This document shows positions 1-64,000 of a DNA stretch of 64,000 bases, in pieces. A program made the translations under genes and the position numbers. The notes under the pieces were generated by a model. It saw only the letters and a program-made list of their open reading frames with translations, was not told where the DNA came from and searched no databases. Numbering within the stretch: position 1 is the stretch's first letter; every line of letters begins with the position of its first letter. The stretch is taken from NCBI RefSeq assembly GCF_023101665.1, contig NZ_CP082161.1:6200001-6264000 (forward strand), in the 5' to 3' direction. This stretch comes from Bradyrhizobium sp. 195. GTDB taxonomy: Bacteria; Pseudomonadota; Alphaproteobacteria; Rhizobiales; Xanthobacteraceae.

Positions 1-591
1 GAGACCGCCGCGGGTGGGCTCAGTCCTGCGCTGAAGGCCGCCGTAAGCCTGGGCGACATGGGCGGTCAAGGCGAGCATCATGTGGTCGACGAAAAGCTGA
101 TTGGCCTCGCCCGGCCTGCGCAGGCCTTCCTGCAGCGACGCGCCGATGTGGCGGATGATTTCGTCGTCGTGGCCAACGCCGATCTGACAGTCGAGTTCGT
201 CGATCCGCGACGAATTGCACTGCTCGGAGATGCTGTCGAGTGCCGAACGCGGAATGTAGAAAAAAAGCGAGTGGAACGGCTTGTCGATCACATAGCGTGG
301 ATCGAGCTTGAGGTCATAGAGATAGGTCGTGCCCGCGCGCACGTCCGCCTTCATGATAAATTTGCCGCGCTCCCAGAGCTCGCAATCCGGGTAATCACGA
401 AGCTTCAGGCTGACGAGAAACGCGTCTTCCGCGGTGAGCGAGCCGGACAGGCCAGTCAGCGGACGATCATTCCGCGTTTCGGTGACCGCAAGCTCCGCGC
501 TGCGCAGCGAACGCGTGACCAGGGAGGGCGGCGCTTCCTTCAAACGCAGGAATAGCCCGAGCTTGTCTCCGTAGGCGCCTGCCTGGGTCAT
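1..591 (-). CDS. AraC-family transcriptional regulator, 5' part (runs off left edge)
   Basis: An open frame runs from ATG at 591 to the window edge without a stop, giving 197 codons. The protein starts MTQAGAYGDKLG and contains KPFHSLFFYIPRSALD near residue 100. This arrangement is typical of the N-terminal sensing half of one subgroup of AraC-type regulators, where the C-terminal helix-turn-helix follows. That DNA-binding part would lie beyond base 1, so it is not seen here. The plus-strand frame over the same bases has no recognisable family and is a shadow. The role (activator of a nearby gene) is inferred from the family only. The upstream side is the repeat-rich space 592-2132. Confidence 0.8.
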   Translation of the reverse strand, partial: MTQAGAYGDKLGLFLRLKEAPPSLVTRSLRSAELAVTETRNDRPLTGLSGSLTAEDAFLVSLKLRDYPDCELWERGKFIMKADVRAGTTYLYDLKLDPRYVIDKPFHSLFFYIPRSALDSISEQCNSSRIDELDCQIGVGHDDEIIRHIGASLQEGLRRPGEANQLFVDHMMLALTAHVAQAYGGLQRRTEPTRGGL

Positions 592-824
592 CGGATTGGC
601 CTTTCTGTGGAAGCCCGCGTGCAGGCCACAGTGTCCCGCCAGTTCAGGAGCGCATTACAATATCCGGCAGCGGCTGTCCACGTGCGCGCACCAGGCGAGC
701 TTCACAGGTTTTCACAAACGCACGATCACATGGCGCGATGTGGGTTCACCGACACGAGAGGCATACCGGCGACGCATCGTCATTGCGAGCGCAGCGACTT
801 GTCCGCCGAAGCCTTGCGAAGGCG

Positions 825-868
825 GAAGCAATCCAGAGTCTTTCCGCGGAGGGATTCTGGATTGCTTC
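825..868. repeat. Short palindromic intergenic repeat
   Basis: Perfect 13-bp arms GAAGCAATCCAGA (825-837) and TCTGGATTGCTTC (856-868) flank an 18-bp loop. The preceding segment (779-824) is rich in the GCGAGCGCAGCGA-type sequence that accompanies such palindromes in Bradyrhizobium genomes. Transcribed, it would form a stable hairpin. No protein is supported across it. Confidence 0.8.
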
Positions 869-886
869 GTCCATGAGCAACAAGGC

Positions 887-1042
887 GTGGGCACGCTGCG
901 CTTTGCCACCCTACGAGATCGAGCTTGTGGCAGTGCCGTAGGGTGGGCAAAGCGAAGCGTGCCCACGTATCTTTCGCGGCCGAGAGAGATCGTGGGCACG
1001 GCGCAAGAGCGCCTTTGCCCACCCTACGACATCGAGCTTGTG
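887..1042. repeat. Compound intergenic repeat with inverted and direct copies
   Basis: One element occurs three times. Bases 887-915 and 937-966 are near-perfect inverted copies (GTGGGCACGC... and its complement). Bases 992-1028 are a further copy in the same orientation as the first. A trailing ATCGAGCTTGTG follows the first and third copies (around 918 and 1031), so a unit of roughly 110 bp has been directly duplicated. Short frames crossing the region exist on both strands only because the repeat lacks stops. Confidence 0.75.
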
Positions 1043-1133
1043 ACACGCAGTTTGACTCCCAGACACGCCTTCGCATTCTCGCGGCTGGTTTCGCCCGAGC
1101 TTTGCTTGGTCGCTCCACCCTCTAGCCAAGAGG

Positions 1134-1248
1134 GCGCAGGGAAGGCCGGGTGCCGGCTCGCACCCGCGGTCCGCTGCGCGAAATGCACACGCAGGAAGAA
1201 CCGCACAGCAGCATACAGGTGATGCCGATCACTCGGCCTTCCCTGCGC
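1134..1248. repeat. Long-loop inverted repeat
   Basis: Perfect 15-bp arms GCGCAGGGAAGGCCG (1134-1148) and CGGCCTTCCCTGCGC (1234-1248) are separated by 85 bp. It belongs to the same repeat-dense spacer as the neighbouring elements. No gene is supported. Confidence 0.65.
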
Positions 1249-1730
1249 GGTGGTCGGACGGCTTATGCCGTGATCTCCCGGGAGCCGAACTTTCCTTCTG
1301 GCCTCCCTCGCCCCGCGAATTGATGATGCAGTCTGCCCGGTTGGGCTCGCTCGCATCTTCGCGACAGGCTTGACCGTGGCAACGACGGCCAGGACCACAC
1401 GGTTTTGCCGTACGCACGGCTCGCCAATGTCGCCGCAGTTTTCCCAGCCCTGTCGACAAAGCCGGAAACTTACAGGCGAGACGAACCTAGCAGCGCCGCT
1501 CGTCCGCACGCGGGTTACGAGCTCACAGGGACTACCCGCCCTGCCCGCCCCATCTCGTGCCGACGCTGCCGCGTCCACCGCAAGCCCGGCTCGCGACAGT
1601 GACGACACAAGATCGCCCCTCTTGGGTGAGCCGGGATGGACCACACATACGATAAAACCGAATTTCGGTAAAGTGGAATATTTTTGCGCGAATGGATTGA
1701 CACGGAGCGACACAGGTAAGTGCCAGCTCC
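1249..1730. other. Intergenic stretch, no credible gene
   Basis: This is a 480-bp stretch between repeats. Frames exist on both strands, but none has a recognisable domain, a good ribosome-binding site or an internally consistent composition. It is probably more mobile or repeat-derived intergenic DNA. I see no RNA gene in it. Confidence 0.5.
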
Positions 1731-1853
1731 GTCATCCTGAGGTGCGAGTGGCGCGATGCGCATCGCATCGCGCCGGGAGCCTCGAAGGATGAACGGCCAC
1801 AGTGGGGCCGTCGCCCTTCGAGGCTCGCCGAAGAGGCGAGCACCTCAGGGTGA
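1731..1853. repeat. REP-like palindrome, about 123 bp
   Basis: The outer arms GTCATCCTGAGGTGC (1731-1745) and GCACCTCAGGGTGAC (1839-1853) match except for one position. Inside is a second inverted pair around GCCTCGAAGG and CCCTTCGAGGC, so the element is a nested palindrome. The same CCTCAGGATGA / CTTCGAGAC vocabulary recurs at 17048-17171, which shows one dispersed family present twice in the window. Confidence 0.8.
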
Positions 1854-1854
1854 C

Positions 1855-1890
1855 GGTGATGGTGATGGTGATGGTGATGGTGATGGTGAT
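1855..1890. repeat. Hexanucleotide microsatellite (GGTGAT)6
   Basis: Six perfect GGTGAT copies occupy 1855-1890, preceded by one degenerate copy (GGTGAC) at 1849. The tract directly abuts the REP-like palindrome, whose right arm ends GGTGAC. It may therefore have grown by slippage from the end of that element. Translations across it (Gly-Asp runs on one strand, poly-His on the other) are artefacts. Confidence 0.9.
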
Positions 1891-1897
1891 GGTGCCC

Positions 1898-1978
1898 TAG
1901 CCCGGATGGAGCGCAAGCGCAATCCGGGACAGTGCGAGATAACTGGGCGAGCATTACGCTGACGCTCCATCCGGGCTA
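1898..1978. repeat. Inverted repeat with perfect 16-bp arms
   Basis: TAGCCCGGATGGAGCG (1898-1913) is the exact complement of CGCTCCATCCGGGCTA (1963-1978), with a 49-bp interior. It ends 154 bp before the start of the MFS gene, so it may lie in the leader of that transcript. Confidence 0.8.
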
Positions 1979-2132
1979 CAAGAGAGAGCCTCGCTCACTC
2001 GTCTGCACCGGCGCGCCGCGCGTCTGCGGCTTGTCGGGATCGCCTGCGACAGTTCGGAAATGCCTCGGACATAAAGCTGCGGCATTTCTCGGGCTTGTCG
2101 TTCGCCCCGCCTCTGCTTCTCCCGGAGTTCCT

Positions 2133-3287
2133 ATGTCTTCTGCCGACCGTCCGGCGACACGCCTTGCGACCCGGCTCGCCTTCCTCGTCGCGGGCTTCGG
2201 CATCGCGTGCTGGGCGCCACTGGTGCCGTTCGCGAAGACACGGCTCGGCGTCGACGACGGCGTCCTCGGACTGCTCCTGCTCAGCCTCGGCATCGGTTCG
2301 GTCGTCGCGATGCTGCTGACGGGAATCATCAGCGCGCGCCACGGCAGCAGGCCGATCATCGTTGTGGGCGGCTTCGGTCTGGCGCTGGTGCTGCCCCTGC
2401 TCGCCGTCGCAAGCTCGCCCGCAACACTGGCACTGGCACTTTTCGCATTTGGCGCGGCGCTCGGCTCGATCGACGTCGCCATGAACATCCACGCCGTCGA
2501 GGTAGAGCGCGCCGCGGGACGTCCGCTGATGTCCGGCTTCCACGCGCTGTTCAGCATCGGGGGCTTCGCCGGATCCGCGCTGATGACGGCGCTGCTCTCG
2601 CTGCAATTCGGCACGCTGGCCTGCACGCTGATCTGCTCCGTCCTGATGCTGATTGCAATGATCGTGACCTGGCCGCGCCTGCTCCGCTCCGTGCAGGTGC
2701 AGGAGGGCCCGCTGTTCGTGCTGCCGCACGGATCGGTGCTGCTGCTCGCGCTGCTCGGCGCCATCACTTTCCTGGTCGAGGGCGCGATGCTCGATTGGGG
2801 CGCATTGCTCGTCATCGGCGCGGGTCTCGTCACCGAGGCGCAAGGCGGAGCCGGCTACATCGTGTTCTCGATCGCGATGACCGCAGGCCGGCTCGGCGGC
2901 GACGCCGTCGTTGCGCGCATCGGGGACCGCGCGACATTGCTCTGGGGCAGCCTCATCGCGATCGCCGGTTTCGTGGTCCTGCTCACGGCGCCCGTTGCGG
3001 CGGTCGCCATCACCGGATTCCTGCTGATCGGGCTCGGCGCGTCGAACCTCGTGCCGGTGCTGTTTCGGCGGGCGGCGCGGCAAACCGTCATGCCGACGGG
3101 GGTTGCGGTCGCGGCGATCACGACCGCGGGCTATGCCGGGATCCTGATCGGCCCTGCCGGCGTCGGCTTCGTCGCACGTCTTGGCGGATTACCCATGGCG
3201 TTCTGGTTGCTGGCCGCATTGATGGGTCTCGTGACGCTGTCGGCGCACATCGTCACAAAGGACACGGGTCGGACCATGCCGACCTAA
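2133..3287 (+). CDS. MFS transporter
   Basis: This is an integral membrane protein of 384 residues. About twelve hydrophobic segments are visible, with the MFS-type split into two six-helix halves (the first half ends near the WPRLLRS loop). The substrate is not evident. FGAALGSIDVAMNIHAVEVE and SGFHALFSIGGFAG are typical of the subgroup related to fucose/hexose permease-like and YbjJ-type MFS proteins. The start is placed at ATG 2133 because GGAG lies 7 bases upstream. The frame stays open upstream, but only through repeat DNA with no transporter sequence. The gene is monocistronic: upstream is the repeat field, and downstream is a regulator with its own spacing of 158 bp. Confidence 0.85.
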   Translation: MSSADRPATRLATRLAFLVAGFGIACWAPLVPFAKTRLGVDDGVLGLLLLSLGIGSVVAMLLTGIISARHGSRPIIVVGGFGLALVLPLLAVASSPATLALALFAFGAALGSIDVAMNIHAVEVERAAGRPLMSGFHALFSIGGFAGSALMTALLSLQFGTLACTLICSVLMLIAMIVTWPRLLRSVQVQEGPLFVLPHGSVLLLALLGAITFLVEGAMLDWGALLVIGAGLVTEAQGGAGYIVFSIAMTAGRLGGDAVVARIGDRATLLWGSLIAIAGFVVLLTAPVAAVAITGFLLIGLGASNLVPVLFRRAARQTVMPTGVAVAAITTAGYAGILIGPAGVGFVARLGGLPMAFWLLAALMGLVTLSAHIVTKDTGRTMPT

Positions 3288-3445
3288 CCCCTTCCGTCTC
3301 AAGCATTATCGGGACGAGCCGAAGCCGACCCAAGCCATCTGCGCATGTCTGTCAGCCATGCGGCTTTCGGCCAGTTTACTGGACGTCTCGTTCTGCTAGA
3401 CCACAATAAAATACCTTTTGACTCCCGTCGCGGGGGCAATGGCAC

Positions 3446-6286
3446 GTGCCAGCTCATAACCAAGACTCGGTCGTTTCATTCGGGCCATTCCGGCTGTTTC
3501 CAAAGTCCCGGCTCCTGGAGAAGGAAGGCGAGCCGCTTCATGTCGGTGGCCGCGCGCTCGATATTCTCATCTTGCTTGCCGAGCGCCCGGGGGAAGTCGT
3601 CGACAAGAGAGAGCTGGTCAAGCGCATCTGGGCCGACGTGAATGTCGACGAAGGCAGCCTGCGCTTCCATGTCGCAGCATTGCGCAAGGTGCTCGGCGAT
3701 ACCGGCAAGTCCGCCCGTTATGTCCTCAATGTGCCGGGCCGTGGCTATTGCTTTGTCGCCCCGTTCGCTCAAGCGGCCCCGCAGGTCGCACGTGCCTCAG
3801 CCGACATCAGCCCTCCCCGCTCCCTGCCCGCTCCGCTTGCGAAGATGGTCGGACGCGAGGAGATCATCGAGAAGATCTCGAGCGGTCTTGCCCTCTATCC
3901 CTTCATAACCGTGGTCGGCCCGGGCGGCATCGGCAAGACCGTCGTCGCCGTCACTGTGGGGCATCGCCGCTCGGCGGATTTCGGCGGCCGCGTCTTCTTC
4001 GTCGATTTCGGTCCACTACGCGACGCCAGCCATGTCACGACCACCATCGCCTCCGTGCTCGGACTGACCGTCAACTCGGAGGATTCGACGCCGGCGATCC
4101 TGACATTTCTGAAGACCGGACCTACCCTGCTGATCTTCGACAGTTGCGAGCATGTGCTGGACACGCTGGCCCCGCTCGTGGAGCGCATCGTTCGCGAAGC
4201 GCCGCAGCTTCGTGTTCTTGCGACCAGCCGCGAGTCGTTCCGAAGCGAAGGCGAGCGCATCTTCCGGCTGTTTCCGCTGGATTGTCCGCCCGAGCGCGAG
4301 GGCCTCGATGCCGCCGAGGTTCTCGCCTACCCGGCCGCGCAGCTCTTCGTCGAGCGCATCGCGCAGAGCTCCGGACCGTTCCAGCTCAGTGCCGAAGAGG
4401 CGCCGCTCGTCGCGAGCATCTGCCGGCGGCTCGACGGCATTGCGCTGGCAATCGAACTCGCGGCGGGCCGTGTCGACGCGTACGGCATCGCAGGCACAGC
4501 CTCCCTGCTCGACAGCCGCTTTTCGCTGCAGTGGCGCGGGCGCCGGACGGCCGTCCCGCGGCACCAGACGCTCGCCGCCGCCCTCGACTGGAGCTACGAC
4601 CTGCTGCCTCCGGCGGAGAGCGCCACGTTGCGACGATTATCGGTGTTCGCCGGGCCGTTCGCGCCGGAAGCGGCCGCCGCGGTCGCGTCCGGCGATGGCC
4701 TGAGCGCCTCGGAAACGCTGGAGGCGATCGACAGCCTGGTCGCCAAATCGCTGATCTCGCCATCCGGTTCGCGGGCGCTGCGCTATCGCCTGCTCGACAC
4801 CACGCGCGCCTACGCGCTCGGCAAGCTGAACGAGCTCGGCGAAAACAGGCAGTTCGCGCGGCGCCATGCGGAGCACTTTCGCGACTTCTTCGAGCGCGCG
4901 GGGGCCGACACCTCGACGCCGCTTCCCGACTGGCTGGGCACCTATGGCGGGGAGCTGGACAATGTGCGCGCGGCGCTGAACTGGGCCTTCGCGCCCGACG
5001 GCGATGCGAAGCTCGGCGTCGCGCTGACCGCGGCCGCGGTCACCCTGTGGGTGCGTCTTTCGCTGTTCGCCGAATGCCGCGAGCGCTGCAGAACGGCACT
5101 GGCGGCGCTCGGAGACGGCGGCGACGACGACCGCATCCGCATGCAGCTGCTGTCGGCACTCGGCTGGTCGCTGATGTATGGCGAGGGCCGCGCGCGCGAG
5201 GCGCGCCCGATCCTCGAGACGACGCTCGAGCTTGCTGAGAGCCTCGACGACAAGGATTTCCGGCTGCGCGCGCTCTGGGGCTTGTGCATCGACCAGTTCA
5301 ACAACGGGCAGTTCGGCAAGGCCCGCGCACTCGCCGACCGCTTTGCGAGCGTCGCGGTGAATTCATCCGACAATACCGATCTCATGCTGGGTGACCGCCT
5401 GATGGCGGTCGCGCTGCATTATCTGGGAGACCAGAACGAGGCGCGGCAGCGTATCGATCGGGTGAACGCCTCGCTGCATGTGCTGGAAACGAAACCGAAG
5501 ATCTTCCCGCTCGATCTCAGGATATCGACGCAATATTTCCGGGCCCGCATTCTCTGGCTTCAGGGCCTCGCCGATCAGGCCCAGGCGCTCGCCGCCAAGA
5601 ACATCGAAGACGGCCGTGCCAACGGCCACGCGCTGACCTTCTGTAGCGTGCTGGGGCAGGCCGCCTGCCCGATCGCGTTCTGGTCCGGCGATTTCGACGC
5701 CGCCGAGCGCCACGGCGCCGAGCTGCTCGAACACACCGAGCGCCACGCCATCCGGCCGTGGGGCCTGTGGGCACGGGCCTTCAACGCCGCAGTCATTGCC
5801 CGGCGCGGCGACATCGCGACGGGCCTGCCGCTGCTGCGCGAAGAACTCGATCGCGCCGGCGACGCGCGCTTCCTGCCGCGCTTTCTCCCGCTGCTCGGCG
5901 AGCTCGCTGTATGCTTCCTGGAGGCCGACCAGATCGAACGTGGCCTCGAAATGATCGAGGACGTCCTCGCCCGTTGCAACGACCGGCAGGAGCGCTGGTA
6001 TCTGCCGGAGCTGATCCGCATCAAGGGAGAATTGATGCTCAGGAGCCCGCGGCATTCGGAGCACGCCGAGGCCCACTTTCGCGAGGCGATCGACATTGCC
6101 GTCGAGCAGGGCGCGCGCTTCTGGGAGCTGCGCTGTGGGACCAGCCTCGCGCGGCTCATGATGGGCGCAGGCCAGAGCGCGGACGCGCTGGCCATTCTGA
6201 AGAATGTCACCGGCTCCTTCGCCGAGGGATCCGATATCTCCGACATGCGCATTGCGCGCGATTTGATCGCGCAATTGCGCGCCTGA
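3446..6286 (+). CDS. Winged-helix transcriptional regulator fused to a P-loop ATPase with a repeat-rich C-terminus
   Basis: This 946-residue regulator has an OmpR/PhoB-type winged helix at residues 9-105 (ALDILILLAERPGEVV, then the VPGRGYCF wing). A STAND/NB-ARC-like ATPase follows, with P-loop GPGGIGKT at 158-165 and Walker B LLIFDSCEH near 232. A long helical, TPR-like region fills about 450-946. Family knowledge: such proteins are signal-integrating transcription regulators, in which nucleotide-driven switching controls DNA binding. The signal and targets are unknown. The start is GTG 3446, because an in-frame TGA lies at 3419 and GGGGG sits 10 bases upstream; no in-frame ATG fits. Its neighbour msrA points the other way, so the gene stands alone. 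Confidence 0.85.
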   Translation: MPAHNQDSVVSFGPFRLFPKSRLLEKEGEPLHVGGRALDILILLAERPGEVVDKRELVKRIWADVNVDEGSLRFHVAALRKVLGDTGKSARYVLNVPGRGYCFVAPFAQAAPQVARASADISPPRSLPAPLAKMVGREEIIEKISSGLALYPFITVVGPGGIGKTVVAVTVGHRRSADFGGRVFFVDFGPLRDASHVTTTIASVLGLTVNSEDSTPAILTFLKTGPTLLIFDSCEHVLDTLAPLVERIVREAPQLRVLATSRESFRSEGERIFRLFPLDCPPEREGLDAAEVLAYPAAQLFVERIAQSSGPFQLSAEEAPLVASICRRLDGIALAIELAAGRVDAYGIAGTASLLDSRFSLQWRGRRTAVPRHQTLAAALDWSYDLLPPAESATLRRLSVFAGPFAPEAAAAVASGDGLSASETLEAIDSLVAKSLISPSGSRALRYRLLDTTRAYALGKLNELGENRQFARRHAEHFRDFFERAGADTSTPLPDWLGTYGGELDNVRAALNWAFAPDGDAKLGVALTAAAVTLWVRLSLFAECRERCRTALAALGDGGDDDRIRMQLLSALGWSLMYGEGRAREARPILETTLELAESLDDKDFRLRALWGLCIDQFNNGQFGKARALADRFASVAVNSSDNTDLMLGDRLMAVALHYLGDQNEARQRIDRVNASLHVLETKPKIFPLDLRISTQYFRARILWLQGLADQAQALAAKNIEDGRANGHALTFCSVLGQAACPIAFWSGDFDAAERHGAELLEHTERHAIRPWGLWARAFNAAVIARRGDIATGLPLLREELDRAGDARFLPRFLPLLGELAVCFLEADQIERGLEMIEDVLARCNDRQERWYLPELIRIKGELMLRSPRHSEHAEAHFREAIDIAVEQGARFWELRCGTSLARLMMGAGQSADALAILKNVTGSFAEGSDISDMRIARDLIAQLRA

Positions 6287-6302
6287 CGGCACGCGACCTG
6301 AC

Positions 6303-6818
6303 CTAGCCTCCGACGGCAGCCGCGCGGCGCGGCAGCTTCCAGCCGGGCCGGATGAAGTGGCAGGTGTAGCCGTCCGGATAACGTTCGAGATAATCCTGAT
6401 GCTCGGGCTCGGCTTCCCAGAACTCGGCTGCGGGCGCGACCTCGGTCACCACCTTGCCCGGCCAAAGGCCCGACGCCTCGACGTCGGCGATGGTGTCTTC
6501 GGCGATCCTCTTCTGCTCCTCGCTCGTAGTGAAGATCGCCGAGCGGTAGCTCGTGCCCAGATCGTTACCCTGGCGATTGAGCGTGGTGGGATCGTGGATC
6601 TGGAAGAAGAACTCCAGCATGGTCCGGAAGCTGGTCCTTGCAGGATCGAAGCTGATCTCGATGGCTTCGGCGTGACCTTCGTGATTGCGGTAGGTGGCGT
6701 TCTTCACGTGCCCGCCGGTGTAGCCGACGCGGGTGGAGATCACGCCCGGCTGCTTGCGGATCAGATCCTGCATGCCCCAGAAGCAGCCTCCGGCCAAAAC
6801 TGCGCGCTCCATCGTCAT
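6303..6818 (-). CDS. msrA: Peptide-methionine (S)-S-oxide reductase
   Basis: A cytosolic repair enzyme that reduces methionine-S-sulfoxide in proteins. The 171-residue product carries the MsrA signature GGCFWGMQD near residue 10, with the catalytic Cys in CFWG. It also has [24 protein letters not shown] and [12 protein letters not shown] further Cys near the C-terminus (YTCHFIRPG) could serve as resolving residue. The longer frame to 7049 is rejected: its extra N-terminus is low in family character, and ATG 6818 has a GGAG ribosome-binding site just upstream. It is followed upstream by osmC in the same orientation (133 bp apart), so an oxidative-stress pairing is plausible. Confidence 0.95.
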
Positions 6819-6951
6819 ATCTCCGCTCCCGATTGATTGCTCGGTCCGTTCTGTGTCCCTAACATAGGCTCTCGGCCACCCGGCCGAAAGCCATGCTATT
6901 GACGCGTATCCACCTGTGCCTCTAGGGCCCGGTGGACCCGGGATGCTCGCC

Positions 6952-7374
6952 TTAAGCCAGCTTGGCGTCGAGGGTGATCGCTGCGTTGAGCACCTTCGAC
7001 ACAGGGCAGTTTTTCTCGGCCTCGCCGGCGATCTTGGCAAAACCCGCATCGTCGAGGTTCGGCACCTTGGCGCGCAAGGTCAGCGCGGATTTGCTGATCT
7101 TGAAGCCTTTGCCTTCGGGCTCGAGGGTCACGGCGGCTTCGGTCGAGAGCTCGTCGGGCGTGAATCCCGCCATCTGAAGGCCGAAGGCCAGCGCCATCGT
7201 AAAGCAACCTGCATGGGCCGCTGCGATCAACTCCTCGGGATTGGTCCCCTTCTCATTCTCGAAACGCGTCTTGAACGAATAGGGCGTCTGCGCGAGTACG
7301 CCGGATTCGCTGGTCAGATGGCCAGTTCCATCGCGACCGGTGCCCTTCCAGACGGCCGTTGCTTTGCGGATCAT
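6952..7374 (-). CDS. osmC: OsmC-type peroxiredoxin
   Basis: A thiol-dependent hydroperoxide reductase of the OsmC/Ohr fold, 140 residues. [40 protein letters not shown] and [15 protein letters not shown] closely follow E. coli OsmC. The last two contain the two redox cysteines. The start at 7374 ([11 protein letters not shown]) aligns with the family and is preceded by AGGGAGA. It lies upstream of msrA on the same strand, so both may belong to an oxidative or osmotic stress response. Confidence 0.93.
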
Positions 7375-7458
7375 GTCAGTTCTCCCTGTCGTTTCAGTAC
7401 CGGGCTCCATACCGGAGCAAGGCGACATTGGCGTGGCGGGCGAGCAACGCCCGCGGGT

Positions 7459-8136
7459 TCAGCTCGGCAGAGGTTGGCCGGCCTGCTCGCGCACAATGTG
7501 ATCGGCGTACCATTCCGCCCAGTTCTCATCATGTCCACCGGTCCGCCGCTCATGTTCGCCATGCGCTGCCGCCGCCCGGTGGAGTGCGGCCGCCAACTCC
7601 GCCTGCGAAGCGAACGTCGTGCCGCCGCCCGCGATGCGCCCCGGCAGTCGCGTTGTCACCTCCTGGAACAGCCAGCCGTTGCCATCGGGATCGCTGAACG
7701 ATGCAAACGAGCTGTAGCTGCCGCGGTTGGGGTCGGCGCCACTGATCCGAGTATTGCCGAACAGGTACGGCTCGTCCGACCCGACGTGAACGTCGCCGGC
7801 ACCGTGGAATGGCATGCTGACCTCGACGCCGCGGTCGAGCAGATCCCGTCGTGCCGCCTCCAGATCGGAGACAATCAGGTACAGCCCTCGCACCGAGCCG
7901 GGTGCGGCGGCAGTCACATTGTTTCCGAAGATCACCGAGCAGGCCGAGCCAGGCGGGGTGAACTGGATCACACGCCAGTCGTCTCCCGACGTGAAGTCGG
8001 TGTCCAGCCGCCAACCAAGGCGCGCGTAGAACGCCTTGGCGCGGTCGACATTGGACACGGGGATCACGACGACTTCGAGCTTCCAGTCGGCCCTGGGCGA
8101 TGTCGAGAGTTCGGGATCGGTTTGGATAGTGGTCAT
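7459..8136 (-). CDS. VOC-superfamily (glyoxalase/dioxygenase-like) protein
   Basis: A 225-residue protein whose first 150 residues form a vicinal-oxygen-chelate domain. EVVVIPVSNVDRAKAFYARL and SFSDPDGNGWLFQEVT are the hallmark first and last strands of the repeat. The C-terminal 60 residues (EHERRTGGHDENWAEWYAD) extend beyond a normal VOC domain. This tail, with its HDENWAEWYA pattern, resembles a short segment also found on other proteins of this class; its function is unknown. The enzymatic activity cannot be assigned. It is divergent from the hypothetical gene at 8337, across 200 bp. Confidence 0.8.
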   Translation of the reverse strand: MTTIQTDPELSTSPRADWKLEVVVIPVSNVDRAKAFYARLGWRLDTDFTSGDDWRVIQFTPPGSACSVIFGNNVTAAAPGSVRGLYLIVSDLEAARRDLLDRGVEVSMPFHGAGDVHVGSDEPYLFGNTRISGADPNRGSYSSFASFSDPDGNGWLFQEVTTRLPGRIAGGGTTFASQAELAAALHRAAAAHGEHERRTGGHDENWAEWYADHIVREQAGQPLPS

Positions 8137-8336
8137 GTCGAGCTCCCTGATTTGAGCACGCTACTACGGATGAGAAGGGCCGCTATGCGGCGGCGGGCGT
8201 CTGAGCGGCCTGAATTGAGAGTATCTTCAACAGGATATCGCCGCCCGCCCGGCTCGCAAGTCCTAACACATTCTAACACGCCAAGCCGCACGCGCGCCGC
8301 CATGGTGGAGACATTGCTCGGTGGACATGGCGGGAC

Positions 8337-9044
8337 ATGGCGCTTCTAGACGATGTGATCGATGCCAGCGGCGGAATGACCCGCTGGAACAACCTGAGCC
8401 GTTTCACGCTCCACCTTTCCATTGGCGGAACGCTGTTCGCCAACGCCGGACATGCCCGGGAATTCAAGGACGTGACCGCGGAGGGCTCGACCCGGATACA
8501 ATCGCTCCGCTTCACCGGCATCACCGGGGGCGAACGCTCCGGCTCTTTTCAGCCCGATGCGATCACCATCGAGAAGCTGGATGGTGAGGTCCTGCAGACC
8601 TGGAGCAACCCGGTCCCAGCGTTTGCCGAGGCCGGCTCGCCCGCGCTTGCGGACGAGCTGCATCTCGTCTTCTTCTGCGGTGTCGCGATCTGGAATTATC
8701 TGACGATTCCATTCCTGCTTGCTCACCCCGATGTCGTAATCGAGGAGCTGTCGCCTTGGCAGCAGAGCACCGAAACCTGGCGCCGGCTGCGAGCGCAATT
8801 TCCCCCGCATCTGATCACGCTCGCGTCGGAGCAGATTCTCTATTTCGACCAGAGCGCCCTGCAGCGGCGCGCGGATCACGCGCTCTTCGGGATGAAGGTT
8901 GCACACGCCTCCTGGGCGCATGACAATTTCGGCGGCATCGTGGTGCCGACGCTTCGACGCATTCAGGCCGTGCAGCCGGACGGAAGCGTGATCGCCAAGC
9001 CCGTGCTCATGGATGTCGAGATTTTCGATGCCGTCTTCGAGTAA
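8337..9044 (+). CDS. Conserved hypothetical protein
   Basis: This 235-residue soluble protein has no signal peptide or membrane segment. It starts MALLDDVIDASGGMTRWNN and contains an alternating beta-strand-rich pattern (FTLHLSIGGTLFA, TIEKLDGEVLQTW, RADHALFGMKVAHAS). That pattern resembles the half-barrel of lipocalin- or LolA-like folds, but I cannot assign a family with confidence. Coding character is supported by GC-rich third positions and by its divergence from the VOC gene across 200 bp, which probably holds both promoters. The start has a GGCGGG stretch just upstream. Confidence 0.65.
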   Translation: MALLDDVIDASGGMTRWNNLSRFTLHLSIGGTLFANAGHAREFKDVTAEGSTRIQSLRFTGITGGERSGSFQPDAITIEKLDGEVLQTWSNPVPAFAEAGSPALADELHLVFFCGVAIWNYLTIPFLLAHPDVVIEELSPWQQSTETWRRLRAQFPPHLITLASEQILYFDQSALQRRADHALFGMKVAHASWAHDNFGGIVVPTLRRIQAVQPDGSVIAKPVLMDVEIFDAVFE

Positions 9045-9262
9045 CGTCGACGGCTTCAAGTTTGAATCGGATTTGCGAGCATCGAACGACGCGCTCCTGC
9101 GGCGGGCTGTCGCAGCCAAACGCAGACGCACAAAATCTAACAGATCCTCATCACCTCTAACGGGCGTCATGGCCGACCCAGCCCTATCCTCTGAACATGG
9201 AAAGCATTGGTTTGCACGTCTGCCGGCGTTGCAAACAGGCGCAAGCCAGGAAAGGACGAGCG

Positions 9263-9868
9263 ATGTCGAACAATTTGCAGGCGGCGCATGCCGATGGTCC
9301 GGCCGGCGCGCGCGATCCCGAGAGTCTTCGCCATACAGCGGTCATCGCCCGGGACAGCCAATGCACGGGGATGGAGTTGCCGCGCGTCAGGGTCAATGCC
9401 TTGCCGAAATGGCGGCTGCGGCGCGTCGAGCAATATGTCGCCGATCATTTTGACCGCTGCATCAGCCTGTCCGAGCTCGCCAATGTCGCCGGCCTGTCCA
9501 GGATGCACTTTGCAGCGCAATTCCGCGCCGCGACCGGCTACCGCCCTCGGGAATATCTGCTCCATCACCGGACCGTGCATGCGAAGACGCTGCTCGCAAC
9601 CACCGAGCGTCCATTGGCGGAGATCGCGCTGGCCGTGGGCTTCAGCACGCAGGCGCATTTTTCGACCGTCTTCAAGCGCATCAGCGGCGAGTCTCCGGCG
9701 CGCTGGCGCCTCGCCAGCAAGGGTGAAGGGCTCGCGGTCGAAGCACCGCGTCGTCCTTCGCCAGAGCGAAACTGGATCGCCGGCGCCCCCGCTCCCTACA
9801 CCGGATCGAACGCGCGGATCGGCGGCAGATTGCCGGTGAACTTCTCGACCTCGACCGCCGTCAGCTGA
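9263..9868 (+). CDS. AraC-family transcriptional regulator
   Basis: A 201-residue, one-domain AraC-type activator. The double helix-turn-helix occupies roughly residues 50-150: LSELANVAGLSRMHFAAQFR is the first, and LAEIALAVGFSTQAHFSTVF followed by PARWRL is the second. The N-terminal 50 residues are too short for a normal ligand-binding domain. ATG 9263 is preferred over the upstream in-frame start because AAAGGAC precedes it. The last 24 codons run antisense into the end of bisC (9796-9868). They lack family character, so the original C-terminus may have ended near LASKGEG and the frame now reads on. Confidence 0.82.
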   Translation: MSNNLQAAHADGPAGARDPESLRHTAVIARDSQCTGMELPRVRVNALPKWRLRRVEQYVADHFDRCISLSELANVAGLSRMHFAAQFRAATGYRPREYLLHHRTVHAKTLLATTERPLAEIALAVGFSTQAHFSTVFKRISGESPARWRLASKGEGLAVEAPRRPSPERNWIAGAPAPYTGSNARIGGRLPVNFSTSTAVS

Positions 9869-12117
9869 CCGGTGCAGCCCTGCGCCAGGGATGAGGTCCC
9901 GATGTCGCGGGTGAGCACGTTCGGATTGCCGTGAACGCAGAGCGGCGCCTCGTCCTCGGGATCCATCGGATCGTACCAGGCGCCGGTCGGAAGCTGCACC
10001 ACGCCGGGCGCGATGCCGTCGGTGACGTGGACCGCCGCAAGGCACGCGCCGCGCGCATTGAACAGGCGGATGATGTCGCCGTCCTTGATGCCGCGCGCGT
10101 TCGCATCGACCGGGTTCATCCGCGCGACCTCGCGGCCGCGATGTTTCGCGGCAAGCGAATGTCCGCCGAAATCGAGCTGGCTGTGCAGGCGCGTCACCGG
10201 CTGGTTGGCGACGAGGAAGCATGGCGCGCCTCGCTTCGGCATGTCGGTCTTCTCCAGCCAGACGGGATGACCGGGACAATCCGCATCGCCGTGGCCTGCG
10301 ATCTTCTGCGAAAAGATCTCGACGCGGCCGCTCGGCGTCGGCAGGGCATGATTGACCGGGTCTTCGCGAAAACGGCGCAGCCGGCCGCCGTCATCGGGCT
10401 GCTGCGGCACGACCAGGCTGCCGCGCGCCCAGAACTCGTCGAAGCTTGGGGCTTCGAGGCCACGCTTCGCAAGCGAGGCGCGGGTCGGCTCGTAGAGATG
10501 CTCCAGCCATTGCCGCGAGGTGCGTCCCTCGGTGAAGGGCTCGCGCGCGCCGAGACGATCGGCGAGATCGGCAAAGATATCGTAGTCGTCGCGCGCAAGG
10601 CCAAACGGCTCGGCGACCTTGTGCATGGCGACCATCAGGGGATCGTTGGTGGAATAGCCGATGTCCTCGCGCTCTAGCGTCATCGTCGCGGGCAGCACGA
10701 TGTCGGCATGCCGGGCCGTGGCGGTCCAGGCCAGCTCGTGCACGACGAAGGTATCGAGCTGCGCAAACGCCTTGCGCAGGCGGTTGATGTCCTGGTGATG
10801 GTGGAAGGGATTGCCGCCGGCCCAATAGACCATGCGGATGTCCGGATAGGTCCGCGTCTCGCCGTTGTAGCGATAGGTGGTGCCGGGCTTGAGCAGCATG
10901 TCGGCGATGCGCGCCACCGGAATGAAATCGGCGACGCCGTTGCGGCCCTGCCCCAGCGTCGGCCCCGGCACGTCGTTGACGCGACGGCCGTAATAGCCGA
11001 TCGCCCCGAGCGAATAGGCGTAGCCGCCGCCGGGAAAGCCGATCTGGCCGAGCGCTGCCGCCAGCACCATGCCCATCCACACCGGCTGCTCGCCATGCTC
11101 GGCGCGCTGCAACGAATGCGAGACGGTGATCAGCGCGCGCTTGCCGGCGGCGCGGCGCGCGAGCTTGCGGATCGTCTCGGCATCGACGCCTGAGATGGCC
11201 GCAGCCCATTCGGCGTGTTTGGGCTGGCCATCGCTTTCGCCCATGAGATAGCGCAGGAAGGTGGGCCAGCCTTCGGTGTAGCGATCGAGGAAGGCCTGAT
11301 CGTGCAGACCTTCGCTCACCAGCGTGTGGACGAGGCCGAGCATCAAGGCGGTGTCGGTGCCGGGCACGCAAGCCATCCATTCGGCGCCGGCTTCCACCGG
11401 CAGATCGTCACGCAGCGGGCTGACGAGGACGAATTCGCAGCCGCGCTTGCGCGCCGCGGCCATGGCGCCGCGCTCGACATGCTTGCTGATCGAGCCGCCG
11501 GCCACCATGGAGTTCTTCAGCGCCATGCCGCCGAAGGCCAGCACGATGTCGGTGGTTTGAGCAATCTGCTCCCAGGTGACGTTGCGCTTGGTGATGTCCT
11601 CATAGCCCGCCAGGATCTGCGGCAGCAGCACCGAGGACGCGCCCGACGAGTAAGTGTTCACCGAGCGGACATAGCCGCCCATCGCGATGTTGAGGAAGCG
11701 ATGCACCTGGCTCTGGGCGTGATGAAAGCGGCCGGCGCTCGACCAGCCATAGGAGCCGCCGAACACAGCGCCGGGGCCGCGCGTGTCGCGGATGCGGCAG
11801 AGCTCGTCGCCGAGGAGGTCAAGCGCCTTCTCCCAGCTCACGGAGACGAACTCGTCGCGGCCGCGGCGATTGTCGAGGCCCGGCCCGCGCTCAAGCCAGC
11901 CGCGGCGGATCGCCGGCTGGGCGATGCGCGCCTGGTGGCGGAGCGCGCCGGGGAAATTGTCGATGATGCCGTTCGGATCGGGGTCGCCTGCATAGGCCCT
12001 GACCTCGAGGCCAGCTGCGCCCTGACGCGCGGAAAACACGCCCCAATGCGAGGTGTGCGGCTTGAAGCCCTCCGACAGGTCGAGACCGGGGTCGGGGAAG
12101 CCAATCGTATCGTCCAT
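9796..12117 (-). CDS. bisC: Molybdopterin-dependent S/N-oxide reductase (biotin sulfoxide reductase type)
   Basis: A 773-residue DMSO-reductase-family oxidoreductase using bis-MGD molybdenum. It reduces sulfoxides or N-oxides such as biotin or methionine sulfoxide. GSYGWSSAGRFHHAQSQVHR holds the expected serine ligand (Ser126), where nitrate reductases would carry Cys or Asp. YWAGGNPFHHHQDINRLRKA and VLPATMTLEREDIGYS are further family blocks. There is no twin-arginine signal and no N-terminal Fe-S Cys motif, which fits cytoplasmic BisC rather than periplasmic TorA/DorA. The start at 12117 (MDDTIGF) is chosen because the longer frame adds unrelated sequence. It may serve in sulfoxide repair or scavenging alongside msrA. 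Confidence 0.85.
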   Translation of the reverse strand: MDDTIGFPDPGLDLSEGFKPHTSHWGVFSARQGAAGLEVRAYAGDPDPNGIIDNFPGALRHQARIAQPAIRRGWLERGPGLDNRRGRDEFVSVSWEKALDLLGDELCRIRDTRGPGAVFGGSYGWSSAGRFHHAQSQVHRFLNIAMGGYVRSVNTYSSGASSVLLPQILAGYEDITKRNVTWEQIAQTTDIVLAFGGMALKNSMVAGGSISKHVERGAMAAARKRGCEFVLVSPLRDDLPVEAGAEWMACVPGTDTALMLGLVHTLVSEGLHDQAFLDRYTEGWPTFLRYLMGESDGQPKHAEWAAAISGVDAETIRKLARRAAGKRALITVSHSLQRAEHGEQPVWMGMVLAAALGQIGFPGGGYAYSLGAIGYYGRRVNDVPGPTLGQGRNGVADFIPVARIADMLLKPGTTYRYNGETRTYPDIRMVYWAGGNPFHHHQDINRLRKAFAQLDTFVVHELAWTATARHADIVLPATMTLEREDIGYSTNDPLMVAMHKVAEPFGLARDDYDIFADLADRLGAREPFTEGRTSRQWLEHLYEPTRASLAKRGLEAPSFDEFWARGSLVVPQQPDDGGRLRRFREDPVNHALPTPSGRVEIFSQKIAGHGDADCPGHPVWLEKTDMPKRGAPCFLVANQPVTRLHSQLDFGGHSLAAKHRGREVARMNPVDANARGIKDGDIIRLFNARGACLAAVHVTDGIAPGVVQLPTGAWYDPMDPEDEAPLCVHGNPNVLTRDIGTSSLAQGCTGQLTAVEVEKFTGNLPPIRAFDPV

Positions 12118-12300
12118 CGTCTGATCCTTGTTCCGGGTCCGGTCTGCAATCGGGCTGGTAATATACCGATCCGTTCCGGACGTCGTCGAGATCAGCCTTG
12201 ACGGAAACGCTGGGCTGCCCCGCGCCGCGGATTTCGTGATCACATCATGACCATGCGCGCTTGGACAGGGCGCCCCGAACAGGCGCGCCGGAGTTCGGCC
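12118..12300. other. Upstream region of bisC
   Basis: A 183-bp space between bisC and the small gene 12301-12468, both on the minus strand. No larger gene is supported. It should contain the bisC promoter; I see no clear operator, apart from GTGATCAC at 12236-12243. Confidence 0.4.
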
Positions 12301-12468
12301 TCACTCGCCCGCGCAGCAATCGACCAACAGCTGCCAGATCCGCTGCGCCTCGTCCCGCTCGTGACCATCCGGCACCTTCTCGACGCTGGACCGACCATAA
12401 TCGGCGCGCGTTTCGCGAGGCACGATCCACCGCTCCGAGATCGGGTCGTACCATTTTGCGATGTTCAT
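12301..12468 (-). CDS. Small hypothetical protein (55 aa)
   Basis: A short minus-strand frame encodes MNIAKWYDPISERWIVPRET... and ends ...WQLLVDCCAGE. It is acidic and tryptophan-rich (four Trp in 55 residues), with no signal peptide. The even codon use and strong third-position GC suggest coding. The competing frame on the same strand reads as an Arg/Gly/Ala-rich shadow. I do not recognise a family. It lies upstream of bisC and downstream of another small minus-strand gene. Confidence 0.55.
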   Translation of the reverse strand: MNIAKWYDPISERWIVPRETRADYGRSSVEKVPDGHERDEAQRIWQLLVDCCAGE

Positions 12469-12601
12469 CTCAGTCACGGCGATCGACTCACAGATTGACC
12501 AACGGTTGGCGGTGCGCCTGCCGCGGTCTCATGCGAGCCATCGGCGACGCGCCACCCAGTTTACCAATCGTGAGCTCGCATGATCGTTCCGTTTCTGGAT
12601 C

Positions 12602-12796
12602 TCATCCCGGCCGGGCCGGATGAAGCGTGCGCGGATGCCGCTCGTGCAGCAGCCGAGCGAGCTCCTCGCGCTCGCTCTCGCGTCCTTTCATGGCGGTCTC
12701 GAACAGCGCCTCCTGGATGTCGCGAGGCATGTCGCCCCACACGTCCATGGCAGCGCGCCCGAGCAGGCCCGCGAGATGATCAACTGCATCGCTCAT
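12602..12796 (-). CDS. Small conserved hypothetical protein (64 aa)
   Basis: The protein starts MSDAVDHLAGLLGRAAMDVW and ends HERHPRTLHPARPG. It is helical, charged and without a membrane segment. ATG 12796 has an AGGAGA ribosome-binding site five bases upstream, better than the longer frame that opens at 13282 and runs antisense to the ferritin-like gene. Proteins of this size and style occur in Bradyrhizobium, but I know no function. It is divergent from the YciF-type gene at 12884, with 87 bp between. Confidence 0.65.
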   Translation of the reverse strand: MSDAVDHLAGLLGRAAMDVWGDMPRDIQEALFETAMKGRESEREELARLLHERHPRTLHPARPG

Positions 12797-12883
12797 TCGG
12801 CTCTCCTGGTCTGCACACCGAAATGGAACAGCTGCGGCCGTCCAGCGTTCCAGTGTCAACATTGTGAAAAGGAGGCGTCTTTT

Positions 12884-13399
12884 ATGGGATTGTTCACCAA
12901 GGACATCAAATCGATGGAAGACCTGCTGCTGCACGGGCTGCAGGACATCTACTACGCGGAGCAGCAGATCCTGAAGGCGCTGCCCAAGATGATCGACAAG
13001 GCGACCAACAGAGATCTCGCCACTGGGCTGAAAGCTCACCTGGACGAGACCAACAAGCAGGTCGAACGGCTCGACAAAGTATTCGCCAAGCTCGGCAAGC
13101 AGCCCAGCGGCACGCAGTGTCCGGCCATCGACGGCCTGATCGAAGAAGCCGACGCCACCGCAGGTGAGATTGAGGACAAGGCCGTGCTCGACGCCGCCAT
13201 CGTCGCCAATGCGCAGGCCGTGGAGCACTATGAAATGTGCCGCTACGGCACGCTGATCGCCTGGGCGGAAACACTCGGCCACGACGACATCGTGCGCTTC
13301 CTCACCACCAATCTGAATGAAGAGAAGGCTGCCAACACCAAGCTGAACACGGTGGCGCTGCGCAAGGGCGTCAACGCCAAGGCGTCCAACGCGGCCTGA
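12884..13399 (+). CDS. DUF892 / YciF-type ferritin-like protein
   Basis: A 171-residue four-helix-bundle protein. EDLLLHGLQDIYYAEQQILK, AHLDETNKQVERLDKVF and EHYEMCRYGTLIAWAE carry the Glu/His residues that form the di-metal site of the DUF892 (YciE/YciF) family. That family is induced by general stress in enterobacteria; its reaction is not established. ATG 12884 has a strong AAAAGGAGG site upstream. The upstream in-frame extension to 12620 is antisense to another gene and lacks family sequence. The gene converges on the SDR gene, with a hairpin at 13421-13447 between them. Confidence 0.9.
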   Translation: MGLFTKDIKSMEDLLLHGLQDIYYAEQQILKALPKMIDKATNRDLATGLKAHLDETNKQVERLDKVFAKLGKQPSGTQCPAIDGLIEEADATAGEIEDKAVLDAAIVANAQAVEHYEMCRYGTLIAWAETLGHDDIVRFLTTNLNEEKAANTKLNTVALRKGVNAKASNAA

Positions 13400-13420
13400 T
13401 CGAGATCTGCTGACTGTAAC

Positions 13421-13447
13421 GTGGCGGCCCGGCTTCCGGCGCCGCCA
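13421..13447. terminator. Bidirectional hairpin between convergent genes
   Basis: GTGGCGGC (13421-13428) pairs with GCCGCCAC (13440-13447) around a short loop. It lies 21 bp after the YciF-type stop and 9 bp after the SDR stop on the other strand. There is no U-tract, so intrinsic termination is likely weak or Rho-assisted. Confidence 0.6.
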
Positions 13448-13456
13448 CGATTCTCG

Positions 13457-14314
13457 TCAGATGAACGGCTTGCCGCCGGTGACCGCCAACGTCGCCCCCG
13501 AGGTGTAGCTCGAGAGCGGATCGGCCAGCATGACATAGGCGGTTGCAAGCTCGGCCGGCTGACCGGCGCGCTGCATCGGGACCTGCTTGCCGAAGTTCTT
13601 GACCCTTTCCTCCGACATGGTCGAGGGAATCAGCGGAGTCCAGATCGGGCCCGGGGCAACGGCGTTGACCCGAATGCCCTTCTCGGCCAGCATTTGCGCA
13701 AGCCCGCCGGTAAAATTCTGAATGGCGCCCTTGGTCGTAGCGTAAGCCAGCAGGGTCGGGTTCGGCATGTCCGAGTTCACCGACGCCGTGTTGATGATCG
13801 CAGCTCCCGGCCGCATGTGAGGAACGGCGGCCTTGGTCAGATAGAATATGGCGTGGATGTTGGTCTCGAACGTGCGCTGCCACTCCTCGTCGCTGATGTC
13901 TCCGATGTCCTTGAACGTGGCCTGATGGGCCGCATTGTTGACGAGGATATCGATGCTGCCGAGCTCCTCGACCGTGCGACGCACGATGGAGCGGCAGTGC
14001 TCGGGATTGCGGATGTCGCCGGGAATGAGGATCGCCTTGCGTCTCTCCCGCTCCACCAGCGCCTTGACCTCGGCCGCATCCTCGTCCTCGTTCAAATAGG
14101 AGATGACGATGTCGGCGCCCTCGCGCGCATAGGCGATCGCGACCGCGCGGCCGATGCCGCTGTCACCTCCGGTGATGAGCGCCTTCTTTCCGGCCAGACG
14201 TCCAGAGCCTTTGTAACTCTCCTCCCCATGATCGGGGCGTGGCTGCATCGCCCGCGTCGAGCCGGGCATCGGTTGCTGCTGCGGCGGATAAGGTGGCTTT
14301 GGATAGTCGGTCAT
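13457..14314 (-). CDS. SDR-family NAD(P)-dependent oxidoreductase (YghA type)
   Basis: A 285-residue classical short-chain dehydrogenase. The Rossmann glycine motif TGGDSGIGRAVA lies near residue 48. It is followed by NNAAHQATF, a catalytic Ser in INTASVNSD and the YATTK catalytic Tyr-Lys pair. The proline-rich head (YPKPPYPPQQQPMPG) followed by KGSGRLAGKKALITGG is typical of the YghA-like subgroup, which is often stress-induced. The substrate is unknown. ATG 14314 is preferred to the longer frame at 14410. The gene is divergent from the ABC binding protein at 14568, so this 253-bp space probably holds both promoters. Confidence 0.88.
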   Translation of the reverse strand: MTDYPKPPYPPQQQPMPGSTRAMQPRPDHGEESYKGSGRLAGKKALITGGDSGIGRAVAIAYAREGADIVISYLNEDEDAAEVKALVERERRKAILIPGDIRNPEHCRSIVRRTVEELGSIDILVNNAAHQATFKDIGDISDEEWQRTFETNIHAIFYLTKAAVPHMRPGAAIINTASVNSDMPNPTLLAYATTKGAIQNFTGGLAQMLAEKGIRVNAVAPGPIWTPLIPSTMSEERVKNFGKQVPMQRAGQPAELATAYVMLADPLSSYTSGATLAVTGGKPFI

Positions 14315-14567
14315 GAAGCGGCTCCAGGGATCTGCTCCGCTAACGGAGCCCCGCCGGAAGCGTTCCTGTGGCCGCGCTGCTGCACCGCGGAACCCTTTGC
14401 GCCGCAACATTCAAAAATGAGACTGCCCGTCAAGCCGGACGAGGCGCTCACGCATGCACCGCATCCGACTTCGGCTAGCTTCTCTCCAAAGCCGCGGGCC
14501 TTCGAGAGTCACGCGGCGCCGCGCCGGTTCGGTGCGGCCATAAATCGACGACACAGGGAGGAGCACA

Positions 14568-15818
14568 ATGTCGAAATGCAGTGTGGGACTGCTCGCGCTG
14601 AGCAGCCTGTTTCTTTCGGGCGCAGCGATCGCCCAGGAAAAGATCAAGGTGGGCGTGACCGCGACGCTCGAGGGCACCTACACGGTGCTCGGCGAGGACG
14701 GCATGCGCGGCCACCAGACCGCGCTCAACGTGCTGGGCAAGAAAATCGGCGACAAGGAGCTCGAATTCATCGTCGCCTCGACCGACGCGACACCGGACTC
14801 CGCCGTGCGCGCCGTGCGCAAGCTGATCGAGCAGGACAAGGTGCAGATCCTGCTCTCGCCGCTGTCCGGCGACGAGGGCATCGCGGTCAAGAACTTCGCA
14901 AAGACCCATCCCGAGCTGACCTTCATCAACGCGGCGTCCGGCGCGCAGGAAACGACCTATGTCGATCCTGCCCCGAACTTCTTCCGTTACAACATGGACG
15001 GCGCGCAGTGGCAGGTCGGCCTCGGCAAATACGCCTATGACGAAAAGAAGTATCGCAAGATCGCAACCGTCGGCGAGGACTATTCCTTCATCTACACCCA
15101 GGTATTCGGCCTCGTGCTCGAGTTCTGCGGCGCCGGCGGACAGATCACCAACCGGCAATGGGTGCCGCTCGGCACCAAGGATTTCGCCTCGGTCATCGCC
15201 GCGCTGCCCGACGATGTCGACGCGATCTATCTCGGCCTCGGCGGCGCCGATGCCGTGAACTTCCTCAACCAGTATCAGCAGGCCGGCGGCAAGGCGCATC
15301 TGATGGGCGGTTCCATCATGATCGACCAGACCATCCTGTCGTCCAAGGGCAACGCCAAGAACGCCCTGGTCGGCACCATCGCGGCGAGCGGCCAGGCCGA
15401 TACCTGGGACGATCCGGGCTGGCAGAAATTCGTGAAGGCCTATCAGGACGCCTTCCCGCCCAACAAGCGCTTCCCGAGCCCGTCACTGCTCGCGACCAAT
15501 TACTATGACTCGACCATGGCGCTGATCCTCGCGCTGCGTCAGGTCAATGGCGATCTCTCCAACAACCAGTCGAAGTTCAAGGAAGCGCTGGCGAAGATCG
15601 AGATCGATGCGCCGAACGGCAAGATCAAGCTCGACTCCAACCGTCAGGCGATCGGCACCAACTTCGTCACCGAAGTGGTCGACGACGGCAAGGGCGCGCT
15701 GTTCAGCAAGGTGGTGAAGGTGATCCCGAACGTGAACCAGACGCTGGGCTATGATCCAGCCGTATTCTCGAAGATCGGGCTGCCGAGCCGCACCGTGCCG
15801 GAATGTAAGAAGTACTGA
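14568..15818 (+). CDS. Branched-chain-type ABC transporter substrate-binding protein
   Basis: A periplasmic binding protein of 416 residues with a signal peptide (MSKCSVGLLALSSLFLSGAA, predicted cleavage after AIA). The mature part begins EKIKVGVTATLEGTYTVLG and has the two-lobed LivJ/Leu-Ile-Val-binding (Peripla_BP_6) pattern, including NAASGAQETTYVDPAPNFFR. The ligand of this subgroup may be an amino acid, amide or aromatic acid. A GGGAGGAG site precedes the ATG. It is separated from the permease and ATPase genes (17236-22308) by an AraC regulator and repeat DNA. It is most likely the binding protein of that importer. Confidence 0.9.
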   Translation: MSKCSVGLLALSSLFLSGAAIAQEKIKVGVTATLEGTYTVLGEDGMRGHQTALNVLGKKIGDKELEFIVASTDATPDSAVRAVRKLIEQDKVQILLSPLSGDEGIAVKNFAKTHPELTFINAASGAQETTYVDPAPNFFRYNMDGAQWQVGLGKYAYDEKKYRKIATVGEDYSFIYTQVFGLVLEFCGAGGQITNRQWVPLGTKDFASVIAALPDDVDAIYLGLGGADAVNFLNQYQQAGGKAHLMGGSIMIDQTILSSKGNAKNALVGTIAASGQADTWDDPGWQKFVKAYQDAFPPNKRFPSPSLLATNYYDSTMALILALRQVNGDLSNNQSKFKEALAKIEIDAPNGKIKLDSNRQAIGTNFVTEVVDDGKGALFSKVVKVIPNVNQTLGYDPAVFSKIGLPSRTVPECKKY

Positions 15819-15843
15819 CGCATCACGGCTGCAATGGACAACC

Positions 15844-15873
15844 GGGGAGCGACTTGCTGACGCGGTCGCTCTC
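15844..15873 (+). terminator. Probable terminator after the binding-protein gene
   Basis: GGGGAGCGAC (15844-15853) pairs, with one mismatch or bulge, to GTCGCTCTCC (15864-15873). The hairpin is 25 bp after the stop and is followed by GCTCTTG. Such a hairpin could lower expression of the downstream regulator relative to the abundant binding protein. Confidence 0.45.
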
Positions 15874-15942
15874 CGCTCTTGCAATCTCGTCGGCGTTGTT
15901 GAACGTTGACCCAAAAGACAAGAACATTCGGGAGGGGAAGGC

Positions 15943-16770
15943 ATGAGCCGTGCGCTCGCCGTCTTCCACGGCCGGTTCGGTCGGGCGACGGTTTATCAGT
16001 TGAACCGCCCTTTCAATATCCACGCCCATCGTGAAGGTCATCTGATCTTCCATGTCGGCGGCATGCCCGCATGCATCGACGTGTCGGACGGGCACCACGA
16101 TCTCAACGAGACGTCCGTCGTCGCGGTCAATCCCTGGGAGCCGCACAATTTCCTGCCTGCCGATCTGGACGGCGGCGCGATCTTCTTCGTGCTCTACGTC
16201 AATGCCGAATGGTTTGCGCCCGATGCCTCCGGCACCCATCGGCTGCGTTTCGGCCGCACCCAGTTCAAGCGCACGCCGGCACTCGACAAGCACATCAGGC
16301 GGACCGCCGCGCTCGTGTGCGGCGCACCATCGCTCTCCAGTCTGGATTCCGAGCTGCGGAGGTTGATCGACATCTGCTACGACGAAAGCTGGCAGCAGGC
16401 CGAGATCGCCCGCGATCCGCGCGCAAACGGCTCGGTCACCGATTTTCGCGTGCGCAAATGCATCAAGATGATGTCGGAAAGTCCCGGCGCTGAGATCGAG
16501 CTCGATACGATCGCGCGGGAATCCGGCCTGTCGCGACCACATTTCTATCGGCTATTCCGCGTCCAGACCGGCGTTACGCCGAACCTCTATCTCAACACGC
16601 TGATCATGGAACAGGCGCTCGAAGCACTGGTGGCAAGCGAGACGCCGATCGCCGATATCGGCTTCGATCTCGGCTTCTCCTCGCAAAGCGGTTTCACCCG
16701 CTTCTTCGCCGCCAACGTGGGGATGGCCCCGACCGATTATCGTCGCGCAGCCAAGATTTTGCGCGCCTGA
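15943..16770 (+). CDS. AraC-family regulator with cupin sensor domain
   Basis: A 275-residue activator. Residues 20-90 form an AraC-type cupin sensor (HAHREGHLIFHVGG, NPWEPHNFLP). The C-terminal 100 residues hold two helix-turn-helix units (LDTIARESGLSRPHFYRLFR and PIADIGFDLGFSSQSGFTRF) and end APTDYRRA. GGGAGGGGAAGGC precedes ATG 15943. It sits between the binding protein and the 18-gene operon on the same strand, so it is the natural candidate to control that operon in response to its substrate. This is inferred from position only. Confidence 0.87.
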   Translation: MSRALAVFHGRFGRATVYQLNRPFNIHAHREGHLIFHVGGMPACIDVSDGHHDLNETSVVAVNPWEPHNFLPADLDGGAIFFVLYVNAEWFAPDASGTHRLRFGRTQFKRTPALDKHIRRTAALVCGAPSLSSLDSELRRLIDICYDESWQQAEIARDPRANGSVTDFRVRKCIKMMSESPGAEIELDTIARESGLSRPHFYRLFRVQTGVTPNLYLNTLIMEQALEALVASETPIADIGFDLGFSSQSGFTRFFAANVGMAPTDYRRAAKILRA

Positions 16771-17235
16771 GCGCGGGCCACGAAAAGATACTCACGATCA
16801 AACGTTCCCCTGCGAGCCCGGCTAGGATGTCGGCAACGCGATCCCGAGAGAGGATTGCGACCGACGGGAGCGCACGTCCATGGCGAGGCCCGCAGCCGGC
16901 ATCGGCTTGCATGCCCCCTCGCCCCGCTTGCGGGGCCGAGACGAGCTTCGCTCGCTCTGGGAAGGCCGGGGTGTACCCGCGCCTTCCGTGCGACCTCTCC
17001 CCGCAATCACAGATGATCTCTTGGAACGGCCCGAGCAAGCGCCCCGTCCTTCGAGACGACCGCTCCGCGGTCTCCTCAGGATGAGGCTAAGCGGCTTGGA
17101 GCTCGTCAAACCTGCGGCTGCATACTCCGCCCTCATCCTGAGGCGCCCGCCAAGGCGGGCGTCTCGAAGGATCGGCCGCGGGGAATCCGCTTCCCATCTA
17201 CGATGGCCCTGCCACAAGCGAGGCGAGGCGGGACC
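16771..17235. other. Leader region of the 18-gene operon, repeat-rich, no gene
   Basis: 465 bp lie between the AraC gene and the first permease gene. The stretch 16905-16990 (CCCGCTTGCGGGGC hairpin, GGGAAGGCCGGGG) uses the same vocabulary as repeats at 1081-1150. The right half is a REP-like palindrome. The operon promoter and the AraC-binding sites must lie here or just upstream of 16860; I cannot point to a clear -35/-10 pair. Confidence 0.5.
17048..17171. repeat. REP-like nested palindrome in the operon leader
   Basis: TCCTTCGAGAC (17048-17058) pairs with GTCTCGAAGGA (17161-17171). Internal CCTCAGGATGAGG (17074-17086) pairs with CCTCATCCTGAGG (17131-17143). It belongs to the same dispersed family as 1731-1853. 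It ends 65 bp before the first permease start, so a transcript starting upstream would carry it as a large hairpin. Confidence 0.8.
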
Positions 17236-18246
17236 ATGAGCCGCTTTGTCGAACGCCATCCGGCCTGGGCGCTCATCGCAATCATTGCCGTTGCCGTCGC
17301 GCTCTGGCTGATCTTCGCGGTCTGGCCGCCGGGCCTCGAAGAGGCCGTCGGCCGCAAGCGCGTCTTCCTCAACGCAGTCTTCAACGGAATCACGCTCGGA
17401 GGGCTCTACTTCCTCGTCGCCAGCGGCTTCACGCTGATCTTCGGGCTGATGCGCAACGTCAACCTCGCGCACGGCTCGCTCTATCTGTTCGGCGGCTATG
17501 TCGGCTACGCCATCAGCACGGCGACCGGCTCCTGGGTGCTCAGCTTCATCGTCGCCTTCATCCTCACCGCCCTCGTCGGCATCCTGCTCCAGGTGATCGT
17601 GTTCCGTCGGATGGAGGGACAGGATCTCAGGCAGACCATGGTGACGATCGGGCTTTCGATCGTGTTCGCCGATCTCATGCTGTGGGCCTGCGGCGGCGAT
17701 TTCTACCAGATCCAGACACCGAACTGGCTGATCGGCCCCGTGGAGCTGCCGCTGGTCACGGCGATCAGATCCTCGGGCGAGCCGGTCTATCTCCGATATC
17801 CCATGGTGCGACTGGTGATCTTCGCCGCCTCGGTGGTCATTGGCGTCGCAATGTGGCTTGCGCTCAATCGCACCCGCATCGGCATGATCATTCGCGCCGG
17901 CGTCGACGACCGCGATATCCTCGCCGCGACAGGCGTGCGTATCCAGCTCGTCTTCGTAGCCGTGTTCGCGTTCGGCGCAGGTCTTGCGGGCATCGCCGGC
18001 GTCGTCGGCGGCACCTTCCAGTCGCTGTCGCCTGGCGAGGACATTCGCTTCCTGCTCGCCTCCCTCGTCGTCGTGATCGTGGGCGGCATGGGGTCGATCC
18101 CCGGCGCTGCGCTTGGGGCGCTGATCATCGGCCTCGCCGAACAGCTCGGCTCGGTCTACATCCCGACCTATGCCATCGTCGTGACCTTCCTGATCATGGT
18201 GCTGGTGCTGGCGATCCGGCCGCAAGGCCTGTTGGCGAGGCGCTGA
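17236..18246 (+). CDS. Branched-chain-type ABC transporter permease (LivH-like)
   Basis: The inner-membrane channel subunit, 336 residues. An N-terminal hydrophobic helix (WALIAIIAVAVALWLIF) precedes the LivH core. The core carries FNGITLGGLYFLVASGFTLI, NLAHGSLYLFGGYVGY and VVIVGGMGSIPGAALGALII, the conserved permease segments of the HAAT family. ATG 17236 is chosen: the upstream in-frame start at 17203 would add only repeat-derived residues, and GAGGCGGGA precedes 17236. It is the first gene of an 18-gene operon and is one base from the next gene. It should pair with the LivM-like protein to import the ligand of the binding protein at 14568. Confidence 0.93.
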   Translation: MSRFVERHPAWALIAIIAVAVALWLIFAVWPPGLEEAVGRKRVFLNAVFNGITLGGLYFLVASGFTLIFGLMRNVNLAHGSLYLFGGYVGYAISTATGSWVLSFIVAFILTALVGILLQVIVFRRMEGQDLRQTMVTIGLSIVFADLMLWACGGDFYQIQTPNWLIGPVELPLVTAIRSSGEPVYLRYPMVRLVIFAASVVIGVAMWLALNRTRIGMIIRAGVDDRDILAATGVRIQLVFVAVFAFGAGLAGIAGVVGGTFQSLSPGEDIRFLLASLVVVIVGGMGSIPGAALGALIIGLAEQLGSVYIPTYAIVVTFLIMVLVLAIRPQGLLARR

Positions 18247-18247
18247 C

Positions 18248-19330
18248 ATGTCGCTCGCCCACGATGCCCGCGTTACCGCATCTCCCGCCACAATGGCTCA
18301 GCGCGCGGCACGGACGTGGCCGGAGATCAACAATCCCGCGGCCTGGGTCGTCGCCGCCATCCTCCTGATCATGCCACTGATCGCCAACGGCTTCTTCCTG
18401 ATCGAGATCTTCGCCTCCACCTTGATCCTCGGCACCATGGCGCTCAGCCTGATGTTCCTCGCCGGCTATGGCGGCATGGTCAGCCTGATGCAGCTCACGA
18501 TCGCCGGCTTCTCGGCCTACATGGTCGCGGTGTTCGGCGTCAGCGGCAACGCCAATATCAGCCTGGGCTGGCCATGGTGGCTCGCGGTCCCCATGGCGCT
18601 CGCGCTGGCAACCGCCTTCGGCACGCTCGGCGGCGCGCTCGCGGTGCGCACCGAAGGCATCTACACCATCATGATCACGCTCGCGATCGGCGCGGCCTTC
18701 TATTATTTCACCAACCAGAACTGGGCGATCTTCAACGGCCATACCGGCATCAACACCGTGGCCACGCCACATTTCTGGGGCGTCAACTGGCGCGCGGACA
18801 TTCCCTTCTATTATATCGTGCTCGCGGTCGCCGCGCTTTGCTATTTCGCCGTCGAATATCTTTCGCGCGCCCCCTTCGGCCTCGCCCTTCAGGGCGTGCG
18901 CGACAATCCAAGGCGCATGGCGGCGCTCGGCTTCAACGTCAATGCGCACCGCATCGCCGCCTATGCGTTCGCCTCCTTCGTGGCCGCACTTGCCGGCGTG
19001 CTCCAGGTCTGGAACTACCGCCAGATTTCACCGGGCTCGGTCAGCGTCGGGGCCTGCATCGACGTGCTGATCATCGCCGTCGTCGGCGGCATCACGCGCC
19101 CGATCGGCCCCTTCATCGGCGCGCTGATCTTCGTGCTGCTGCGCACCTTCGCGCTCGACTTCCTGGTCAGGCTCGGACTCGACGGCAATCGCTTCCGGCT
19201 GCTGATCGGACTCGGCTTCCTCGCCATCGTGTTCTGGTCGTCGGACGGCGTCATCGGCCTGTGGCAGCGCTGGCGTCAGAGCCGGCGTCCGGCCGCAAAT
19301 CGACCTGGCGGAGGACGCGGCCATGGATAG
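18248..19330 (+). CDS. Branched-chain-type ABC transporter permease (LivM-like)
   Basis: The second membrane subunit, 360 residues, with about nine hydrophobic segments. LAGYGGMVSLMQLTIAGFSA is the LivM hallmark, followed by FGLALQGVRDNPRRMAALGF (the coupling-helix region facing the ATPases). VVGGITRPIGPFIGALIF matches the C-terminal core. It begins one base after the LivH-like stop and overlaps the following ATPase gene by 8 bp, so translational coupling is expected. The Arg/Gly-rich end (RRPAANRPGGGRGHG) is partly a consequence of that overlap. Confidence 0.93.
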   Translation: MSLAHDARVTASPATMAQRAARTWPEINNPAAWVVAAILLIMPLIANGFFLIEIFASTLILGTMALSLMFLAGYGGMVSLMQLTIAGFSAYMVAVFGVSGNANISLGWPWWLAVPMALALATAFGTLGGALAVRTEGIYTIMITLAIGAAFYYFTNQNWAIFNGHTGINTVATPHFWGVNWRADIPFYYIVLAVAALCYFAVEYLSRAPFGLALQGVRDNPRRMAALGFNVNAHRIAAYAFASFVAALAGVLQVWNYRQISPGSVSVGACIDVLIIAVVGGITRPIGPFIGALIFVLLRTFALDFLVRLGLDGNRFRLLIGLGFLAIVFWSSDGVIGLWQRWRQSRRPAANRPGGGRGHG

Positions 19331-20105
19331 CGTCGCGCAACGCCTCTCGGCCGTCGGCGCCGGTGCCGCGCTTGAGCTGCGCGGTGTGACGAGATTGTTC
19401 GGCGCGCTTGCCGCGCTGACCGATGTAACCATGACGGTGCGCCCCGGCGAACGCCGCGCCGTGCTCGGCTCCAACGGCGCCGGCAAGACCACGCTGTTCA
19501 ACTGCATCACCGGAGACTTCGCGCCCTCCTCCGGCACCATCCGCTTCTTCGGCGAGGACGTCACGCATTTCCCGCCCTATGAACGCATCCGCCGCGGGCT
19601 GCGCCGGACCTACCAGATCTCGGCCCTGTTCCCCGGCCTCACCGTGCAGGACAATGTCTATCTCGCCTGCCGCGGTGTCTCGCGCGGGCGCTTCTCGTTC
19701 CTGCGTCCGGGACAGAACGATGCCTTGATGCATGCGGCCGACAATCTGGTCCAGGCCGTGCATCTTTCCGCCGTGAAGGACCAGCGCGTGGCGGAGCTCG
19801 CGCACGGCCAGCAACGCCAGCTCGAGATCGCACTTGCGCTCGCCGGCGCCCCGCGCTTCGTGCTGTTCGACGAGCCCGCCGCCGGCCTGTCGCCGACCGA
19901 ACGGGCCGAGCTGATCGAGATCCTGACCTCCCTGCCGGCGCATATCGGCTACATCATCATCGAGCACGACATGGACGTGGCGCTACGCGTCGTCGAGAGC
20001 GTCACGATGATGCACAATGGCCGCGTCTTCAAGGAGGGCCTGCCGGAAGAGATCCAGTCCGACCCCGAGGTGCAGGAGCTTTATCTCGGAGGCGGCCATG
20101 AATGA
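19323..20105 (+). CDS. ABC transporter ATP-binding protein (LivG-like)
   Basis: A 260-residue nucleotide-binding subunit. Walker A is GSNGAGKTT, Walker B is FVLFDEPAAGLSP, the switch His lies in IIIEHDMDVALRV, and the Q-loop is in RTYQISALFPGLTV. The signature is LAHGQQRQLEIAL, the usual LivG variant of LSGGQ. It powers the permease pair together with the following fused ATPase. It overlaps neighbours by 8 bp on both sides. An extension of about 15 residues before the ABC domain (MDSVAQRLSAVGAGA) has no assigned role. Confidence 0.93.
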   Translation: MDSVAQRLSAVGAGAALELRGVTRLFGALAALTDVTMTVRPGERRAVLGSNGAGKTTLFNCITGDFAPSSGTIRFFGEDVTHFPPYERIRRGLRRTYQISALFPGLTVQDNVYLACRGVSRGRFSFLRPGQNDALMHAADNLVQAVHLSAVKDQRVAELAHGQQRQLEIALALAGAPRFVLFDEPAAGLSPTERAELIEILTSLPAHIGYIIIEHDMDVALRVVESVTMMHNGRVFKEGLPEEIQSDPEVQELYLGGGHE

Positions 20106-22308
20106 CGTCCGCCGCTCTGCCGCCGCACTCGAGGTCCGTGGGCTCGACGTCTATTACGGTCACTCGCACGCCCTGCAAGGCGTCGACCTCACGCTGGAGA
20201 GCGGCGTGTTCTCGGTGGTCGGCCGCAACGGCATGGGCAAGACGACGCTGTGCAAAGCGATCATGGGGCTGGTCGGCGTGAGCGGCGGATCGATCCGCGT
20301 TCGCGGCGAGGACGTCACGCGGCGGCCCCCCGCCCAGATCGCCCGGCTCGGCGTCGGCTATGTGCCGCAGGGCCGCCGCCTCTGGCGCTCGCTCAGCGTC
20401 GAGGAGCATTTGCGGCTCGCCGGCGGGATGCGCTCCGGCGCCTGGACCGTCGAGCGCATCTACGACACCTTCCCCCGCCTCGCCGAGCGCAAGGATCACG
20501 GCGGCGGCCAGCTCTCCGGCGGCGAGCAGCAGATGCTGGCGATTTCGCGCGCGCTGCTCACCAATCCGCAGCTCTTGATCATGGACGAGCCGACCGAGGG
20601 CCTTGCGCCCGTCATCGTGGCGCAGGTCGAGGAGATGCTGCTGCGCTTGGGGGAAGACGGCGACATGTCCGTGCTCGTGATCGAGCAGAATATCGGTGTC
20701 GCCACCGCGATCTCGCGCAACGTCGCGATCATGGTCAACGGCCGCATCAATCGCATCATCGACTCCGCGCGGCTCGCTGCCGACCGCGCGCTTCAGCAGC
20801 GCCTGCTCGGCGTCGGGCTTCACGCCGAGCTCGAGCCGGATATCGAGCTCCCCGCGTCCGGCCCCGAGGCAAAACCGGCACCGACGCCACGGCGCGACGG
20901 GCCGATCCGCATCTATATCTCCAACCCGACGCTTCCGACGCGGTGGTCGCAACCGGTGCCGATCGCCCGCATCGAGGCCGCAGCGCGTACGCTCTCGACG
21001 CAAGTGGCGCGGCTCGACGAGACGGCGCGGCGCAAGCGCGAGCCGGTGGCGGCGCAGACCGCCGGCCCACCCGTGGTGCTGGTCGTCGGCACGCTCGACA
21101 CCAAGGGCGTCGAGCTGCGCTACATCCGCGACATCATCGCCGAAAGCGGCCTGCGCACGCGGCTGGTCGACGTCTCGACCAGCGGCAAACATTCGTCCTG
21201 CGACGTCTCCGCGCAGGAGATCGCCTTGAATCACGGCCGCGGCGGCTCCGCCGTGTTCGGCCCGGATCGCGGGACGGCCGTGACTGCGATGGCGGATGCG
21301 TTCGTCAGCTGGCTGCGGCGCCAGGGCAACATCGCCGGCGTGATCTCGGCCGGCGGCTCCGGCGCGGCCTCGCTGGTCGCGCCGGGCATGCGCACGCTCC
21401 CGGTCGGAGTGCCCAAGCTGATCATCTCCTCCGTCGCGTCCGGCGACGTCGGACCTTATGTCGGCCCCGCCGATATCACGATGATGTACTCGGTCACCGA
21501 CGTGCAGGGGCTGAACTCGATTTCGCGCGCGGTGCTGGCCAACGGCGCCAATGCGCTCACTGGTATGGTCAAGGCGCGACTGGATGGACGTGCCGCGCCG
21601 GCCCGCGAGACCAGCAAGCTGCCCCCAGTCGGCATCACCATGTTCGGCGTGACGACGCCGGCCGTGCAGAAGATCGCCGCCGATCTGCGTGACGATTTCG
21701 AGTGCCTGGTCTTCCATGCCACCGGCGTCGGCGGCCGTTCCATGGAAAAGCTCGTCGAGTCCGGCCAGCTCGCGGGCGTGATCGACGTCACCACTACGGA
21801 GGTCTGCGACCTGCTTATGGGCGGCGTGTTTCCGGCGACGGAGGACCGCTTCGGTGCGATCATCCGCACGCGCATCCCCTATGTCGGCTCGGTCGGCGCC
21901 CTCGACATGGTCAATTTCGGCGCGCCCGACACCATTCCCGAACGCTATCGCGGCCGCAAGTTCCACGTCCACAACCCGCAGGTGACGTTGATGCGGACGA
22001 CCGTGGAAGAGAACGAGCGGATGGGCCGCTGGATTGGCGAGAGGCTCAACCTGATGGACGGCCCCGTGCGCTTCTTCGTGCCAGAGGCCGGCGTCTCCGC
22101 ACTCGATGCGCGAGGCCAGCCGTTCTGGGATCCCGATGCCGACGCCGCGTTGTTCCGCACCCTGGAGCGCACCGTGCGGCAGACCGGCAACCGCCAGCTC
22201 ATCCGCATGCCCAAGAACATCAACGACCCCGAATTCGCCGCCGCCATCGTCGGTGCGTTCCGAACCCTATTCGGCCGCACCGGCGCGCGGCGGAGACTAG
22301 CGAGGTGA
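20098..22308 (+). CDS. LivF-like ABC ATPase fused to a Tm-1-like (UPF0261) domain
   Basis: A 736-residue fusion. Residues 10-245 form a complete ABC ATPase: Walker A GRNGMGKTT at 42-50, signature QLSGGEQQ near 138-145, Walker B LLIMDEPTEGL at 159-169, and switch region LVIEQNIG. A Pro/Arg-rich linker follows (about 250-322). Residues 325-736 match the UPF0261/Tm-1-like fold: VVLVVGTLDTKGVELRYIRD, VISAGGSGAASLVAPGMRTL, GVTTPAVQKIAADLRDDFEC and HNPQVTLMRTTVEENERMG. Family knowledge: this fold is the N-terminal half of tomato Tm-1, whose C-terminal half is a TIM barrel like the next gene. The ATPase should serve the upstream permeases; the Tm-1 part is of unknown function. ATG 20098 overlaps the LivG-like stop, which fixes the start. 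Confidence 0.9.
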   Translation: MNDVRRSAAALEVRGLDVYYGHSHALQGVDLTLESGVFSVVGRNGMGKTTLCKAIMGLVGVSGGSIRVRGEDVTRRPPAQIARLGVGYVPQGRRLWRSLSVEEHLRLAGGMRSGAWTVERIYDTFPRLAERKDHGGGQLSGGEQQMLAISRALLTNPQLLIMDEPTEGLAPVIVAQVEEMLLRLGEDGDMSVLVIEQNIGVATAISRNVAIMVNGRINRIIDSARLAADRALQQRLLGVGLHAELEPDIELPASGPEAKPAPTPRRDGPIRIYISNPTLPTRWSQPVPIARIEAAARTLSTQVARLDETARRKREPVAAQTAGPPVVLVVGTLDTKGVELRYIRDIIAESGLRTRLVDVSTSGKHSSCDVSAQEIALNHGRGGSAVFGPDRGTAVTAMADAFVSWLRRQGNIAGVISAGGSGAASLVAPGMRTLPVGVPKLIISSVASGDVGPYVGPADITMMYSVTDVQGLNSISRAVLANGANALTGMVKARLDGRAAPARETSKLPPVGITMFGVTTPAVQKIAADLRDDFECLVFHATGVGGRSMEKLVESGQLAGVIDVTTTEVCDLLMGGVFPATEDRFGAIIRTRIPYVGSVGALDMVNFGAPDTIPERYRGRKFHVHNPQVTLMRTTVEENERMGRWIGERLNLMDGPVRFFVPEAGVSALDARGQPFWDPDADAALFRTLERTVRQTGNRQLIRMPKNINDPEFAAAIVGAFRTLFGRTGARRRLAR

Positions 22309-22311
22309 CCA

Positions 22312-23145
22312 ATGCCAAGGTTTGAACGCGCAGCGCTGCTGAAGAGGTTTCGCGACATGGCGAGGCGCGGCGAGCCGATCGTCGGCGGTGGCGCCGGCAC
22401 CGGGCTATCCGCCAAATGCGAGGAGGCCGGCGGTGTCGATCTCATCGTCATCTACAATTCCGGGCGCTACCGCATGGCCGGCCGCGGCTCGCTCGCCGGG
22501 CTGATGGCGTACGGCGATGCCAATGCCATCGTGCTGGAAATGGCGACCGAAGTGCTGCCCGTGGTCACCCGGACGCCCGTGCTTGCGGGTGTCAACGGCA
22601 CCGATCCGTTCCGCGACATGGACGTCTTCCTCGACGAGTTGAAAGCGCTGGGGTTTGCCGGCGTCCAGAACTTTCCGACCGTCGGCCTGATCGACGGCAC
22701 GTTCCGCGCCAATCTCGAAGAGACCGGCATGTCCTATGCGCTGGAGATCGACATGATCGCCAAAGCGCACGACAAGGACATGCTGACGACACCCTACGTC
22801 TTCAGCGAGAAGGAGGCCGCCGCGATGGCGATCGCCGGCGCCGACATCATTGTCTGCCACATGGGGCTGACGACCGGCGGCTCGATCGGCGCGCAGACGG
22901 CGGCCAAGCTCAAGGACTGTCCAGCGCAGATCGACACCTGGGCGTCCGCAGCGCTCAGCGTCAATCCTGACATCCTGGTGCTGGCGCATGGCGGTCCGAT
23001 CGCGGATCCCGCCGATGCCGATTTCATCATGAAGAACACCCGCCATTGCCACGGCTTCTACGGCGCGTCCTCGATGGAGCGGCTGCCCGTGGAACGGGCG
23101 CTGACGGAACAGGTGCGTCAATTCAAGGCGATCGGCGCGCGATAA
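22312..23145 (+). CDS. TIM-barrel protein of the phosphoenolpyruvate hydrolase-like / Tm-1 C-terminal family
   Basis: A 277-residue soluble TIM barrel. Recognisable blocks are [80 protein letters not shown] and [18 protein letters not shown]. These belong to pfam09370, annotated as PEP hydrolase-like or TIM-barrel signal transduction protein. In plants and fungi this domain is joined behind a UPF0261 domain; here it follows the UPF0261-bearing ATPase by 3 bp. Together the two genes recreate the Tm-1 architecture in split form. The catalysed reaction is not established for the family. Confidence 0.88.
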
Positions 23146-23170
23146 CGCCGAAGGTACGAGGGAGGGAAAG

Positions 23171-26077
23171 ATGTCAGGGATGCTGGTCGGTGAATTGATC
23201 CTCTGGCTGATCGTCGCGATCGTCGTGATCGTGGTCGGCGTCTATATCGTGAACTGGCTCTACCACCGCTCCTCCAAGGAGACCTCGTTCGTCCGGACCG
23301 GCTTCCTCGGCGAACGCGTGGTGATCAATGGCGGCGCGTTCGTGCTGCCGTTCATCCACGACTACACGCCTGTGAATATGAACGTGCTGCCGATGGGCAT
23401 CGTCCGCTCCAGGCAGGATGCCGTGATCACCCGCGACCGCATGCGCGTCGACATCGAAGCCGACTTCTATGTTCGCGTGCAGCCGACCCGGGAAGCGGTC
23501 TCGATCGCCGCGGCCACGCTCGGCCGCCGCACCATGGAACCCGGGCAGCTGCACGCTCTCCTCGCCGGCAAATTCATCTCCGCGATCCGCTCGGTCGCAT
23601 CCGAGATGACGATGGAGGAGATGCACGAGCGTCGCGGTGACTATGTCGTGCGGGTCAAGACCAACGCGGCCGAAGCGCTCGCCCAAAACGGCCTCGAGCT
23701 CGAATCGGTCGCCATCACCGATCTCGACCAGACCGATCTGGAGTTCTTCAACCCCTCGAACCGGTTCGACGCCGAGGGTCTGACCCAGCTGATGCAGGAC
23801 ATCGAGGCCAAGCGGAAGTTGCGCAACGACATTGAGCAGGACTCGATGATCAAGATCCGCGCTCGCAATCTGGAAGCCGAGCGGCAGGCGCTCGAGATCG
23901 AGCGCGAGAGCGAGACCGCCCGCCTCGAGCAGGAACGCGACATCGAGATGCGCCGCGCGCTTCAGCGCACGGAAGTCGCCCGCGAACGGGCGCTGCGCGA
24001 AACCGAGGCCGAGCAGGCGCAGATCTCGGCGCGCGAAGCCATCGAGCGCGCCCGCATCGCCAATGACCAGGCAATCGCCGAGGCCCGCATCGCCTCAGAG
24101 CGGGAAACCCGCCAGAGGGAGATCGAGCGGACCCGCACCATCGAGGAGAAGGAGCTGCTGGCGCGCGAGGAGATCGAGAAGACAAGGATTGCCAACCAGC
24201 GCTCGATCGACACGACCCGCATCGCCTCGGAACGTGAGGTCCGTCAGCGTGAGATCGAGCGGATGCGCACGGTCGAAGAAGCCGAGATTTCCGCCCGCGA
24301 AGCCATCGAGAAGGCGCGGATCCAGCAGGACCGCGTCGTCACCGACGCCCGCATCGCCAACGAGGAGGAGACGCGACGCCGCGAAATCGAGCGCACCCGC
24401 GCGGTCGACGAGGCCGAGATCGCCGCCCGCGAGGCCACCGAGAAGGCCCGCATCGCCCAGACCATGACGGTCAATGTCGAACGCATCTCCTCGGACGAGC
24501 GCACCCGCGCGCTGGAGATCCAGCAGGTGCGAACCATCCAGGAGGCCGAGATCGAGGCGCAGCGTGCAGTCGAGGCCGCCCGCATCGCCCGCGAACGGAC
24601 TCTCGCGGCCGAGCGCATCGCGGCCGAGCAGAACACGCGGCAGCTCGAGATCGAGCGCAATCAAGCGCTCGATGTCGCCGGCATCTCGGCGCGTGAAGCG
24701 ACGGAAGCCTCCCGCATCGCCCAAGAGGAGCGCGTGCGGTCGCTGGAGATCGCCCGCAACCGCGCCGTCGAGGAAGCCGACATCGCCTCCCGCGAGGCGA
24801 TCGAGGCGGCCCGCATTGCTCAGGAGAAGACGGTTGCGGCAGAGCGTATCCAGGCCGAGCGCGACACCCGTTCGCTCGAAATCGAACGCACCGGCGTCTT
24901 GGAGGCAGCCGAGCTGAAGCGACGCGACGCCATCGAGCGCCAGCGCATCACGGTCGACCTGGCACTCGAGGCCGAGCGCATCAACTCTTCCAAGAGGCGC
25001 GAGGTGCTCAATATCGAGCAGAAGAAGGCGGTCGAGATCGCCGACGAGGACCGCGTCATCGCGCTGTCGACCAAGAAGTCCGAGCGGATCGATGCCGACC
25101 GCCAGGTCCGGCAGGCCGAGATCGTCGCCCGCAAGGAGGTCGAGACCACGGACGTGTCGCGTGAGCAGGCGCTCGAAGCGGCCCGCATCGAGCGCCGCCG
25201 CGCGATCGAGCAGCTCGAAGTCGCTCGCGTGCAATCCTTGCAGGAGGCCGAGATCGCCTCCCGCGAGGAGGTCGAGCGCGCGCGCATCGCGTCGGACCGC
25301 GGCCTCGACGAGGCCCGCGTCGGCCGCGAGCGCGAATTGCGCAAGCTCGAGGTCAACCGCGAGAAGGAGGTCGAGACGGTCCTGATGGAGAAGGCCATCG
25401 CCATCCATCAGAAGTCGCTGGAAGAGTCCGCCGCCAAGGCGATGGCCGAGGAGGCACGGATGCGCGCGACAGAAGCGACCGAGCGCGTGATTACCGCACG
25501 CGAGAGCGAAATCGCCAAGCGGCGCAGGACCGTCGAGGTGCTGCTCGCCGAGAAACAGGCCGAGGAGACCCGCATCGCCGCGGAGGCAGAGCGCGTACGC
25601 GCCGCGGTCGAGGCCGAGGCGCAGCGGATGCTCAACGAGGCCGAGAACGTGCTGACCGATCAGGCGCGCTACTCGCTGTTCCGCCGAAAGCTGCTCGACC
25701 GGATCGAGGGCATCGTGCGCGAAAGCGTCAAGCCGATGGAGAAGATCGAGGGCATCCGCATCCTTCAGGTCGACGGCCTCAACGGCAACGGGAACAGTGG
25801 CAATGGCGGCCGCAGCGCCACCGACGAGGTGATCGACTCTGCCCTGCGCTACCGCGTCCAGGCGCCGCTGATCGACTCCATCCTGGCGGATATCGGCGTC
25901 GAAGGCGGCAGCCTCGCCAAAATGCCGGGCCTGATCCGCGAGGCGCGCGACATGCAGGGCATCAAGGAGTCCGCGCGCAAGGGCGGCGGCGGTGGCGGTG
26001 ACAAGCCGGCGGCCTCCCCGCCTACGGCTGAAGGTGGCGAACCGCCGGCCGAGCGCGGGCCGCGGAAGAAGAGCTGA
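23171..26077 (+). CDS. Giant SPFH/band-7 (flotillin-like) membrane protein with 44-residue repeats
   Basis: A 968-residue protein. Residues 8-29 form one transmembrane helix (ELILWLIVAIVVIVVGVYIV), and about 40-200 an SPFH/band-7 domain (PMGIVRSRQDAVITRDRMRV, EADFYVRVQPTREAV). Residues 205-830 are a continuous charged coiled coil. A Gly/Asn linker, a short helical segment (880-935) and a Gly/Pro-rich basic tail follow. Flotillins form oligomeric scaffolds at membranes, but usual ones have 450-700 residues. The middle is built of repeats with unit starts at residues 316, 360, 404, 448 and 492. The protein probably places a large scaffold next to the importer and the oxidising enzymes. The start is set by AGGGAGGGAAAG upstream. 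Confidence 0.88.
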   Translation: MSGMLVGELILWLIVAIVVIVVGVYIVNWLYHRSSKETSFVRTGFLGERVVINGGAFVLPFIHDYTPVNMNVLPMGIVRSRQDAVITRDRMRVDIEADFYVRVQPTREAVSIAAATLGRRTMEPGQLHALLAGKFISAIRSVASEMTMEEMHERRGDYVVRVKTNAAEALAQNGLELESVAITDLDQTDLEFFNPSNRFDAEGLTQLMQDIEAKRKLRNDIEQDSMIKIRARNLEAERQALEIERESETARLEQERDIEMRRALQRTEVARERALRETEAEQAQISAREAIERARIANDQAIAEARIASERETRQREIERTRTIEEKELLAREEIEKTRIANQRSIDTTRIASEREVRQREIERMRTVEEAEISAREAIEKARIQQDRVVTDARIANEEETRRREIERTRAVDEAEIAAREATEKARIAQTMTVNVERISSDERTRALEIQQVRTIQEAEIEAQRAVEAARIARERTLAAERIAAEQNTRQLEIERNQALDVAGISAREATEASRIAQEERVRSLEIARNRAVEEADIASREAIEAARIAQEKTVAAERIQAERDTRSLEIERTGVLEAAELKRRDAIERQRITVDLALEAERINSSKRREVLNIEQKKAVEIADEDRVIALSTKKSERIDADRQVRQAEIVARKEVETTDVSREQALEAARIERRRAIEQLEVARVQSLQEAEIASREEVERARIASDRGLDEARVGRERELRKLEVNREKEVETVLMEKAIAIHQKSLEESAAKAMAEEARMRATEATERVITARESEIAKRRRTVEVLLAEKQAEETRIAAEAERVRAAVEAEAQRMLNEAENVLTDQARYSLFRRKLLDRIEGIVRESVKPMEKIEGIRILQVDGLNGNGNSGNGGRSATDEVIDSALRYRVQAPLIDSILADIGVEGGSLAKMPGLIREARDMQGIKESARKGGGGGGDKPAASPPTAEGGEPPAERGPRKKS
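23984..25345 (+). repeat. In-gene tandem repeats of 132 bp (44 residues, 4 x 11)
   Basis: Within the SPFH gene, units start at residues 272, 316, 360, 404, 448, 492, 525, 569, 613, 649 and 682. Spacings are mostly 44 residues, with 33 in two places and 36 once. Each unit resembles REIERTRTVEEAEIAAREA followed by IEKARIA and ERIASERETRQ. Eleven-residue periodicity points to a hendecad, slowly right-handed coiled coil. At DNA level the copies have diverged in third positions, so the expansion is not recent. Confidence 0.8.
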
Positions 26078-26083
26078 GGTCGC

Positions 26084-26524
26084 ATGATGGCTCGCGTCTA
26101 CGTCTCCACCGTCGTCAACGCCCGCAACGACCGCGTCTGGGCGCGGGTGCGCGATTTCAACGGCCTGCCAAACTGGCATCCGGCCATTGCTGAAAGCCGT
26201 ATCGAGGGCGGCGAGCCCTCCGACAAGATCGGTTGTGTGCGAGATTTTCGCCTGCGCAACGGCGACCGCATCCGCGAGAAGCTGCTCGGCCTCTCCGACT
26301 ACGACATGTTCTGCACCTATTCGATCCTGGAATCCCCGATGGGCGTCGAGAACTACGTCGCGACCCTGCGGCTGACCCCCGTCACCGACGGCGACCAGAC
26401 CTTCATGGAATGGACCGCCGAGTTCGACTGCGCGCCGGAGCAGGAGACGGAGCTCGTCAGCAATATCGGCGGCGGCGTGTTCCAGGGCGGGTTCGACGCG
26501 CTCAAGCGCGTGTTCGGAGGCTAG
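26084..26524 (+). CDS. SRPBCC-fold protein (first of a tandem pair)
   Basis: A 146-residue protein of the START/Bet v1-like (polyketide cyclase) fold. VSTVVNARNDRVWARVRDFN is the typical first strand and helix; GLPNWHPAIAESRIEGG and TFMEWTAEFDCAPEQE are further core strands. The fold binds hydrophobic ligands. In carbon-monoxide-dehydrogenase-type clusters the SRPBCC protein CoxG is a membrane-attachment or maturation partner, a tempting analogy given the cox-like genes that follow. It lies 6 bp after the SPFH gene. ATG 26084 or 26087 are both possible starts. Confidence 0.85.
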   Translation: MMARVYVSTVVNARNDRVWARVRDFNGLPNWHPAIAESRIEGGEPSDKIGCVRDFRLRNGDRIREKLLGLSDYDMFCTYSILESPMGVENYVATLRLTPVTDGDQTFMEWTAEFDCAPEQETELVSNIGGGVFQGGFDALKRVFGG

Positions 26525-26526
26525 CC

Positions 26527-26970
26527 GTGCCGCATATCGTCAAGAGCACGATCCTGGACGCACCGACCGACGCGGCGTGGACCGTGCTGCGCGATTTCAA
26601 CGGACACGATCGCTGGCATCCGGCGGTCGCGACCTCCTCGATCGAACGTGCGCAATCCGCCGACAAGATCGGCTGCGTGAGGCGGTTCAAGCTGACCGAC
26701 GGCTCCGAGCTGCGCGAGCAATTGCTGGCGCTGTCGGACCTGGAACAGTCCTTCAGTTATTGCCTGCTCGATACGCCGATGCCGATGTTCAACTACGTCG
26801 CCCATGTCCGGCTGCTGCCGGTCACCGATGGTGATCGCACCTTCTGGCATTGGGAGTCCCGCTTCACCACGAAGCCGGAGGATCGCGACCGCATTACGCA
26901 TATGGTCGCGGAAGACATCTATCAGGCCGGCTTCGAGGCGATCCGCCGGCATCTGAAGGAGGCCGCATAA
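26527..26970 (+). CDS. SRPBCC-fold protein (second of a tandem pair)
   Basis: A 147-residue paralogue of the preceding protein. RDFNGHDRWHPAVATSSIER parallels RDFNGLPNWHPAIAESRIEG, and both contain SADKIGCVR/SDKIGCVR and a P.TDGD motif (LLPVTDGDRTFWHWESRF). The two differ mainly in surface residues, so a heterodimer or two ligand specificities are possible. GTG 26527 is the start: it is the first in-frame start after the previous stop (2-bp gap), and the protein then aligns with its paralogue from residue 1. Confidence 0.83.
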   Translation: MPHIVKSTILDAPTDAAWTVLRDFNGHDRWHPAVATSSIERAQSADKIGCVRRFKLTDGSELREQLLALSDLEQSFSYCLLDTPMPMFNYVAHVRLLPVTDGDRTFWHWESRFTTKPEDRDRITHMVAEDIYQAGFEAIRRHLKEAA

Positions 26971-26972
26971 TC

Positions 26973-27791
26973 ATGGCCGTGACAGTGAAGACGTTCACAA
27001 GCGCGAGCGAGGCGGCCGGCGCGCTGTCCTCGGACCGCAGCGCACGCTATCTCGGCGGCGGCACGCTGGTGATGCGGGCGCTGAACGAGGGGGATGTTTC
27101 GATCTCGACCGTCGTGCGCGCACAGGACCAGGCGCTGACCCGGATCGACGCCTCGGGACCGCGCATCACGCTCGGCGCCGGTGTCACCTTCGCGCGCGTC
27201 CTCGCCGAGCGCGACCTCGCCTTCCTGCACGCGCCTGCCCGTTCGATTGGCGGTCCCGCCGTGCGCAACATGGGCACGGTCGGCGGCAACCTCTTCGCGC
27301 CAAATCCCTACGGCGATTTCACCGTGGCCCTGCTGGCGCTTGATGCAACCGTCGCCGTCGCCGGCGGCTTTGGCGCGCGCGACATCCCGATCGAAGAGTT
27401 CTTGCAGGCACGGGACCGGCAGACCGGAACACTGGTGCTGTCGGTGTCCTGCACCCGGCCCGCCAACAGCGAAGCCTTCCGCTATCGCAAGATCGCCCGC
27501 ATCAAGCCGAAGGGCGGCTCGGTCATCACACTCGCGGCCCATCTGCCGCTCAGCGGCGGCCGGATCTCGGGCGCGCGGATCGCGCTGGGGTCGATGGCGC
27601 CGACCCAGATCCGCGCGCGGGCCGCCGAGCGCGCGCTGGAAGGACGCTCGCTGGACGCAGCAACCATCGCAGCCGCCGCATCCGCGGCGACCGAAGGAAC
27701 ATCGCCAACCGACAACGCGCTCGGCAGCGCCTGGTATCGCCGCGAGATCGTCGGCGTGCATCTGCGGCGACTGCTGTCGGGACAGGAATAG
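26973..27791 (+). CDS. Molybdenum hydroxylase FAD-binding (medium) subunit
   Basis: A 272-residue CoxM/XdhB-type flavoprotein subunit that carries electrons from the [2Fe-2S] subunit. ARYLGGGTLVMRALNEGD is a variant of the first FAD/pyrophosphate motif. SIGGPAVRNMGTVGGNLFAP is the second FAD motif, highly conserved in the xanthine dehydrogenase family. The C-terminal CO_deh_flav_C-type domain (KGGSVITLAAHLPLSGG, IALGSMAPTQIRA) is present, so the subunit is complete. ATG 26973 is 2 bp after the previous stop. It works with the small subunit (27796) and the split large subunit (28282, 29877). Confidence 0.92.
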   Translation: MAVTVKTFTSASEAAGALSSDRSARYLGGGTLVMRALNEGDVSISTVVRAQDQALTRIDASGPRITLGAGVTFARVLAERDLAFLHAPARSIGGPAVRNMGTVGGNLFAPNPYGDFTVALLALDATVAVAGGFGARDIPIEEFLQARDRQTGTLVLSVSCTRPANSEAFRYRKIARIKPKGGSVITLAAHLPLSGGRISGARIALGSMAPTQIRARAAERALEGRSLDAATIAAAASAATEGTSPTDNALGSAWYRREIVGVHLRRLLSGQE

Positions 27792-27795
27792 AGCC

Positions 27796-28272
27796 ATGTC
27801 CAAGATACCCCTGCAATTTCGCCACAACGGCCGCGACGTCGCGATCTTCGTCGACGGCGGCACCAATCTTCTGGTCGCGCTGCGCGAGCTGATCGGCGAC
27901 ATGACGCCGAAGTTCGGCTGTGGCCAGGGCGGCTGCGGCACATGCAGCGTGCTTGTTGACGGCGAACTCCATCTCTCCTGCCTGACATTGGCGGAGACTG
28001 TCGCCGGCCGCTCGGTCGAGACGCTCGACGGCATGAAGCAGGGCCCGAACCTGCATCCGCTGCAACGCGCCTTCGCCGACAACTTTGCCGCCCAGTGCGG
28101 CTATTGCACGCCGGGGATGCTGATGGCGGCAAAGGCCCTGCTCGACCGCAATCCCTCGCCCAGCCGCGATGAGGTGGTCGAGGCCATCTCCGGCAACATC
28201 TGCCGCTGCACCGGCTACGAGCCGATCATCAATGCCATCCTCGCCGCCGCCGGCGGCCGGGTCAGCGCCTGA
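27796..28272 (+). CDS. Molybdenum hydroxylase [2Fe-2S] (small) subunit
   Basis: A 158-residue CoxS/XdhC-type iron-sulfur subunit. The plant-ferredoxin-like cluster uses Cys42, Cys47, Cys50 and Cys62 (FGCGQGGCGTCSV...SC). The second cluster, near the molybdopterin, uses Cys101, Cys104, Cys136 and Cys138 (QCGYCTPGM, NICRCTGYEPI). All eight ligands are intact, so it should be functional. It passes electrons from the molybdenum site to FAD. The start is ATG 27796, four bases after the previous stop. Confidence 0.95.
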   Translation: MSKIPLQFRHNGRDVAIFVDGGTNLLVALRELIGDMTPKFGCGQGGCGTCSVLVDGELHLSCLTLAETVAGRSVETLDGMKQGPNLHPLQRAFADNFAAQCGYCTPGMLMAAKALLDRNPSPSRDEVVEAISGNICRCTGYEPIINAILAAAGGRVSA

Positions 28273-28281
28273 GGTCAGACC

Positions 28282-29880
28282 ATGCTGGAACTGCGCAAGG
28301 ACATTTTCGCCGACGAGCGCGACGATAACCTCAAGGAAATCGGCAAGGGCACGCAACGTCAGGACATGCTTGGCCACGTCACGGGCACGTCGAGCTACTT
28401 CAATGATCACAAGCTGCAAGGCATGCTGCATCTGAAGGTCGTGCGCTCGACACAAGCCCATGCACGGATCCGTCGCATCGATACCACGGACGCAGAACGC
28501 TCGGCCGGCGTGCGCCGGATCATCCGTGGCACCGATGTCCCGGTCAATCTCAACACGCTTCTCAGCCTCATCAACTTCGGCAAGGATGACGAGCCCTCGC
28601 TGGCGGTCGACAAGGTCCGCTACAAGGGCGAGCCGGTCCTTGCCATTGTCGCCGACAGCGAACGCGAGGCGTTCGAGGCCATTGCCAAGGTCCGGATCGA
28701 TTACGAGCCCTTGCCGACCGTGTTCGATGTCGAGGATGCGCTGAAGTCCGGCGCGCCCGTGGTCAACGAGACCTATCCGAAGAACGCGTTTATCTATCAC
28801 GACGTATACGATCACCAGCGCCTGCGGTTCGGCGACGCCGATGCGGCGCTCGCGAGCGCCGATCACGTGCTGGAACAGCGCTACCAGATGTCGCCGATCG
28901 AGCACGCGCCGACCGAGACCAACGGCGCCATTGCCGCGCCCGACACCAACGGCCGCTACGTCGTCTACACCTCGACCCAGGCGCTGTTCTTCTCCGTCGA
29001 CACCTGCGCCAAGATCCTGGACGTGCCGTCCAACACCTTCCACTTCATCGGCGGTACCGTCGGTGGCGGCTTCGGCGGCAAGGTCGACACATTGACCGAG
29101 CCGCTCGCCATCCTCGGGGCGATGCTGACCGGACGCCCCGTCCGCTACGTGTTCGGGCGCGAGGAGGAGATGCAATACGGCCCGCCGCGCGGCGCCGAAC
29201 GCATCTACATCAAGGACGGCGTGATGCGCGACGGCCGCGTCGTCGCCCGCAAGATCCGCGCCTATTTCGACAGCGGCGCCTATACGCGACTGTCGAGCTA
29301 CGCCGCGGTCAAGTGTGCCGCGCATCTGCCGGGGCCCTACACCATCCCGAACGTCTATGGCGACGTCTATTGCGTCTTCACCAACCGCACGCCCGCGACC
29401 GCCATGCGCGGCTTCGGCGTCACCGCGATGGACTTTGCGATCGAGTGCCAGATGGACAAGCTCGCGAACCTCGTCGGCATGGACCCGATGGAGTTCCGCA
29501 TCCTCAACGCCTATCGCGACGGCGACATGAAGGCGCATCGACGCGAGGCCAAGAACACCGCCCTGATCGAATGCGTTCAGGTCGCGGCCGAAAAGGCCAA
29601 GTGGCCGATCCGCGACGAGTTCAAGCGTGCCTCCTCGCGCAAGGACGGCGGCGGCAGCCGCGCCATGATCCCGCCGACGCCGACGGACACGCGCGCGCGC
29701 CCCGCCGCGCCGTCGCAGCAGCGTACGAGCTACGACCGCGCGCCTGTCACCACGACGCGGGAGCCGCCGCGCGATCCGCCTCCGCCGGCACCGCCGCCTC
29801 TCCCCGCCCCGCCCGGCCGCGCCATCGCACGGCGCGACGCGGTTCTCATCCGTGTTCGGCACCAGGAGACGCTGACATGA
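28282..29880 (+). CDS. Molybdenum hydroxylase large subunit, N-terminal half, with Pro-rich tail
   Basis: 532 residues. Residues 15-450 cover the aldehyde-oxidase/xanthine-dehydrogenase a/b-hammerhead domain (GTSSYFNDHKLQGMLHLKVV) and the first molybdopterin-binding domain (GGTVGGGFGGKVD, TPATAMRGFGVTAMDFAIE). Residues about 451-532 are a Ser/Arg/Pro-rich tail (PRDPPPPAPPPLPAPPGR) absent from normal large subunits. The protein stops where an intact one would continue into its second domain, which is the next gene. The loop carries RGFG rather than the AYXCSFR loop of form I CO dehydrogenase, so CO oxidation is unlikely. The natural substrate may be a heterocycle or aldehyde. Confidence 0.9.
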   Translation: MLELRKDIFADERDDNLKEIGKGTQRQDMLGHVTGTSSYFNDHKLQGMLHLKVVRSTQAHARIRRIDTTDAERSAGVRRIIRGTDVPVNLNTLLSLINFGKDDEPSLAVDKVRYKGEPVLAIVADSEREAFEAIAKVRIDYEPLPTVFDVEDALKSGAPVVNETYPKNAFIYHDVYDHQRLRFGDADAALASADHVLEQRYQMSPIEHAPTETNGAIAAPDTNGRYVVYTSTQALFFSVDTCAKILDVPSNTFHFIGGTVGGGFGGKVDTLTEPLAILGAMLTGRPVRYVFGREEEMQYGPPRGAERIYIKDGVMRDGRVVARKIRAYFDSGAYTRLSSYAAVKCAAHLPGPYTIPNVYGDVYCVFTNRTPATAMRGFGVTAMDFAIECQMDKLANLVGMDPMEFRILNAYRDGDMKAHRREAKNTALIECVQVAAEKAKWPIRDEFKRASSRKDGGGSRAMIPPTPTDTRARPAAPSQQRTSYDRAPVTTTREPPRDPPPPAPPPLPAPPGRAIARRDAVLIRVRHQETLT

Positions 29881-30899
29881 CCAGGCATCGCGGACGCGGG
29901 ATGGCGTCGATCAACTATCCCATCGGCATGAACCTCGGCGGCGATCCAAGCCAGGCGCTGGTGCACTCCAATCCCAGCGGCAAGTTCACCGTGGCGCTGT
30001 CGTCGATCGATTTGGGACAGGGCATGAAATCGGTGACGCGGCAGATCTGCGCCGAGACACTGGGCGTGCCGGTCGAAGACGTCTATGTCGACACGGCGGA
30101 TTCCGACACCGGACCGCACTGCATGGGCTCGTTCGCCTCGCGCGGCACCCACCGCGTCGGCAATGCCGTGATGGCCGCCGCGCGCGAGGCCCGCGGGGTG
30201 ATGATGGAAGCGGCTGCCGAGGAGCTCGAGGTCAACGCGGCCGATCTCGAAACCGACGGCCGCGGCAATATCCACGTCAAGGGCGCGCCGCACCGCTCGA
30301 TCTCGACCAAGGACGTCGCGATCGCCGCGCAGTTCAAGCAGGGCAAGACCATCTCCGGCCGCGGCATCTTTCTCGTTCCGCTCTCCAACGTCGACCCAGA
30401 GACCGGCGAGATGTCGCCGGCAACCTGCTATGCCCATGCCTGCCTCGTTGCCGAGGTCGAGGTGGACGACGAGACCGGTGAGGTCGCGATGGTCCGGATG
30501 GATTCCGCCTATGAGCTCGGCCGCGCGCTCAACCCGCGCCTGGTCGAGCAACAGCTGGTCGGCGGCGCCTGGATGGGCGTCAGCCACGCGCTCTACGAGA
30601 CCCCGGAGCCCTATTATCCCGACCCCGTTCACGGCCCCCGCGACTTCGTCGAATATCTAATGCCCGGCCCCGGCGACATCTGCCCGCACGATATCGCAGT
30701 GCTGGAACGCCCTGCTCCTGATGGTCCTTTCGGGGCGAAAGGCCCCGGCGAGATGTGCGCCAATCCGGTGCTGCCGGCCGTCGCCAATGCGATCTTCAAC
30801 GCGGTCGGCGTGCGCATCGACGACCTGCCGATCACGCCCGAAAAGGTGCTGCGCGCGATCAAGAGCCAAGGCGGCGCACGACCGCAGGCACGGCGCTAG
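29877..30899 (+). CDS. Molybdenum hydroxylase large subunit, C-terminal half
   Basis: 340 residues equal to the second molybdopterin-binding domain of a xanthine-dehydrogenase-family large subunit. RGRGMASINYPIGM is followed by IDLGQGMKSVTRQICAETLG (Q-G contact to the cofactor), and by GPFGAKGPGEM, whose Glu292 is the expected catalytic base. It starts with ATG 29877 overlapping the stop of the N-terminal half by four bases (ATGA), so equimolar coupled synthesis is expected. Both halves keep their key residues, so this looks like a true two-gene subunit rather than a frameshift. A comparable split is known for nicotinate dehydrogenase of Eubacterium barkeri (NdhL/NdhM). Confidence 0.9.
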   Translation: MTRHRGRGMASINYPIGMNLGGDPSQALVHSNPSGKFTVALSSIDLGQGMKSVTRQICAETLGVPVEDVYVDTADSDTGPHCMGSFASRGTHRVGNAVMAAAREARGVMMEAAAEELEVNAADLETDGRGNIHVKGAPHRSISTKDVAIAAQFKQGKTISGRGIFLVPLSNVDPETGEMSPATCYAHACLVAEVEVDDETGEVAMVRMDSAYELGRALNPRLVEQQLVGGAWMGVSHALYETPEPYYPDPVHGPRDFVEYLMPGPGDICPHDIAVLERPAPDGPFGAKGPGEMCANPVLPAVANAIFNAVGVRIDDLPITPEKVLRAIKSQGGARPQARR

Positions 30900-30909
30900 A
30901 GGAACGGCC

Positions 30910-31791
30910 GTGGCGGTTCGCAGCAACATCGTCGGCATCGACAGCCCGGAGGCGCTGGAGAAGGCGCTTCGGGCGGCCTATTACCTCGCCGATGAAGGCC
31001 TTGCGACATCAGCCTATCTTGGCCTCGCGCTCGGCAAGCCGCTGCTGCTGGAAGGTGCGCCGGGTGTCGGCAAGACCGAGGCGGCAAAAGCGATCGCCGC
31101 CGTGCTCGGCCGCCGCCTGATCCGCCTGCAATGCTACGAGGGCATCGACGCGTCTGCCGCACTCTATGAGTGGAACTACCCGCGCCAGATGCTGGCGATC
31201 CGCCAGGCCGGTGACGAGAACATCGATATCTACGGCGAGACCTTCCTGATCGAGCGGCCGATGCTGGCCGCGCTGCGCGCGCCTGATTCCACCGTGCTGC
31301 TGATCGACGAAATCGACCGTGCCGATCAGGAGTTCGAGGCCTTCCTGCTCGAATTTCTCTCCGACTTCCAGATCTCCATTCCCGAGCGCGGTACGGTTCG
31401 CGCGACGGAACGCCCGGTCGTGGTCCTCACGTCGAACCGGACGCGCGATCTGCACGAGGCGCTGCGCCGCCGCTGCGTCTATCACTGGATCGACTATCCC
31501 AGCGCCGAGCGGGAAGCACGGATCATCATGATGCGCGCCTCCAGCGTCGCCGAGGCCACCGCCCGCGCCGTCGTCGCAGCCGTCGAGAAGTTGCGGCGCG
31601 AACCCCTGAGCAAGGCGCCCGGTATCGCCGAGGCTGTCGACTGGGCCGAAGCCGCGACGCTACTGCACAAGGGCGGCGCGCGCTGGCCGGACGCGTTCAA
31701 GCGCTCGATCGGCGTGGCGCTCAAGGACGAAGAGGATCTGCATTTCATCTCGCCGCGGCTCGATGCCATGCTCGCGGAGGCGACCGCATGA
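30910..31791 (+). CDS. MoxR-type AAA+ ATPase (CoxD-like)
   Basis: A 293-residue AAA+ protein: Walker A GAPGVGKT at 49-56, Walker B VLLIDEIDRAD at 129-138, sensor region VVVLTSNRTRDLHEALRRRC with its arginine finger. In cox-type clusters CoxD, a MoxR-type ATPase, works with the VWA protein CoxE in assembling the metal site of a molybdenum hydroxylase. The same pairing follows here (31788), so it is probably the dedicated chaperone for the enzyme at 26973-30899. The start is GTG 30910, ten bases after the previous stop; GGAAC lies upstream. Confidence 0.9.
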   Translation: MAVRSNIVGIDSPEALEKALRAAYYLADEGLATSAYLGLALGKPLLLEGAPGVGKTEAAKAIAAVLGRRLIRLQCYEGIDASAALYEWNYPRQMLAIRQAGDENIDIYGETFLIERPMLAALRAPDSTVLLIDEIDRADQEFEAFLLEFLSDFQISIPERGTVRATERPVVVLTSNRTRDLHEALRRRCVYHWIDYPSAEREARIIMMRASSVAEATARAVVAAVEKLRREPLSKAPGIAEAVDWAEAATLLHKGGARWPDAFKRSIGVALKDEEDLHFISPRLDAMLAEATA

Positions 31792-32909
31792 CCACCGAGC
31801 CGCAGCTCCCGCGCGCCGCACGCATCTTCGTCGCCTTCGTCCCGCTGCTGCGCGTCAACGGCTTTGCCGTGGCACCGGAGCAAACCACGACGTTCCTCGC
31901 GGCGATCGAGCTGCTCGGTCCGCGCGATATCGAACACGTCAGGCAAGCCGCCCTAGCGACGTTGGCGCCCCCACCCGAGCGACGCGCGACCTTCGACCGA
32001 TTGTTCGATCTCCACTTCCGCGGCAGCGAGGCGATCACGCGCGATGACGAGGGCGAGGACGACGAGACGGTTCGGCTTCAGGAAGAAGGCCGCGGTGACG
32101 AGGAGCCGCTTCTCTCCGAAGAGGCGAGCGAGTCCGGCCTCACCGCGACGCGTACCGAGGCCTTGGTCGAACGCCGCTTTGCGACGACCGCGAGCACAGA
32201 CGCCCTGCGCCGCCTGACACGCGAGGCCCCGCGCCGCCTGCCGCGACGGCGCGGCCATCGCCGCATGCGCGCCCGTCGCGGCCCGTTTGCCGATCTCCGC
32301 CGCACCTTGCGCGACAGCGTCCGCAGCGACGGCGAGATCCTGCGGCTTGGTCACATGAAGCGGCGCCAGCGTCCGCGCAAGATGCTGCTGCTGATTGACG
32401 TCTCTGGCTCGATGAAGGGGCGCACCGAGGAGAACATGAAGCTCGCGCATGCGTTGGTGCAGGCTGCCCCGAATGTAGAAGTCTTCACTTTCGGCACGCG
32501 GCTGACCCGCATCACCCGGCCGTTGCGGCTGAAGCGCCGCGAGCAGGCGATGAACGCAGCCGCGCATCTGGTCAGCGATTGGGACGGCGGCACCCGCATC
32601 GGCGACGCACTGCAGGCCTTTCTCGCCGTGCCCCGCTTCGGCGGCTATGCCCGCGGCGCCGCCGTGGTGATCGTTTCCGACGGTCTCGAGCGCGGCGAGA
32701 CCGACGCGCTTCGCGATGCCGCCGCGAAGCTGTCTCGGCGGGCCTGGCGCTTGAGCTGGTTGACGCCGCTGGCGACAAGCCCGGGCTTCCGCCCGCAGAC
32801 CGAGGCGCTCGTCGCCATCGAGCGCTTCGTCGATGACCTCGTGGATGGCGGTTCGAGCGCGTCGATCGTCGCGCATATTCTCGCGTTGGGACGAAGGAGA
32901 GCGGCGTGA
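31788..32909 (+). CDS. VWA-domain protein (CoxE-like)
   Basis: A 373-residue partner of the MoxR ATPase. The N-terminal 190 residues are Arg/Glu-rich (an acidic stretch at 86-106, then RRLPRRRGHRRMRARRGPF). The C-terminal von Willebrand A domain has a perfect MIDAS motif DVSGSMKG (Asp204-Ser208). SDWDGGTRIGDALQAFL and VIVSDGLERGETD are later VWA blocks. The ATG start overlaps the ATPase stop by four bases. Family knowledge links MoxR-VWA pairs to metal-centre maturation of large enzymes. No XdhC/CoxF-type gene is in the operon, so sulfuration of the molybdenum cofactor must come from elsewhere. Confidence 0.9.
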   Translation: MTTEPQLPRAARIFVAFVPLLRVNGFAVAPEQTTTFLAAIELLGPRDIEHVRQAALATLAPPPERRATFDRLFDLHFRGSEAITRDDEGEDDETVRLQEEGRGDEEPLLSEEASESGLTATRTEALVERRFATTASTDALRRLTREAPRRLPRRRGHRRMRARRGPFADLRRTLRDSVRSDGEILRLGHMKRRQRPRKMLLLIDVSGSMKGRTEENMKLAHALVQAAPNVEVFTFGTRLTRITRPLRLKRREQAMNAAAHLVSDWDGGTRIGDALQAFLAVPRFGGYARGAAVVIVSDGLERGETDALRDAAAKLSRRAWRLSWLTPLATSPGFRPQTEALVAIERFVDDLVDGGSSASIVAHILALGRRRAA

Positions 32910-33790
32910 CCGGTATTGTCGATGGCCATCATCATATCTGGCGGCAGGACGACCTGCCCTGGCTGATCGGCCCCATGCAACCGCGCATCTTCGGACCTTA
33001 CGAGCCGATCCGGCGCGACTATCCGATCGAGGAATATCTCGACGACCTCAAGGACATCGGCGTCACCCAGTCGGTCTATGTGCAGACCAACTGGGCCAAC
33101 GACCGTTTTGAAGATGAGGCCGCCTGGGTTCAACAGACAGCGGACGAACACGGCTGGCCGCACGCGATCGTCGCCTATGCCAATTTCGCCGTGGACGACG
33201 TGCGCCCGCAGCTCGATCGCCTGAAACGCTATTCCCTGGTGCGCGGCGTACGCATGCAGCTGCACTGGCACGAGAACCCGCTTTACCGCTTTGCGGCCCG
33301 CCCGGATCTCTGCGCCGATCCGACGATCCAACGCAACGTCGCGCGCCTTGCTGATTATGGCTGGAGCTTCGATTTGCAGGTGTTCACTCCGCAGATGCCG
33401 GAAGCCGCAGCGCTTGCCGAGGCCTGCCCCAGGGTGACCTTCATCCTGCAGCATGCCGGCATGCTGGAGGATCTCTCGCCAGCAGGCCGCGTAGCCTGGC
33501 GCGGCGGCATGGCCCGGCTCGCGGCCTGCCCCAACGTGGTCTCAAAGCTCTCCGGGCTCGGCACCTTCATCCATCGCAACGATCCCGCGCACATTGCCGC
33601 CGTGCTTATTGACACCGTCGCGATCTTCGGCGCCGAGCGTTGCCTGTTCGGCTCCAACTTCCCGATCGAGAAATTGTGGACCAGCTATCGCGACCTCGTG
33701 GACGCCTTTCGCAGCGCCGCCGCGCCGTTCAGTGCAGAGCAGCAGGACGCGATCTTCAGCGCTACCGCAGCGCGCGTGTATCGACTTTGA
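32906..33790 (+). CDS. Amidohydrolase-family (amidohydrolase_2) hydrolase
   Basis: A 294-residue TIM-barrel hydrolase of the LigI/L-fuconolactonase/ACMSD-like group. The metal-binding HxH is DGHHHIW near residue 8. VRGVRMQLHWHEN and FILQHAGMLEDL (His) follow, with CLFGSNFPIEKLW at the end of the barrel. The usual final Asp (GSDWP) is Asn here. It probably opens a lactone or decarboxylates/hydrolyses a ring-cleavage product after the molybdenum hydroxylase step; the exact reaction is not predicted. The start is GTG 32906 overlapping the VWA stop by four bases. Confidence 0.87.
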   Translation: MTGIVDGHHHIWRQDDLPWLIGPMQPRIFGPYEPIRRDYPIEEYLDDLKDIGVTQSVYVQTNWANDRFEDEAAWVQQTADEHGWPHAIVAYANFAVDDVRPQLDRLKRYSLVRGVRMQLHWHENPLYRFAARPDLCADPTIQRNVARLADYGWSFDLQVFTPQMPEAAALAEACPRVTFILQHAGMLEDLSPAGRVAWRGGMARLAACPNVVSKLSGLGTFIHRNDPAHIAAVLIDTVAIFGAERCLFGSNFPIEKLWTSYRDLVDAFRSAAAPFSAEQQDAIFSATAARVYRL

Positions 33791-33820
33791 CAGACAAGAA
33801 CAGATGAGGGAGGGCAACGA

Positions 33821-34669
33821 ATGGCGCTGGAGATCAAGATCCTGGACTATGGCGATATCGAGCTGGAATCGAGCTTTCTGGTGCTCGGCCGCGATTGCGG
33901 CCGCACCCGCCGTGTCCTCACCCTCGGCTTCCTGATCCTCGGGGGGAAATATCCTGTTGTGGTCGACACCGGCTATCGCTCCAACCAGATCATGGAGACG
34001 CTGGGCATGCGCGGGCTGCAGTATCACGAGAACATGATCGAGAACCAGCTCGCGCGTTACGGCGTGCGCATGGGCGACGTCCGCTTCGTCTGCCACACCC
34101 ATCTGCACATCGACCATGCCGGCAAGGACGATCTGTTTCCGATGAACACGACCGTCGTGCTCAACCGCAAGGAGCTCGAATATTCCGTCTCCGGCCTGAT
34201 GCATCCGCAATATCCGGCGCCCGACATCAAGCACCTGATCGACCGCCTGCACACCAAGAGCGCGCTGCGTTTCCTTGACCTCGAGATCACCGGTCCGATC
34301 GAGCTGATGCCCGGCGTCTATTGCGACGCCGCCAATGCGCATACGGAGGGCTCCATGAACATCATCGTCGAGACAGCCGACGGGATTGCGACCATCTGCG
34401 GCGACGTGATCTACGACTTCAACGATCAGATCGTGACGCCGTTCAACGAGATCCATGACTGGGAGCCACGCACGACGGGCAATCACGGCACCAGCAAGCG
34501 CGCGGAGAAGGCCTCGATCAAGAAGCTCCTGAGCAATTCGCGCTATTTGCTGCCCGTGCACGACCATCCCGCCAAGATCGAAGGCGGCAACGTCGTCGGG
34601 CGCCTGCACGATCAGGTCCCCGGCCCGATCGTGCAATCGCTGCCGGCACGCAACTGGTTTCCAGCGTAA
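33821..34669 (+). CDS. Metallo-beta-lactamase-fold hydrolase (N-acyl homoserine lactonase-like)
   Basis: A 282-residue MBL-fold enzyme. The zinc motif HTHLHIDHAG, the later NAHTEGSMNIIVE (His) and CGDVIYDF (Asp) fit a dinuclear site like AiiA-type lactonases. GFLILGGKYPVVVDTGYRSN is the typical first strand pair. A lactone- or ester-opening step is plausible in this pathway. A quorum-quenching function is only a family association. An AGGGAGGGCAACG site precedes ATG 33821. It is the first gene in the operon after a gap as large as 30 bp. Confidence 0.88.
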   Translation: MALEIKILDYGDIELESSFLVLGRDCGRTRRVLTLGFLILGGKYPVVVDTGYRSNQIMETLGMRGLQYHENMIENQLARYGVRMGDVRFVCHTHLHIDHAGKDDLFPMNTTVVLNRKELEYSVSGLMHPQYPAPDIKHLIDRLHTKSALRFLDLEITGPIELMPGVYCDAANAHTEGSMNIIVETADGIATICGDVIYDFNDQIVTPFNEIHDWEPRTTGNHGTSKRAEKASIKKLLSNSRYLLPVHDHPAKIEGGNVVGRLHDQVPGPIVQSLPARNWFPA

Positions 34670-34689
34670 CGTGACCTAAGGATCGACCG

Positions 34690-36279
34690 ATGACCCACGT
34701 CACCTTGCGAAGCGAGTTCGAGACCCTGATCGACCCCTATGCGCCGGTCGCGCAGGTCGGCACCGGCTTCGACTTCACGGAGGGGCCGATCTGGCATCCG
34801 GTCGATCACTATCTGCTGTTCTCCGACATGCCGGCCGACGTGCGCCGGCGCTGGGATGCGCGACGCGGTGTGGTCGAGGTCAAGCGCCCCTCCAACAAAT
34901 GCAACGGCATGACCTATGATGCCGAGCTCAATCTCATTGTCTGCGAGCACGCGACGTCGCAGCTAGTCCGCGAGCGGCCGGATGGGCGACGCGAGGTGCT
35001 GGCTTCGCATTTTGGGGGACAGGAGCTGAACAGCCCGAACGACGTCTGCGTGCACTCCTCCGGCGCGATCTATTTCTCGGACCCCTGGTACGGCCGCATG
35101 CCGGTCTACGGCGTCGAGCGACCGCGCCAGCTCGGATTCCAGGGCGTCTATCGCGTCGTCCCCGGCGGCGAACCGAAGCTCGTGGTCGAGCGCAATCTGT
35201 TCGACCAGCCCAACGGCTTGTGCTTTTCGCCGGACGAGAAGCTGCTCTATGTCAACGACACCGTGCAAGCGCTGATCCGCGTCTTCGACGTCGATGGCGA
35301 CGGTTCGCTGTCGAATGCGCGGGTGTTCGCAAGCGGCATTCGCTCCGAGCTGGAGCCCGGCTTGCCCGACGGCATGAAGTGCGATCAGCACGGCAATGTC
35401 TGGGTCACCGCGCCCGGCGGCGTCTGGGTCTATTCGCCGCGCGGCGAGGTGCTCGGCAAAGTCCGCGTCCCCGAGATGGTCGCCAACCTCGCCTGGGGCG
35501 GGCCGGATTTCCGCATGCTTTACCTGACCTCGACCCATTCGGTGTACGCGATCCCGACCAAGGTCGGCCCGCGGCACGAGCCCTATATGAGCGGCCGGCG
35601 AAGCGGCGGCGGCGCGACTGCAAGCGGCGCGACTGCAAGCGCCGCGCCGGCGGCGCCCATCCTCGCCGATGGCGAGATGCGGCTCGATCCGCAGCGCTGC
35701 GCCATGATCATCCAGGACCTGCAGAACGACGTCATCATGGACGGCGGCGCCTTCGCCGATTCAGGCGCGCCCGGCCACGCGAAGCAACAGCATGTCGTCG
35801 AGAATGTCCGGCGTCTGGCGGAGACCGCGCGCGCCCGCGGCGTCGCCGTCATCCATGTCTGGTTCGTCGTCGAGCCCGGCGCGCCCGGCGTCACGCTGAA
35901 TGCGCCGTTATTCGAAGGCGTCGTCGACAGCAAGGCGATGGTGCGCGGCAGCTGGGGCGCGGCGCCCGTGTCCGGCCTCGAGCCACGGCCCGGCGATTTC
36001 GTCGTCGAGAAGATGCGCATGAGCGCCTGGGAAGGCACGCGGCTCGAGACCATCCTGAAGGCGACCGGACGCGACATGATCATCAATACCGGCGCCTGGA
36101 CCAACATGTCGGTCGAGCACACCGCCCGAACCGGCGCCGACAAGGGCTACTTCATGATCGTTCCGGAGGATTGCTGCTCGACCATGAATGCCGACTGGCA
36201 CGCCGCCTCGATCAATTTCGCCATGCAGAACGTCGCGATCGTCACCCGGGCCGATGCCGTCATCCGGGCGTTGGGATGA
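34690..36279 (+). CDS. SMP-30/gluconolactonase domain fused to an isochorismatase-like domain
   Basis: A 529-residue two-domain hydrolase. Residues 15-298 form a six-bladed SMP-30/gluconolactonase propeller: FTEGPIWHP (metal Glu31), NSPNDVCVHSSGAIYFSDPW and LPDGMKCDQHGNVWVT. A Gly/Ala/Ser linker (301-323) holds a tandem GATAS pair. Residues 330-529 form an isochorismatase/nicotinamidase-type fold with Asp343 and Lys441 of the usual triad. Ser474 (TGAWTNMSVEHTARTG) replaces the nucleophilic Cys. The lactonase could act on the pathway product. The second domain may be inactive as a Cys hydrolase or use another chemistry, as true isochorismatases lack the Cys. Confidence 0.88.
   Translation: MTHVTLRSEFETLIDPYAPVAQVGTGFDFTEGPIWHPVDHYLLFSDMPADVRRRWDARRGVVEVKRPSNKCNGMTYDAELNLIVCEHATSQLVRERPDGRREVLASHFGGQELNSPNDVCVHSSGAIYFSDPWYGRMPVYGVERPRQLGFQGVYRVVPGGEPKLVVERNLFDQPNGLCFSPDEKLLYVNDTVQALIRVFDVDGDGSLSNARVFASGIRSELEPGLPDGMKCDQHGNVWVTAPGGVWVYSPRGEVLGKVRVPEMVANLAWGGPDFRMLYLTSTHSVYAIPTKVGPRHEPYMSGRRSGGGATASGATASAAPAAPILADGEMRLDPQRCAMIIQDLQNDVIMDGGAFADSGAPGHAKQQHVVENVRRLAETARARGVAVIHVWFVVEPGAPGVTLNAPLFEGVVDSKAMVRGSWGAAPVSGLEPRPGDFVVEKMRMSAWEGTRLETILKATGRDMIINTGAWTNMSVEHTARTGADKGYFMIVPEDCCSTMNADWHAASINFAMQNVAIVTRADAVIRALG
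35611..35640 (+). repeat. Tandem 15-bp duplication in the inter-domain linker
   Basis: GGCGCGACTGCAAGC occurs twice, back to back, at 35611-35625 and 35626-35640. It encodes GATAS twice in the flexible linker between the two hydrolase domains. The identical third positions indicate a recent duplication. Confidence 0.9.
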
Positions 36280-36282
36280 CCC

Positions 36283-36909
36283 GTGGCCAAGCTCCTGCAC
36301 CTGTCCTGCTCGCCTCGCGCCGACTCCGAGTCCAGTGCGGGCGCGCGCGTCTTTCTCGACGGCTTTCGTCAGGCCCGGCCGGACTGGGACGTCGATGTCA
36401 TGGACATCTGGCGGGAACGGATGCCGGAATTCTCGGGTCCCATCGTCGAGGCCAAATATGCACGGATGAGTGGGCAAGCCTTCAACGATGCGCAACGCGA
36501 CGGCTTTGCCGAGGCCGAGCGCATGGCGCTGCGCCTGTCGCTTGCCGATCGCGTGCTGATCTCCACGCCGATGTGGAACTTCGGCATTCCCTACAAGCTC
36601 AAGCAATGGTTCGACATCATCGTCCAGCCCGGGCTGACTTTTCGGTTCGATCCGTCGCAGGGCTATCTTCCACTGCTCAAGGACCGGCCGACGCTGGTGA
36701 TCCTCGCCAGCGGCAGCGACTTTGCCACCGGCATGAACCGCGGCCGCATCGACATGGCAACGCCTTACCTGCGGGACATCCTGCGCTTCATCGGTATCGA
36801 CAATGTCCGTTTCGTGCCGATCGGACCAACCACCGGACCGCAGCAGCCGATCGAGGCCGCACGGGACAGGGCGCATCGGCGTCTGGCTGCAATGGCCACG
36901 ACCTTCTGA
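36283..36909 (+). CDS. FMN-dependent NADH-azoreductase / flavodoxin-like oxidoreductase
   Basis: A 208-residue flavodoxin-fold protein of the AzoR/NQO family. LLHLSCSPRADSESSAGARVF is the FMN phosphate loop region, and STPMWNFGIPYKLKQWFDII is the strongly conserved isoalloxazine-contact motif. It reduces quinones or azo/aromatic substrates using NAD(P)H. It is the last gene of the operon, starting at GTG 36283 three bases after the previous stop. It could keep quinone intermediates reduced or act as the electron sink. No terminator-like hairpin is obvious in the 82 bp before the convergent gene. Confidence 0.88.
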   Translation: MAKLLHLSCSPRADSESSAGARVFLDGFRQARPDWDVDVMDIWRERMPEFSGPIVEAKYARMSGQAFNDAQRDGFAEAERMALRLSLADRVLISTPMWNFGIPYKLKQWFDIIVQPGLTFRFDPSQGYLPLLKDRPTLVILASGSDFATGMNRGRIDMATPYLRDILRFIGIDNVRFVPIGPTTGPQQPIEAARDRAHRRLAAMATTF

Positions 36910-36991
36910 TGCATCCCAGCGTAGATTTATCCGGTTAGCCCGTGCGCGATCATCACGCTTCTCGATAGCGCGATCTCAGGCCACGCAAGTC

Positions 36992-37777
36992 TCACGAATA
37001 TTTGGCGCTAACGCTGCCGAACGGTCCGAAATCGCCAATGAAGGTCTCACCTGCCTTCGGCCGCAACATGCCCGTCAGCGTGCCCGTGCTGACCATCTGT
37101 CCTGCCTTCATGCCGATGCCCGTGCGCGAAAGTTCGTTGGCAAGCCACGTCAGCGGCATGACCGGATGATCCAGCAAATCGGCAGCCCTGCCTTTGCGGC
37201 GCAGAGTGCCATTGCAAATGAGGCTGACCTCCTGTCCGGCAATGTCACGCTTTTGCCAGTCCGCAATGGCAGGGCCATAGACGACCGTCCCGGAACCGGC
37301 ACCGTCGGCGAGAATCGCCGGCAATGGCGGGAATGCCGCATCATGCACAAAGCGGCACTCTGCCAGTTCGATTCCAGGATGCAGGGACTCCACAGCCGCG
37401 GTCACATCCTGCACCGTATAGGGCTCGGCGCGCGGCGGCAAATCGATACCGATGACCGCTTGATACTCCACTTCTGGAATCGGACTGCATTGCGTGGCGT
37501 GCTCGACGCTCCCGGGCGACTCCATGATGAACGGTGCGAAGACGCGACCATAGATCGGCGAGTCCGTACGCAACTCCCGTTGCAACGCTGCCTTCATCGC
37601 GGCGATTTTCCATCCCGCGACGATCCAGCCGAGCTCCTCCTCCACCATGCGCGCGATGCGGTAGGCAGTCGCCTTGTCGGGCGGCACGAGACGCTGATCG
37701 AGACCGCTCTGCTGGCGTCCTTCGCGGCGCAGGCCAGCGAGCAGACGGGCAAGTTCACGTTGGGTCGACGGATCCAT
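36992..37777 (-). CDS. 2-keto-4-pentenoate hydratase / fumarylacetoacetase-like protein
   Basis: A 261-residue protein of the MhpD-like group in the FAH superfamily. PIPEVEYQAVIGIDLPPRAE holds the metal-ligand Glu cluster, with HPGIELAECRF and the C-terminal STGTLTGMLRPKAGETFIGD that closes the site. The family hydrates 2-hydroxypentadienoates or cleaves/decarboxylates beta-keto acids, typically in aromatic catabolism. It converges on the 18-gene operon, so it may act on the same pathway, and it is divergent from a LysR gene that may control it. The start is ATG 37777. Upstream on the same strand a short frame ending in a stop right before it looks like a chance or relic frame. Confidence 0.85.
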   Translation of the reverse strand: MDPSTQRELARLLAGLRREGRQQSGLDQRLVPPDKATAYRIARMVEEELGWIVAGWKIAAMKAALQRELRTDSPIYGRVFAPFIMESPGSVEHATQCSPIPEVEYQAVIGIDLPPRAEPYTVQDVTAAVESLHPGIELAECRFVHDAAFPPLPAILADGAGSGTVVYGPAIADWQKRDIAGQEVSLICNGTLRRKGRAADLLDHPVMPLTWLANELSRTGIGMKAGQMVSTGTLTGMLRPKAGETFIGDFGPFGSVSAKYS

Positions 37778-37993
37778 CCAGATTACTCCACCAGCAGCGC
37801 GGCCGCGCGGGACAATGGCACGGGCGCTTCGTGCAGCAGCAGGTCGATCGCCTCGTCCTCCCAGCGCTGGCTCGGGGCCGGACGGAGCCGGCCAGACTTC
37901 GGGTATGGCTTGACAGCGCTTCGCGCAAACGACTTGTTGGGCGGGGGCCTTGAGCGAGAGTCAAGGCTCGGTCATCCCGCGGGGCGCACCCTC

Positions 37994-38932
37994 ATGGTTT
38001 CACGACGACTTCCTCCGCTGCATGCCGTACGAGCATTCGAAGCGGCCGCGCGACATTTGTCGATCACGCGCGCCGCCGACGAGCTGAACGTCACGGTTGG
38101 AGCCGTCAGCAGGCACGTCCGCGCCCTCGAGGTGCGCATGGGCACGGCACTGTTCCTGCGGGGATCGCGGGGCCTGGTGCTGACCTCCGCCGGCAAGGCC
38201 TTCGCCGATTCCACGCGTGAAGCGCTGGACCGCATTGCGGCCGCGGCCGAAGGCCTGCACCTGCGGCAGTTCAGACGGCTATCGGTCGGCGTCTACGGAT
38301 TCTTCCTGTCGCGATTTCTGCTGCCGATGTGGCCGCGCCTCAAGGCGGCGCATCCCGAACTGGAGATCGATCTGCACACCAGTGCCAACCCTGTGGATCT
38401 TCTTGCCAGCCGCTACGATGCCGTCATAGCTGTCTCGGACGGAGAACCCAGAGCCGGCCTCGTCACCCGGCCGCTGCTGCCGATCGCGACCGTGCCGGTC
38501 TGCTCGCCAGCCCTGCTGAAGGATGGCGCACTGGATTTCGCTTCCGTTCCACTTCTGCACAACAGGCCGCGACCGGACGACTGGCGCCGCTGGCTCGACC
38601 ACGCGCAGCTCACCAAGGTGCCCGTTCGCGGCGGGAGCAGCTTTGAAAACCTCGGTCTCGCCATCGAAGCTGCGGCCGCCGGGCTTGGCGCTGCTATCGC
38701 CATCGAGAGCCTGCTCGCTCCGGATCTTGCTCACCTCAATCTTGTCAGAGCGCATCCCATCGTTCGGCCGACGCGGCGTCACTTCGTGCTCGAATACGAG
38801 CAGCGTATGGCGGACGACCCAGCCGTCGCCGCGTTTTCCGCCTGGCTGTCTGATGCCTGCAAACAGCAGGGTGGCGACAAGGCGGCAGCCGGGACATCCA
38901 CCCGAAAGCGTACGGTTGGGACTGAGCGTTGA
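37994..38932 (+). CDS. LysR-family regulator (GcvA type)
   Basis: A 312-residue LysR regulator. The N-terminal winged helix reads LPPLHAVRAFEAAARHLSIT, then ADELNVTVGAVSRHVRALE; the LPPL.A.R.FEAAARH opening is characteristic of the GcvA-like subgroup. The substrate-binding domain (90-295) includes RYDAVIAVSDGEPRAGL and AAAGLGAAIAIESLL. It is divergent from the hydratase gene across 216 bp, the usual arrangement for LysR control of the neighbour. The open frame continues upstream of ATG 37994 but without family sequence. Confidence 0.87.
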   Translation: MVSRRLPPLHAVRAFEAAARHLSITRAADELNVTVGAVSRHVRALEVRMGTALFLRGSRGLVLTSAGKAFADSTREALDRIAAAAEGLHLRQFRRLSVGVYGFFLSRFLLPMWPRLKAAHPELEIDLHTSANPVDLLASRYDAVIAVSDGEPRAGLVTRPLLPIATVPVCSPALLKDGALDFASVPLLHNRPRPDDWRRWLDHAQLTKVPVRGGSSFENLGLAIEAAAAGLGAAIAIESLLAPDLAHLNLVRAHPIVRPTRRHFVLEYEQRMADDPAVAAFSAWLSDACKQQGGDKAAAGTSTRKRTVGTER

Positions 38933-39008
38933 GTTTCCGGCGCGGGCCAAGATGCCGATGGCAGATTTCGCACCAGCGACGTTCATCAGAGCTAAATGAG
39001 GCAGGTCC

Positions 39009-39623
39009 TTAGCCGGACTTGCCCAAAGCTTTCAGGATAAAGAAAATCTGGGCGCGCATGCCTGCCTCGGTGTCTTCGCCGTGTACCGCGCAGTGCTCGA
39101 TCAAAATCGGATGGAAGAAGGCCACGAACGCGGATCTGACCGCTCGGGCGGCTTCCGCGGCGTCTTCGACATCGAACTCGCCCGCGTCGGCGCCCTCGCG
39201 TATGATCGCCTCCAAGATCATCAGCATGCGCTCGATGTGCGCCTGAATGATCGGCCATCTCTCCTGCATGGCGGCGACGATCAGATCGTGCATGGGCTTT
39301 TCCTCGACCAGCATCATCGTGGTGTGGTGGTGAACACTGGTCAGCAATTGCTCGAGTTTCTGCGTCGCCGGCGCGTCCGAGCGCGCGATCGCAAGGGCGC
39401 TGTCGGCGACCTCGTTGATGAGGCGCCCGCAGATGGACTCGTTGATTGCATTCCTTGAAGGAAAGAAGCGGTAGATATTCGCCGGGCTCATGCCGAGTTC
39501 GGCGGCGATGTCGGCCACCGACGTCCTGTGGTGACCGACGCGGCGAAAACGCTCTTCCGCCGCGCCCAGGATCCGGGCGCGGGCCTCGTCGGACTCTCTT
39601 CCCGTGCGGAGCGGACGATCCAT
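39009..39623 (-). CDS. TetR-family transcriptional regulator
   Basis: A 204-residue repressor. The N-terminal helix-turn-helix (RARILGAAEERFRRVGHHRT, then VADIAAELGMSPANIYRFF) has typical TetR spacing. The C-terminal half is all-helical (HHHTTMMLVEEKPMHDLIVA). It lies 15 bp downstream of the RND permease on the same strand, as the last gene of the efflux operon. It may therefore repress its own operon or a distant target, while the other TetR gene (44076) is divergent at the front. Confidence 0.9.
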   Translation of the reverse strand: MDRPLRTGRESDEARARILGAAEERFRRVGHHRTSVADIAAELGMSPANIYRFFPSRNAINESICGRLINEVADSALAIARSDAPATQKLEQLLTSVHHHTTMMLVEEKPMHDLIVAAMQERWPIIQAHIERMLMILEAIIREGADAGEFDVEDAAEAARAVRSAFVAFFHPILIEHCAVHGEDTEAGMRAQIFFILKALGKSG

Positions 39624-39638
39624 TGGAGCAACAGAGCC

Positions 39639-42600
39639 TTATTCGGCGGCCAATGCCGGTCGCACGTCCGGCTTCTCGTGCGAGGCCTCGTGCCTATCAT
39701 CTGCGGTCGGCTTGATCCGGAACCAGGTGGCATAGAGCGCGGGAAGGAACAGCAGGATCAGCACCGTTCCGACCGCGGTGCCGCCGATCAGGGTGTAGGC
39801 CATCGACCCCCAGAACACCGAATGCGTGAGCGGGATGAAGGCCAGCACGGCGGCGAGCGCGGTCAGGATCACGGGCCGCGTGCGTTGCACCGTGGCTTCG
39901 ATGACGGCGTGATAGTCGTCAAGTCCGGCGGCAAGGTTCTCCTTGATCTGCTCGGTCAAGATCAGCGTGTTGCGCATCAGGATGCCCGCAAGTCCAATCA
40001 GGCCCAGGATGGCGTTGAACCCGAACGGCTGGTTGAAGAGCAGCAATGCGGGCACGACGCCGACGAGGCCGAGCGGTCCGGTCAGGACGACCATCGCCAT
40101 CGTCGAGAACGAGCGCACCTGCAGCATGACGACGATCAGCATCGCGGCAATCATGGCCGGGAAGATCGTCGCCAACGCATCGTTGGCCTTGGTTGCCTCT
40201 TCGATCGATCCACCCAGCTCGATACGATAGCCGGCCGGAAGGGATGCGATCAGCGGCTGCAGGGCGGTGTTGATATCCTTGGAGACTTCCGGAGGTTGGG
40301 TCGCCTCATTGATATCGGAGCGTATCGTGACGACGGGCGTGCGATCGCGCCGCTTCATGATCGGCTCTTCGAGCCGGATCTCCGAATGGCCGACCTGGTC
40401 GAGCGGAATCGCGCGGCCGTCGCGGCTCATCAACGAGAAATCCGCCAGACGGGCCGGATCGAGCCGCTCGCGGCCGGCGCTGCGGGCCACGATCGGGACA
40501 TTGCGGATGTCCTCGCGAACCTGCGTCACGGGGATGCCGGTGAGGAGGAACTGGAGCTGGCGGGCCACCTCGGCCGGCGACAGGCCGATCAGGTTCAACC
40601 GGTCCTGATCCGGGACGAAGCGAAGCACGGGCGTGCGATCGCCCCAATCCCGATTGGCCTGCCGCGCGTCCGGAACGCCGCGCATGATCTCGAGGGCCTT
40701 TTGCGAGATCGCATACAATTGCGCGGGATCGGGTCCCATGACCCGGAACTCCACCGGGAACGGCGTATAGGGTCCGAACACGAGCTGGGTGACGCGCACA
40801 TTGGCCTCGGCCGCAAGGCCCTGTGACACGGCCTGTCGGAGCCGGTGCTTCAAAACCTCGCGCGCTTCCGCGTCAGGCGTCAGGACCACGATCTTGGCGA
40901 AGGCCGGATCGGGCAGCTCGGGCGCCATCGCGAAGAAGAAGCGCGGCGCACCCTGACCGACATAGCTCGTGATGATCTTGGCCTCGGATTGATCGTGCAG
41001 CCAGCCCTCGAGCTTCTCGACGGTGGCGGTCGTCGTCTCGATGCTGGTGCCTTCCGGCAGACGAACCTCCACCAGCACTTCGGGGCGGTCGGAGGTTGGG
41101 AAGAACTGCTGCTTGACGCCGCCCATGCCGACGACGGACAGCGCGAAGGCGACGGCGACGACGCTGCAGGTCACGAACTTGTGGCGGACCGCGAAGGTGA
41201 TGAGCCCGCGCAGGCGCTGATAATTGGGCGTGCCGTAAATGGCGTGGTGACCGCCTTCGACCGGCTTGATCGCGGGCAGCATCTTGACGCCGAGATAGGG
41301 CGTGAAGATCACCGCGACGATCCAGGAGACGATGAGGGCAAAGCCCACGACCCAGAAGATGTTGCCGGCATATTCGCCGGCGGTGGAGCGGGCGAAGCCC
41401 ACCGGCAAGAAGCCTGCGATCGTCACCAGCGTTCCCGACAGCATCGGCGCCGCGGTGTGGCTCCATGCATAGGCGGCCGCCGAGATGCGGTCCATGCCCT
41501 CTTCCATCTTCACCACCATCACCTCGATCGCGATGATGGCGTCGTCGACGAGGAGACCGAGCGCCAGGATCAGGGCGCCGAGCGTGATGCGGTCGAAGAA
41601 CCGGCCGGTCTCCAGCATGATCAGGAACACGACGGCGAGCGTCAGGGGCACGGCCGCCGCGACCACGATGCCGACGCGCCAGCCGAGGCTGAGCAGGCTC
41701 ACCAGCAGCACCACGCCGAGCGCCATTGCGAACTTCATCATGAACTCGTCGACCGCCGAGGTGATGTTGACGGCCTGGTCGCTGACCTTGGCCAGGGACA
41801 TCCCGAGCGGCAGCGTCCGGGCGATGGCTGCGGACCTCTCCTCCAGCGCCTTGCCGAGCGCCAGACCATTCCAGCCCTCCTGCATCACCGCTGCGAGCAT
41901 GATGGTGGGCTCACCCTGGTGCCTGATGATGTAGGTGGGAGGATCCTCGTAGCCGCGGCGGACCTCGGCAATGTCGGACAGCTTCAGCGTCCGCCCGGCG
42001 GCGACGATGGGCGTATCGGCGATCGCCTGGACGCTGTCATAGGCGCCGTCGACCCGGATGAAGACCTGCGGTCCCTTGGTGTCGATCGAGCCGGCCGGTG
42101 TCATCGTGTTCTGCCGCTGCAAGGCGGCAACGATATCCGTTGCCGACACACCGAGGGTTGCCAGCTTGGCATAGGAAAACTCGACGAAGATCTGCTCGGG
42201 ACGCTCGCCGAGGATGTTGATCTTCTTGACGCCGGACACGTGCAGGAGGTCCTGACGGATGGTCTCGGCTTGCCTGGCGAGCTCGCGCATCGGCATGCCC
42301 TTGGCCTTGAGGGCATAAAGGGCGAAGCTCACGTCGGAATATTCGTCGTTGACGAAGGGGCCGAGCACGCCGGAGGGCAGCTTGCGCGCTTCATCGCCCA
42401 GCTTCTTGCGGGCCTGGTAGAACTCCTCCTGCACGCTCGCGGGCGGCGTGCTGTCCTTCAGCGTCACCGTCATGTAGGCGTAGCCCGGCCGCGTCGTCGT
42501 CTCCACCCGGTCGTACCAGGTCAGCTCCTGAATCCGCTTCTCCAGGGGTTCGGCGACCTGGTCCTGCATCTCGCGCGCGGTCGCGCCCGGCCAGACCGTC

Positions 42601-42749
42601 GTGACCGTCAGGGTCTTGATGGTGAAGGACGGATCCTCGGCCCGCCCGAGCATGAGGAAGGCGTAGGCGCCGGCGGCTGCCAGCAGGAGGATGAAGAACA
42701 GGGTGACGGCCCGTTCGCGGACGGCGAGGGCGGAGAGATTGAAGCTCAT
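39639..42749 (-). CDS. RND-family efflux permease
   Basis: About 1036 residues with the 12-helix, two-large-loop HAE1-like RND plan. RAEDPSFTIKTLTVTTVWPG is the start of the porter domain. GALILALGLLVDDAIIAIEV in helix 4 carries the adjacent aspartates of the proton relay. GLIGLAGILMRNTLILTEQI is in the second half. It pumps hydrophobic or toxic compounds out with its adaptor (42749-43855). No outer-membrane factor gene is nearby, so a shared TolC-type channel is assumed. ATG 42749 overlaps the adaptor stop (TGATG), so translation is coupled. GTG 42752 is an alternative start. Confidence 0.93.
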   Translation of the reverse strand: MSFNLSALAVRERAVTLFFILLLAAAGAYAFLMLGRAEDPSFTIKTLTVTTVWPGATAREMQDQVAEPLEKRIQELTWYDRVETTTRPGYAYMTVTLKDSTPPASVQEEFYQARKKLGDEARKLPSGVLGPFVNDEYSDVSFALYALKAKGMPMRELARQAETIRQDLLHVSGVKKINILGERPEQIFVEFSYAKLATLGVSATDIVAALQRQNTMTPAGSIDTKGPQVFIRVDGAYDSVQAIADTPIVAAGRTLKLSDIAEVRRGYEDPPTYIIRHQGEPTIMLAAVMQEGWNGLALGKALEERSAAIARTLPLGMSLAKVSDQAVNITSAVDEFMMKFAMALGVVLLVSLLSLGWRVGIVVAAAVPLTLAVVFLIMLETGRFFDRITLGALILALGLLVDDAIIAIEVMVVKMEEGMDRISAAAYAWSHTAAPMLSGTLVTIAGFLPVGFARSTAGEYAGNIFWVVGFALIVSWIVAVIFTPYLGVKMLPAIKPVEGGHHAIYGTPNYQRLRGLITFAVRHKFVTCSVVAVAFALSVVGMGGVKQQFFPTSDRPEVLVEVRLPEGTSIETTTATVEKLEGWLHDQSEAKIITSYVGQGAPRFFFAMAPELPDPAFAKIVVLTPDAEAREVLKHRLRQAVSQGLAAEANVRVTQLVFGPYTPFPVEFRVMGPDPAQLYAISQKALEIMRGVPDARQANRDWGDRTPVLRFVPDQDRLNLIGLSPAEVARQLQFLLTGIPVTQVREDIRNVPIVARSAGRERLDPARLADFSLMSRDGRAIPLDQVGHSEIRLEEPIMKRRDRTPVVTIRSDINEATQPPEVSKDINTALQPLIASLPAGYRIELGGSIEEATKANDALATIFPAMIAAMLIVVMLQVRSFSTMAMVVLTGPLGLVGVVPALLLFNQPFGFNAILGLIGLAGILMRNTLILTEQIKENLAAGLDDYHAVIEATVQRTRPVILTALAAVLAFIPLTHSVFWGSMAYTLIGGTAVGTVLILLFLPALYATWFRIKPTADDRHEASHEKPDVRPALAAE

Positions 42750-43855
42750 CACTTGCTCCCGGTTTCCGAGGCGGTCTTGACGCGCGCGCCATCGTGCAGA
42801 AGATGAGCGCCGAGCGAAACGATCTGGTCACCGGACTTCGATCCGGAGATGACGGCCGTCTCGCTGGTCACGCGCAGAAGCTTGACAGGCTGCAAGCGTA
42901 CGGTCGAGGTCGCGCTGTCGAACACCCACACGCCGGTCGTCCTGCCGTCATCGAGCACGGCTCCGAGCGGCACCTGGACTTCCGGCTGCTGATCCTGGCT
43001 GGCAAGCCGAATGGTGACCGTCGCGCCGAGCGGTGCCGCCGCGGCCTCGCCATCGAGCACGTAGCGGGCTTCATAGGTGCGGGTCTGGGGATCGGCGGAA
43101 TCCGACAATTGGCGCAGATGCGCGGTAAAGCGGCGCCCATCGCTGCCATACAGGCTCGCCTCGGCGAGCGAACCGATCGCCGGCCGCATCGTTTCGGGGA
43201 GCGCCACCACGGCTTCGCGAGGACCGGACTGCGCCAGCCGCACCACCGCTTGTCCCGCGGCGACGACCTGGCCGGGCTCACCCAGCGTTTGGGTGACCGT
43301 TCCGTCCGCGTCCGCCACCAGGACGGAATAGGTCGCCTGGTTCTCGGCGACCCCTGCGTCGGCTTCCGCCGCGGCGAGCTGCGCCTTGGCGGTGTCCGAT
43401 GCGGCCTTGGCCTGCTCGTAGCGCTGCTTGGACGTCCATCCCTCGTTCACCAGATTGGCGTAGCGCCGCTCGTCGGCGTCGGTCTGAACGACAACGGCCC
43501 GCGCCGCGGCAACCGCGTTGCGCTTCGCTGCGACGGCGAGGCGCAGGTCGGTTTCGTCGATCCGCATCAGCGGCTGGCCGGACTTGACCTGCTCACCGAC
43601 GTTCACCAGTCGTTCGACGATCTTGCCGGCGACGCGGAAACCGAGATTGCTTTCCACCCGCGCGCCGATGGTCCCGGTGAAACCGCGCTCGGATCCGCTG
43701 ACCCGCGAGGCCGCGACCAGACGGACCATCGGGGGCTCCTGCCTGGGGTCGCTGACGGCCGAGGCTTCATGGGAGGGAATCGCAAGAGCAACAAAGGTCG
43801 CCACCCCCGCTGGGACCAGAATACCGGCCAAAACCGCAAAACCCCGCATCTTCAT
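42749..43855 (-). CDS. RND periplasmic adaptor (membrane fusion) protein
   Basis: A 368-residue adaptor with an N-terminal signal/anchor (MRGFAVLAGILVPAGVATFV). The lipoyl half-domains are GFRVAGKIVERLVNVGEQVK and YSVLVADADGTVTQTLGEPG, which bracket a coiled-coil hairpin (about 100-170). Beta-barrel and membrane-proximal segments follow (LGATVTIRLASQ, VPLGAVLDDG). It bridges the permease to an outer-membrane channel. It is the first gene of the operon, and its upstream 220 bp contain the palindromes shared with the divergent TetR gene. Confidence 0.92.
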   Translation of the reverse strand: MKMRGFAVLAGILVPAGVATFVALAIPSHEASAVSDPRQEPPMVRLVAASRVSGSERGFTGTIGARVESNLGFRVAGKIVERLVNVGEQVKSGQPLMRIDETDLRLAVAAKRNAVAAARAVVVQTDADERRYANLVNEGWTSKQRYEQAKAASDTAKAQLAAAEADAGVAENQATYSVLVADADGTVTQTLGEPGQVVAAGQAVVRLAQSGPREAVVALPETMRPAIGSLAEASLYGSDGRRFTAHLRQLSDSADPQTRTYEARYVLDGEAAAAPLGATVTIRLASQDQQPEVQVPLGAVLDDGRTTGVWVFDSATSTVRLQPVKLLRVTSETAVISGSKSGDQIVSLGAHLLHDGARVKTASETGSK

Positions 43856-43871
43856 TGTCAGTCTCCCGAAT

Positions 43872-44060
43872 TAGATTTCATACGAACTCTATATTCGAGT
43901 TAGATGTCGAGTGCAATCTAAAAGAGACGGAGGCGACAAAGATGTGATTTTGTCCCTAGGAAGGCCGGCCGGAACGGTTCCATCCTAGGATTTCGCCTTC
44001 CGCCTCTTGATAGATTGCGTTCGGCTTCTATTTGTCGTAATAGAGTTCGAATGCAATCTA
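43872..44060. promoter_or_regulatory. Divergent promoter region with repeated GCAATCTA operators
   Basis: GCAATCTA occurs at 43913-43920 and 44053-44060, and its complement TAGATTGC at 44011-44018; TAGATT also occurs at 43872. They form two spaced inverted pairs, one next to each gene start. Between 43885 and 43901 lies AACTCTATATTCGAGTT, an imperfect palindrome, and a related GAGTTCGAAT is at 44043-44052. Such symmetry between a TetR gene and its divergent efflux operon is the classic operator layout; binding by the product of 44076 is inferred. Confidence 0.65.
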
Positions 44061-44075
44061 AATATGGAGGTGCCA

Positions 44076-44654
44076 ATGCGTGTCAGTCGCGCTCAGGCCG
44101 CGGAAAACCGCAAAACCGTGATCGATGTGGCCAGTCGCCTCTTCAGGGAGCGCGGCTTCGACGGCATCGGGCTCAAGGATCTGATGGAGGGGGCCGGGTT
44201 AACCCAGGGCGCCTTCTACAAGCAATTCGCGTCCAAAGTGGATTTGGCTGTCGAGGCGTCCCGGCGCGCATTGGAGAGCGCGTCCGGCCGATGGTCGGAT
44301 GCGGCCACTCAGAATCCCGATGATCCGCTTGGCGCGGTGATCGGGTTTTACTTCAGCGGCGACCATCGCGGAGAAAAGATGGACGGCTGCCCGATCGTGG
44401 CGCTCGGCTCGGATGCCGCGCGTCAGGGCCCCGAGGTCAAGGCGGAATTCGAAGCGGGCATCAAAGCGCATCTCGACGTGCTCGGCGGCCTCATCGCCGG
44501 GACCGGCGATGAAGCCTCGCGGGGCAAGGCCATGGCCATTCTCGCGACGATGGTCGGCGCGGTGACGCTGTCGCGCGCCATCAACGACCCCGATCTGGCT
44601 CAGGCCGTTCTGGATGCCGCAGCCGAACAGGTTCGCGACACCGCTGCCGCTTGA
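44076..44654 (+). CDS. TetR-family repressor divergent to the RND operon
   Basis: A 192-residue TetR protein. VIDVASRLFRERGFDGIGLK followed by DLMEGAGLTQGAFYKQFASK is a clear TetR helix-turn-helix. The C-terminal portion (MDGCPIVALGSDAARQGPEV) is typical of the TetR_C_7-like subgroup near efflux genes. ATG 44076 has TGGAGG upstream; the longer frame from 44007 would start inside the operator region. It probably represses both itself and the RND operon through the GCAATCTA palindromes. An alpha/beta hydrolase gene follows 29 bp downstream, so the two may be co-transcribed. Confidence 0.9.
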   Translation: MRVSRAQAAENRKTVIDVASRLFRERGFDGIGLKDLMEGAGLTQGAFYKQFASKVDLAVEASRRALESASGRWSDAATQNPDDPLGAVIGFYFSGDHRGEKMDGCPIVALGSDAARQGPEVKAEFEAGIKAHLDVLGGLIAGTGDEASRGKAMAILATMVGAVTLSRAINDPDLAQAVLDAAAEQVRDTAAA

Positions 44655-44683
44655 AAGCGCCCCTCAAAGCACGGAGAGATCTC

Positions 44684-45535
44684 ATGCTCAGCATGACCGA
44701 AGCCCAACCAAGTTTGCTGAAGATATCGAACAAGCTAAGCATACGCTTTCAAAAGACCGGCAGCGGGCCTCCGCTGCTCCTCATACATACGATCCGGACG
44801 CAGCTCGAATATTTCCGCGCTCTTGCGCCCCTCCTCGCCAGATCGCACACGGTGTACGCCATTGACCTCCCGGGCCACGGCCACTCACCAATCGATCCAG
44901 GTGCGAGCTTCGACGAGCCCTACTTCAGGCGAGCCGTCATTGGCTTCATCGAGGAGCTCAATCTCTCGGAGCTCACAATCGTCGGCGAGTCGATCGGCGG
45001 CGCATTGGCCCTCACGGTGGCGGCATCGCTTCCGCAGCGGGTGAAGCGGGTCTTTGCGGTCAACTCCTATGACTATGAGACCCGCTACGGCGACGGCATT
45101 CGACGCGGCAACTGGTTCGCGAACTTCATCATCGGAAGCTTGCAGGTCCCGGTGCTCGGCGCGATCAATGCATCGCTCGAAAACAAGCTCGTCCTCGGCA
45201 AGATCATGGGTGGCGGATATCACGACTCAGGCAAACTGCCGGCGGATCTGCTTGCTGAGTTCGATGAAGTTGCCCGCCGCCCGGGATACAAGCGGGCCGC
45301 ACGCAAGGTGCTGGCAGGCTGGCAATCCTGGAGCAAGGCCCGCGATTACTATCGGCAGATCTCAGCGCCCGTGACGCTCATCTATGGCGATAGCGATTGG
45401 TCTCGTCCAAACGAGCGCGAACGCACACGCTCGCTGATTCCCGCCGCGCAGATGGTGACACTCAAGAATACCGGCCACTTCTCGGCTGTCGAGCATCCAT
45501 CGGAGCTGGCTCGCTTGATACTGGCGGCGGAATGA
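44684..45535 (+). CDS. Alpha/beta hydrolase
   Basis: A 283-residue alpha/beta-fold hydrolase. HTIRTQLEYFRALAPLLAR corresponds to the oxyanion-hole region. The nucleophile elbow is VGESIGGALAL (Ser), with the acid in LIYGDSDWSRP and the histidine in KNTGHFSAVEHP. The catalytic triad is therefore intact; the substrate (ester, epoxide or C-C bond) is unknown. ATG 44684 follows CGGAGAG. It is co-oriented with, and 29 bp downstream of, the TetR gene, so expression may be induced with the efflux system. Confidence 0.88.
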   Translation: MLSMTEAQPSLLKISNKLSIRFQKTGSGPPLLLIHTIRTQLEYFRALAPLLARSHTVYAIDLPGHGHSPIDPGASFDEPYFRRAVIGFIEELNLSELTIVGESIGGALALTVAASLPQRVKRVFAVNSYDYETRYGDGIRRGNWFANFIIGSLQVPVLGAINASLENKLVLGKIMGGGYHDSGKLPADLLAEFDEVARRPGYKRAARKVLAGWQSWSKARDYYRQISAPVTLIYGDSDWSRPNERERTRSLIPAAQMVTLKNTGHFSAVEHPSELARLILAAE

Positions 45536-45591
45536 CCGCATCAGCGACAGCGAACGCCGCTCATCCGGCGAAGGCGACTGTCGCGATTTAA

Positions 45592-45627
45592 CTCTCAGCA
45601 CGTTGCAGAGCTCCGACGTGCTGAGAG
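45592..45627. terminator. Perfect 12-bp hairpin between convergent genes
   Basis: CTCTCAGCACGT (45592-45603) is perfectly complementary to ACGTGCTGAGAG (45616-45627), with a 12-nt loop. It lies between the hydrolase (plus) and the isomerase (minus). No strong T-run follows, though the right side is AT-rich (CATAATATA), so it may act in both directions. Confidence 0.7.
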
Positions 45628-45723
45628 ATCATGATGCTCATAATATAACGCCCCCGCCTCGCTCGTGGGGCCTCTAAGCCGGGAAGCATGGCTTTCGCCA
45701 TTCAACCCGGACAGTCGGCGCCG

Positions 45724-46356
45724 TCAGGCTGTCTTGGGAAGAGGTTGTCTGGTTTGCTCGACAATGGACTCCTCGACGTCGCGGATCTGGTCCTTGCCGA
45801 AGAACATTTCCTTTCCGACGAAAAAGGTCGGAGAGCCGAATGCTCCTCGACTGACGGCGTCGGTGGTCAGATCGATCAGGCGCTTCTTGACGTCATCCTG
45901 CTGTGCACGCGCCATCAGCCGATCGATATCGATGCCCGAGGAAACAAACGCGCTGCGGAAGATTTCGAGATCGTCCATTTTCTTCGGCTCTTCCCACATG
46001 TGATGATAGGCGGCGCGAAAATAGGGCTCGAACACGCCCTCGAATTGGGCGGCGACAGCACCGCGCATCAGCATCAGCGTGTTGACCGGAAAGAAGGAAT
46101 TCTGGCGAAATTTCGTGATGTTGTGGCGTCGGATAAACCGCTGGATCTCCAGCGCCTGATATTCCGGCTTGTTCTTGATTCCGTGAAGCGATTCGAACGG
46201 GGACATGTTGCCCGTCGCCTTGTAAATTCCGCCAAGCAGAACCGGGACGTAGGTGAATTTCACGCCGGTCCGCTGCTCAATGCCCGGAATGGCCACTTCC
46301 GCCAGATAGGCGTTCGGGCTACCGAAATCGAACTGGAATTCAACTTTCAAGGTCAT
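45724..46356 (-). CDS. 2-hydroxychromene-2-carboxylate isomerase-like (DsbA/kappa-GST family) protein
   Basis: A 210-residue thioredoxin-fold protein. VEFQFDFGSPNAYLAEVAIP carries the Ser-Pro in place of a Cys motif, typical of HCCA isomerases. GAFGSPTFFVGKEMFFGKDQ is the cis-Pro and C-terminal consensus. HCCA isomerases act in naphthalene-type catabolism using glutathione; relatives handle other aromatics. ATG 46356 has GGGAGAAG upstream. It is divergent from the HxlR regulator, with a GTTCT-N5-AGAAC palindrome between them, so HxlR control is likely. Confidence 0.87.
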   Translation of the reverse strand: MTLKVEFQFDFGSPNAYLAEVAIPGIEQRTGVKFTYVPVLLGGIYKATGNMSPFESLHGIKNKPEYQALEIQRFIRRHNITKFRQNSFFPVNTLMLMRGAVAAQFEGVFEPYFRAAYHHMWEEPKKMDDLEIFRSAFVSSGIDIDRLMARAQQDDVKKRLIDLTTDAVSRGAFGSPTFFVGKEMFFGKDQIRDVEESIVEQTRQPLPKTA

Positions 46357-46426
46357 CGCGGCTTCTCCCGGAGATCGCATGGCAGGCACTGGCGATCCAC
46401 TCGCCAGCCTATTTACTTTATCGTAT

Positions 46427-46443
46427 AGTTCTAAAATAGAACT
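46427..46443. promoter_or_regulatory. Operator-like perfect palindrome
   Basis: AGTTCTA AAA TAGAACT is a perfect 7-bp inverted repeat with a 3-bp centre. It lies 71 bp upstream of the isomerase and 143 bp upstream of the HxlR gene. Its core, GTTCT-N5-AGAAC, recurs at 48619-48633 near the MarR gene. It is probably the HxlR operator. Confidence 0.6.
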
Positions 46444-46585
46444 GTCAAATGGGCCAGCATTGTGTTGATTTTCCCTGCCTGGAAGGGGATTGTTTGGAAT
46501 TTAGTACCTATCTAGAATGAAACGGACCGCGCCGGCCTCCGCGAAGATTCGGAACGGCCCATGCCGGCACGACTGGAGTGTACGG

Positions 46586-47098
46586 ATGAAGTGGAAAGAA
46601 CTCGAGGAAGAGCCGTGTTCGATGGCCCGAACCATCGGCGTGATCGGTGATCGCTGGACGCTTTTGATCCTGCGCGAATGCTTCCTGCGCACGCGCCGCT
46701 TCGAGGGGTTTCAGTCGGCGTTGGGAATCACACGACACTTGCTCGCCGAACGGCTGAAAAAGCTGGTTCGGCAAGGCATCCTGCGCCGCATTCCCTACCA
46801 GGAATCGCCCAAGCGCCACGAATATATCCTGACTCAGAAGGGCCTCGACCTCTATCCGATCATGATGGCGATCGTGCATTGGGGTGATACTCATATGGTC
46901 GACGAGCGCGGCCGCCCCTTGCTGCACCAGCATCGCAAATGCGGAAAGGACTTCGACCCGGTCATGGTGTGCGCCGAATGCGGCGAGCCGCTGTCGGCCA
47001 AGGAGGTTCATACTCACCCGGGGCCGGGCGCCCGCGGCCTCCCGGAGAAAAGCGCACCGGAGGTCCGGAAGACTAAAACGCGCTCACGCGCCGCTTGA
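46586..47098 (+). CDS. HxlR-family transcriptional regulator
   Basis: A 170-residue winged-helix regulator of the HxlR (DUF24) family. CSMARTIGVIGDRWTLLILR with ECFLRTRRFEGFQSALGI, followed by ITRHLLAERLKKLVRQGILR, is the standard core. Residues about 120-140 add a Cys-rich tail (KCGKDFDPVMVCAECGEP) that may bind metal or sense thiols. ATG 46586 (MKWKELEEEPCS) follows GGAG and matches the family length; the upstream frame to 46517 adds unrelated residues. It is divergent from the HCCA-like isomerase, which it probably controls. Confidence 0.87.
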   Translation: MKWKELEEEPCSMARTIGVIGDRWTLLILRECFLRTRRFEGFQSALGITRHLLAERLKKLVRQGILRRIPYQESPKRHEYILTQKGLDLYPIMMAIVHWGDTHMVDERGRPLLHQHRKCGKDFDPVMVCAECGEPLSAKEVHTHPGPGARGLPEKSAPEVRKTKTRSRAA

Positions 47099-47100
47099 GA

Positions 47101-47123
47101 CGGCAGCGCACGCCACGCTGCCG
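47101..47123 (+). terminator. Hairpin after the HxlR gene
   Basis: CGGCAGCG (47101-47108) pairs with CGCTGCCG (47116-47123) around a 7-nt loop, two bases after the HxlR stop. There is no U-run, so it is probably a termination or mRNA-end hairpin. Confidence 0.6.
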
Positions 47124-47195
47124 CAACGCTGAATACGCTCTTACGCCAAGACCACATCGCGGCCCTGTTCTTTGCGGCCGCCGCGCAAAGCAAAC

Positions 47196-47219
47196 CGGAC
47201 GCAGCTCACGCCGCGTCCG
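47196..47219 (-). terminator. Hairpin after the orphan binding-protein gene
   Basis: CGGACGC (47196-47202) pairs with GCGTCCG (47213-47219) over a 10-nt loop. It lies 21 bp beyond the stop of the minus-strand binding-protein gene. Confidence 0.5.
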
Positions 47220-47240
47220 CTGCTCCGGTTGTCGCGAAAT

Positions 47241-48440
47241 TCATTCGGACTTTGCGTCCAACACCTCGCCGAAGGCTTCCCAGGTCGAGCCGGTCCACCG
47301 CTGCAGCCGCATCTGCGTCCAGATCATGTTCTCGGATTCGCTGGTATTCACCTTGATCCCTGGCAGTACCGTCGGGACGATGAAATCCTTGAAGCTCTTG
47401 GCCTGTGCGAGAATGTTCTTGCGGGACAGATCATTGCCGCATTGTTTCAGCATCTGCTCGAGCAGGATGCCCTGCTGATAGCCGGTCAGATAGCTGCCGT
47501 TGGTGATATCGACGCCCGGCAGATACTTGTCGAGGAATGCCCGATAGGCCTGCATGCCCGGATCGTCCTTCCAATTCGGATCCATGACATCCTTGTTGGT
47601 GGTCCCGACGATCACGCCGGTCGACTTGTCGAGGCCAGCCGGTGCGAGCGTGCCGCCGACAGAACCGGACGGAAAATTGATGATCACAGTCGCTTTCCAG
47701 CCGATCACAGAAGCTTGCCGGATCGCCTGCGCGGCGAATTTCGGCGTTCCCGCGATCATCAGGGCGTCGGCACCGGAGCTTTTCAGAGTCGTGATCTGCG
47801 AATCGACGGTCGGCTCCGTGACCTCATAGGACGCGCTGACGACCTTTCGATCGTAGTCCTTGCCGAGAAAGGACTTGAAGGCATTGACGTAATCTTTGCC
47901 GAGATCGTCGTTCTGATAGAGGATCGCGTATTTGGCGTTCGGCAGCGTCTTGGTCAGATATTTGGCGTAGATTTTTCCTTCGGTGTCGTAGCTGACGAGG
48001 CCCGTCGTCGTCAGCGGGTAACTGGCGACGTCAGTGAACTTGGACGAGCCGCTGATGATGGCGATGCTGGGCACCCCTTTCGCCTTCAGGTATTTTGCCG
48101 TGGCCGAGAGGCCTGGCGTGCCGAGCTGGCCGAACATGAACGCCACTTCGTCGCTCTCGACGAGCTTGCGGACGTGCTCCACCGCCTTCGGAGGACTGTA
48201 GGCGTCGTCATAGGCGATGTAGTTGATCTTGCGGCCGTTGATGCCGCCGCGGTCATTCATCAATTGAATATAGGCGATAAGGCCCTTGCCCACGAGACCG
48301 ATCGATGACGCCGGTCCGCTGAACGGAAACACTCCGCCGATCTTGATCTCGGTCGCGGTAATTCCGGGCTCGTCAGCTGCAAGCGCCGGACTGCTCAAAA
48401 GCATCGCCAGAGCCGCAAGGCTCTTCCATTTCGCCAACAT
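47241..48440 (-). CDS. Branched-chain-type ABC substrate-binding protein, orphan
   Basis: A 399-residue periplasmic binding protein. The signal peptide is SLAALAMLLSSPALA followed by ADEPGITATEIKIGGVFPFS, the opening of the Peripla_BP_6 family. GPASSIGLVGKGLIAYIQLM and YQNDDLGKDYVNAFKSFLGK are later blocks. Similar proteins bind amino acids or aromatic acids. No permease or ATPase gene lies nearby, so it must use a transporter encoded elsewhere, possibly the one at 17236-22308. ATG 48440 follows CAGGGAGAACG. It is divergent from the MarR gene across 500 bp. Confidence 0.9.
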   Translation of the reverse strand: MLAKWKSLAALAMLLSSPALAADEPGITATEIKIGGVFPFSGPASSIGLVGKGLIAYIQLMNDRGGINGRKINYIAYDDAYSPPKAVEHVRKLVESDEVAFMFGQLGTPGLSATAKYLKAKGVPSIAIISGSSKFTDVASYPLTTTGLVSYDTEGKIYAKYLTKTLPNAKYAILYQNDDLGKDYVNAFKSFLGKDYDRKVVSASYEVTEPTVDSQITTLKSSGADALMIAGTPKFAAQAIRQASVIGWKATVIINFPSGSVGGTLAPAGLDKSTGVIVGTTNKDVMDPNWKDDPGMQAYRAFLDKYLPGVDITNGSYLTGYQQGILLEQMLKQCGNDLSRKNILAQAKSFKDFIVPTVLPGIKVNTSESENMIWTQMRLQRWTGSTWEAFGEVLDAKSE

Positions 48441-48940
48441 GGCTCGTTCTCCCTGATGCGCACCCATCCGGGCACGTCGTTGTGTTTCGCTGCGTCATCC
48501 GGCTGCTCGCCCGGCATTGTGCCGCGCGAACTCGCAGCTCGCTGTCCAACTGCGATTGGCCAGCCCGCGGTGAGTCCTGCGGCCGTCGAGGTCGGCCATC
48601 CCGCCCGCAAGAACTACCGTTCTTTTTTAGAACTAGTCAAGCGCTTAGATGACGCATTCGTTGGCGGTCGCGCCGCGGCGGCTGCATTCGATGAGACGTG
48701 CGACTTTTTGCCCGAGGAGGTAAATCACCGAGCGCAGCGCGCTATCAGCCGCGAACGCCGCGTGCGAAGGCAAATCGCGGCGCTGACGCAATCCGTAAAT
48801 TCTATTAATGAACTCATCTGGCCTTGTCCGCGCTGGGGGGCGCAGGCATCGGAGCCTGAACCGTCACGCTTCCTCGCGCAGTTTGGGACTATCGACAACA
48901 AACGGAAGCCGTGTGATATCTTGGGTTTGAGAGGGTATTG
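48441..48940. other. 500-bp divergent intergenic region
   Basis: No credible gene is present. A plus-strand frame from 48456 has no domain and low coding quality. The region contains the GTTCT-type palindrome cluster at 48609-48633 and an AT-richer patch (48790-48815). It should hold the promoters of the binding-protein gene and the MarR gene. Confidence 0.5.
48609..48633. promoter_or_regulatory. Overlapping operator-like palindromes
   Basis: AAGAAC TACC GTTCTT (48609-48624) and GTTCT-N5-AGAAC (48619-48633) overlap, giving three half-sites. The second has the same half-sites and spacing as the palindrome at 46427-46443. The cluster lies 168 bp from the binding-protein start and 307 bp from the MarR start. 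The same regulator may act at both loci. Confidence 0.55.
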
Positions 48941-49408
48941 ATGCCGAGAGCAGCAGCAAAATCATCCGATCTGGTCGATGACCCAGCGCGCTGTAACTGC
49001 AATCAAGTCCGCCGCGCAGCCAGGCGGCTCTCCCGGTACTATGATCTCGCGTTGGCCCCGAGCGGGCTCAAATCGACGCAATATAGTCTGTTGAGTTATC
49101 TCGTGACCTCAGGGCCGATGACCATGGCCCGGCTCGCCAAGCTGATGTCGATGGATCGTGCGACCACGGGCCATAACCTGAGGCCGCTCGAGCGTGACGG
49201 TTTCGTTGAGATTTCAGTCGGCGAGAATGACCGGCGGGAGCGCATCGTCACCGTCACAAAACAGGGACGTGGGACGCATGCCCGAGCCTTGGCTGCATGG
49301 CGGCGCGCGCAGACAGCCTTCGAAGAAGCCATGGGCGAACGGGAAGCCGCCGATCTGCGCGATTTGATGAACCGGGCCGTTGACATCCCTCTCCCCCGTC
49401 CTGAGTAG
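48941..49408 (+). CDS. MarR-family transcriptional regulator
   Basis: A 155-residue winged-helix regulator. LAPSGLKSTQYSLLSYLVTS, then MTMARLAKLMSMDRATTGHN and DGFVEISVGENDRRERIVTV, form the MarR core with its recognition helix and wing. An N-terminal CNCNQVRRAARRLS gives two close cysteines that could sense oxidants; this is speculation. ATG 48941 follows GAGAGGG. It is divergent from the orphan binding protein and probably regulates it and itself. Confidence 0.88.
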   Translation: MPRAAAKSSDLVDDPARCNCNQVRRAARRLSRYYDLALAPSGLKSTQYSLLSYLVTSGPMTMARLAKLMSMDRATTGHNLRPLERDGFVEISVGENDRRERIVTVTKQGRGTHARALAAWRRAQTAFEEAMGEREAADLRDLMNRAVDIPLPRPE

Positions 49409-49498
49409 ATCGCATGGCGCAATGTGGCGCTCCGCCATCGAGCGCCTGACTTCGCTTGTGCGCCGGCAATACCGCCTGCGACAGTGGGGGAACCTCCA

Positions 49499-49762
49499 CT
49501 AGCGATCAGGCCTCGCGGATATGATCTCGCCCGTCTTGGGGTCGGCGTGAAACTTCATCTTCTGACCATCCTTGATGCCTTCGCCTTCCCAACGGCCGTC
49601 GTCGGCTTCTATTTTGCTGACGAGCGTAAAGCCCGACTTGAGAACCTTGTCGATGACTTGCTGAATGGGCATCCAATCAGCCCCCGGCCGGTCGGCATGC
49701 GCGACGCCGACGGCAACTGCCGACAGAACAACTGCGAGAACAACAGGTGCACTCCTCTTCAT
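49499..49762 (-). CDS. PepSY-domain exported small protein
   Basis: An 87-residue exported protein. MKRSAPVVLAVVLSAVAVGV followed by AHA is a signal peptide. The remainder (WMPIQQVIDKVLKSGFTLVS, then GRWEGEGIKDGQKMKFHADP) matches the single-PepSY family, typical of small periplasmic proteins whose genes often accompany two-component systems. ATG 49762 follows AAGGAGG. It lies downstream of two response-regulator genes on the same strand, with 160 bp between, so co-regulation is possible. Confidence 0.85.
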   Translation of the reverse strand: MKRSAPVVLAVVLSAVAVGVAHADRPGADWMPIQQVIDKVLKSGFTLVSKIEADDGRWEGEGIKDGQKMKFHADPKTGEIISARPDR

Positions 49763-49922
49763 GAGAACCTCCTTGTTGCGGGTGCTGACAAGTCTCGCAG
49801 CATTGCGGAACCAGGACACTCCCGAATTCAGCCTAGGGCGCTCAGGGATAAATACCGACAGCACCGGCTGTGACATAAGCAAAGCGGGCCTCCAATCGCT
49901 CGGTTGTTCGGCGGGCGGTCTC

Positions 49923-50558
49923 TCAGGGCGCCACCAGTTTCTTGCGGATGGCGTAACGGACCAGTTCAGCGGTCGACGACATCCCCAGCTTGCGCATCGC
50001 CGAAGCGCGATGGGTCTCGACGGTCTTCACGCTCAACTGCAGAATGACGCTTATGGACCTGTTGGTATGTCCTTCCGCGATCAACTGGACCACGCTCTGC
50101 TCGCGGGAGGTGAGAAGCATATCCGACTTGTTCAGCTTGTTGAGCTGGTAGTCATGGAGCAATTTCTCCAGCAACACGCTGGTGAAATAAGGTCTGCGAT
50201 CCAGCAGCGCTTCGACGGCGGACAGCAGATGCTTCCTCGCATCCGATTTGAACAAGAAGCCGCGGACCCCCGCCAGAATGGCCTCGGTCAGCAACTCTTC
50301 GTTTTCATGCATCGTCAGAATCAGAATTTCACTGCGCAGGTGAAGTGACTTCAATCGGCGGCTGACCTCCAACCCATTCATGAGGGGCATCGAATAGTCG
50401 ACGATCACGACGTCCGGCTTCGTCTCCAAAGCCAATGCGACGGCCTGCTCGCCATTCGTTGCTTCGCCGACGACGATCCAGTCGGAGCGCGTGTCGACGA
50501 TCGCGCGCAGCCCTGAACGCACGACTTCATGATCATCCGCAATCAAGATCCGCTTCAC
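49923..50558 (-). CDS. NarL/LuxR-type response regulator (copy 1)
   Basis: A 211-residue response regulator. The receiver domain opens MKRILIADDHEVVRSG with phospho-acceptor Asp54 (VVIVDYSMPLMNG) and a Lys in FLFKSDARKH. The C-terminal GerE-type helix-turn-helix (about 145-205) reads LTSREQSVVQLIAEGHTNRS, then VKTVETHRASAMRKLGMSST. It is about half identical to the protein at 50721, so the two are close paralogues. It would be phosphorylated by the kinase at 51437 or another HisKA_3 kinase. Confidence 0.92.
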   Translation of the reverse strand: MKRILIADDHEVVRSGLRAIVDTRSDWIVVGEATNGEQAVALALETKPDVVIVDYSMPLMNGLEVSRRLKSLHLRSEILILTMHENEELLTEAILAGVRGFLFKSDARKHLLSAVEALLDRRPYFTSVLLEKLLHDYQLNKLNKSDMLLTSREQSVVQLIAEGHTNRSISVILQLSVKTVETHRASAMRKLGMSSTAELVRYAIRKKLVAP

Positions 50559-50720
50559 GGCATCGTTCTCCTATCCGACCGCAATCGGCGGAGATAGTCG
50601 GCAGCAGAACAGTCGAGCAATGATACCGATCGCGGGCCAGAGCATTATCCTGCAAAACCCCGAGATGGCCGGGCGAATGTACCGACGCGACCGCGACCAC
50701 CAACCCCCAGCAAGGAATTG

Positions 50721-51350
50721 TCATGCCTCGACCAGTTGCGCGCGGACGGCGTATCGGACCAGGCCCGCAGTCGAACTCACGTCCAGCTTGCGCATCGCGG
50801 CGGCCCGATGAGCCTCAGTGGTCTTGACGCTGAGGTTGAGGATCGCACTGATGCCCTTATTGCTGTAGCCTTCGGCAACCAGTTTGACGACGAGTTGCTC
50901 GCGCGGAGTGAGCCCCGGGTGCCTGTCTGCATTGCTGCCAGATCCGCCGTTCAGTTCGTTCCGGCACTTTTCGCTACAGAACCGCTTGTGCGCCAGAAGA
51001 GAGTCGACGGCCGCCATCAGCAATCTGTTTGCGTCCGATTTCACCAGGAAGGCGCGCGCACCGGCCTCAAATGCCTGCTGGGCGAGTAGACCGGAGTTGT
51101 GCACCGTGAAAATCAGGACCTCGGTCTGCAGCGGATATTCCCTGATCCGCCGCGCGACCTCCAGTCCGGTCATCCGCGGCATGGAAAAATCGACGATGGC
51201 CACGTGAGGTCGGCTTTCGATCGCCGCTGTCAGCGCCTTGCCGCCGTCGTTCGCCTCGGCGACCACTTCCCAATCCGCTCGTTGTTCGAGCACCGCCCGC
51301 AAGCCCGACCGTACCGCCTCGTGGTCATCAGCGATGAGAAAACGCTTCAT
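50721..51350 (-). CDS. NarL/LuxR-type response regulator (copy 2)
   Basis: A 209-residue paralogue of the previous gene, with Asp54 (AIVDFSMPRMTG) and C-terminal helix-turn-helix LTPREQLVVKLVAEGYSNKG, then SVKTTEAHRAAAMRKLDVSS. A linker around residues 120-140 (RFCSEKCRNELNGGSGS) differs from copy 1. ATG 51350 is preferred over the frame start at 51359. It lies 86 bp downstream of the kinase gene on the same strand, so it is the most likely cognate regulator. Confidence 0.92.
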   Translation of the reverse strand: MKRFLIADDHEAVRSGLRAVLEQRADWEVVAEANDGGKALTAAIESRPHVAIVDFSMPRMTGLEVARRIREYPLQTEVLIFTVHNSGLLAQQAFEAGARAFLVKSDANRLLMAAVDSLLAHKRFCSEKCRNELNGGSGSNADRHPGLTPREQLVVKLVAEGYSNKGISAILNLSVKTTEAHRAAAMRKLDVSSTAGLVRYAVRAQLVEA

Positions 51351-51436
51351 GGCGAGCACTCCAGTGTCTCCACTCGGCGGCTGGGGCCGAACGAACTCGT
51401 TTCCACCTACCGCCGGTGATCAGTGTTTTTCTTCCC

Positions 51437-52630
51437 TCAGTGTGTGCCTGCGGGGACTCCCATGACAGTGGCGTCCTTTCGCCGGTTTCGCCTGTTCGTG
51501 ACCAAGGCATGCGGAAAGACCGCGCACAGAACCGTGCCGGAACGATGCGTTGCCGGATCGGAGCGGATCTCCAGCGAACCTCCGATCTGCTCAAGTCTTG
51601 CTCTCATGGCTGGAATTCCAACGCCGGTCGATATCGCCTGGTTCGCGCGGCCGGCCTGAAGCCCGCGCCCGTTGTCGCTGACGGTCAGCCGAAAATGGCG
51701 GCCGGTCCCGTCAATGACGATGCTCACCTCCGTTGCCTTTGCATGGCGGAATACGTTCGTGAGAGCTTCCTGAACAACCCGAAGCAATGAGCGCTGCTTC
51801 TCGTAGGGCAATCGATCGACGCCGGCCAGGATCCTGGTTGTGACCCGCAACGACGTGCGCGCCGCGAATCCATCGGCATAGTGCTCGATCGTGGCCTTGA
51901 GCCCTTCGGCTGTCAGATTCTGCGGGTGCAGCAGGTAGGCAAAAGCGCGGATTTCCCTGAGCGCCTCATCGATCGACGCGTCGATCTCATCGCAGAGGCG
52001 CTCGGCCCCGACGGGATCGCCCATGCTCCGCCGGATCCGCATCAGACCGAGACTCGCGGCAATCAGGTGCTGACATGTCGAGTCATGCAGATCGGACGCA
52101 ATCCGCTGCTGGATATCCTCCTGAATGGAGAGCAAATTAACGCTCGCCTGCGCGGCGTCCGGTCGTTCAACGCCGTTTTCGAAAAGTCCATTGCGCGCGA
52201 CGCAATGGCTGCCGATCAACCGGACCACACCACCGGCCGCGGCGTCCATGATCGGAACGATGGTCGTTTCCATGTTCTGGCGCTGGCCGCCAAATGCAAG
52301 GCGGTGGCGAATCCTGACCTCCGTTCCTTCCGCGAGACACGCACGGAGAGCTTCGCTGACGGCTCTGGCGTCGTCCCTGCCGAGACAGTTGGAGACATCC
52401 ATCTCCCGGATGTCTTCCGACGAGATGCCGAGACGAAGCTCGAACGCCGGATTGATCCCCTCATACACGAAGTGCACTCCAAACGAAGGGCGTGCTGCAA
52501 AGAGAAGGTCGGGCGAGAAGACCCAGTAAAGGCGTTCGCTGGTTTCTTCCGAGCCAAGTCGCAACCACCCTCTGACCCTGGTTCCACTCGACTCACAGGC
52601 GGGCGAGTTGTGTAACTTCACGGTACGCAC
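51437..52630 (-). CDS. Soluble PAS-type sensor histidine kinase (HisKA_3 / NarX-UhpB type)
   Basis: A 397-residue kinase without transmembrane segments. Residues 35-150 form a PAS-like sensor (GVHFVYEGINPAFELRLGIS). HisKA_3 has phospho-acceptor His182 (QRIASDLHDSTCQHLIAASL). HATPase_c carries the N-box VVQEALTNVFRHAKATEV and the G-box DNGRGL. The cytoplasmic position suggests an internal signal. Its promoter region contains a 15-bp tandem repeat (52657-52701). It is upstream of two regulator genes, the nearer of which is its likely partner. Confidence 0.9.
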   Translation of the reverse strand: MRTVKLHNSPACESSGTRVRGWLRLGSEETSERLYWVFSPDLLFAARPSFGVHFVYEGINPAFELRLGISSEDIREMDVSNCLGRDDARAVSEALRACLAEGTEVRIRHRLAFGGQRQNMETTIVPIMDAAAGGVVRLIGSHCVARNGLFENGVERPDAAQASVNLLSIQEDIQQRIASDLHDSTCQHLIAASLGLMRIRRSMGDPVGAERLCDEIDASIDEALREIRAFAYLLHPQNLTAEGLKATIEHYADGFAARTSLRVTTRILAGVDRLPYEKQRSLLRVVQEALTNVFRHAKATEVSIVIDGTGRHFRLTVSDNGRGLQAGRANQAISTGVGIPAMRARLEQIGGSLEIRSDPATHRSGTVLCAVFPHALVTNRRNRRKDATVMGVPAGTH

Positions 52631-52985
52631 TCACTATTCACCGGTGACGCCCGACGTCGAAGCTCAACATATCGAAGCTCAATATATTGAAGCTGAAGGT
52701 CGAGAGTCTCCTCCCTCCCCCGCCGGCGAGTATCCATCAACGGATCAGGAGACGCGCCCTTGGGGTGGGCAGAGTATACACCGTCGGGTTGCCCACACCA
52801 CCAAGTAGTATTGCCAACGGAATAAAATCTTGCATCGGTGAGGCGACATCGGGAGGGATCGGATGTGCAGTTTTTGCCAGATTATCCCGCTGCAATTCAA
52901 ATATGGTGCAACAGATACTCAAGCGCAGCAAACAGGTTTCACGATTGCGCCGCGGCGATCGCACTAATGGCTGGGACGCGATGTG
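52631..52985. other. 355-bp intergenic region upstream of the kinase
   Basis: No gene is supported. The left part holds a tandem repeat (52657-52701). The remainder is less GC-rich than its surroundings (e.g. 52800-52920), which suits a promoter region. Two short frames here have no domain. Confidence 0.5.
52657..52701. repeat. Three imperfect 15-bp tandem repeats
   Basis: TCGAAGCTCAACATA, TCGAAGCTCAATATA and TTGAAGCTGAAGGTC follow each other at 52657, 52672 and 52687. They lie 27-71 bp upstream of the kinase start, where a regulator could bind. Plus-strand translation gives a meaningless repeat. Confidence 0.8.
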
Positions 52986-53243
52986 CTAGCGGCTGATATC
53001 GCCGCTCGTGCTCGACTTGTTCTTCTTTCCTTTCTTCGCGTTTGGAACTGCCTGTTGAGGCGGCGCAATCATCAGCGGATGAGACGGCCCCCGTAGCCGC
53101 TGTGTGCCGACATCGTCCCTGAGTGCATCGGTATCGAGACGCTGGCTCCGGTCCACAGAGTCGCGCGGGTCCGCGGCGGCTGCGGATGCCGCCGTCAAAC
53201 CGACAATGACCCCGAACAGCACCCAAGCACGCCTCGACATCAT
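52986..53243 (-). CDS. Small exported hypothetical protein
   Basis: An 85-residue protein with a signal peptide (MSRRAWVLFGVIVGLTAASA). The mature part is hydrophilic, starts ADPRDSVDRSQRLDTDA and ends in a Lys/Ser-rich tail (NAKKGKKNKSSTSGD). No family is recognised. It is 12 bp downstream of the outer-membrane protein gene on the same strand, so it is probably co-transcribed with it. ATG 53243 and 53240 are both possible starts. Confidence 0.65.
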   Translation of the reverse strand: MMSRRAWVLFGVIVGLTAASAAAADPRDSVDRSQRLDTDALRDDVGTQRLRGPSHPLMIAPPQQAVPNAKKGKKNKSSTSGDISR

Positions 53244-53255
53244 CCTGCAGACCTC

Positions 53256-54074
53256 TCAAAAGGCAAAATCAAGCCGGGGACCGATCCTGAGATCCCTGTA
53301 GCGCCGCACCATGACGTTCGATTCGCGCGCCTCGTACAGCACACTCGTCGTAAGCGAAACGTTGCCGGCAAAATTGTACTTCAAGCCGATATCCGCGGAG
53401 TAGATTTGATCCTGTCGTCCCCTGTTCAGCCCGTCGGTGAACCAGAAGGCTTCGAACAAGGGCGTGCTCACGATCGACCATTTCGGATCGAGCTTGACCT
53501 CAATGCCGAGCAAGGCATCGAAGCGCCAACGGCGAGCTTCCGCAAGGTCGGAAAACCGGTAGGTCAACAGCAACAGCGGTGAGAATGTCACATTGTTCAC
53601 GCGGAAGTCGCGGGCCACCGAGCCCATCACGTCGTCTGACGTGAAAGCGAGATCGCGATAGACGCCGTCGAAATCGTATCGGTGCTCGTAGATGGCGGAG
53701 AAGCGCCAGCCGTCCCAATTCTCCGTCAGGCGTGCTCCCATCCGCGCCACTGCGGCATTGCCGTCCTTCTCTCTCGCAAAGGCGTCATATTGTGCGCGTG
53801 CATAGAGCCGGTACGACAGGTCATCCGTGAGGCTCCCGTCCAGCCTGACGCTCACGTCCGGCTCATAGAAGAAATCCGACTTGCGGTTGTCCCGGCTGAA
53901 CAAGGCATTGTCGGTAAAGTTCGACGTGACGGAGCCGACGACACTCCAGGACGGAGCGGAGTAGTACGGTACGGGGCTGCTCGCCTTCAGCTCGGTGGAA
54001 TCAACGTCCGCTGCCCAAGCAGTGCCGGCTGCCAACAACCCCAAGGCCGGCAAAAGAGCTCTCGACCCACGCAT
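53256..54074 (-). CDS. Outer-membrane beta-barrel protein (hypothetical)
   Basis: A 272-residue protein with a signal peptide (RALLPALGLLAAGTAWA). The mature part is a chain of alternating amphipathic strands, rich in aromatic residues (WSVVGSVTSNFTDNALF, YRLYARAQYDAFAREKDG, FSAIYEHRYDFDGVY), and ends RIGPRLDFAF with the C-terminal Phe typical of outer-membrane barrels. It is probably a porin-like or surface barrel of unknown ligand. GGAACACC lies before ATG 54074. It is followed by the small exported gene at 12 bp, so both may form a unit. Confidence 0.8.
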   Translation of the reverse strand: MRGSRALLPALGLLAAGTAWAADVDSTELKASSPVPYYSAPSWSVVGSVTSNFTDNALFSRDNRKSDFFYEPDVSVRLDGSLTDDLSYRLYARAQYDAFAREKDGNAAVARMGARLTENWDGWRFSAIYEHRYDFDGVYRDLAFTSDDVMGSVARDFRVNNVTFSPLLLLTYRFSDLAEARRWRFDALLGIEVKLDPKWSIVSTPLFEAFWFTDGLNRGRQDQIYSADIGLKYNFAGNVSLTTSVLYEARESNVMVRRYRDLRIGPRLDFAF

Positions 54075-54149
54075 GGTGTTCCTCGATGGCTTTTGCGTGC
54101 ACCAGGAATCGTCTTAGCCTGGGCGACGATTGTGGCGTGTTAGTGGTAT

Positions 54150-54172
54150 GATTCAAAATCAGTGATTGAATC
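54150..54172. promoter_or_regulatory. Inverted repeat upstream of the barrel gene
   Basis: GATTCAA (54150-54156) and TTGAATC (54166-54172) form a perfect 7-bp inverted repeat with a 9-bp centre. It is 76 bp upstream of the barrel start and 45 bp beyond the arcA stop. It could be an operator or a weak terminator for arcA. Confidence 0.4.
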
Positions 54173-54216
54173 GATGGGCGCCGGCCTCACGACCCAACCC
54201 GGTCGATCCGCATGGT

Positions 54217-55479
54217 CTAGTAGTCCGCCGGATCCCTGGTGATCGGGCAGGTCATGCAATGACCGCCTCCCCGACCCCGCCCGAGCTCTGCCCCGACGAT
54301 GGTGACCACCTCGATCCCTTCCTTGCGCAGCAAGGTGTTGGTGTAGGTATTGCGGTCATAGGCGAACACTACGCCCGGGGAGGCGCAAACCAGATTGGCG
54401 CCGCTGTCCCACTGTGTGCGCTCGCGCATATAGGCGTTGCCGCCGGTCTCGATCACACGCAGTTTCTTCAAGCCAAGGGCTTCGGCCACGACGTCCACGA
54501 ACGGCTTTTCATCCCTGCGCAGCTCGAGGCCGGCCGAATTGTCGGCTGGCCGGTAGGAAAAGGCCGCGATGTTGTTGACGATGTCGGGATACAGCAGAAC
54601 GCAATCCCTGTCCGCGAACGTGAAGACGGTATCGAGATGCATCGCGGCACGGAGCTTCGGCATCGCAGCCACGATCACGCGCTCCGCCGCCTTCTTCTTG
54701 AACAAGGCCGCGGCGACCTGGCTGATCGCCTGCCGCGAGGTGCGCTCGCTCAACCCGATCAGCACGTTGCCCTTGCCGATCGGCATCACGTCGCCGCCTT
54801 CCAGCGTCGCAAGACCGTGGTCCCGTGTCGGGTCGCCCCACCAGACATTGACCTTGCCGGCAAAATCCGGATGGAACATGTAGATGGCTGTCGCAAGGAT
54901 CGGCTCTTCGTGCCGCGCCGGCCAGTAGAGCGCGTTCAGCGTGACCCCGCCGTAGATCCAGCAGGTCGTGTCCCGCGTATACAGCGTGTTGGGAAGCGGC
55001 GGCAGCAGATACTCGGTCATGCCGGCGGCCTCGCGGACGAGCTTGAGCATCTCGCCGCCATGGGCGTCCGGGAAGTCATGAGTCGAAACGCCCCCAATCA
55101 GCGTTTCGGCCAGGTCGCGCGGCCTGAGGCTTTCCAGGTAGCCCCGCAGCTCATCGACGAGGCCGAGGCCGACCTGATCGGGAACGACCTGGTTGTCGAG
55201 AATCCACTTCCTGGCCTCGGGGATCGCGACCGTCTCCGCCAGCAGATTGTGCATCTCGACGACTTCGATACCGCGGTCGCGCATCTACTGCACGAAGTCG
55301 AAATGATCGCGCTTGGCATTTTCGACCCACAGCACATCGTCGAACAGCAGGGTATCGCAATTGGACGGCGTGAGACGCTGATGGGCGCGACCGGGTGAGC
55401 AGACCATCACCTTCCGGAGCTGACCGACCTCCGAATGGACCCCGAAGGAAACCGAGCTGTCCGACGCCTGCTTTGCCAT
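54217..55479 (-). pseudogene. arcA: Arginine deiminase, interrupted by one in-frame amber codon
   Basis: Read through codon 65, the frame gives a full-length arginine deiminase (421 codons including the stop, normal for the family). The N-terminal part ([19 protein letters not shown], then [19 protein letters not shown]) precedes TAG at 55285-55287. The next codon is ATG, followed by the rest ([33 protein letters not shown]) and the catalytic Cys in [12 protein letters not shown]. The enzyme converts arginine to citrulline and ammonia. Changing TAG back to AAG or CAG would restore it. A 355-residue restart product from the ATG right after TAG is possible. It lies 26 bp downstream of the antiporter gene. 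Confidence 0.8.
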
Positions 55480-55505
55480 GGGAATTCTCCGGGGAGTTGC
55501 CTTGC

Positions 55506-56939
55506 CTAGATGGTGATGTAACCGGTGGCCAAGCCGTGGATCCCGACAGCAGCGCCGATGGCGGCGGCGATGAAGATGACCCACTCGACGGCGGTGAAGA
55601 CCTTCGCCTTCTGTTCCAGACGCGCCCAGAAGTAGAGTGCCGTACCGGGCGCATAGAGGATCAAGGACAGCAGCAGGAACTTCATTCCGGCGGCGTAGAT
55701 CAGGAAGAGCGTGTAGACGACGGCGATGCCTGCAAAGATCATGTCGCGTGTTCTGTCGCGGCTGTCCTTCCCATAGGTCTCACCTCGCCTACTGAGCAGA
55801 AGTCCATAAGCGGCGACGAGGAAGAACGGAATCAGCGACATCACGCTCGTCAGATTGAGCATCAACGCGAACGCATCCTGCGACCAATAGGTGCTGATGA
55901 CGAAGAGCTGAACGATCGCATTGGTGAGCCAAAGCGCCGCAGCCGGCACCTTGTTCGCATTTTCCGTGCCGAACAGGGCGGGCATGTCCCTGGTCCGGCC
56001 GGCGGCGGAGAGCACTTCGGCGCAAATCAGCGACCAGGCGAGATAGGCCCCCAATACCGAAACCAGAAGCCCGACGCTGACGAAGATCGCGCCCCAATGT
56101 CCGACGACAGCCTCCAGCACCGTCGCCATCGACGGCTGCCGCATGCCGGCGATCTCGGCGCGAGGAAGCACGGCATAGGGCAGCATGGTCACGAGCACCA
56201 TCAGGCTCGTCACGACCGCAAATCCCAGAATGGTCGCGGCGCCGACGTGCGCGCGTTCCTTGGCATAGCGTGAATAGACGCTGGCGCCCTCGATGCCGAG
56301 AAAGACGAACACGGTGACCAGCATGGTCGCGCGAATCTGCTCGAACAAACCCTTGTCCGGCATACCCTCGCCGCCCCAGAAATTCGTTCGAAATAGGTCC
56401 GCCTTGAAGCCGACGATCAGGATGACGATGAAGACGAGGATCGGCACGATCTTCGCGATCGTCACGATCGTGTTGATCGCGGCCGCCTGCTGCACACCGC
56501 GCAGGATCATGAAATGGAACAGCCATATTCCGATCGAGGCGACGACGATCGCGATCACGGTGTTCCCGTCCCCGAAGATCGGGAAGAAAGCGCCCAGCGT
56601 CGACTTGATCAGCACCCAATAGGAAACGTTGCCGATGCAGCTGCCGATCCAATATCCGAATGCCGACAGAAAGCCGGGATAGTCGCCAAACCCCGCCTTC
56701 GCATAGGCGTAGACGCCGGCATCGAGCTCGGGCTTTCGTTCCGCCAGCGCCTGGAATACCCGCGCGAGGGTGTACATGCCGCCGCCGGCGATGCACCAGG
56801 CGAAGATGGCTCCGAACGGTCCGGTGGCGATGCCGAAGGTTCTCGGCAGCGAAAAGATCCCCGAGCCGACCATCGAGCCGACCACCATCGCGGTCAACGC
56901 GAACAGCGAGAGCTTTTGGATTGACGACGTCTCAGTCAT
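55506..56939 (-). CDS. arcD: Basic amino acid antiporter (arginine/ornithine type)
   Basis: A 477-residue APC-superfamily transporter with about 12 hydrophobic segments. [20 protein letters not shown] is the conserved first helix with the GSGIF substrate motif. [20 protein letters not shown] is the helix 6 unwinding region. Its position, 26 bp upstream of arcA on the same strand, supports arginine/ornithine exchange; lysine or other basic amino acids are alternatives. ATG 56939 ([11 protein letters not shown]) is preferred to the frame start at 56972. Ornithine carbamoyltransferase and carbamate kinase genes are not in the window. Confidence 0.85.
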
Positions 56940-57083
56940 GTGAAGTCCTCGCGACACGAGCGTGCGGTGCATCCCGGTCGATCGACTTGCCCACCGGTTG
57001 CACCATGCGCCTTGCGCCGGGGCTGGAATATCGGGTGATTACCTAGTCGAGGATCGGGATTCTCCTCGCCGGCGAAGGAGCGC

Positions 57084-60000
57084 TCACGACGAAGCGGAAG
57101 CTTCGGCGACTACCTTTCCTCCGAACCAGGTCACGTAGAGTGTCGGCAGCAGGACCAGCGTCAGCACGGTCGCCACCAGCAGGCCGCCCATGATTGCGAC
57201 AGCCATCGGTCCCCAGAACACGGTCGGAGCGATCGGGATCATGCCGAGCACGGTCGATACTGCGGTCAGCATGATCGGACGAAAGCGGGAGCTACTGGCA
57301 TCCAGCGCCGCCTCCCAGGCGCTCTTGCCCTCTGCGCGTTCCGCATCGATCTGACCAATCAGGATCACGGCATTCTTGCTGATCATGCCGAGCAAGGCGA
57401 GAACGCCGAGAATTGTGACGAAGCCCATTGGCCTGCCGGAAAGCAGAAGCGCGGCGACAACACCGATCATGCCGAGCGGCGCCACGCTGACAACCATCAA
57501 CAGCCGCGGAAAGCTCTGCAACTGCATCATCAGGATTGTGAACATGACGAACAGCATCATGGGCACCACGGCGAGCACGGACGCCTGAGATTTCTGGCTC
57601 TCCTCCACGGTCCCGCCGATCGCCACGTCGTACGACGCAGGCAACGCCTTCCTCAGCTTACCGATCGCCGGCGACAGAGCCTCCACCATCGTGTCGGGCA
57701 ACGTTCCGCCGCCAATGTCGGCGCGCACTGTCAGAGTCGGAATGCGGTCGCGCCGCCAGATCAGTGGATTCTCCTGGTGATATCCGAAACTCGCAAACTG
57801 GCCGAGCAACACCGTTCTGCCGCCAGGCCGCGGCACCTGAAGCGTGCGCAGGGTGGATAGCGAGATGCGCTGCTCATCGACGGCCCGGACCACGACGTCG
57901 ACCAGATAGATGTCGTCGCGGACCTGGGTAACGACGGCGCCCGATATCACGGTGTTCAACACGTTCGATATGGCTTCCGAACTCAGTCCGAGACGACGCA
58001 CCTCATCCTGGTCGACGTCAATGCGCAGCTGGCGCTGCGGCTCCATCCAATCGAAATTGACGCCCTTGGTCCTGGGTTCGGTGGCCAGGATCTGTGCAAG
58101 CGCCAGCGCAATCTCCCGCACCTGCTCCACATCCGGTCCGCTCACGCGATATTGCAGCGGCCATCCGACCGGGGGGCCGAGGCCGAGCGGCGAAACCGAG
58201 GCGACCGCCGCCGGAAACTCTTCCGCAAGAAGTCGCTCCAGCTTCACGTGCAGGCGCTCCCGCGCGGCAACGTCCTTTGCCACGACGACCGCTTGCGTGA
58301 ACGAATCGTTCGGAAGCTCCACGCTGAGCGGAAGGTAGAACCGGATCGCGCCGCGCCCGACATTGGTGCTCCAGTGATCGACGTCCGGATTCCCGGTCAA
58401 GGCCGCGTCCAGCCGCTTCGCTGCCGTCTCGCTCGCGAGAACCGAGGCATTCTGCGGCAGGCTGATATCCACGAGCAATTCGGGCCGATCCGACAATGGA
58501 AAGAACTGCTGCGGAATCAGCGGAAACGCGACAATCGACGCGACGAAGAGCGCCAGCGAGAACGCGATCGTCAGCCATTTTGCGCGCATCGCCACGGTAA
58601 GAACGTGCCGATAAAGGCGGAATATCCTGCCGGGCGCGGCCGCGGCCTGCTGTTTCGGTGGAACGAGAATGATCACACCCAGCAATGGCGTGAAGATCAC
58701 GGCAACCAGCCACGACACCAGGAGCGCGATCGCGACCACCGCAAACAGCGAGAATGTATATTCGCCGGCCGAACTCGCTGCAAAGCCGACCGGGATGAAG
58801 CCGGCGATCGTCACCAGCGTTCCCGCGAGCATGGCAAAGGCATGGCTGCGGTAGGCGAACGTCGCCGCGTCGACCTTGCTGTCGCCTTGCGCTAGGCGGT
58901 TGAGTGTCGCGTCCGTAGTCGTCATCGCATCGTCGACCAGCAGCGCGAGCGCGATGATCAGCGCTCCCAGCGATATCCGTTGCATGTCGATGCGGGCCAT
59001 CTCCATGATCGGAAACGCGATGGCCAGCGTCAACGGGATCGCAAGCGCGATGATGAGGCCCGGGCGGATTCCGAGGCTGATGAAACTGACCACCATGATG
59101 ATGGCGATCGCCTGCAGCAGCGAGGTCATGAATTCGCCGATCGCGTTGCCGACCACGACGGCCTGGTCGGCGACGAGCGTCGGCTCGATTCCGATCGGCA
59201 GGTCGGCCGTGATCTGCGCCATCACGCCTTTGACGTTGCGACCGAGCGCGAGAATGTCACCGCCATCGCGCATTGCGATGGCGAGGCCGATAGCCGGCTG
59301 ACCATTGACCCGAAACATCGGCTGCGGCGGATCCACGTAGCCGCGCCGCACCTGCGCGATGTCGCTCAGGCGGATGGTGCGACCGCCTGCGACGAAATTG
59401 ACGCCGGCGATGTCCTGCTCGGACTGAAAGCCGCCGGACACCCGAACGGAAATGGTCTCCTTGCCCGTCTGGATCACGCCCGCAGGACGAACGATGTTCT
59501 GCGATCGCAGCGCGGCGAGAAGAGCCGCCCGATCGACGCCGACGGTCGCAAGCTCCTGCTTGGAGAACTCGACGAAGATCACCTCGTCCTGTGCGCCCAG
59601 CAGTTCGATCTTCGATACGTCCGGAATCTGGAGCAATCGCGAGCGGATATCCTCGACGTGATCACGCAACTCCCGCTGGGTGAATCCGTCGCTGGTGAAG
59701 CCATAGATGATACCGAAGGTGTCGCCGAAATCATCGTTGAAGCCGGGGCCGATAACTCCCGCCGGCAGCGTATGGCGCATGTCGCCGACGCTCTTCCTCA
59801 CCTCGTACCAGGTATCGGTAACCTGCCTTGCGTTCGCGCTTCCCTTCAAGTTGACGAAGATCGTGACCAAGCCCGCCCGGGTGAAGCTGCGCAGGAAGTC
59901 CAGATGGGGCGTCTCCTGCAATCGTCGCTCGAGCCGCTCCGTCACCTGCTTCATCGTCTCTTCGGCCGTTGCCCCCGGCCAAGCCGCCTGAACCACCATC

Positions 60001-60140
60001 GTCTTGATGGTGAACGATGGATCCTCGTTCCGGCCAAGGCGGAAATACGCGAGATAGCCGGCGATCACGGCAACCAGCATGACGTAGACCACCAGCGAGC
60101 GATGTTTGAGAGCCCATTCGGAAAGGTTGAGCCTACTCAT
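57084..60140 (-). CDS. RND-family efflux permease (second system)
   Basis: A 1018-residue RND permease. RNEDPSFTIKTMVVQAAWPG opens the porter domain, the proton-relay helix 4 is LGALIIALALLVDDAMTTTD, and VLALLGMISKNAVILIGQID lies in the second half. It is related to, but clearly distinct from, the pump at 39639. ATG 60140 overlaps the adaptor stop by four bases (ATGA). No TolC-like gene follows. No regulator adjoins the operon, so its control must come from elsewhere. Confidence 0.93.
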   Translation of the reverse strand: MSRLNLSEWALKHRSLVVYVMLVAVIAGYLAYFRLGRNEDPSFTIKTMVVQAAWPGATAEETMKQVTERLERRLQETPHLDFLRSFTRAGLVTIFVNLKGSANARQVTDTWYEVRKSVGDMRHTLPAGVIGPGFNDDFGDTFGIIYGFTSDGFTQRELRDHVEDIRSRLLQIPDVSKIELLGAQDEVIFVEFSKQELATVGVDRAALLAALRSQNIVRPAGVIQTGKETISVRVSGGFQSEQDIAGVNFVAGGRTIRLSDIAQVRRGYVDPPQPMFRVNGQPAIGLAIAMRDGGDILALGRNVKGVMAQITADLPIGIEPTLVADQAVVVGNAIGEFMTSLLQAIAIIMVVSFISLGIRPGLIIALAIPLTLAIAFPIMEMARIDMQRISLGALIIALALLVDDAMTTTDATLNRLAQGDSKVDAATFAYRSHAFAMLAGTLVTIAGFIPVGFAASSAGEYTFSLFAVVAIALLVSWLVAVIFTPLLGVIILVPPKQQAAAAPGRIFRLYRHVLTVAMRAKWLTIAFSLALFVASIVAFPLIPQQFFPLSDRPELLVDISLPQNASVLASETAAKRLDAALTGNPDVDHWSTNVGRGAIRFYLPLSVELPNDSFTQAVVVAKDVAARERLHVKLERLLAEEFPAAVASVSPLGLGPPVGWPLQYRVSGPDVEQVREIALALAQILATEPRTKGVNFDWMEPQRQLRIDVDQDEVRRLGLSSEAISNVLNTVISGAVVTQVRDDIYLVDVVVRAVDEQRISLSTLRTLQVPRPGGRTVLLGQFASFGYHQENPLIWRRDRIPTLTVRADIGGGTLPDTMVEALSPAIGKLRKALPASYDVAIGGTVEESQKSQASVLAVVPMMLFVMFTILMMQLQSFPRLLMVVSVAPLGMIGVVAALLLSGRPMGFVTILGVLALLGMISKNAVILIGQIDAERAEGKSAWEAALDASSSRFRPIMLTAVSTVLGMIPIAPTVFWGPMAVAIMGGLLVATVLTLVLLPTLYVTWFGGKVVAEASASS

Positions 60141-61246
60141 GGCGCCGCCCCGAGCACGCGCACCTTCTGGCCGGGATGAAGCGCCTGTACCCCAGCGGTG
60201 ACGATGATCTCGCCCGCGTCCAATCCCTGCGAGATGATGACGTCGGCCTGGTCGAAGCGCAGGATGTCGACGTTTCGTGCCGACACCACGTTCGTCGAGG
60301 GATCGACGATCCAGACGGCCGGTTGCCGATTGATCCGCGTCAACGCTGTTGCCGGTATGTCGATCACGGGCCCGGAGCCGGTCTCGACACGTCCGTTCAC
60401 AGTGGCGCCGAGCCGCATGGCTGCCGGCGGATCCGTCAAGCCGACCTTGACCTCGAACGTGCGAGTGACAGGATCGGCTTGCGCGGCGATCTGACGGATG
60501 CGGCCTTGTGCCGTGATCGTGGGGTCATCGGCCAGGCTGACGGTCACCCGCACGTCGGCCGGCGCGGATCTGACCATCTGAGCCGGGACGTCGAAGACCG
60601 CGTCACGGCCATCCTGCCGCGCGATCCTCGCGATCATTTGCCCGGCCTGAACGACCTCGCCCGCCGACGGCCCCGTCGCGGTGATCTTGCCGGGCGCGTC
60701 GGCTCGCAGCTCGGTGAAGCTGACGAGATCGTGCGCGGAACTGATTTGCGCTTCCGCGGCCTCGACCTGCGACTGCGCCGTGTGTCGTGCTTGCGTCGCC
60801 GTCTCGAAATTGGCACGCGTGGTCCACCCCTGCGCCAACAGCGTCTCCTGACGCTCATAATGGTTACGCGCCTGCGTCAGCTGGGCCTGTGCAGCGGAAA
60901 GAGCAGCCTGCGCCTGGCGCAATGCGCTCAGCTCGTTCTGAGGCTCCAGTTGGGCCAGCAGCTGGCCGCCCTCAACCCGGTCACCGAGCTTGGTGTGGTT
61001 CGCAAGCAAGCGTCCGGAGATTCGGAAGGCAACGCTCACTTCGTCCTCGGCCTCGACCCGCCCCGTGAAAGTCAGCGGCACCGGGCTCTCGCGCTTCTCG
61101 ACCGTGGCGGTCCGGACCGGACGCGGAGGCAGCTGCTTCGTCTCCGCTTGAGGGCTGCATGCCGCAAGGTTCAGCGCGGATATGACCACAGCCAGCGTCG
61201 ATGCAAGGACCTGCCGAGGCATCGTTCGGCGACAGTGCATGGCCAT
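60137..61246 (-). CDS. RND periplasmic adaptor, lipoprotein type
   Basis: A 369-residue membrane fusion protein. The signal ends in the lipobox LNLAACSPQ, so it should be lipid-anchored at Cys. The lipoyl half (VAFRISGRLLANHTKLGDRV), a coiled-coil hairpin (ALRQAQAALSAAQAQLTQAR) and the C-terminal barrel (MRLGATVNGRVETGSG) follow. Start ATG 61246 has GAGGGG upstream; the frame reaches back to 61375 but without signal-like sequence. A start at 61222 is also possible. It partners the permease at 57084. Confidence 0.9.
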   Translation of the reverse strand: MAMHCRRTMPRQVLASTLAVVISALNLAACSPQAETKQLPPRPVRTATVEKRESPVPLTFTGRVEAEDEVSVAFRISGRLLANHTKLGDRVEGGQLLAQLEPQNELSALRQAQAALSAAQAQLTQARNHYERQETLLAQGWTTRANFETATQARHTAQSQVEAAEAQISSAHDLVSFTELRADAPGKITATGPSAGEVVQAGQMIARIARQDGRDAVFDVPAQMVRSAPADVRVTVSLADDPTITAQGRIRQIAAQADPVTRTFEVKVGLTDPPAAMRLGATVNGRVETGSGPVIDIPATALTRINRQPAVWIVDPSTNVVSARNVDILRFDQADVIISQGLDAGEIIVTAGVQALHPGQKVRVLGAAP

Positions 61247-61322
61247 GCGCCCCTCACGTTTCCTGAAATGCCGCCGGGCAGATCGATCTTCCCGAGCTTG
61301 CAGGTTTGCGTATCGCGCTCCC

Positions 61323-61350
61323 GGTATTCTTGCCTTGGTATTCTTGCCTT
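61323..61350. repeat. Perfect tandem 14-bp duplication
   Basis: GGTATTCTTGCCTT is repeated at 61323-61336 and 61337-61350. It lies 77-104 bp upstream of the adaptor start, inside the 349-bp space between the RND operon and the DUF3551 gene. The rest of that space (61247-61595) holds no gene that I can support; it should contain the promoters of both divergent units. Confidence 0.9.
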
Positions 61351-61595
61351 GGCGGACAGTCGCACACATCGGCAAATCTACTTGGTGTGGCGGGATGCAA
61401 TCGCGATTGCGGAATGCAGATGAGGGCGCCGTCGGAGCGCGGCGCGGCGCGTCAACGACGACTCCCGGACCGCTCTAGGAAATTCCCAAGACGTGATCAG
61501 GCAATCACCCGATATCGCTGTCCTTGTCCGCAGCGCACCGTGCCGCGCTCAGTGAGGCAATCGAGCGCGGTCTCGATCAACCAGGAGGATTTTCG

Positions 61596-61796
61596 ATGCG
61601 AAAGCTTGTCTTAGTGGCAACCGCGATCACGGGAATGCTGTTGGTCGTGCCATCGACGGCACCTGCGCAAGCCCAGCAGAACCAATGGTGCTCCAAGTTC
61701 AAGGGAATGGTGAACTGCAAGTACTCGACCGAGGATCAGTGCCGCGCGTCGCGAAGCGGCAGAGGCGGCACCTGCTTCCCCCGGGCGTCGCGCTAA
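61596..61796 (+). CDS. DUF3551-type small exported protein
   Basis: A 66-residue secreted protein. The signal peptide is MRKLVLVATAITGMLLVVPS, ending APAQAQ. The mature part WCSKFKGMVNCKYSTEDQCR, then SGRGGTCFP, has the Trp-Cys, Cys and G-G-C pattern of DUF3551, a family abundant in Bradyrhizobium. The function is unknown; four cysteines suggest two disulfides. ATG 61596 follows CCAGGAGG. Confidence 0.82.
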   Translation: MRKLVLVATAITGMLLVVPSTAPAQAQQNQWCSKFKGMVNCKYSTEDQCRASRSGRGGTCFPRASR

Positions 61797-61831
61797 TTGC
61801 GCGGCAGGGCCGCAAGAGCCCTTCCAAAGCG

Positions 61832-61993
61832 ATGGCGCCGAACGATCCGCTCGTGGGCGCCATTCGAACCGGTGTGGATGCTGTTGTATCGCTACGCCAA
61901 TTGTCGCTTCGACTTGCCGAGCGATTCCCGGCTGCGGATACCGAGAGCGGAGCCGCCGCCGCAATTACGGCTTTCGATGCGATGCCGCCGTGA
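61832..61993 (+). CDS. Possible small protein (53 aa)
   Basis: The frame gives MAPNDPLVGAIRTGVDAVVS and ends AAITAFDAMPP. It is hydrophilic and without a motif. The ribosome-binding site is poor (CCAAAGCG), and the 361-bp space it sits in (61797-62157) otherwise shows nothing. It may be real because its codon bias looks coding, but it could equally be chance. Confidence 0.3.
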   Translation: MAPNDPLVGAIRTGVDAVVSLRQLSLRLAERFPAADTESGAAAAITAFDAMPP

Positions 61994-62157
61994 TCGCCTC
62001 AGGGGGCATGGCAACCTCGCACGTCAGGAACATTCATCCCCATGTCCTTAGGGTTTTCTCCGATGCCGCGCCGGGGTGCCGACAGCTAATCTCTCAGCGT
62101 GTCCCGCCGGGCCTACCAGGGCTTGGTCGGCGGGACTCGACCCAGCAGGAGGCTTGC

Positions 62158-62661
62158 ATGTCCGATCTAGTAGCGATCGTGTATCCATCCGAGGCGAAGG
62201 CCGAAGAAGTGCGTCAACGGCTGCTCAGGCTGCAGAAGGAATATCTGATCACGCTCAGCGACGCGGTGATCGCCGTGAAGACCGACTCCGGCGGCATCAA
62301 GCTCAATCAACTCGTCAACACGACGGCGGTGGGCGCGATGACTGGAAGTTTCTGGGGCCTCCTGATCGGCGTGATCTTCCTCAATCCGATCCTCGGTGTC
62401 GCGGTCGGCGCGGCATCCGGCGCGCTCGGCGGCGCCCTGTCCGATTTCGGCATCGACGACGCCTTCATGAAGGAATTGTCTACCTCGCTCCACACCGGCA
62501 ACGCCGCCTTATTTGTCCTGATCAAGAACATGACGGCGGACAAGGTGCTGAAGGAAATCAAGGACGCCGGGGGGACCGTGCTGAAGACGTCCCTGGATGA
62601 CAACAAGGAACAGGCCCTGCGCGACGCGCTCGCGAGTGCGGCGGAACGGCCTGCGGCCTGA
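62158..62661 (+). CDS. DUF1269-type membrane protein
   Basis: A 167-residue protein. The N-terminal half (LVAIVYPSEAKAEEVRQRLL) is soluble alpha/beta, as in DUF1269. A glycine-zipper hydrophobic segment follows (SFWGLLIGVIFLNPILGVAV, then GAASGALGGALSDFGI). The rest, SLHTGNAALFVLIKNMTADK, completes the domain. The family is associated with stress and membranes but has no known activity. ATG 62158 follows CAGGAGG. It converges on the BI-1 gene. Confidence 0.87.
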   Translation: MSDLVAIVYPSEAKAEEVRQRLLRLQKEYLITLSDAVIAVKTDSGGIKLNQLVNTTAVGAMTGSFWGLLIGVIFLNPILGVAVGAASGALGGALSDFGIDDAFMKELSTSLHTGNAALFVLIKNMTADKVLKEIKDAGGTVLKTSLDDNKEQALRDALASAAERPAA

Positions 62662-62669
62662 ACGGCCGC
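62653..62669 (+). terminator. Short hairpin at the end of the DUF1269 gene
   Basis: GCGGCC (62653-62658) and GGCCGC (62664-62669) enclose the stop codon region. A short CTTT follows. It is a weak candidate terminator shared with the convergent BI-1 gene. Confidence 0.4.
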
Positions 62670-62679
62670 CTTTGGCTCG

Positions 62680-63393
62680 CTAGCGCCGACCGCCGGCGAG
62701 GCGCAGCAGCATCATGAACAGGTTGATGAAGTTGAGGTAGAGCGACAGCGCCGAAATCACGGACTTGCGGCCGGCCGACGTTTCATCATCCCTGCTGTCG
62801 TACATCGCCTTGATCCGCTGCGTGTCGTAGGCCGTGAGTCCGGCGAAGACACCGACGCCCACGACCGAGATCAGCCAATCGAGCCCGGATGACTGCAGGA
62901 AGAGGTTGACCAGGCTGGCAATGATCACGCCGATCAGCCCCATGAACAAGAACGTGCCGAGACCGGACAGGTCGCGCCGAGTGGTGTAGCCGAATACGCT
63001 GAGCGCCCCGAAAGTCGCCGCCGCGATGAAGAAGACGCGTGTGATCGATGCACTGGTGTAGATGTGAAGCAGCGTCGAGAGCGACACGCCGACCAGGGCG
63101 GCATAGATGAAGAACAGAAGCCGTGCCGTTGCTACCGACAGCGTATTGATGCGCGAACCGATGAAGAAGACCAGCGCAAGGGGCGCCAGGATGAAGACCC
63201 ACATCAACGGGCTCTGCAGCAAGGCGGGGCCGGTCAGCTGATAGGTCAGCCACGCGACGACGGCGGTCAGGCCGACGCCGGCGGTCATGTAATTGTAGAT
63301 GCGCAGCATGTAGTCACGCAGTCCGGTGTCCACCGCGATTGTGCCACCACCGCCCGCACGCGAGGCCGCCAGGTCCTGATCGTAATTCGACAT
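62680..63393 (-). CDS. Bax inhibitor-1 / YccA-family membrane protein
   Basis: A 237-residue membrane protein with about seven hydrophobic helices. YMLRIYNYMTAGVGLTAVVA and the conserved C-terminal ALSLYLNFINLFMMLLRLAG are BI-1 family marks, with VGVGVFAGLTAYDTQRIKAM before it. Bacterial members are proton-sensitive Ca2+ leak channels (BsYetJ) or bind FtsH (YccA). ATG 63393 follows GAGGAGACG. The DUF1269 gene converges on it, 18 bp away. Confidence 0.9.
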   Translation of the reverse strand: MSNYDQDLAASRAGGGGTIAVDTGLRDYMLRIYNYMTAGVGLTAVVAWLTYQLTGPALLQSPLMWVFILAPLALVFFIGSRINTLSVATARLLFFIYAALVGVSLSTLLHIYTSASITRVFFIAAATFGALSVFGYTTRRDLSGLGTFLFMGLIGVIIASLVNLFLQSSGLDWLISVVGVGVFAGLTAYDTQRIKAMYDSRDDETSAGRKSVISALSLYLNFINLFMMLLRLAGGRR

Positions 63394-63648
63394 CGCTCGT
63401 CTCCTCTCAGAGCTTGCTGACAGGGGCCTACGCTACCCCTCGGGCTCAGAGGACGGCATCGGACAATCACCCGAATGCCGGAGGGGAAATCACCCTGTTG
63501 CCCCTGCAATTGCCGGCGATCCGCAGCGACCACACTCCCATTACAAAGCCGGCAACCTGGAACCGCAGCTTCACCGTCCTCCTTTCGGAGGGGGCGCCTT
63601 ACGCGTTTGTCACTAGGAGATGATCGCGGCGCGGCCTAATCGGCTGGC

Positions 63649-63873
63649 ATGCGCTTCTATTTCCACATCGTCGATAAATACGGTCTCACTCCCGATGGGA
63701 CCGGATGCGAATACGCCGATCAGGATACGGCGGTTCTGCATGCCCAACGCATTGCGGCCGAGCTCGCGAAGGCCGGCGAATTCTGCCGTTCCGGCGTCGT
63801 GCTTTTGGCTGCCGTTGCCGGACCATCATCCAGTCCCGGTGAAGACGCGACCGACCTCACGGCAAAGGCCTGA
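63649..63873 (+). CDS. DUF6894-type small protein
   Basis: A 74-residue soluble protein beginning MRFYFHIVDKYGLTPDGTGC, with an AQRIAAELAKAG helix. This matches the small, rhizobial DUF6894 family: an aromatic-rich first strand, an acidic loop and then a helix of about 20 residues. The function is unknown. The 255-bp space upstream (63394-63648) contains no other gene. I see nothing supportable in the final 127 bases of the window. Confidence 0.7.
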   Translation: MRFYFHIVDKYGLTPDGTGCEYADQDTAVLHAQRIAAELAKAGEFCRSGVVLLAAVAGPSSSPGEDATDLTAKA

Positions 63874-64000
63874 AGGCGGCGCGCAGAACCGCTTGGCGAT
63901 TTCCTGCCCCCGCTCCCTACAGAGAATCCCTGATGTGCGAGGGGGAAAGCCGCCTCTAAGGTCTGCCGGGATCGGCCGGCATCAGTGCCCGCCGATCGCG

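Follow-up and report, generated by a model that had tools for sequence, protein, structure and literature searches.

The window, by which we mean the whole 64,000-nucleotide stretch of Bradyrhizobium sp. 195 DNA analyzed here, carries 18 consecutive genes on the + strand (17236–36909) with gaps of at most 30 bp and five overlaps of 4–8 bp. In gene order, the gaps (overlaps as negative values) are 1, −8, −8, 3, 25, 6, 2, 2, 4, 9, −4, 10, −4, −4, 30, 20, and 3 bp. A Peripla_BP_6 binding protein gene and then an AraC regulator gene lie on the 5′ side of the run (Table 1). This layout, gene content and order alike, is read directly from the coordinates, which bear out the same-strand run described in the initial annotation; its family assignments are also correct by profile matches, with two points sharpened (the 20098 gene and the molybdenum enzyme).

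Table 1. Features of the locus, with family matches and occurrence among the compared loci
Feature	Coordinates	Strand	Basis
Periplasmic ligand-binding protein, HAAT importer type	14568..15818	+	Peripla_BP_6, Pfam 168 bits
AraC-family regulator	15943..16770	+	HTH_18 77 bits; 29/34 loci
Conserved block of 20 bp (candidate site for the operon's regulator)	16782..16801	+	one IUPAC pattern fits 8/8 Bradyrhizobium intergenic regions
LivH-like permease	17236..18246	+	BPD_transp_2; 34/34 loci
LivM-like permease	18248..19330	+	BPD_transp_2; 34/34 loci
LivG-like ABC ATPase	19323..20105	+	ABC_tran + BCA_ABC_TP_C; 34/34 loci
LivF-type ABC ATPase fused to UPF0261 (Tm-1 N-half), 736 aa	20098..22308	+	ABC_tran, PF06792, PF23189
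PEP-hydrolase-like TIM barrel (Tm-1 C-half homologue)	22312..23145	+	PF09370 436 bits; 31/34 loci
Membrane scaffold of SPFH/flotillin type (968 aa) with a long, charged, coiled-coil-like stretch	23171..26077	+	Band_7 + Flot
SRPBCC protein 1	26084..26524	+	Polyketide_cyc2; XoxI structure 3cnw E 1e-16
SRPBCC protein 2	26527..26970	+	Polyketide_cyc2
Mo hydroxylase FAD subunit	26973..27791	+	FAD_binding_5 + CO_deh_flav_C
Mo hydroxylase [2Fe-2S] subunit	27796..28272	+	Fer2 + Fer2_2
Mo hydroxylase large subunit N-half (NdhL-like)	28282..29880	+	Ald_Xan_dh_C + MoCoBD_1
Mo hydroxylase large subunit C-half (NdhM-like)	29877..30899	+	MoCoBD_2
MoxR-type AAA+ maturation ATPase	30910..31791	+	AAA_5; MadB-like at 270 bits vs cut-off 475
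VWA maturation protein (CoxE-like)	31788..32909	+	VWA_CoxE
Amidohydrolase-2, fuconolactonase-like	32906..33790	+	Amidohydro_2; NF052480 108 bits vs cut-off 400; nearest structure 4dlf
MBL-fold lactonase-like hydrolase	33821..34669	+	Lactamase_B; HxHxDH in 23/23 rows
SMP-30/gluconolactonase + isochorismatase-like fusion, Asp-Lys-Ser for Asp-Lys-Cys	34690..36279	+	SGL + Isochorismatase
Flavodoxin_2 (azoreductase-like) protein	36283..36909	+	Flavodoxin_2; Bradyrhizobium loci only

Importer, Tm-1-like proteins and candidate regulator site

The Peripla_BP_6 protein, two BPD_transp_2 permeases, and LivG and LivF ATPases form an importer of the HAAT (branched-chain/urea-type) class. The urea ABC transporter (Urt) was rejected: all components score below the NCBIfam cut-offs (UrtA 64 of 493 bits, UrtB 166 of 250, UrtC 91 of 296, UrtD 205 of 304, and UrtE 220 of 286). 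The 20098 gene is indeed a fusion, as initially annotated, but of a LivF-type ATPase, with Walker and signature motifs in the translation, and UPF0261; the lactonase/isochorismatase-like fusion is a separate gene at 34690.

Tm-1 is a tomato virus-resistance protein. Its family is defined by UPF0261 (PF06792, PF23189) and TBST (PF09370) domains, and both are present here on two adjacent genes. The UPF0261 part matches the Tm-1 crystal structures 3wry (E 2e-97) and 3wrw at E ~1e-97, as well as the UPF0261 entry 9mpy, and the TIM-barrel protein matches the Mll9387 structure 2p10 (E 1e-121). Unlike in known proteins of this family, UPF0261 is joined to an importer ATPase and not to its TIM-barrel partner. 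Nothing here implies an antiviral role for the genes, and the literature searched contained no bacterial function for this widespread pair. In a tree, the LivF-UPF0261 proteins form one clade, and the loci with the molybdenum part are grouped within one clade. The fusion arose once and serves two operon types: in one it accompanies the molybdenum enzyme, and in the other an SRPBCC-quinone-oxidoreductase-like fusion. In two of nine loci, where this was checked, the latter joins the counterpart of SRPBCC protein 2 with a zinc MDR quinone-oxidoreductase-like domain.

Behind the AraC gene, most of the sequence outside the 20-bp block has diverged among the eight Bradyrhizobium intergenic regions. 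The block pattern hits one site in the 9.1-Mb genome at up to two mismatches, and its reversed control none. Promoter and terminator scans of the locus, which suit sigma-70 sites only, gave no excess over shuffles.

A split molybdenum hydroxylase and its hydrolases

The molybdenum hydroxylase has four genes, as the initial annotation stated, because two genes, overlapping in ATGA at 29877, encode its large subunit in halves. Residues 18–439 of the N-half (532 residues) match 3hrd_A best among structures (nicotinate dehydrogenase large subunit, 6–415), and residues 3–331 of the C-half (340 residues) match 3hrd_B best (medium subunit, 2–328). The halves are separate genes in all 38 loci where both were called, the window included; another ORF lies between them in five, and an EamA transporter gene in L072–L074. 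The split is genuine: it matches that of Eubacterium barkeri nicotinate dehydrogenase (NdhFSLM, PDB 3HRD), whose large molybdenum subunit is cut at the same place, and in some relatives the transporter gene separates the halves. The order of the four genes is F-S-L-M, which we take to be that of the nicotinate dehydrogenase genes as well. On the other hand, similarity to the E. barkeri enzyme is moderate, the N-half here has an extra tail of ~90 residues, and the operon has MoxR/VWA, importer, SPFH, and SRPBCC genes, without reductase or enamidase.

Active-site residues are kept: Glu292 of the C-half in 40/40 alignment rows, and the DxSxS metal site of the VWA protein in 37/39 (the other two are gaps). 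A basic residue, Lys344, is invariant as well (39/39) and, as we read the printed alignment, stands opposite an Arg of 3hrd_A. Purine xanthine dehydrogenase was rejected: Val268 stands in 39/39 rows where a Glu after GGFGGK, presumably bovine Glu802, would be required, and the NCBIfam XdhA model gives the halves, scored apart, 276 and 154 bits against a cut-off of 780. Aerobic CO dehydrogenase was likewise rejected, since the NCBIfam large-subunit model, with a cut-off of 991 bits, gives the N-half 168 and the C-half 117; the loop here reads AMRGFG, where CO dehydrogenase presumably has its Cys motif. According to PMC4240915, the CO dehydrogenase cluster coxMSLDEFG has AAA+ CoxD and VWA CoxE for maturation and the SRPBCC-superfamily protein CoxG; FAD, FeS, and molybdenum subunits with AAA+, VWA, and SRPBCC-superfamily proteins are common to both. 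The SRPBCC proteins here, however, match PF10604 with no CoxG family among their matches, and the CO dehydrogenase models stay far under cut-off.

All hydrolases of the operon are far under curated lactonase cut-offs. For example, the MBL-fold protein has the metal motif, but AHL/gamma-butyrolactone lactonase was rejected at 39 of 390 bits (AttM/BlcC) and 51 of 375 (AiiA). In the isochorismatase-like domain, Ser474 occupies the catalytic Cys position, as judged from the motif, in 24/27 rows (three gaps, no Cys), and Asp343 (26/27) and Lys441 (25/27) are kept, the rest being gaps; a cysteine-type amidase with an Asp-Lys-Cys triad was accordingly rejected. The Flavodoxin_2 gene was found in five of the 34 gene-order loci, and clustering added L044.

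Conservation and separable modules

A gene-neighborhood comparison, of the kind proposed in the initial annotation, covered 34 fetched loci in which the importer fusion occurs together with the molybdenum enzyme. With 33 of them directly observed to be colinear, the block is a genuine unit, well beyond chance. The SPFH gene, judged by its first 200 residues, is present in all 34, and the binding protein in 17, the remaining 17 being loci fetched without that flank; in L055 it sits at the opposite end. The MBL gene was not detected in L083, L103, and L185, though both neighboring genes were. The AraC gene and the 18 operon genes, 19 in all, are under purifying selection, with dN/dS of 0.02–0.28 against two Bradyrhizobium relatives; for AraC and the last gene the comparison covers just part of the sequence. 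Distances of the importer fusion and of the molybdenum halves correlate (r 0.86–0.88, 31 loci), of which common descent alone yields some part.

The importer/Tm-1/SPFH/SRPBCC part is also found without the molybdenum enzyme, in eight gene-order loci and Variovorax. Conversely, a core of molybdenum enzyme, MoxR, VWA, and amidohydrolase occurs without this importer in Sinorhizobium BG8 and L188–L192 and reaches as far as Nonomuraea; in L188–L191 a CUT2 sugar-type importer adjoins it. L061 and L068 have the importer, with SPFH and molybdenum genes absent from the flank examined. A MoxR/VWA homologue was looked for beside the molybdenum genes of Salinigranum and not found.

Furthermore, an iron alcohol dehydrogenase (Fe-ADH) gene is inserted between the binding protein and AraC genes in 12 of the 15 non-Bradyrhizobium loci having that flank (nine by tblastn, two by clustering, one by annotation). 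It is absent there in L048, L055, and L083, in the window, and in three further Bradyrhizobium loci; the nearest copy in the genome is 35% identical. The best family is 4-hydroxybutyrate dehydrogenase in 12/12, above the NF058672 cut-off (500 bits) only in L103 (523.7) and L218 (504.5). The Fe-ADHs are diverse: ten are under the cut-off, with four of these aligning to just part of the model at 86–151 bits; for the Yoonia protein there was no Pfam match at 1e-5. An ALDH accompanies four of the 15 loci, and all three scanned have 2-oxoglutarate-semialdehyde or 2,5-dioxovalerate dehydrogenase as best family, none over cut-off. In these partners and the MBL-fold lactonase-like protein the loci resemble blcABC/attKLM, the gamma-butyrolactone operon of Agrobacterium, which is not known to include a molybdenum hydroxylase or importer; the lactonase here is only distantly related, and the window's operon lacks the Fe-ADH beside it.

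A possible catabolic route and its rivals

We tentatively read the locus as one inducible import-and-catabolism operon (probability about 0.45), and infer the following steps. The compound taken up by the importer would be small and polar, probably of heterocycle or lactol type. The nicotinate-dehydrogenase-like hydroxylase, matured by MoxR/VWA, would put a water-derived oxygen beside the ring heteroatom, and the amidohydrolase, MBL-fold enzyme, and gluconolactonase domain would open the lactone- or lactam-like product to a hydroxy acid. Outside Bradyrhizobium, most relatives may pass a (4-)hydroxy acid on to the Fe-ADH, and some also to the semialdehyde dehydrogenase, the route ending in a C4/C5 dicarboxylate and central metabolism. 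The SPFH and SRPBCC proteins probably tether importer, enzyme, and carrier to the membrane. During entry, either the substrate or the importer's activity is the probable target of the ATPase-borne UPF0261 and its TIM-barrel partner. The initial annotation had likewise proposed that one compound is imported, hydroxylated, and opened, a reading that holds in part. An uptake-and-breakdown unit is supported because the order is conserved, the AraC gene has a conserved single-copy block behind it, and the importer is contiguous with the catabolic genes; the proposed hydroxylation and hydrolytic opening would fit the enzyme families. The unit may serve a single compound; its modules also occur apart. 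Several observations speak against our reading: a simple lactone route leaves the isochorismatase domain unplaced, importer and molybdenum core are separable in relatives, the hydrolases stay far under lactonase cut-offs, the Fe-ADHs are diverse and missing beside the window's operon, Salinigranum gave no MoxR or VWA homologue, and the promoter and terminator scans no excess over shuffles.

The literature matches listed, with most subscription papers outside the search, held no published pathway with this gene set, in line with the novelty initially claimed. Its conservation suggests that Bradyrhizobium, Shinella, marine Yoonia, and others may live on a compound not yet described. The operon also gives a bounded, conserved setting for working out what UPF0261 and its TIM-barrel partner, relatives of plant Tm-1, do biochemically, and links flotillin-type scaffolds and SRPBCC proteins testably to importers and molybdenum hydroxylases. 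A bolder and improbable idea is that LivF-UPF0261 marks a novel class of ABC importer: the ATP-binding Tm-1 domain on its cytoplasmic ATPase would, with the TIM-barrel partner, trap or activate the compound chemically on entry, and flotillin-type scaffold and SRPBCC carriers would pass it at the membrane to interchangeable oxidoreductases (split molybdenum hydroxylase or MDR quinone oxidoreductase). If true, it would amount to an import metabolon bound to the membrane, and would give the family from which plants built Tm-1 its first function.

Among the alternatives, N-heteroaromatic catabolism is conceivable but doubtful: a functional counterpart of nicotinate dehydrogenase would hydroxylate a carboxylated N-heterocycle, and the amidohydrolase, MBL, and isochorismatase domains would open the lactam and remove nitrogen. 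The best structural matches of both halves, the invariant Lys344, and the resemblance of the isochorismatase-like domain to amidases such as RutB point this way, but the nucleophile of that domain is Ser, ring dioxygenase is absent from the operon's families along with reductase and enamidase, similarity to nicotinate dehydrogenase is only moderate, and the Fe-ADH partner of relatives works on alcohols, not amines. An oxidative sugar-type pathway, in which an aldose/lactol dehydrogenase makes an aldonolactone for the lactonases, is rather unlikely. It would explain the gluconolactonase-type and fuconolactonase-like hydrolases, the ALDH of relatives, and the CUT2 importer beside the same core, but the window's importer is of HAAT type, sugar-acid dehydratase and aldolase are absent from the operon's families, and the closest solved structure is nicotinate dehydrogenase.

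Scavenging of lactone signals (e.g., acyl-homoserine or butyrolactone signals) or toxic lactones seems extremely improbable: the MBL protein is lactonase-like and its Yoonia homologue is annotated as an N-acyl homoserine lactonase family protein, but the AttM and AiiA scores are low, and the gene is undetected in the three loci named above. It is very unlikely, too, that the importer/Tm-1/SPFH and molybdenum-hydroxylase modules stand side by side by chance: each is found without the other, but the overlaps are tight, the order is colinear, the fusion proteins of the molybdenum-bearing loci group in a single clade, and the distances correlate.

Operon layout and conservation

The initial annotation had read 17236–36909 as an operon of 18 same-strand genes preceded by a binding protein and an AraC regulator. 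Re-derivation from the sequence gave the same 18 genes, all on the + strand, with gaps never exceeding 30 bp and with overlaps of 4 or 8 bp at five junctions; a periplasmic binding protein and an AraC regulator do precede the first gene, and Pfam agrees with the gene families that had been named. Gene 20098 is a fusion as described, and its identity can now be given more sharply as a LivF-type ABC ATPase joined to UPF0261, the N-half of Tm-1.

Features of the operon and of the genes ahead of it (window positions)
Feature	Position	Strand	Remark
Periplasmic binding protein	from 14568	+	ahead of operon
AraC regulator	from 15943	+	ahead of operon
LivF-UPF0261 fusion	20098–22308	+	ATPase, residues ~1–240; UPF0261 from ~residue 326 (Pfam, structure matches)
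TIM barrel, Tm-1 C-half homologue	gene directly 3′ of 20098–22308	+	close to Mll9387 (2p10)

Gene-neighbourhood comparison with the fusion as anchor, as the initial annotation had suggested, shows that the gene order is kept: 33 of the 34 loci carrying both the fusion and the molybdenum (Mo) enzyme are colinear with the window. This set consists of loci from the order, Yoonia, Shinella and two loci from a separate search, and the two SRPBCC genes, whose sequences match one another, were kept out of the comparison of gene order. The sole non-colinear locus is L055 (L numbers denote fetched loci of other genomes), where the binding-protein gene sits at the opposite end. Furthermore, dN/dS values of 0.02–0.28 against two Bradyrhizobium relatives, for AraC and the 18 operon genes, indicate purifying selection. 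The operon is conserved and probably single-purpose. Its gene combination and the LivF-UPF0261 fusion are, to our knowledge, novel; none of the papers listed by literature searches, which covered few subscription journals, describes the gene set. As further pathway members, the FAH/HpaH-like gene (36992) and the LysR gene (38057) were rejected, neither being seen beside the operon in the two downstream flanks from Bradyrhizobium relatives examined (L194 and L198).

In the order, 50 of 297 genomes have a match to the fusion that spans 640 or more of its 736 residues, as counted from the match listing, and 45 of these loci besides the window were fetched. Thirty of them contain the Mo C-half and eight belong to a second operon type. 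L060 and L063 contain earlier Mo genes, their contigs stopping short of the C-half, and in L062, L064 and L070 the contig ends before reaching the Mo genes. L061 and L068 run from AraC through the TIM-barrel gene without a detected SPFH, SRPBCC or Mo part (flank ~5.8 and 13 kb). In a phylum sample, the Mo C-half was found at E 1e-90 or better in 14 of 349 genomes, the window genome (9.1 Mb, 3 contigs) counted. When named genomes were scanned with it, the best 80 of 563 relatives were all at least 96% identical; 79 of them carry the label Bradyrhizobium and the remaining one ‘Frankia sp. RB7’. On these hits, the window genome is taken to be a Bradyrhizobium. This last contig (L180) has a Mo C-half 97% identical to that of the window, and its genome is probably mislabelled or contaminated. 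Own gene calls were used for Nonomuraea, Sinorhizobium BG8 and Shinella, whose records are without annotated features in the stretch; where gene calls were empty (L056, L057, L065, L203) or sparse (L102, L204, L224), presence was scored by tblastn, and L102 was left out of the distance correlations.

A 20-bp block directly behind the AraC gene (16782–16801) is kept in all eight Bradyrhizobium loci, where most of the surrounding intergenic sequence diverges, and occurs once in the window genome. This pattern, expected of a dedicated regulator with one target, makes the block a candidate AraC site. A regulator site common to genomes beyond Bradyrhizobium was rejected, with no match at three or fewer mismatches. 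The same intergenic region holds an extra stretch of ~240–270 bp (16960–17220), fully present in one of seven Bradyrhizobium relatives (L040), and its palindromic element (17132–17172) has one additional near copy elsewhere in the genome.

The importer fusion and a second operon type

In a tree of UPF0261 domains with 61 rows (two of 63 fusion-family rows were removed, the motif being missing), the 46 fused proteins form one clade (99/99) with the 15 unfused ones outside. The fused clade divides into a Mo-type clade of 38 rows (98/96), a label that also takes in L061 and L068, in which no Mo part is shown, and L062, L064 and L070, whose contigs end first, and the second type with eight rows (96/87). 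Branches are long for L083 and for two rows of unfused proteins.

The second type, nine loci including one from Variovorax, is ordered as two permeases, binding protein, LivG, LivF-UPF0261, TIM barrel, SPFH, SRPBCC and another SRPBCC, which in the two of nine loci checked is joined to a zinc MDR quinone-oxidoreductase-like domain. Upstream are an FAH-family hydrolase (9/9), an Amidohydro_1 protein (9/9) and an alpha/beta hydrolase (8/9), with a divergent GntR-like regulator in seven of nine. The TIM-barrel gene was undetected in three of these nine loci and in three of the 34 Mo-type loci. A single importer-Tm-1-SPFH-SRPBCC module is thus combined with two different oxidation systems.

In bacteria, according to PMC5028733, the genes for UPF0261 and TBST usually stand apart and co-evolve; the accessible passages name no bacterial function for the pair, and the paper's text does not contain the term ABC transporter. 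Mo chemistry is not the only setting of the pair. In L089–L096, an unfused UPF0261 gene, mostly with the TIM-barrel gene, lies beside sugar-type importers, and several of these loci have GFO/IDH/MocA and xylose-isomerase-like genes nearby. In NCBI records, many Bradyrhizobium homologues among those listed for the fusion bear the name ‘ABC transporter permease’, a misnomer.

The split molybdenum hydroxylase and its accessory genes

The best structure matches of the Mo N-half and C-half are chains A and B of 3hrd, the nicotinate dehydrogenase of Eubacterium barkeri. A frameshift or assembly error was rejected as the origin of the split: every one of the 38 loci with both halves called has them as separate genes, and five of these loci have a further ORF in between, namely an EamA transporter gene in L072–L074 and a small ORF in L055 and L069, so the halves are separate polypeptides. 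In Sinorhizobium BG8, the N-half itself reads as two overlapping pieces in different frames (L101:18631–19997). L072–L074 represent one family of the order, and two of these loci have a methyltransferase gene between the SRPBCC genes; the coordinates for the EamA and methyltransferase genes are L072:15270–16214, L074:4590–5528 and L072:10857–11666. Purine or CO oxidation by the split enzyme was likewise rejected, on residues and on NCBIfam cut-offs, none of which is reached by any Mo subunit. Val268 occupies what we take to be the position of the purine-binding Glu (39/39 rows), Lys344 is invariant (39/39) and Glu292 is kept (40/40).

Outside the full operon, a common set of FAD, FeS, two Mo halves, MoxR, VWA and amidohydrolase genes is found in Nonomuraea (L100), Sinorhizobium BG8 (L101) and L188–L192, with a CUT2-type importer adjoining the Mo core in L188–L191. 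Homologues of the Mo C-half with 61–63% identity occur in Nonomuraea and on a haloarchaeal plasmid; in Salinigranum, Amidohydro_2, cyclase-family and SRPBCC genes are nearby, and a MoxR or VWA homologue was not found.

In the accessible passages of PMC4240915, CoxD is an AAA+ ATPase required for sulfuration of the Mo site, CoxE is a VWA protein, and CoxG is an SRPBCC-type protein dispensable for maturation, with a proposed role in bringing the enzyme to the membrane. The MoxR/VWA pair of the window fits a CoxD/CoxE-like maturation. The SRPBCC proteins of the window fall in another Pfam family than CoxG, and a CoxG-like role for them is an analogy only. A CoxG-type quinone carrier is without sequence support, the nearest structures of the first SRPBCC protein being 2le1 and XoxI. 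That SRPBCC proteins act with a redox enzyme finds further support in the second type, where one of them is joined to a quinone-oxidoreductase-like domain. Tandem repeats were not found in the SPFH gene at the DNA level.

Hydrolases, flanking dehydrogenases and a possible route

The operon belongs to the importer-plus-Mo-hydroxylase catabolic systems, and its substrate class and several of its steps are inferred. The literature listed on Shinella Teo12 gave no substrate clue. Three hydrolases are encoded: an Amidohydro_2 protein nearest to fuconolactonase, an MBL-fold protein nearest to AHL lactonases and 4-pyridoxolactonase, plus a domain of the gluconolactonase type. Where curated models exist, they all score far under the cut-offs.

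An iron-dependent alcohol dehydrogenase gene (Fe-ADH) adjoins AraC in 12 of 15 non-Bradyrhizobium loci with flank (nine by tblastn, two by clustering, one by annotation), being absent in L048, L055 and L083. For all 12 Fe-ADHs scanned the best family is 4-hydroxybutyrate dehydrogenase, whose cut-off of 500 is passed by two (Shinella L103, 523.7; L218, 504.5); the other ten score 86–447 bits, one clipped by the locus edge. An ALDH is also present in four of the 15, and the three scanned are nearest to 2-oxoglutarate-semialdehyde or 2,5-dioxovalerate dehydrogenase, none passing the cut-off. Neither gene is present at this place in the four Bradyrhizobium loci with flank (the window, L040, L041 and L045), and the nearest Fe-ADH elsewhere in the window genome is 35% identical. 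Taken as family resemblances, the hydrolases, Fe-ADH and ALDH favour a route in which a lactone or lactam would be converted to a 4-hydroxy acid and then to a C4/C5 dicarboxylate.

In the isochorismatase-like domain (34690–36279), Asp343 and Lys441 are kept, and Ser474 takes the place of the catalytic Cys of the family's amidases in every aligned row (24 of 27, the other three being gaps).
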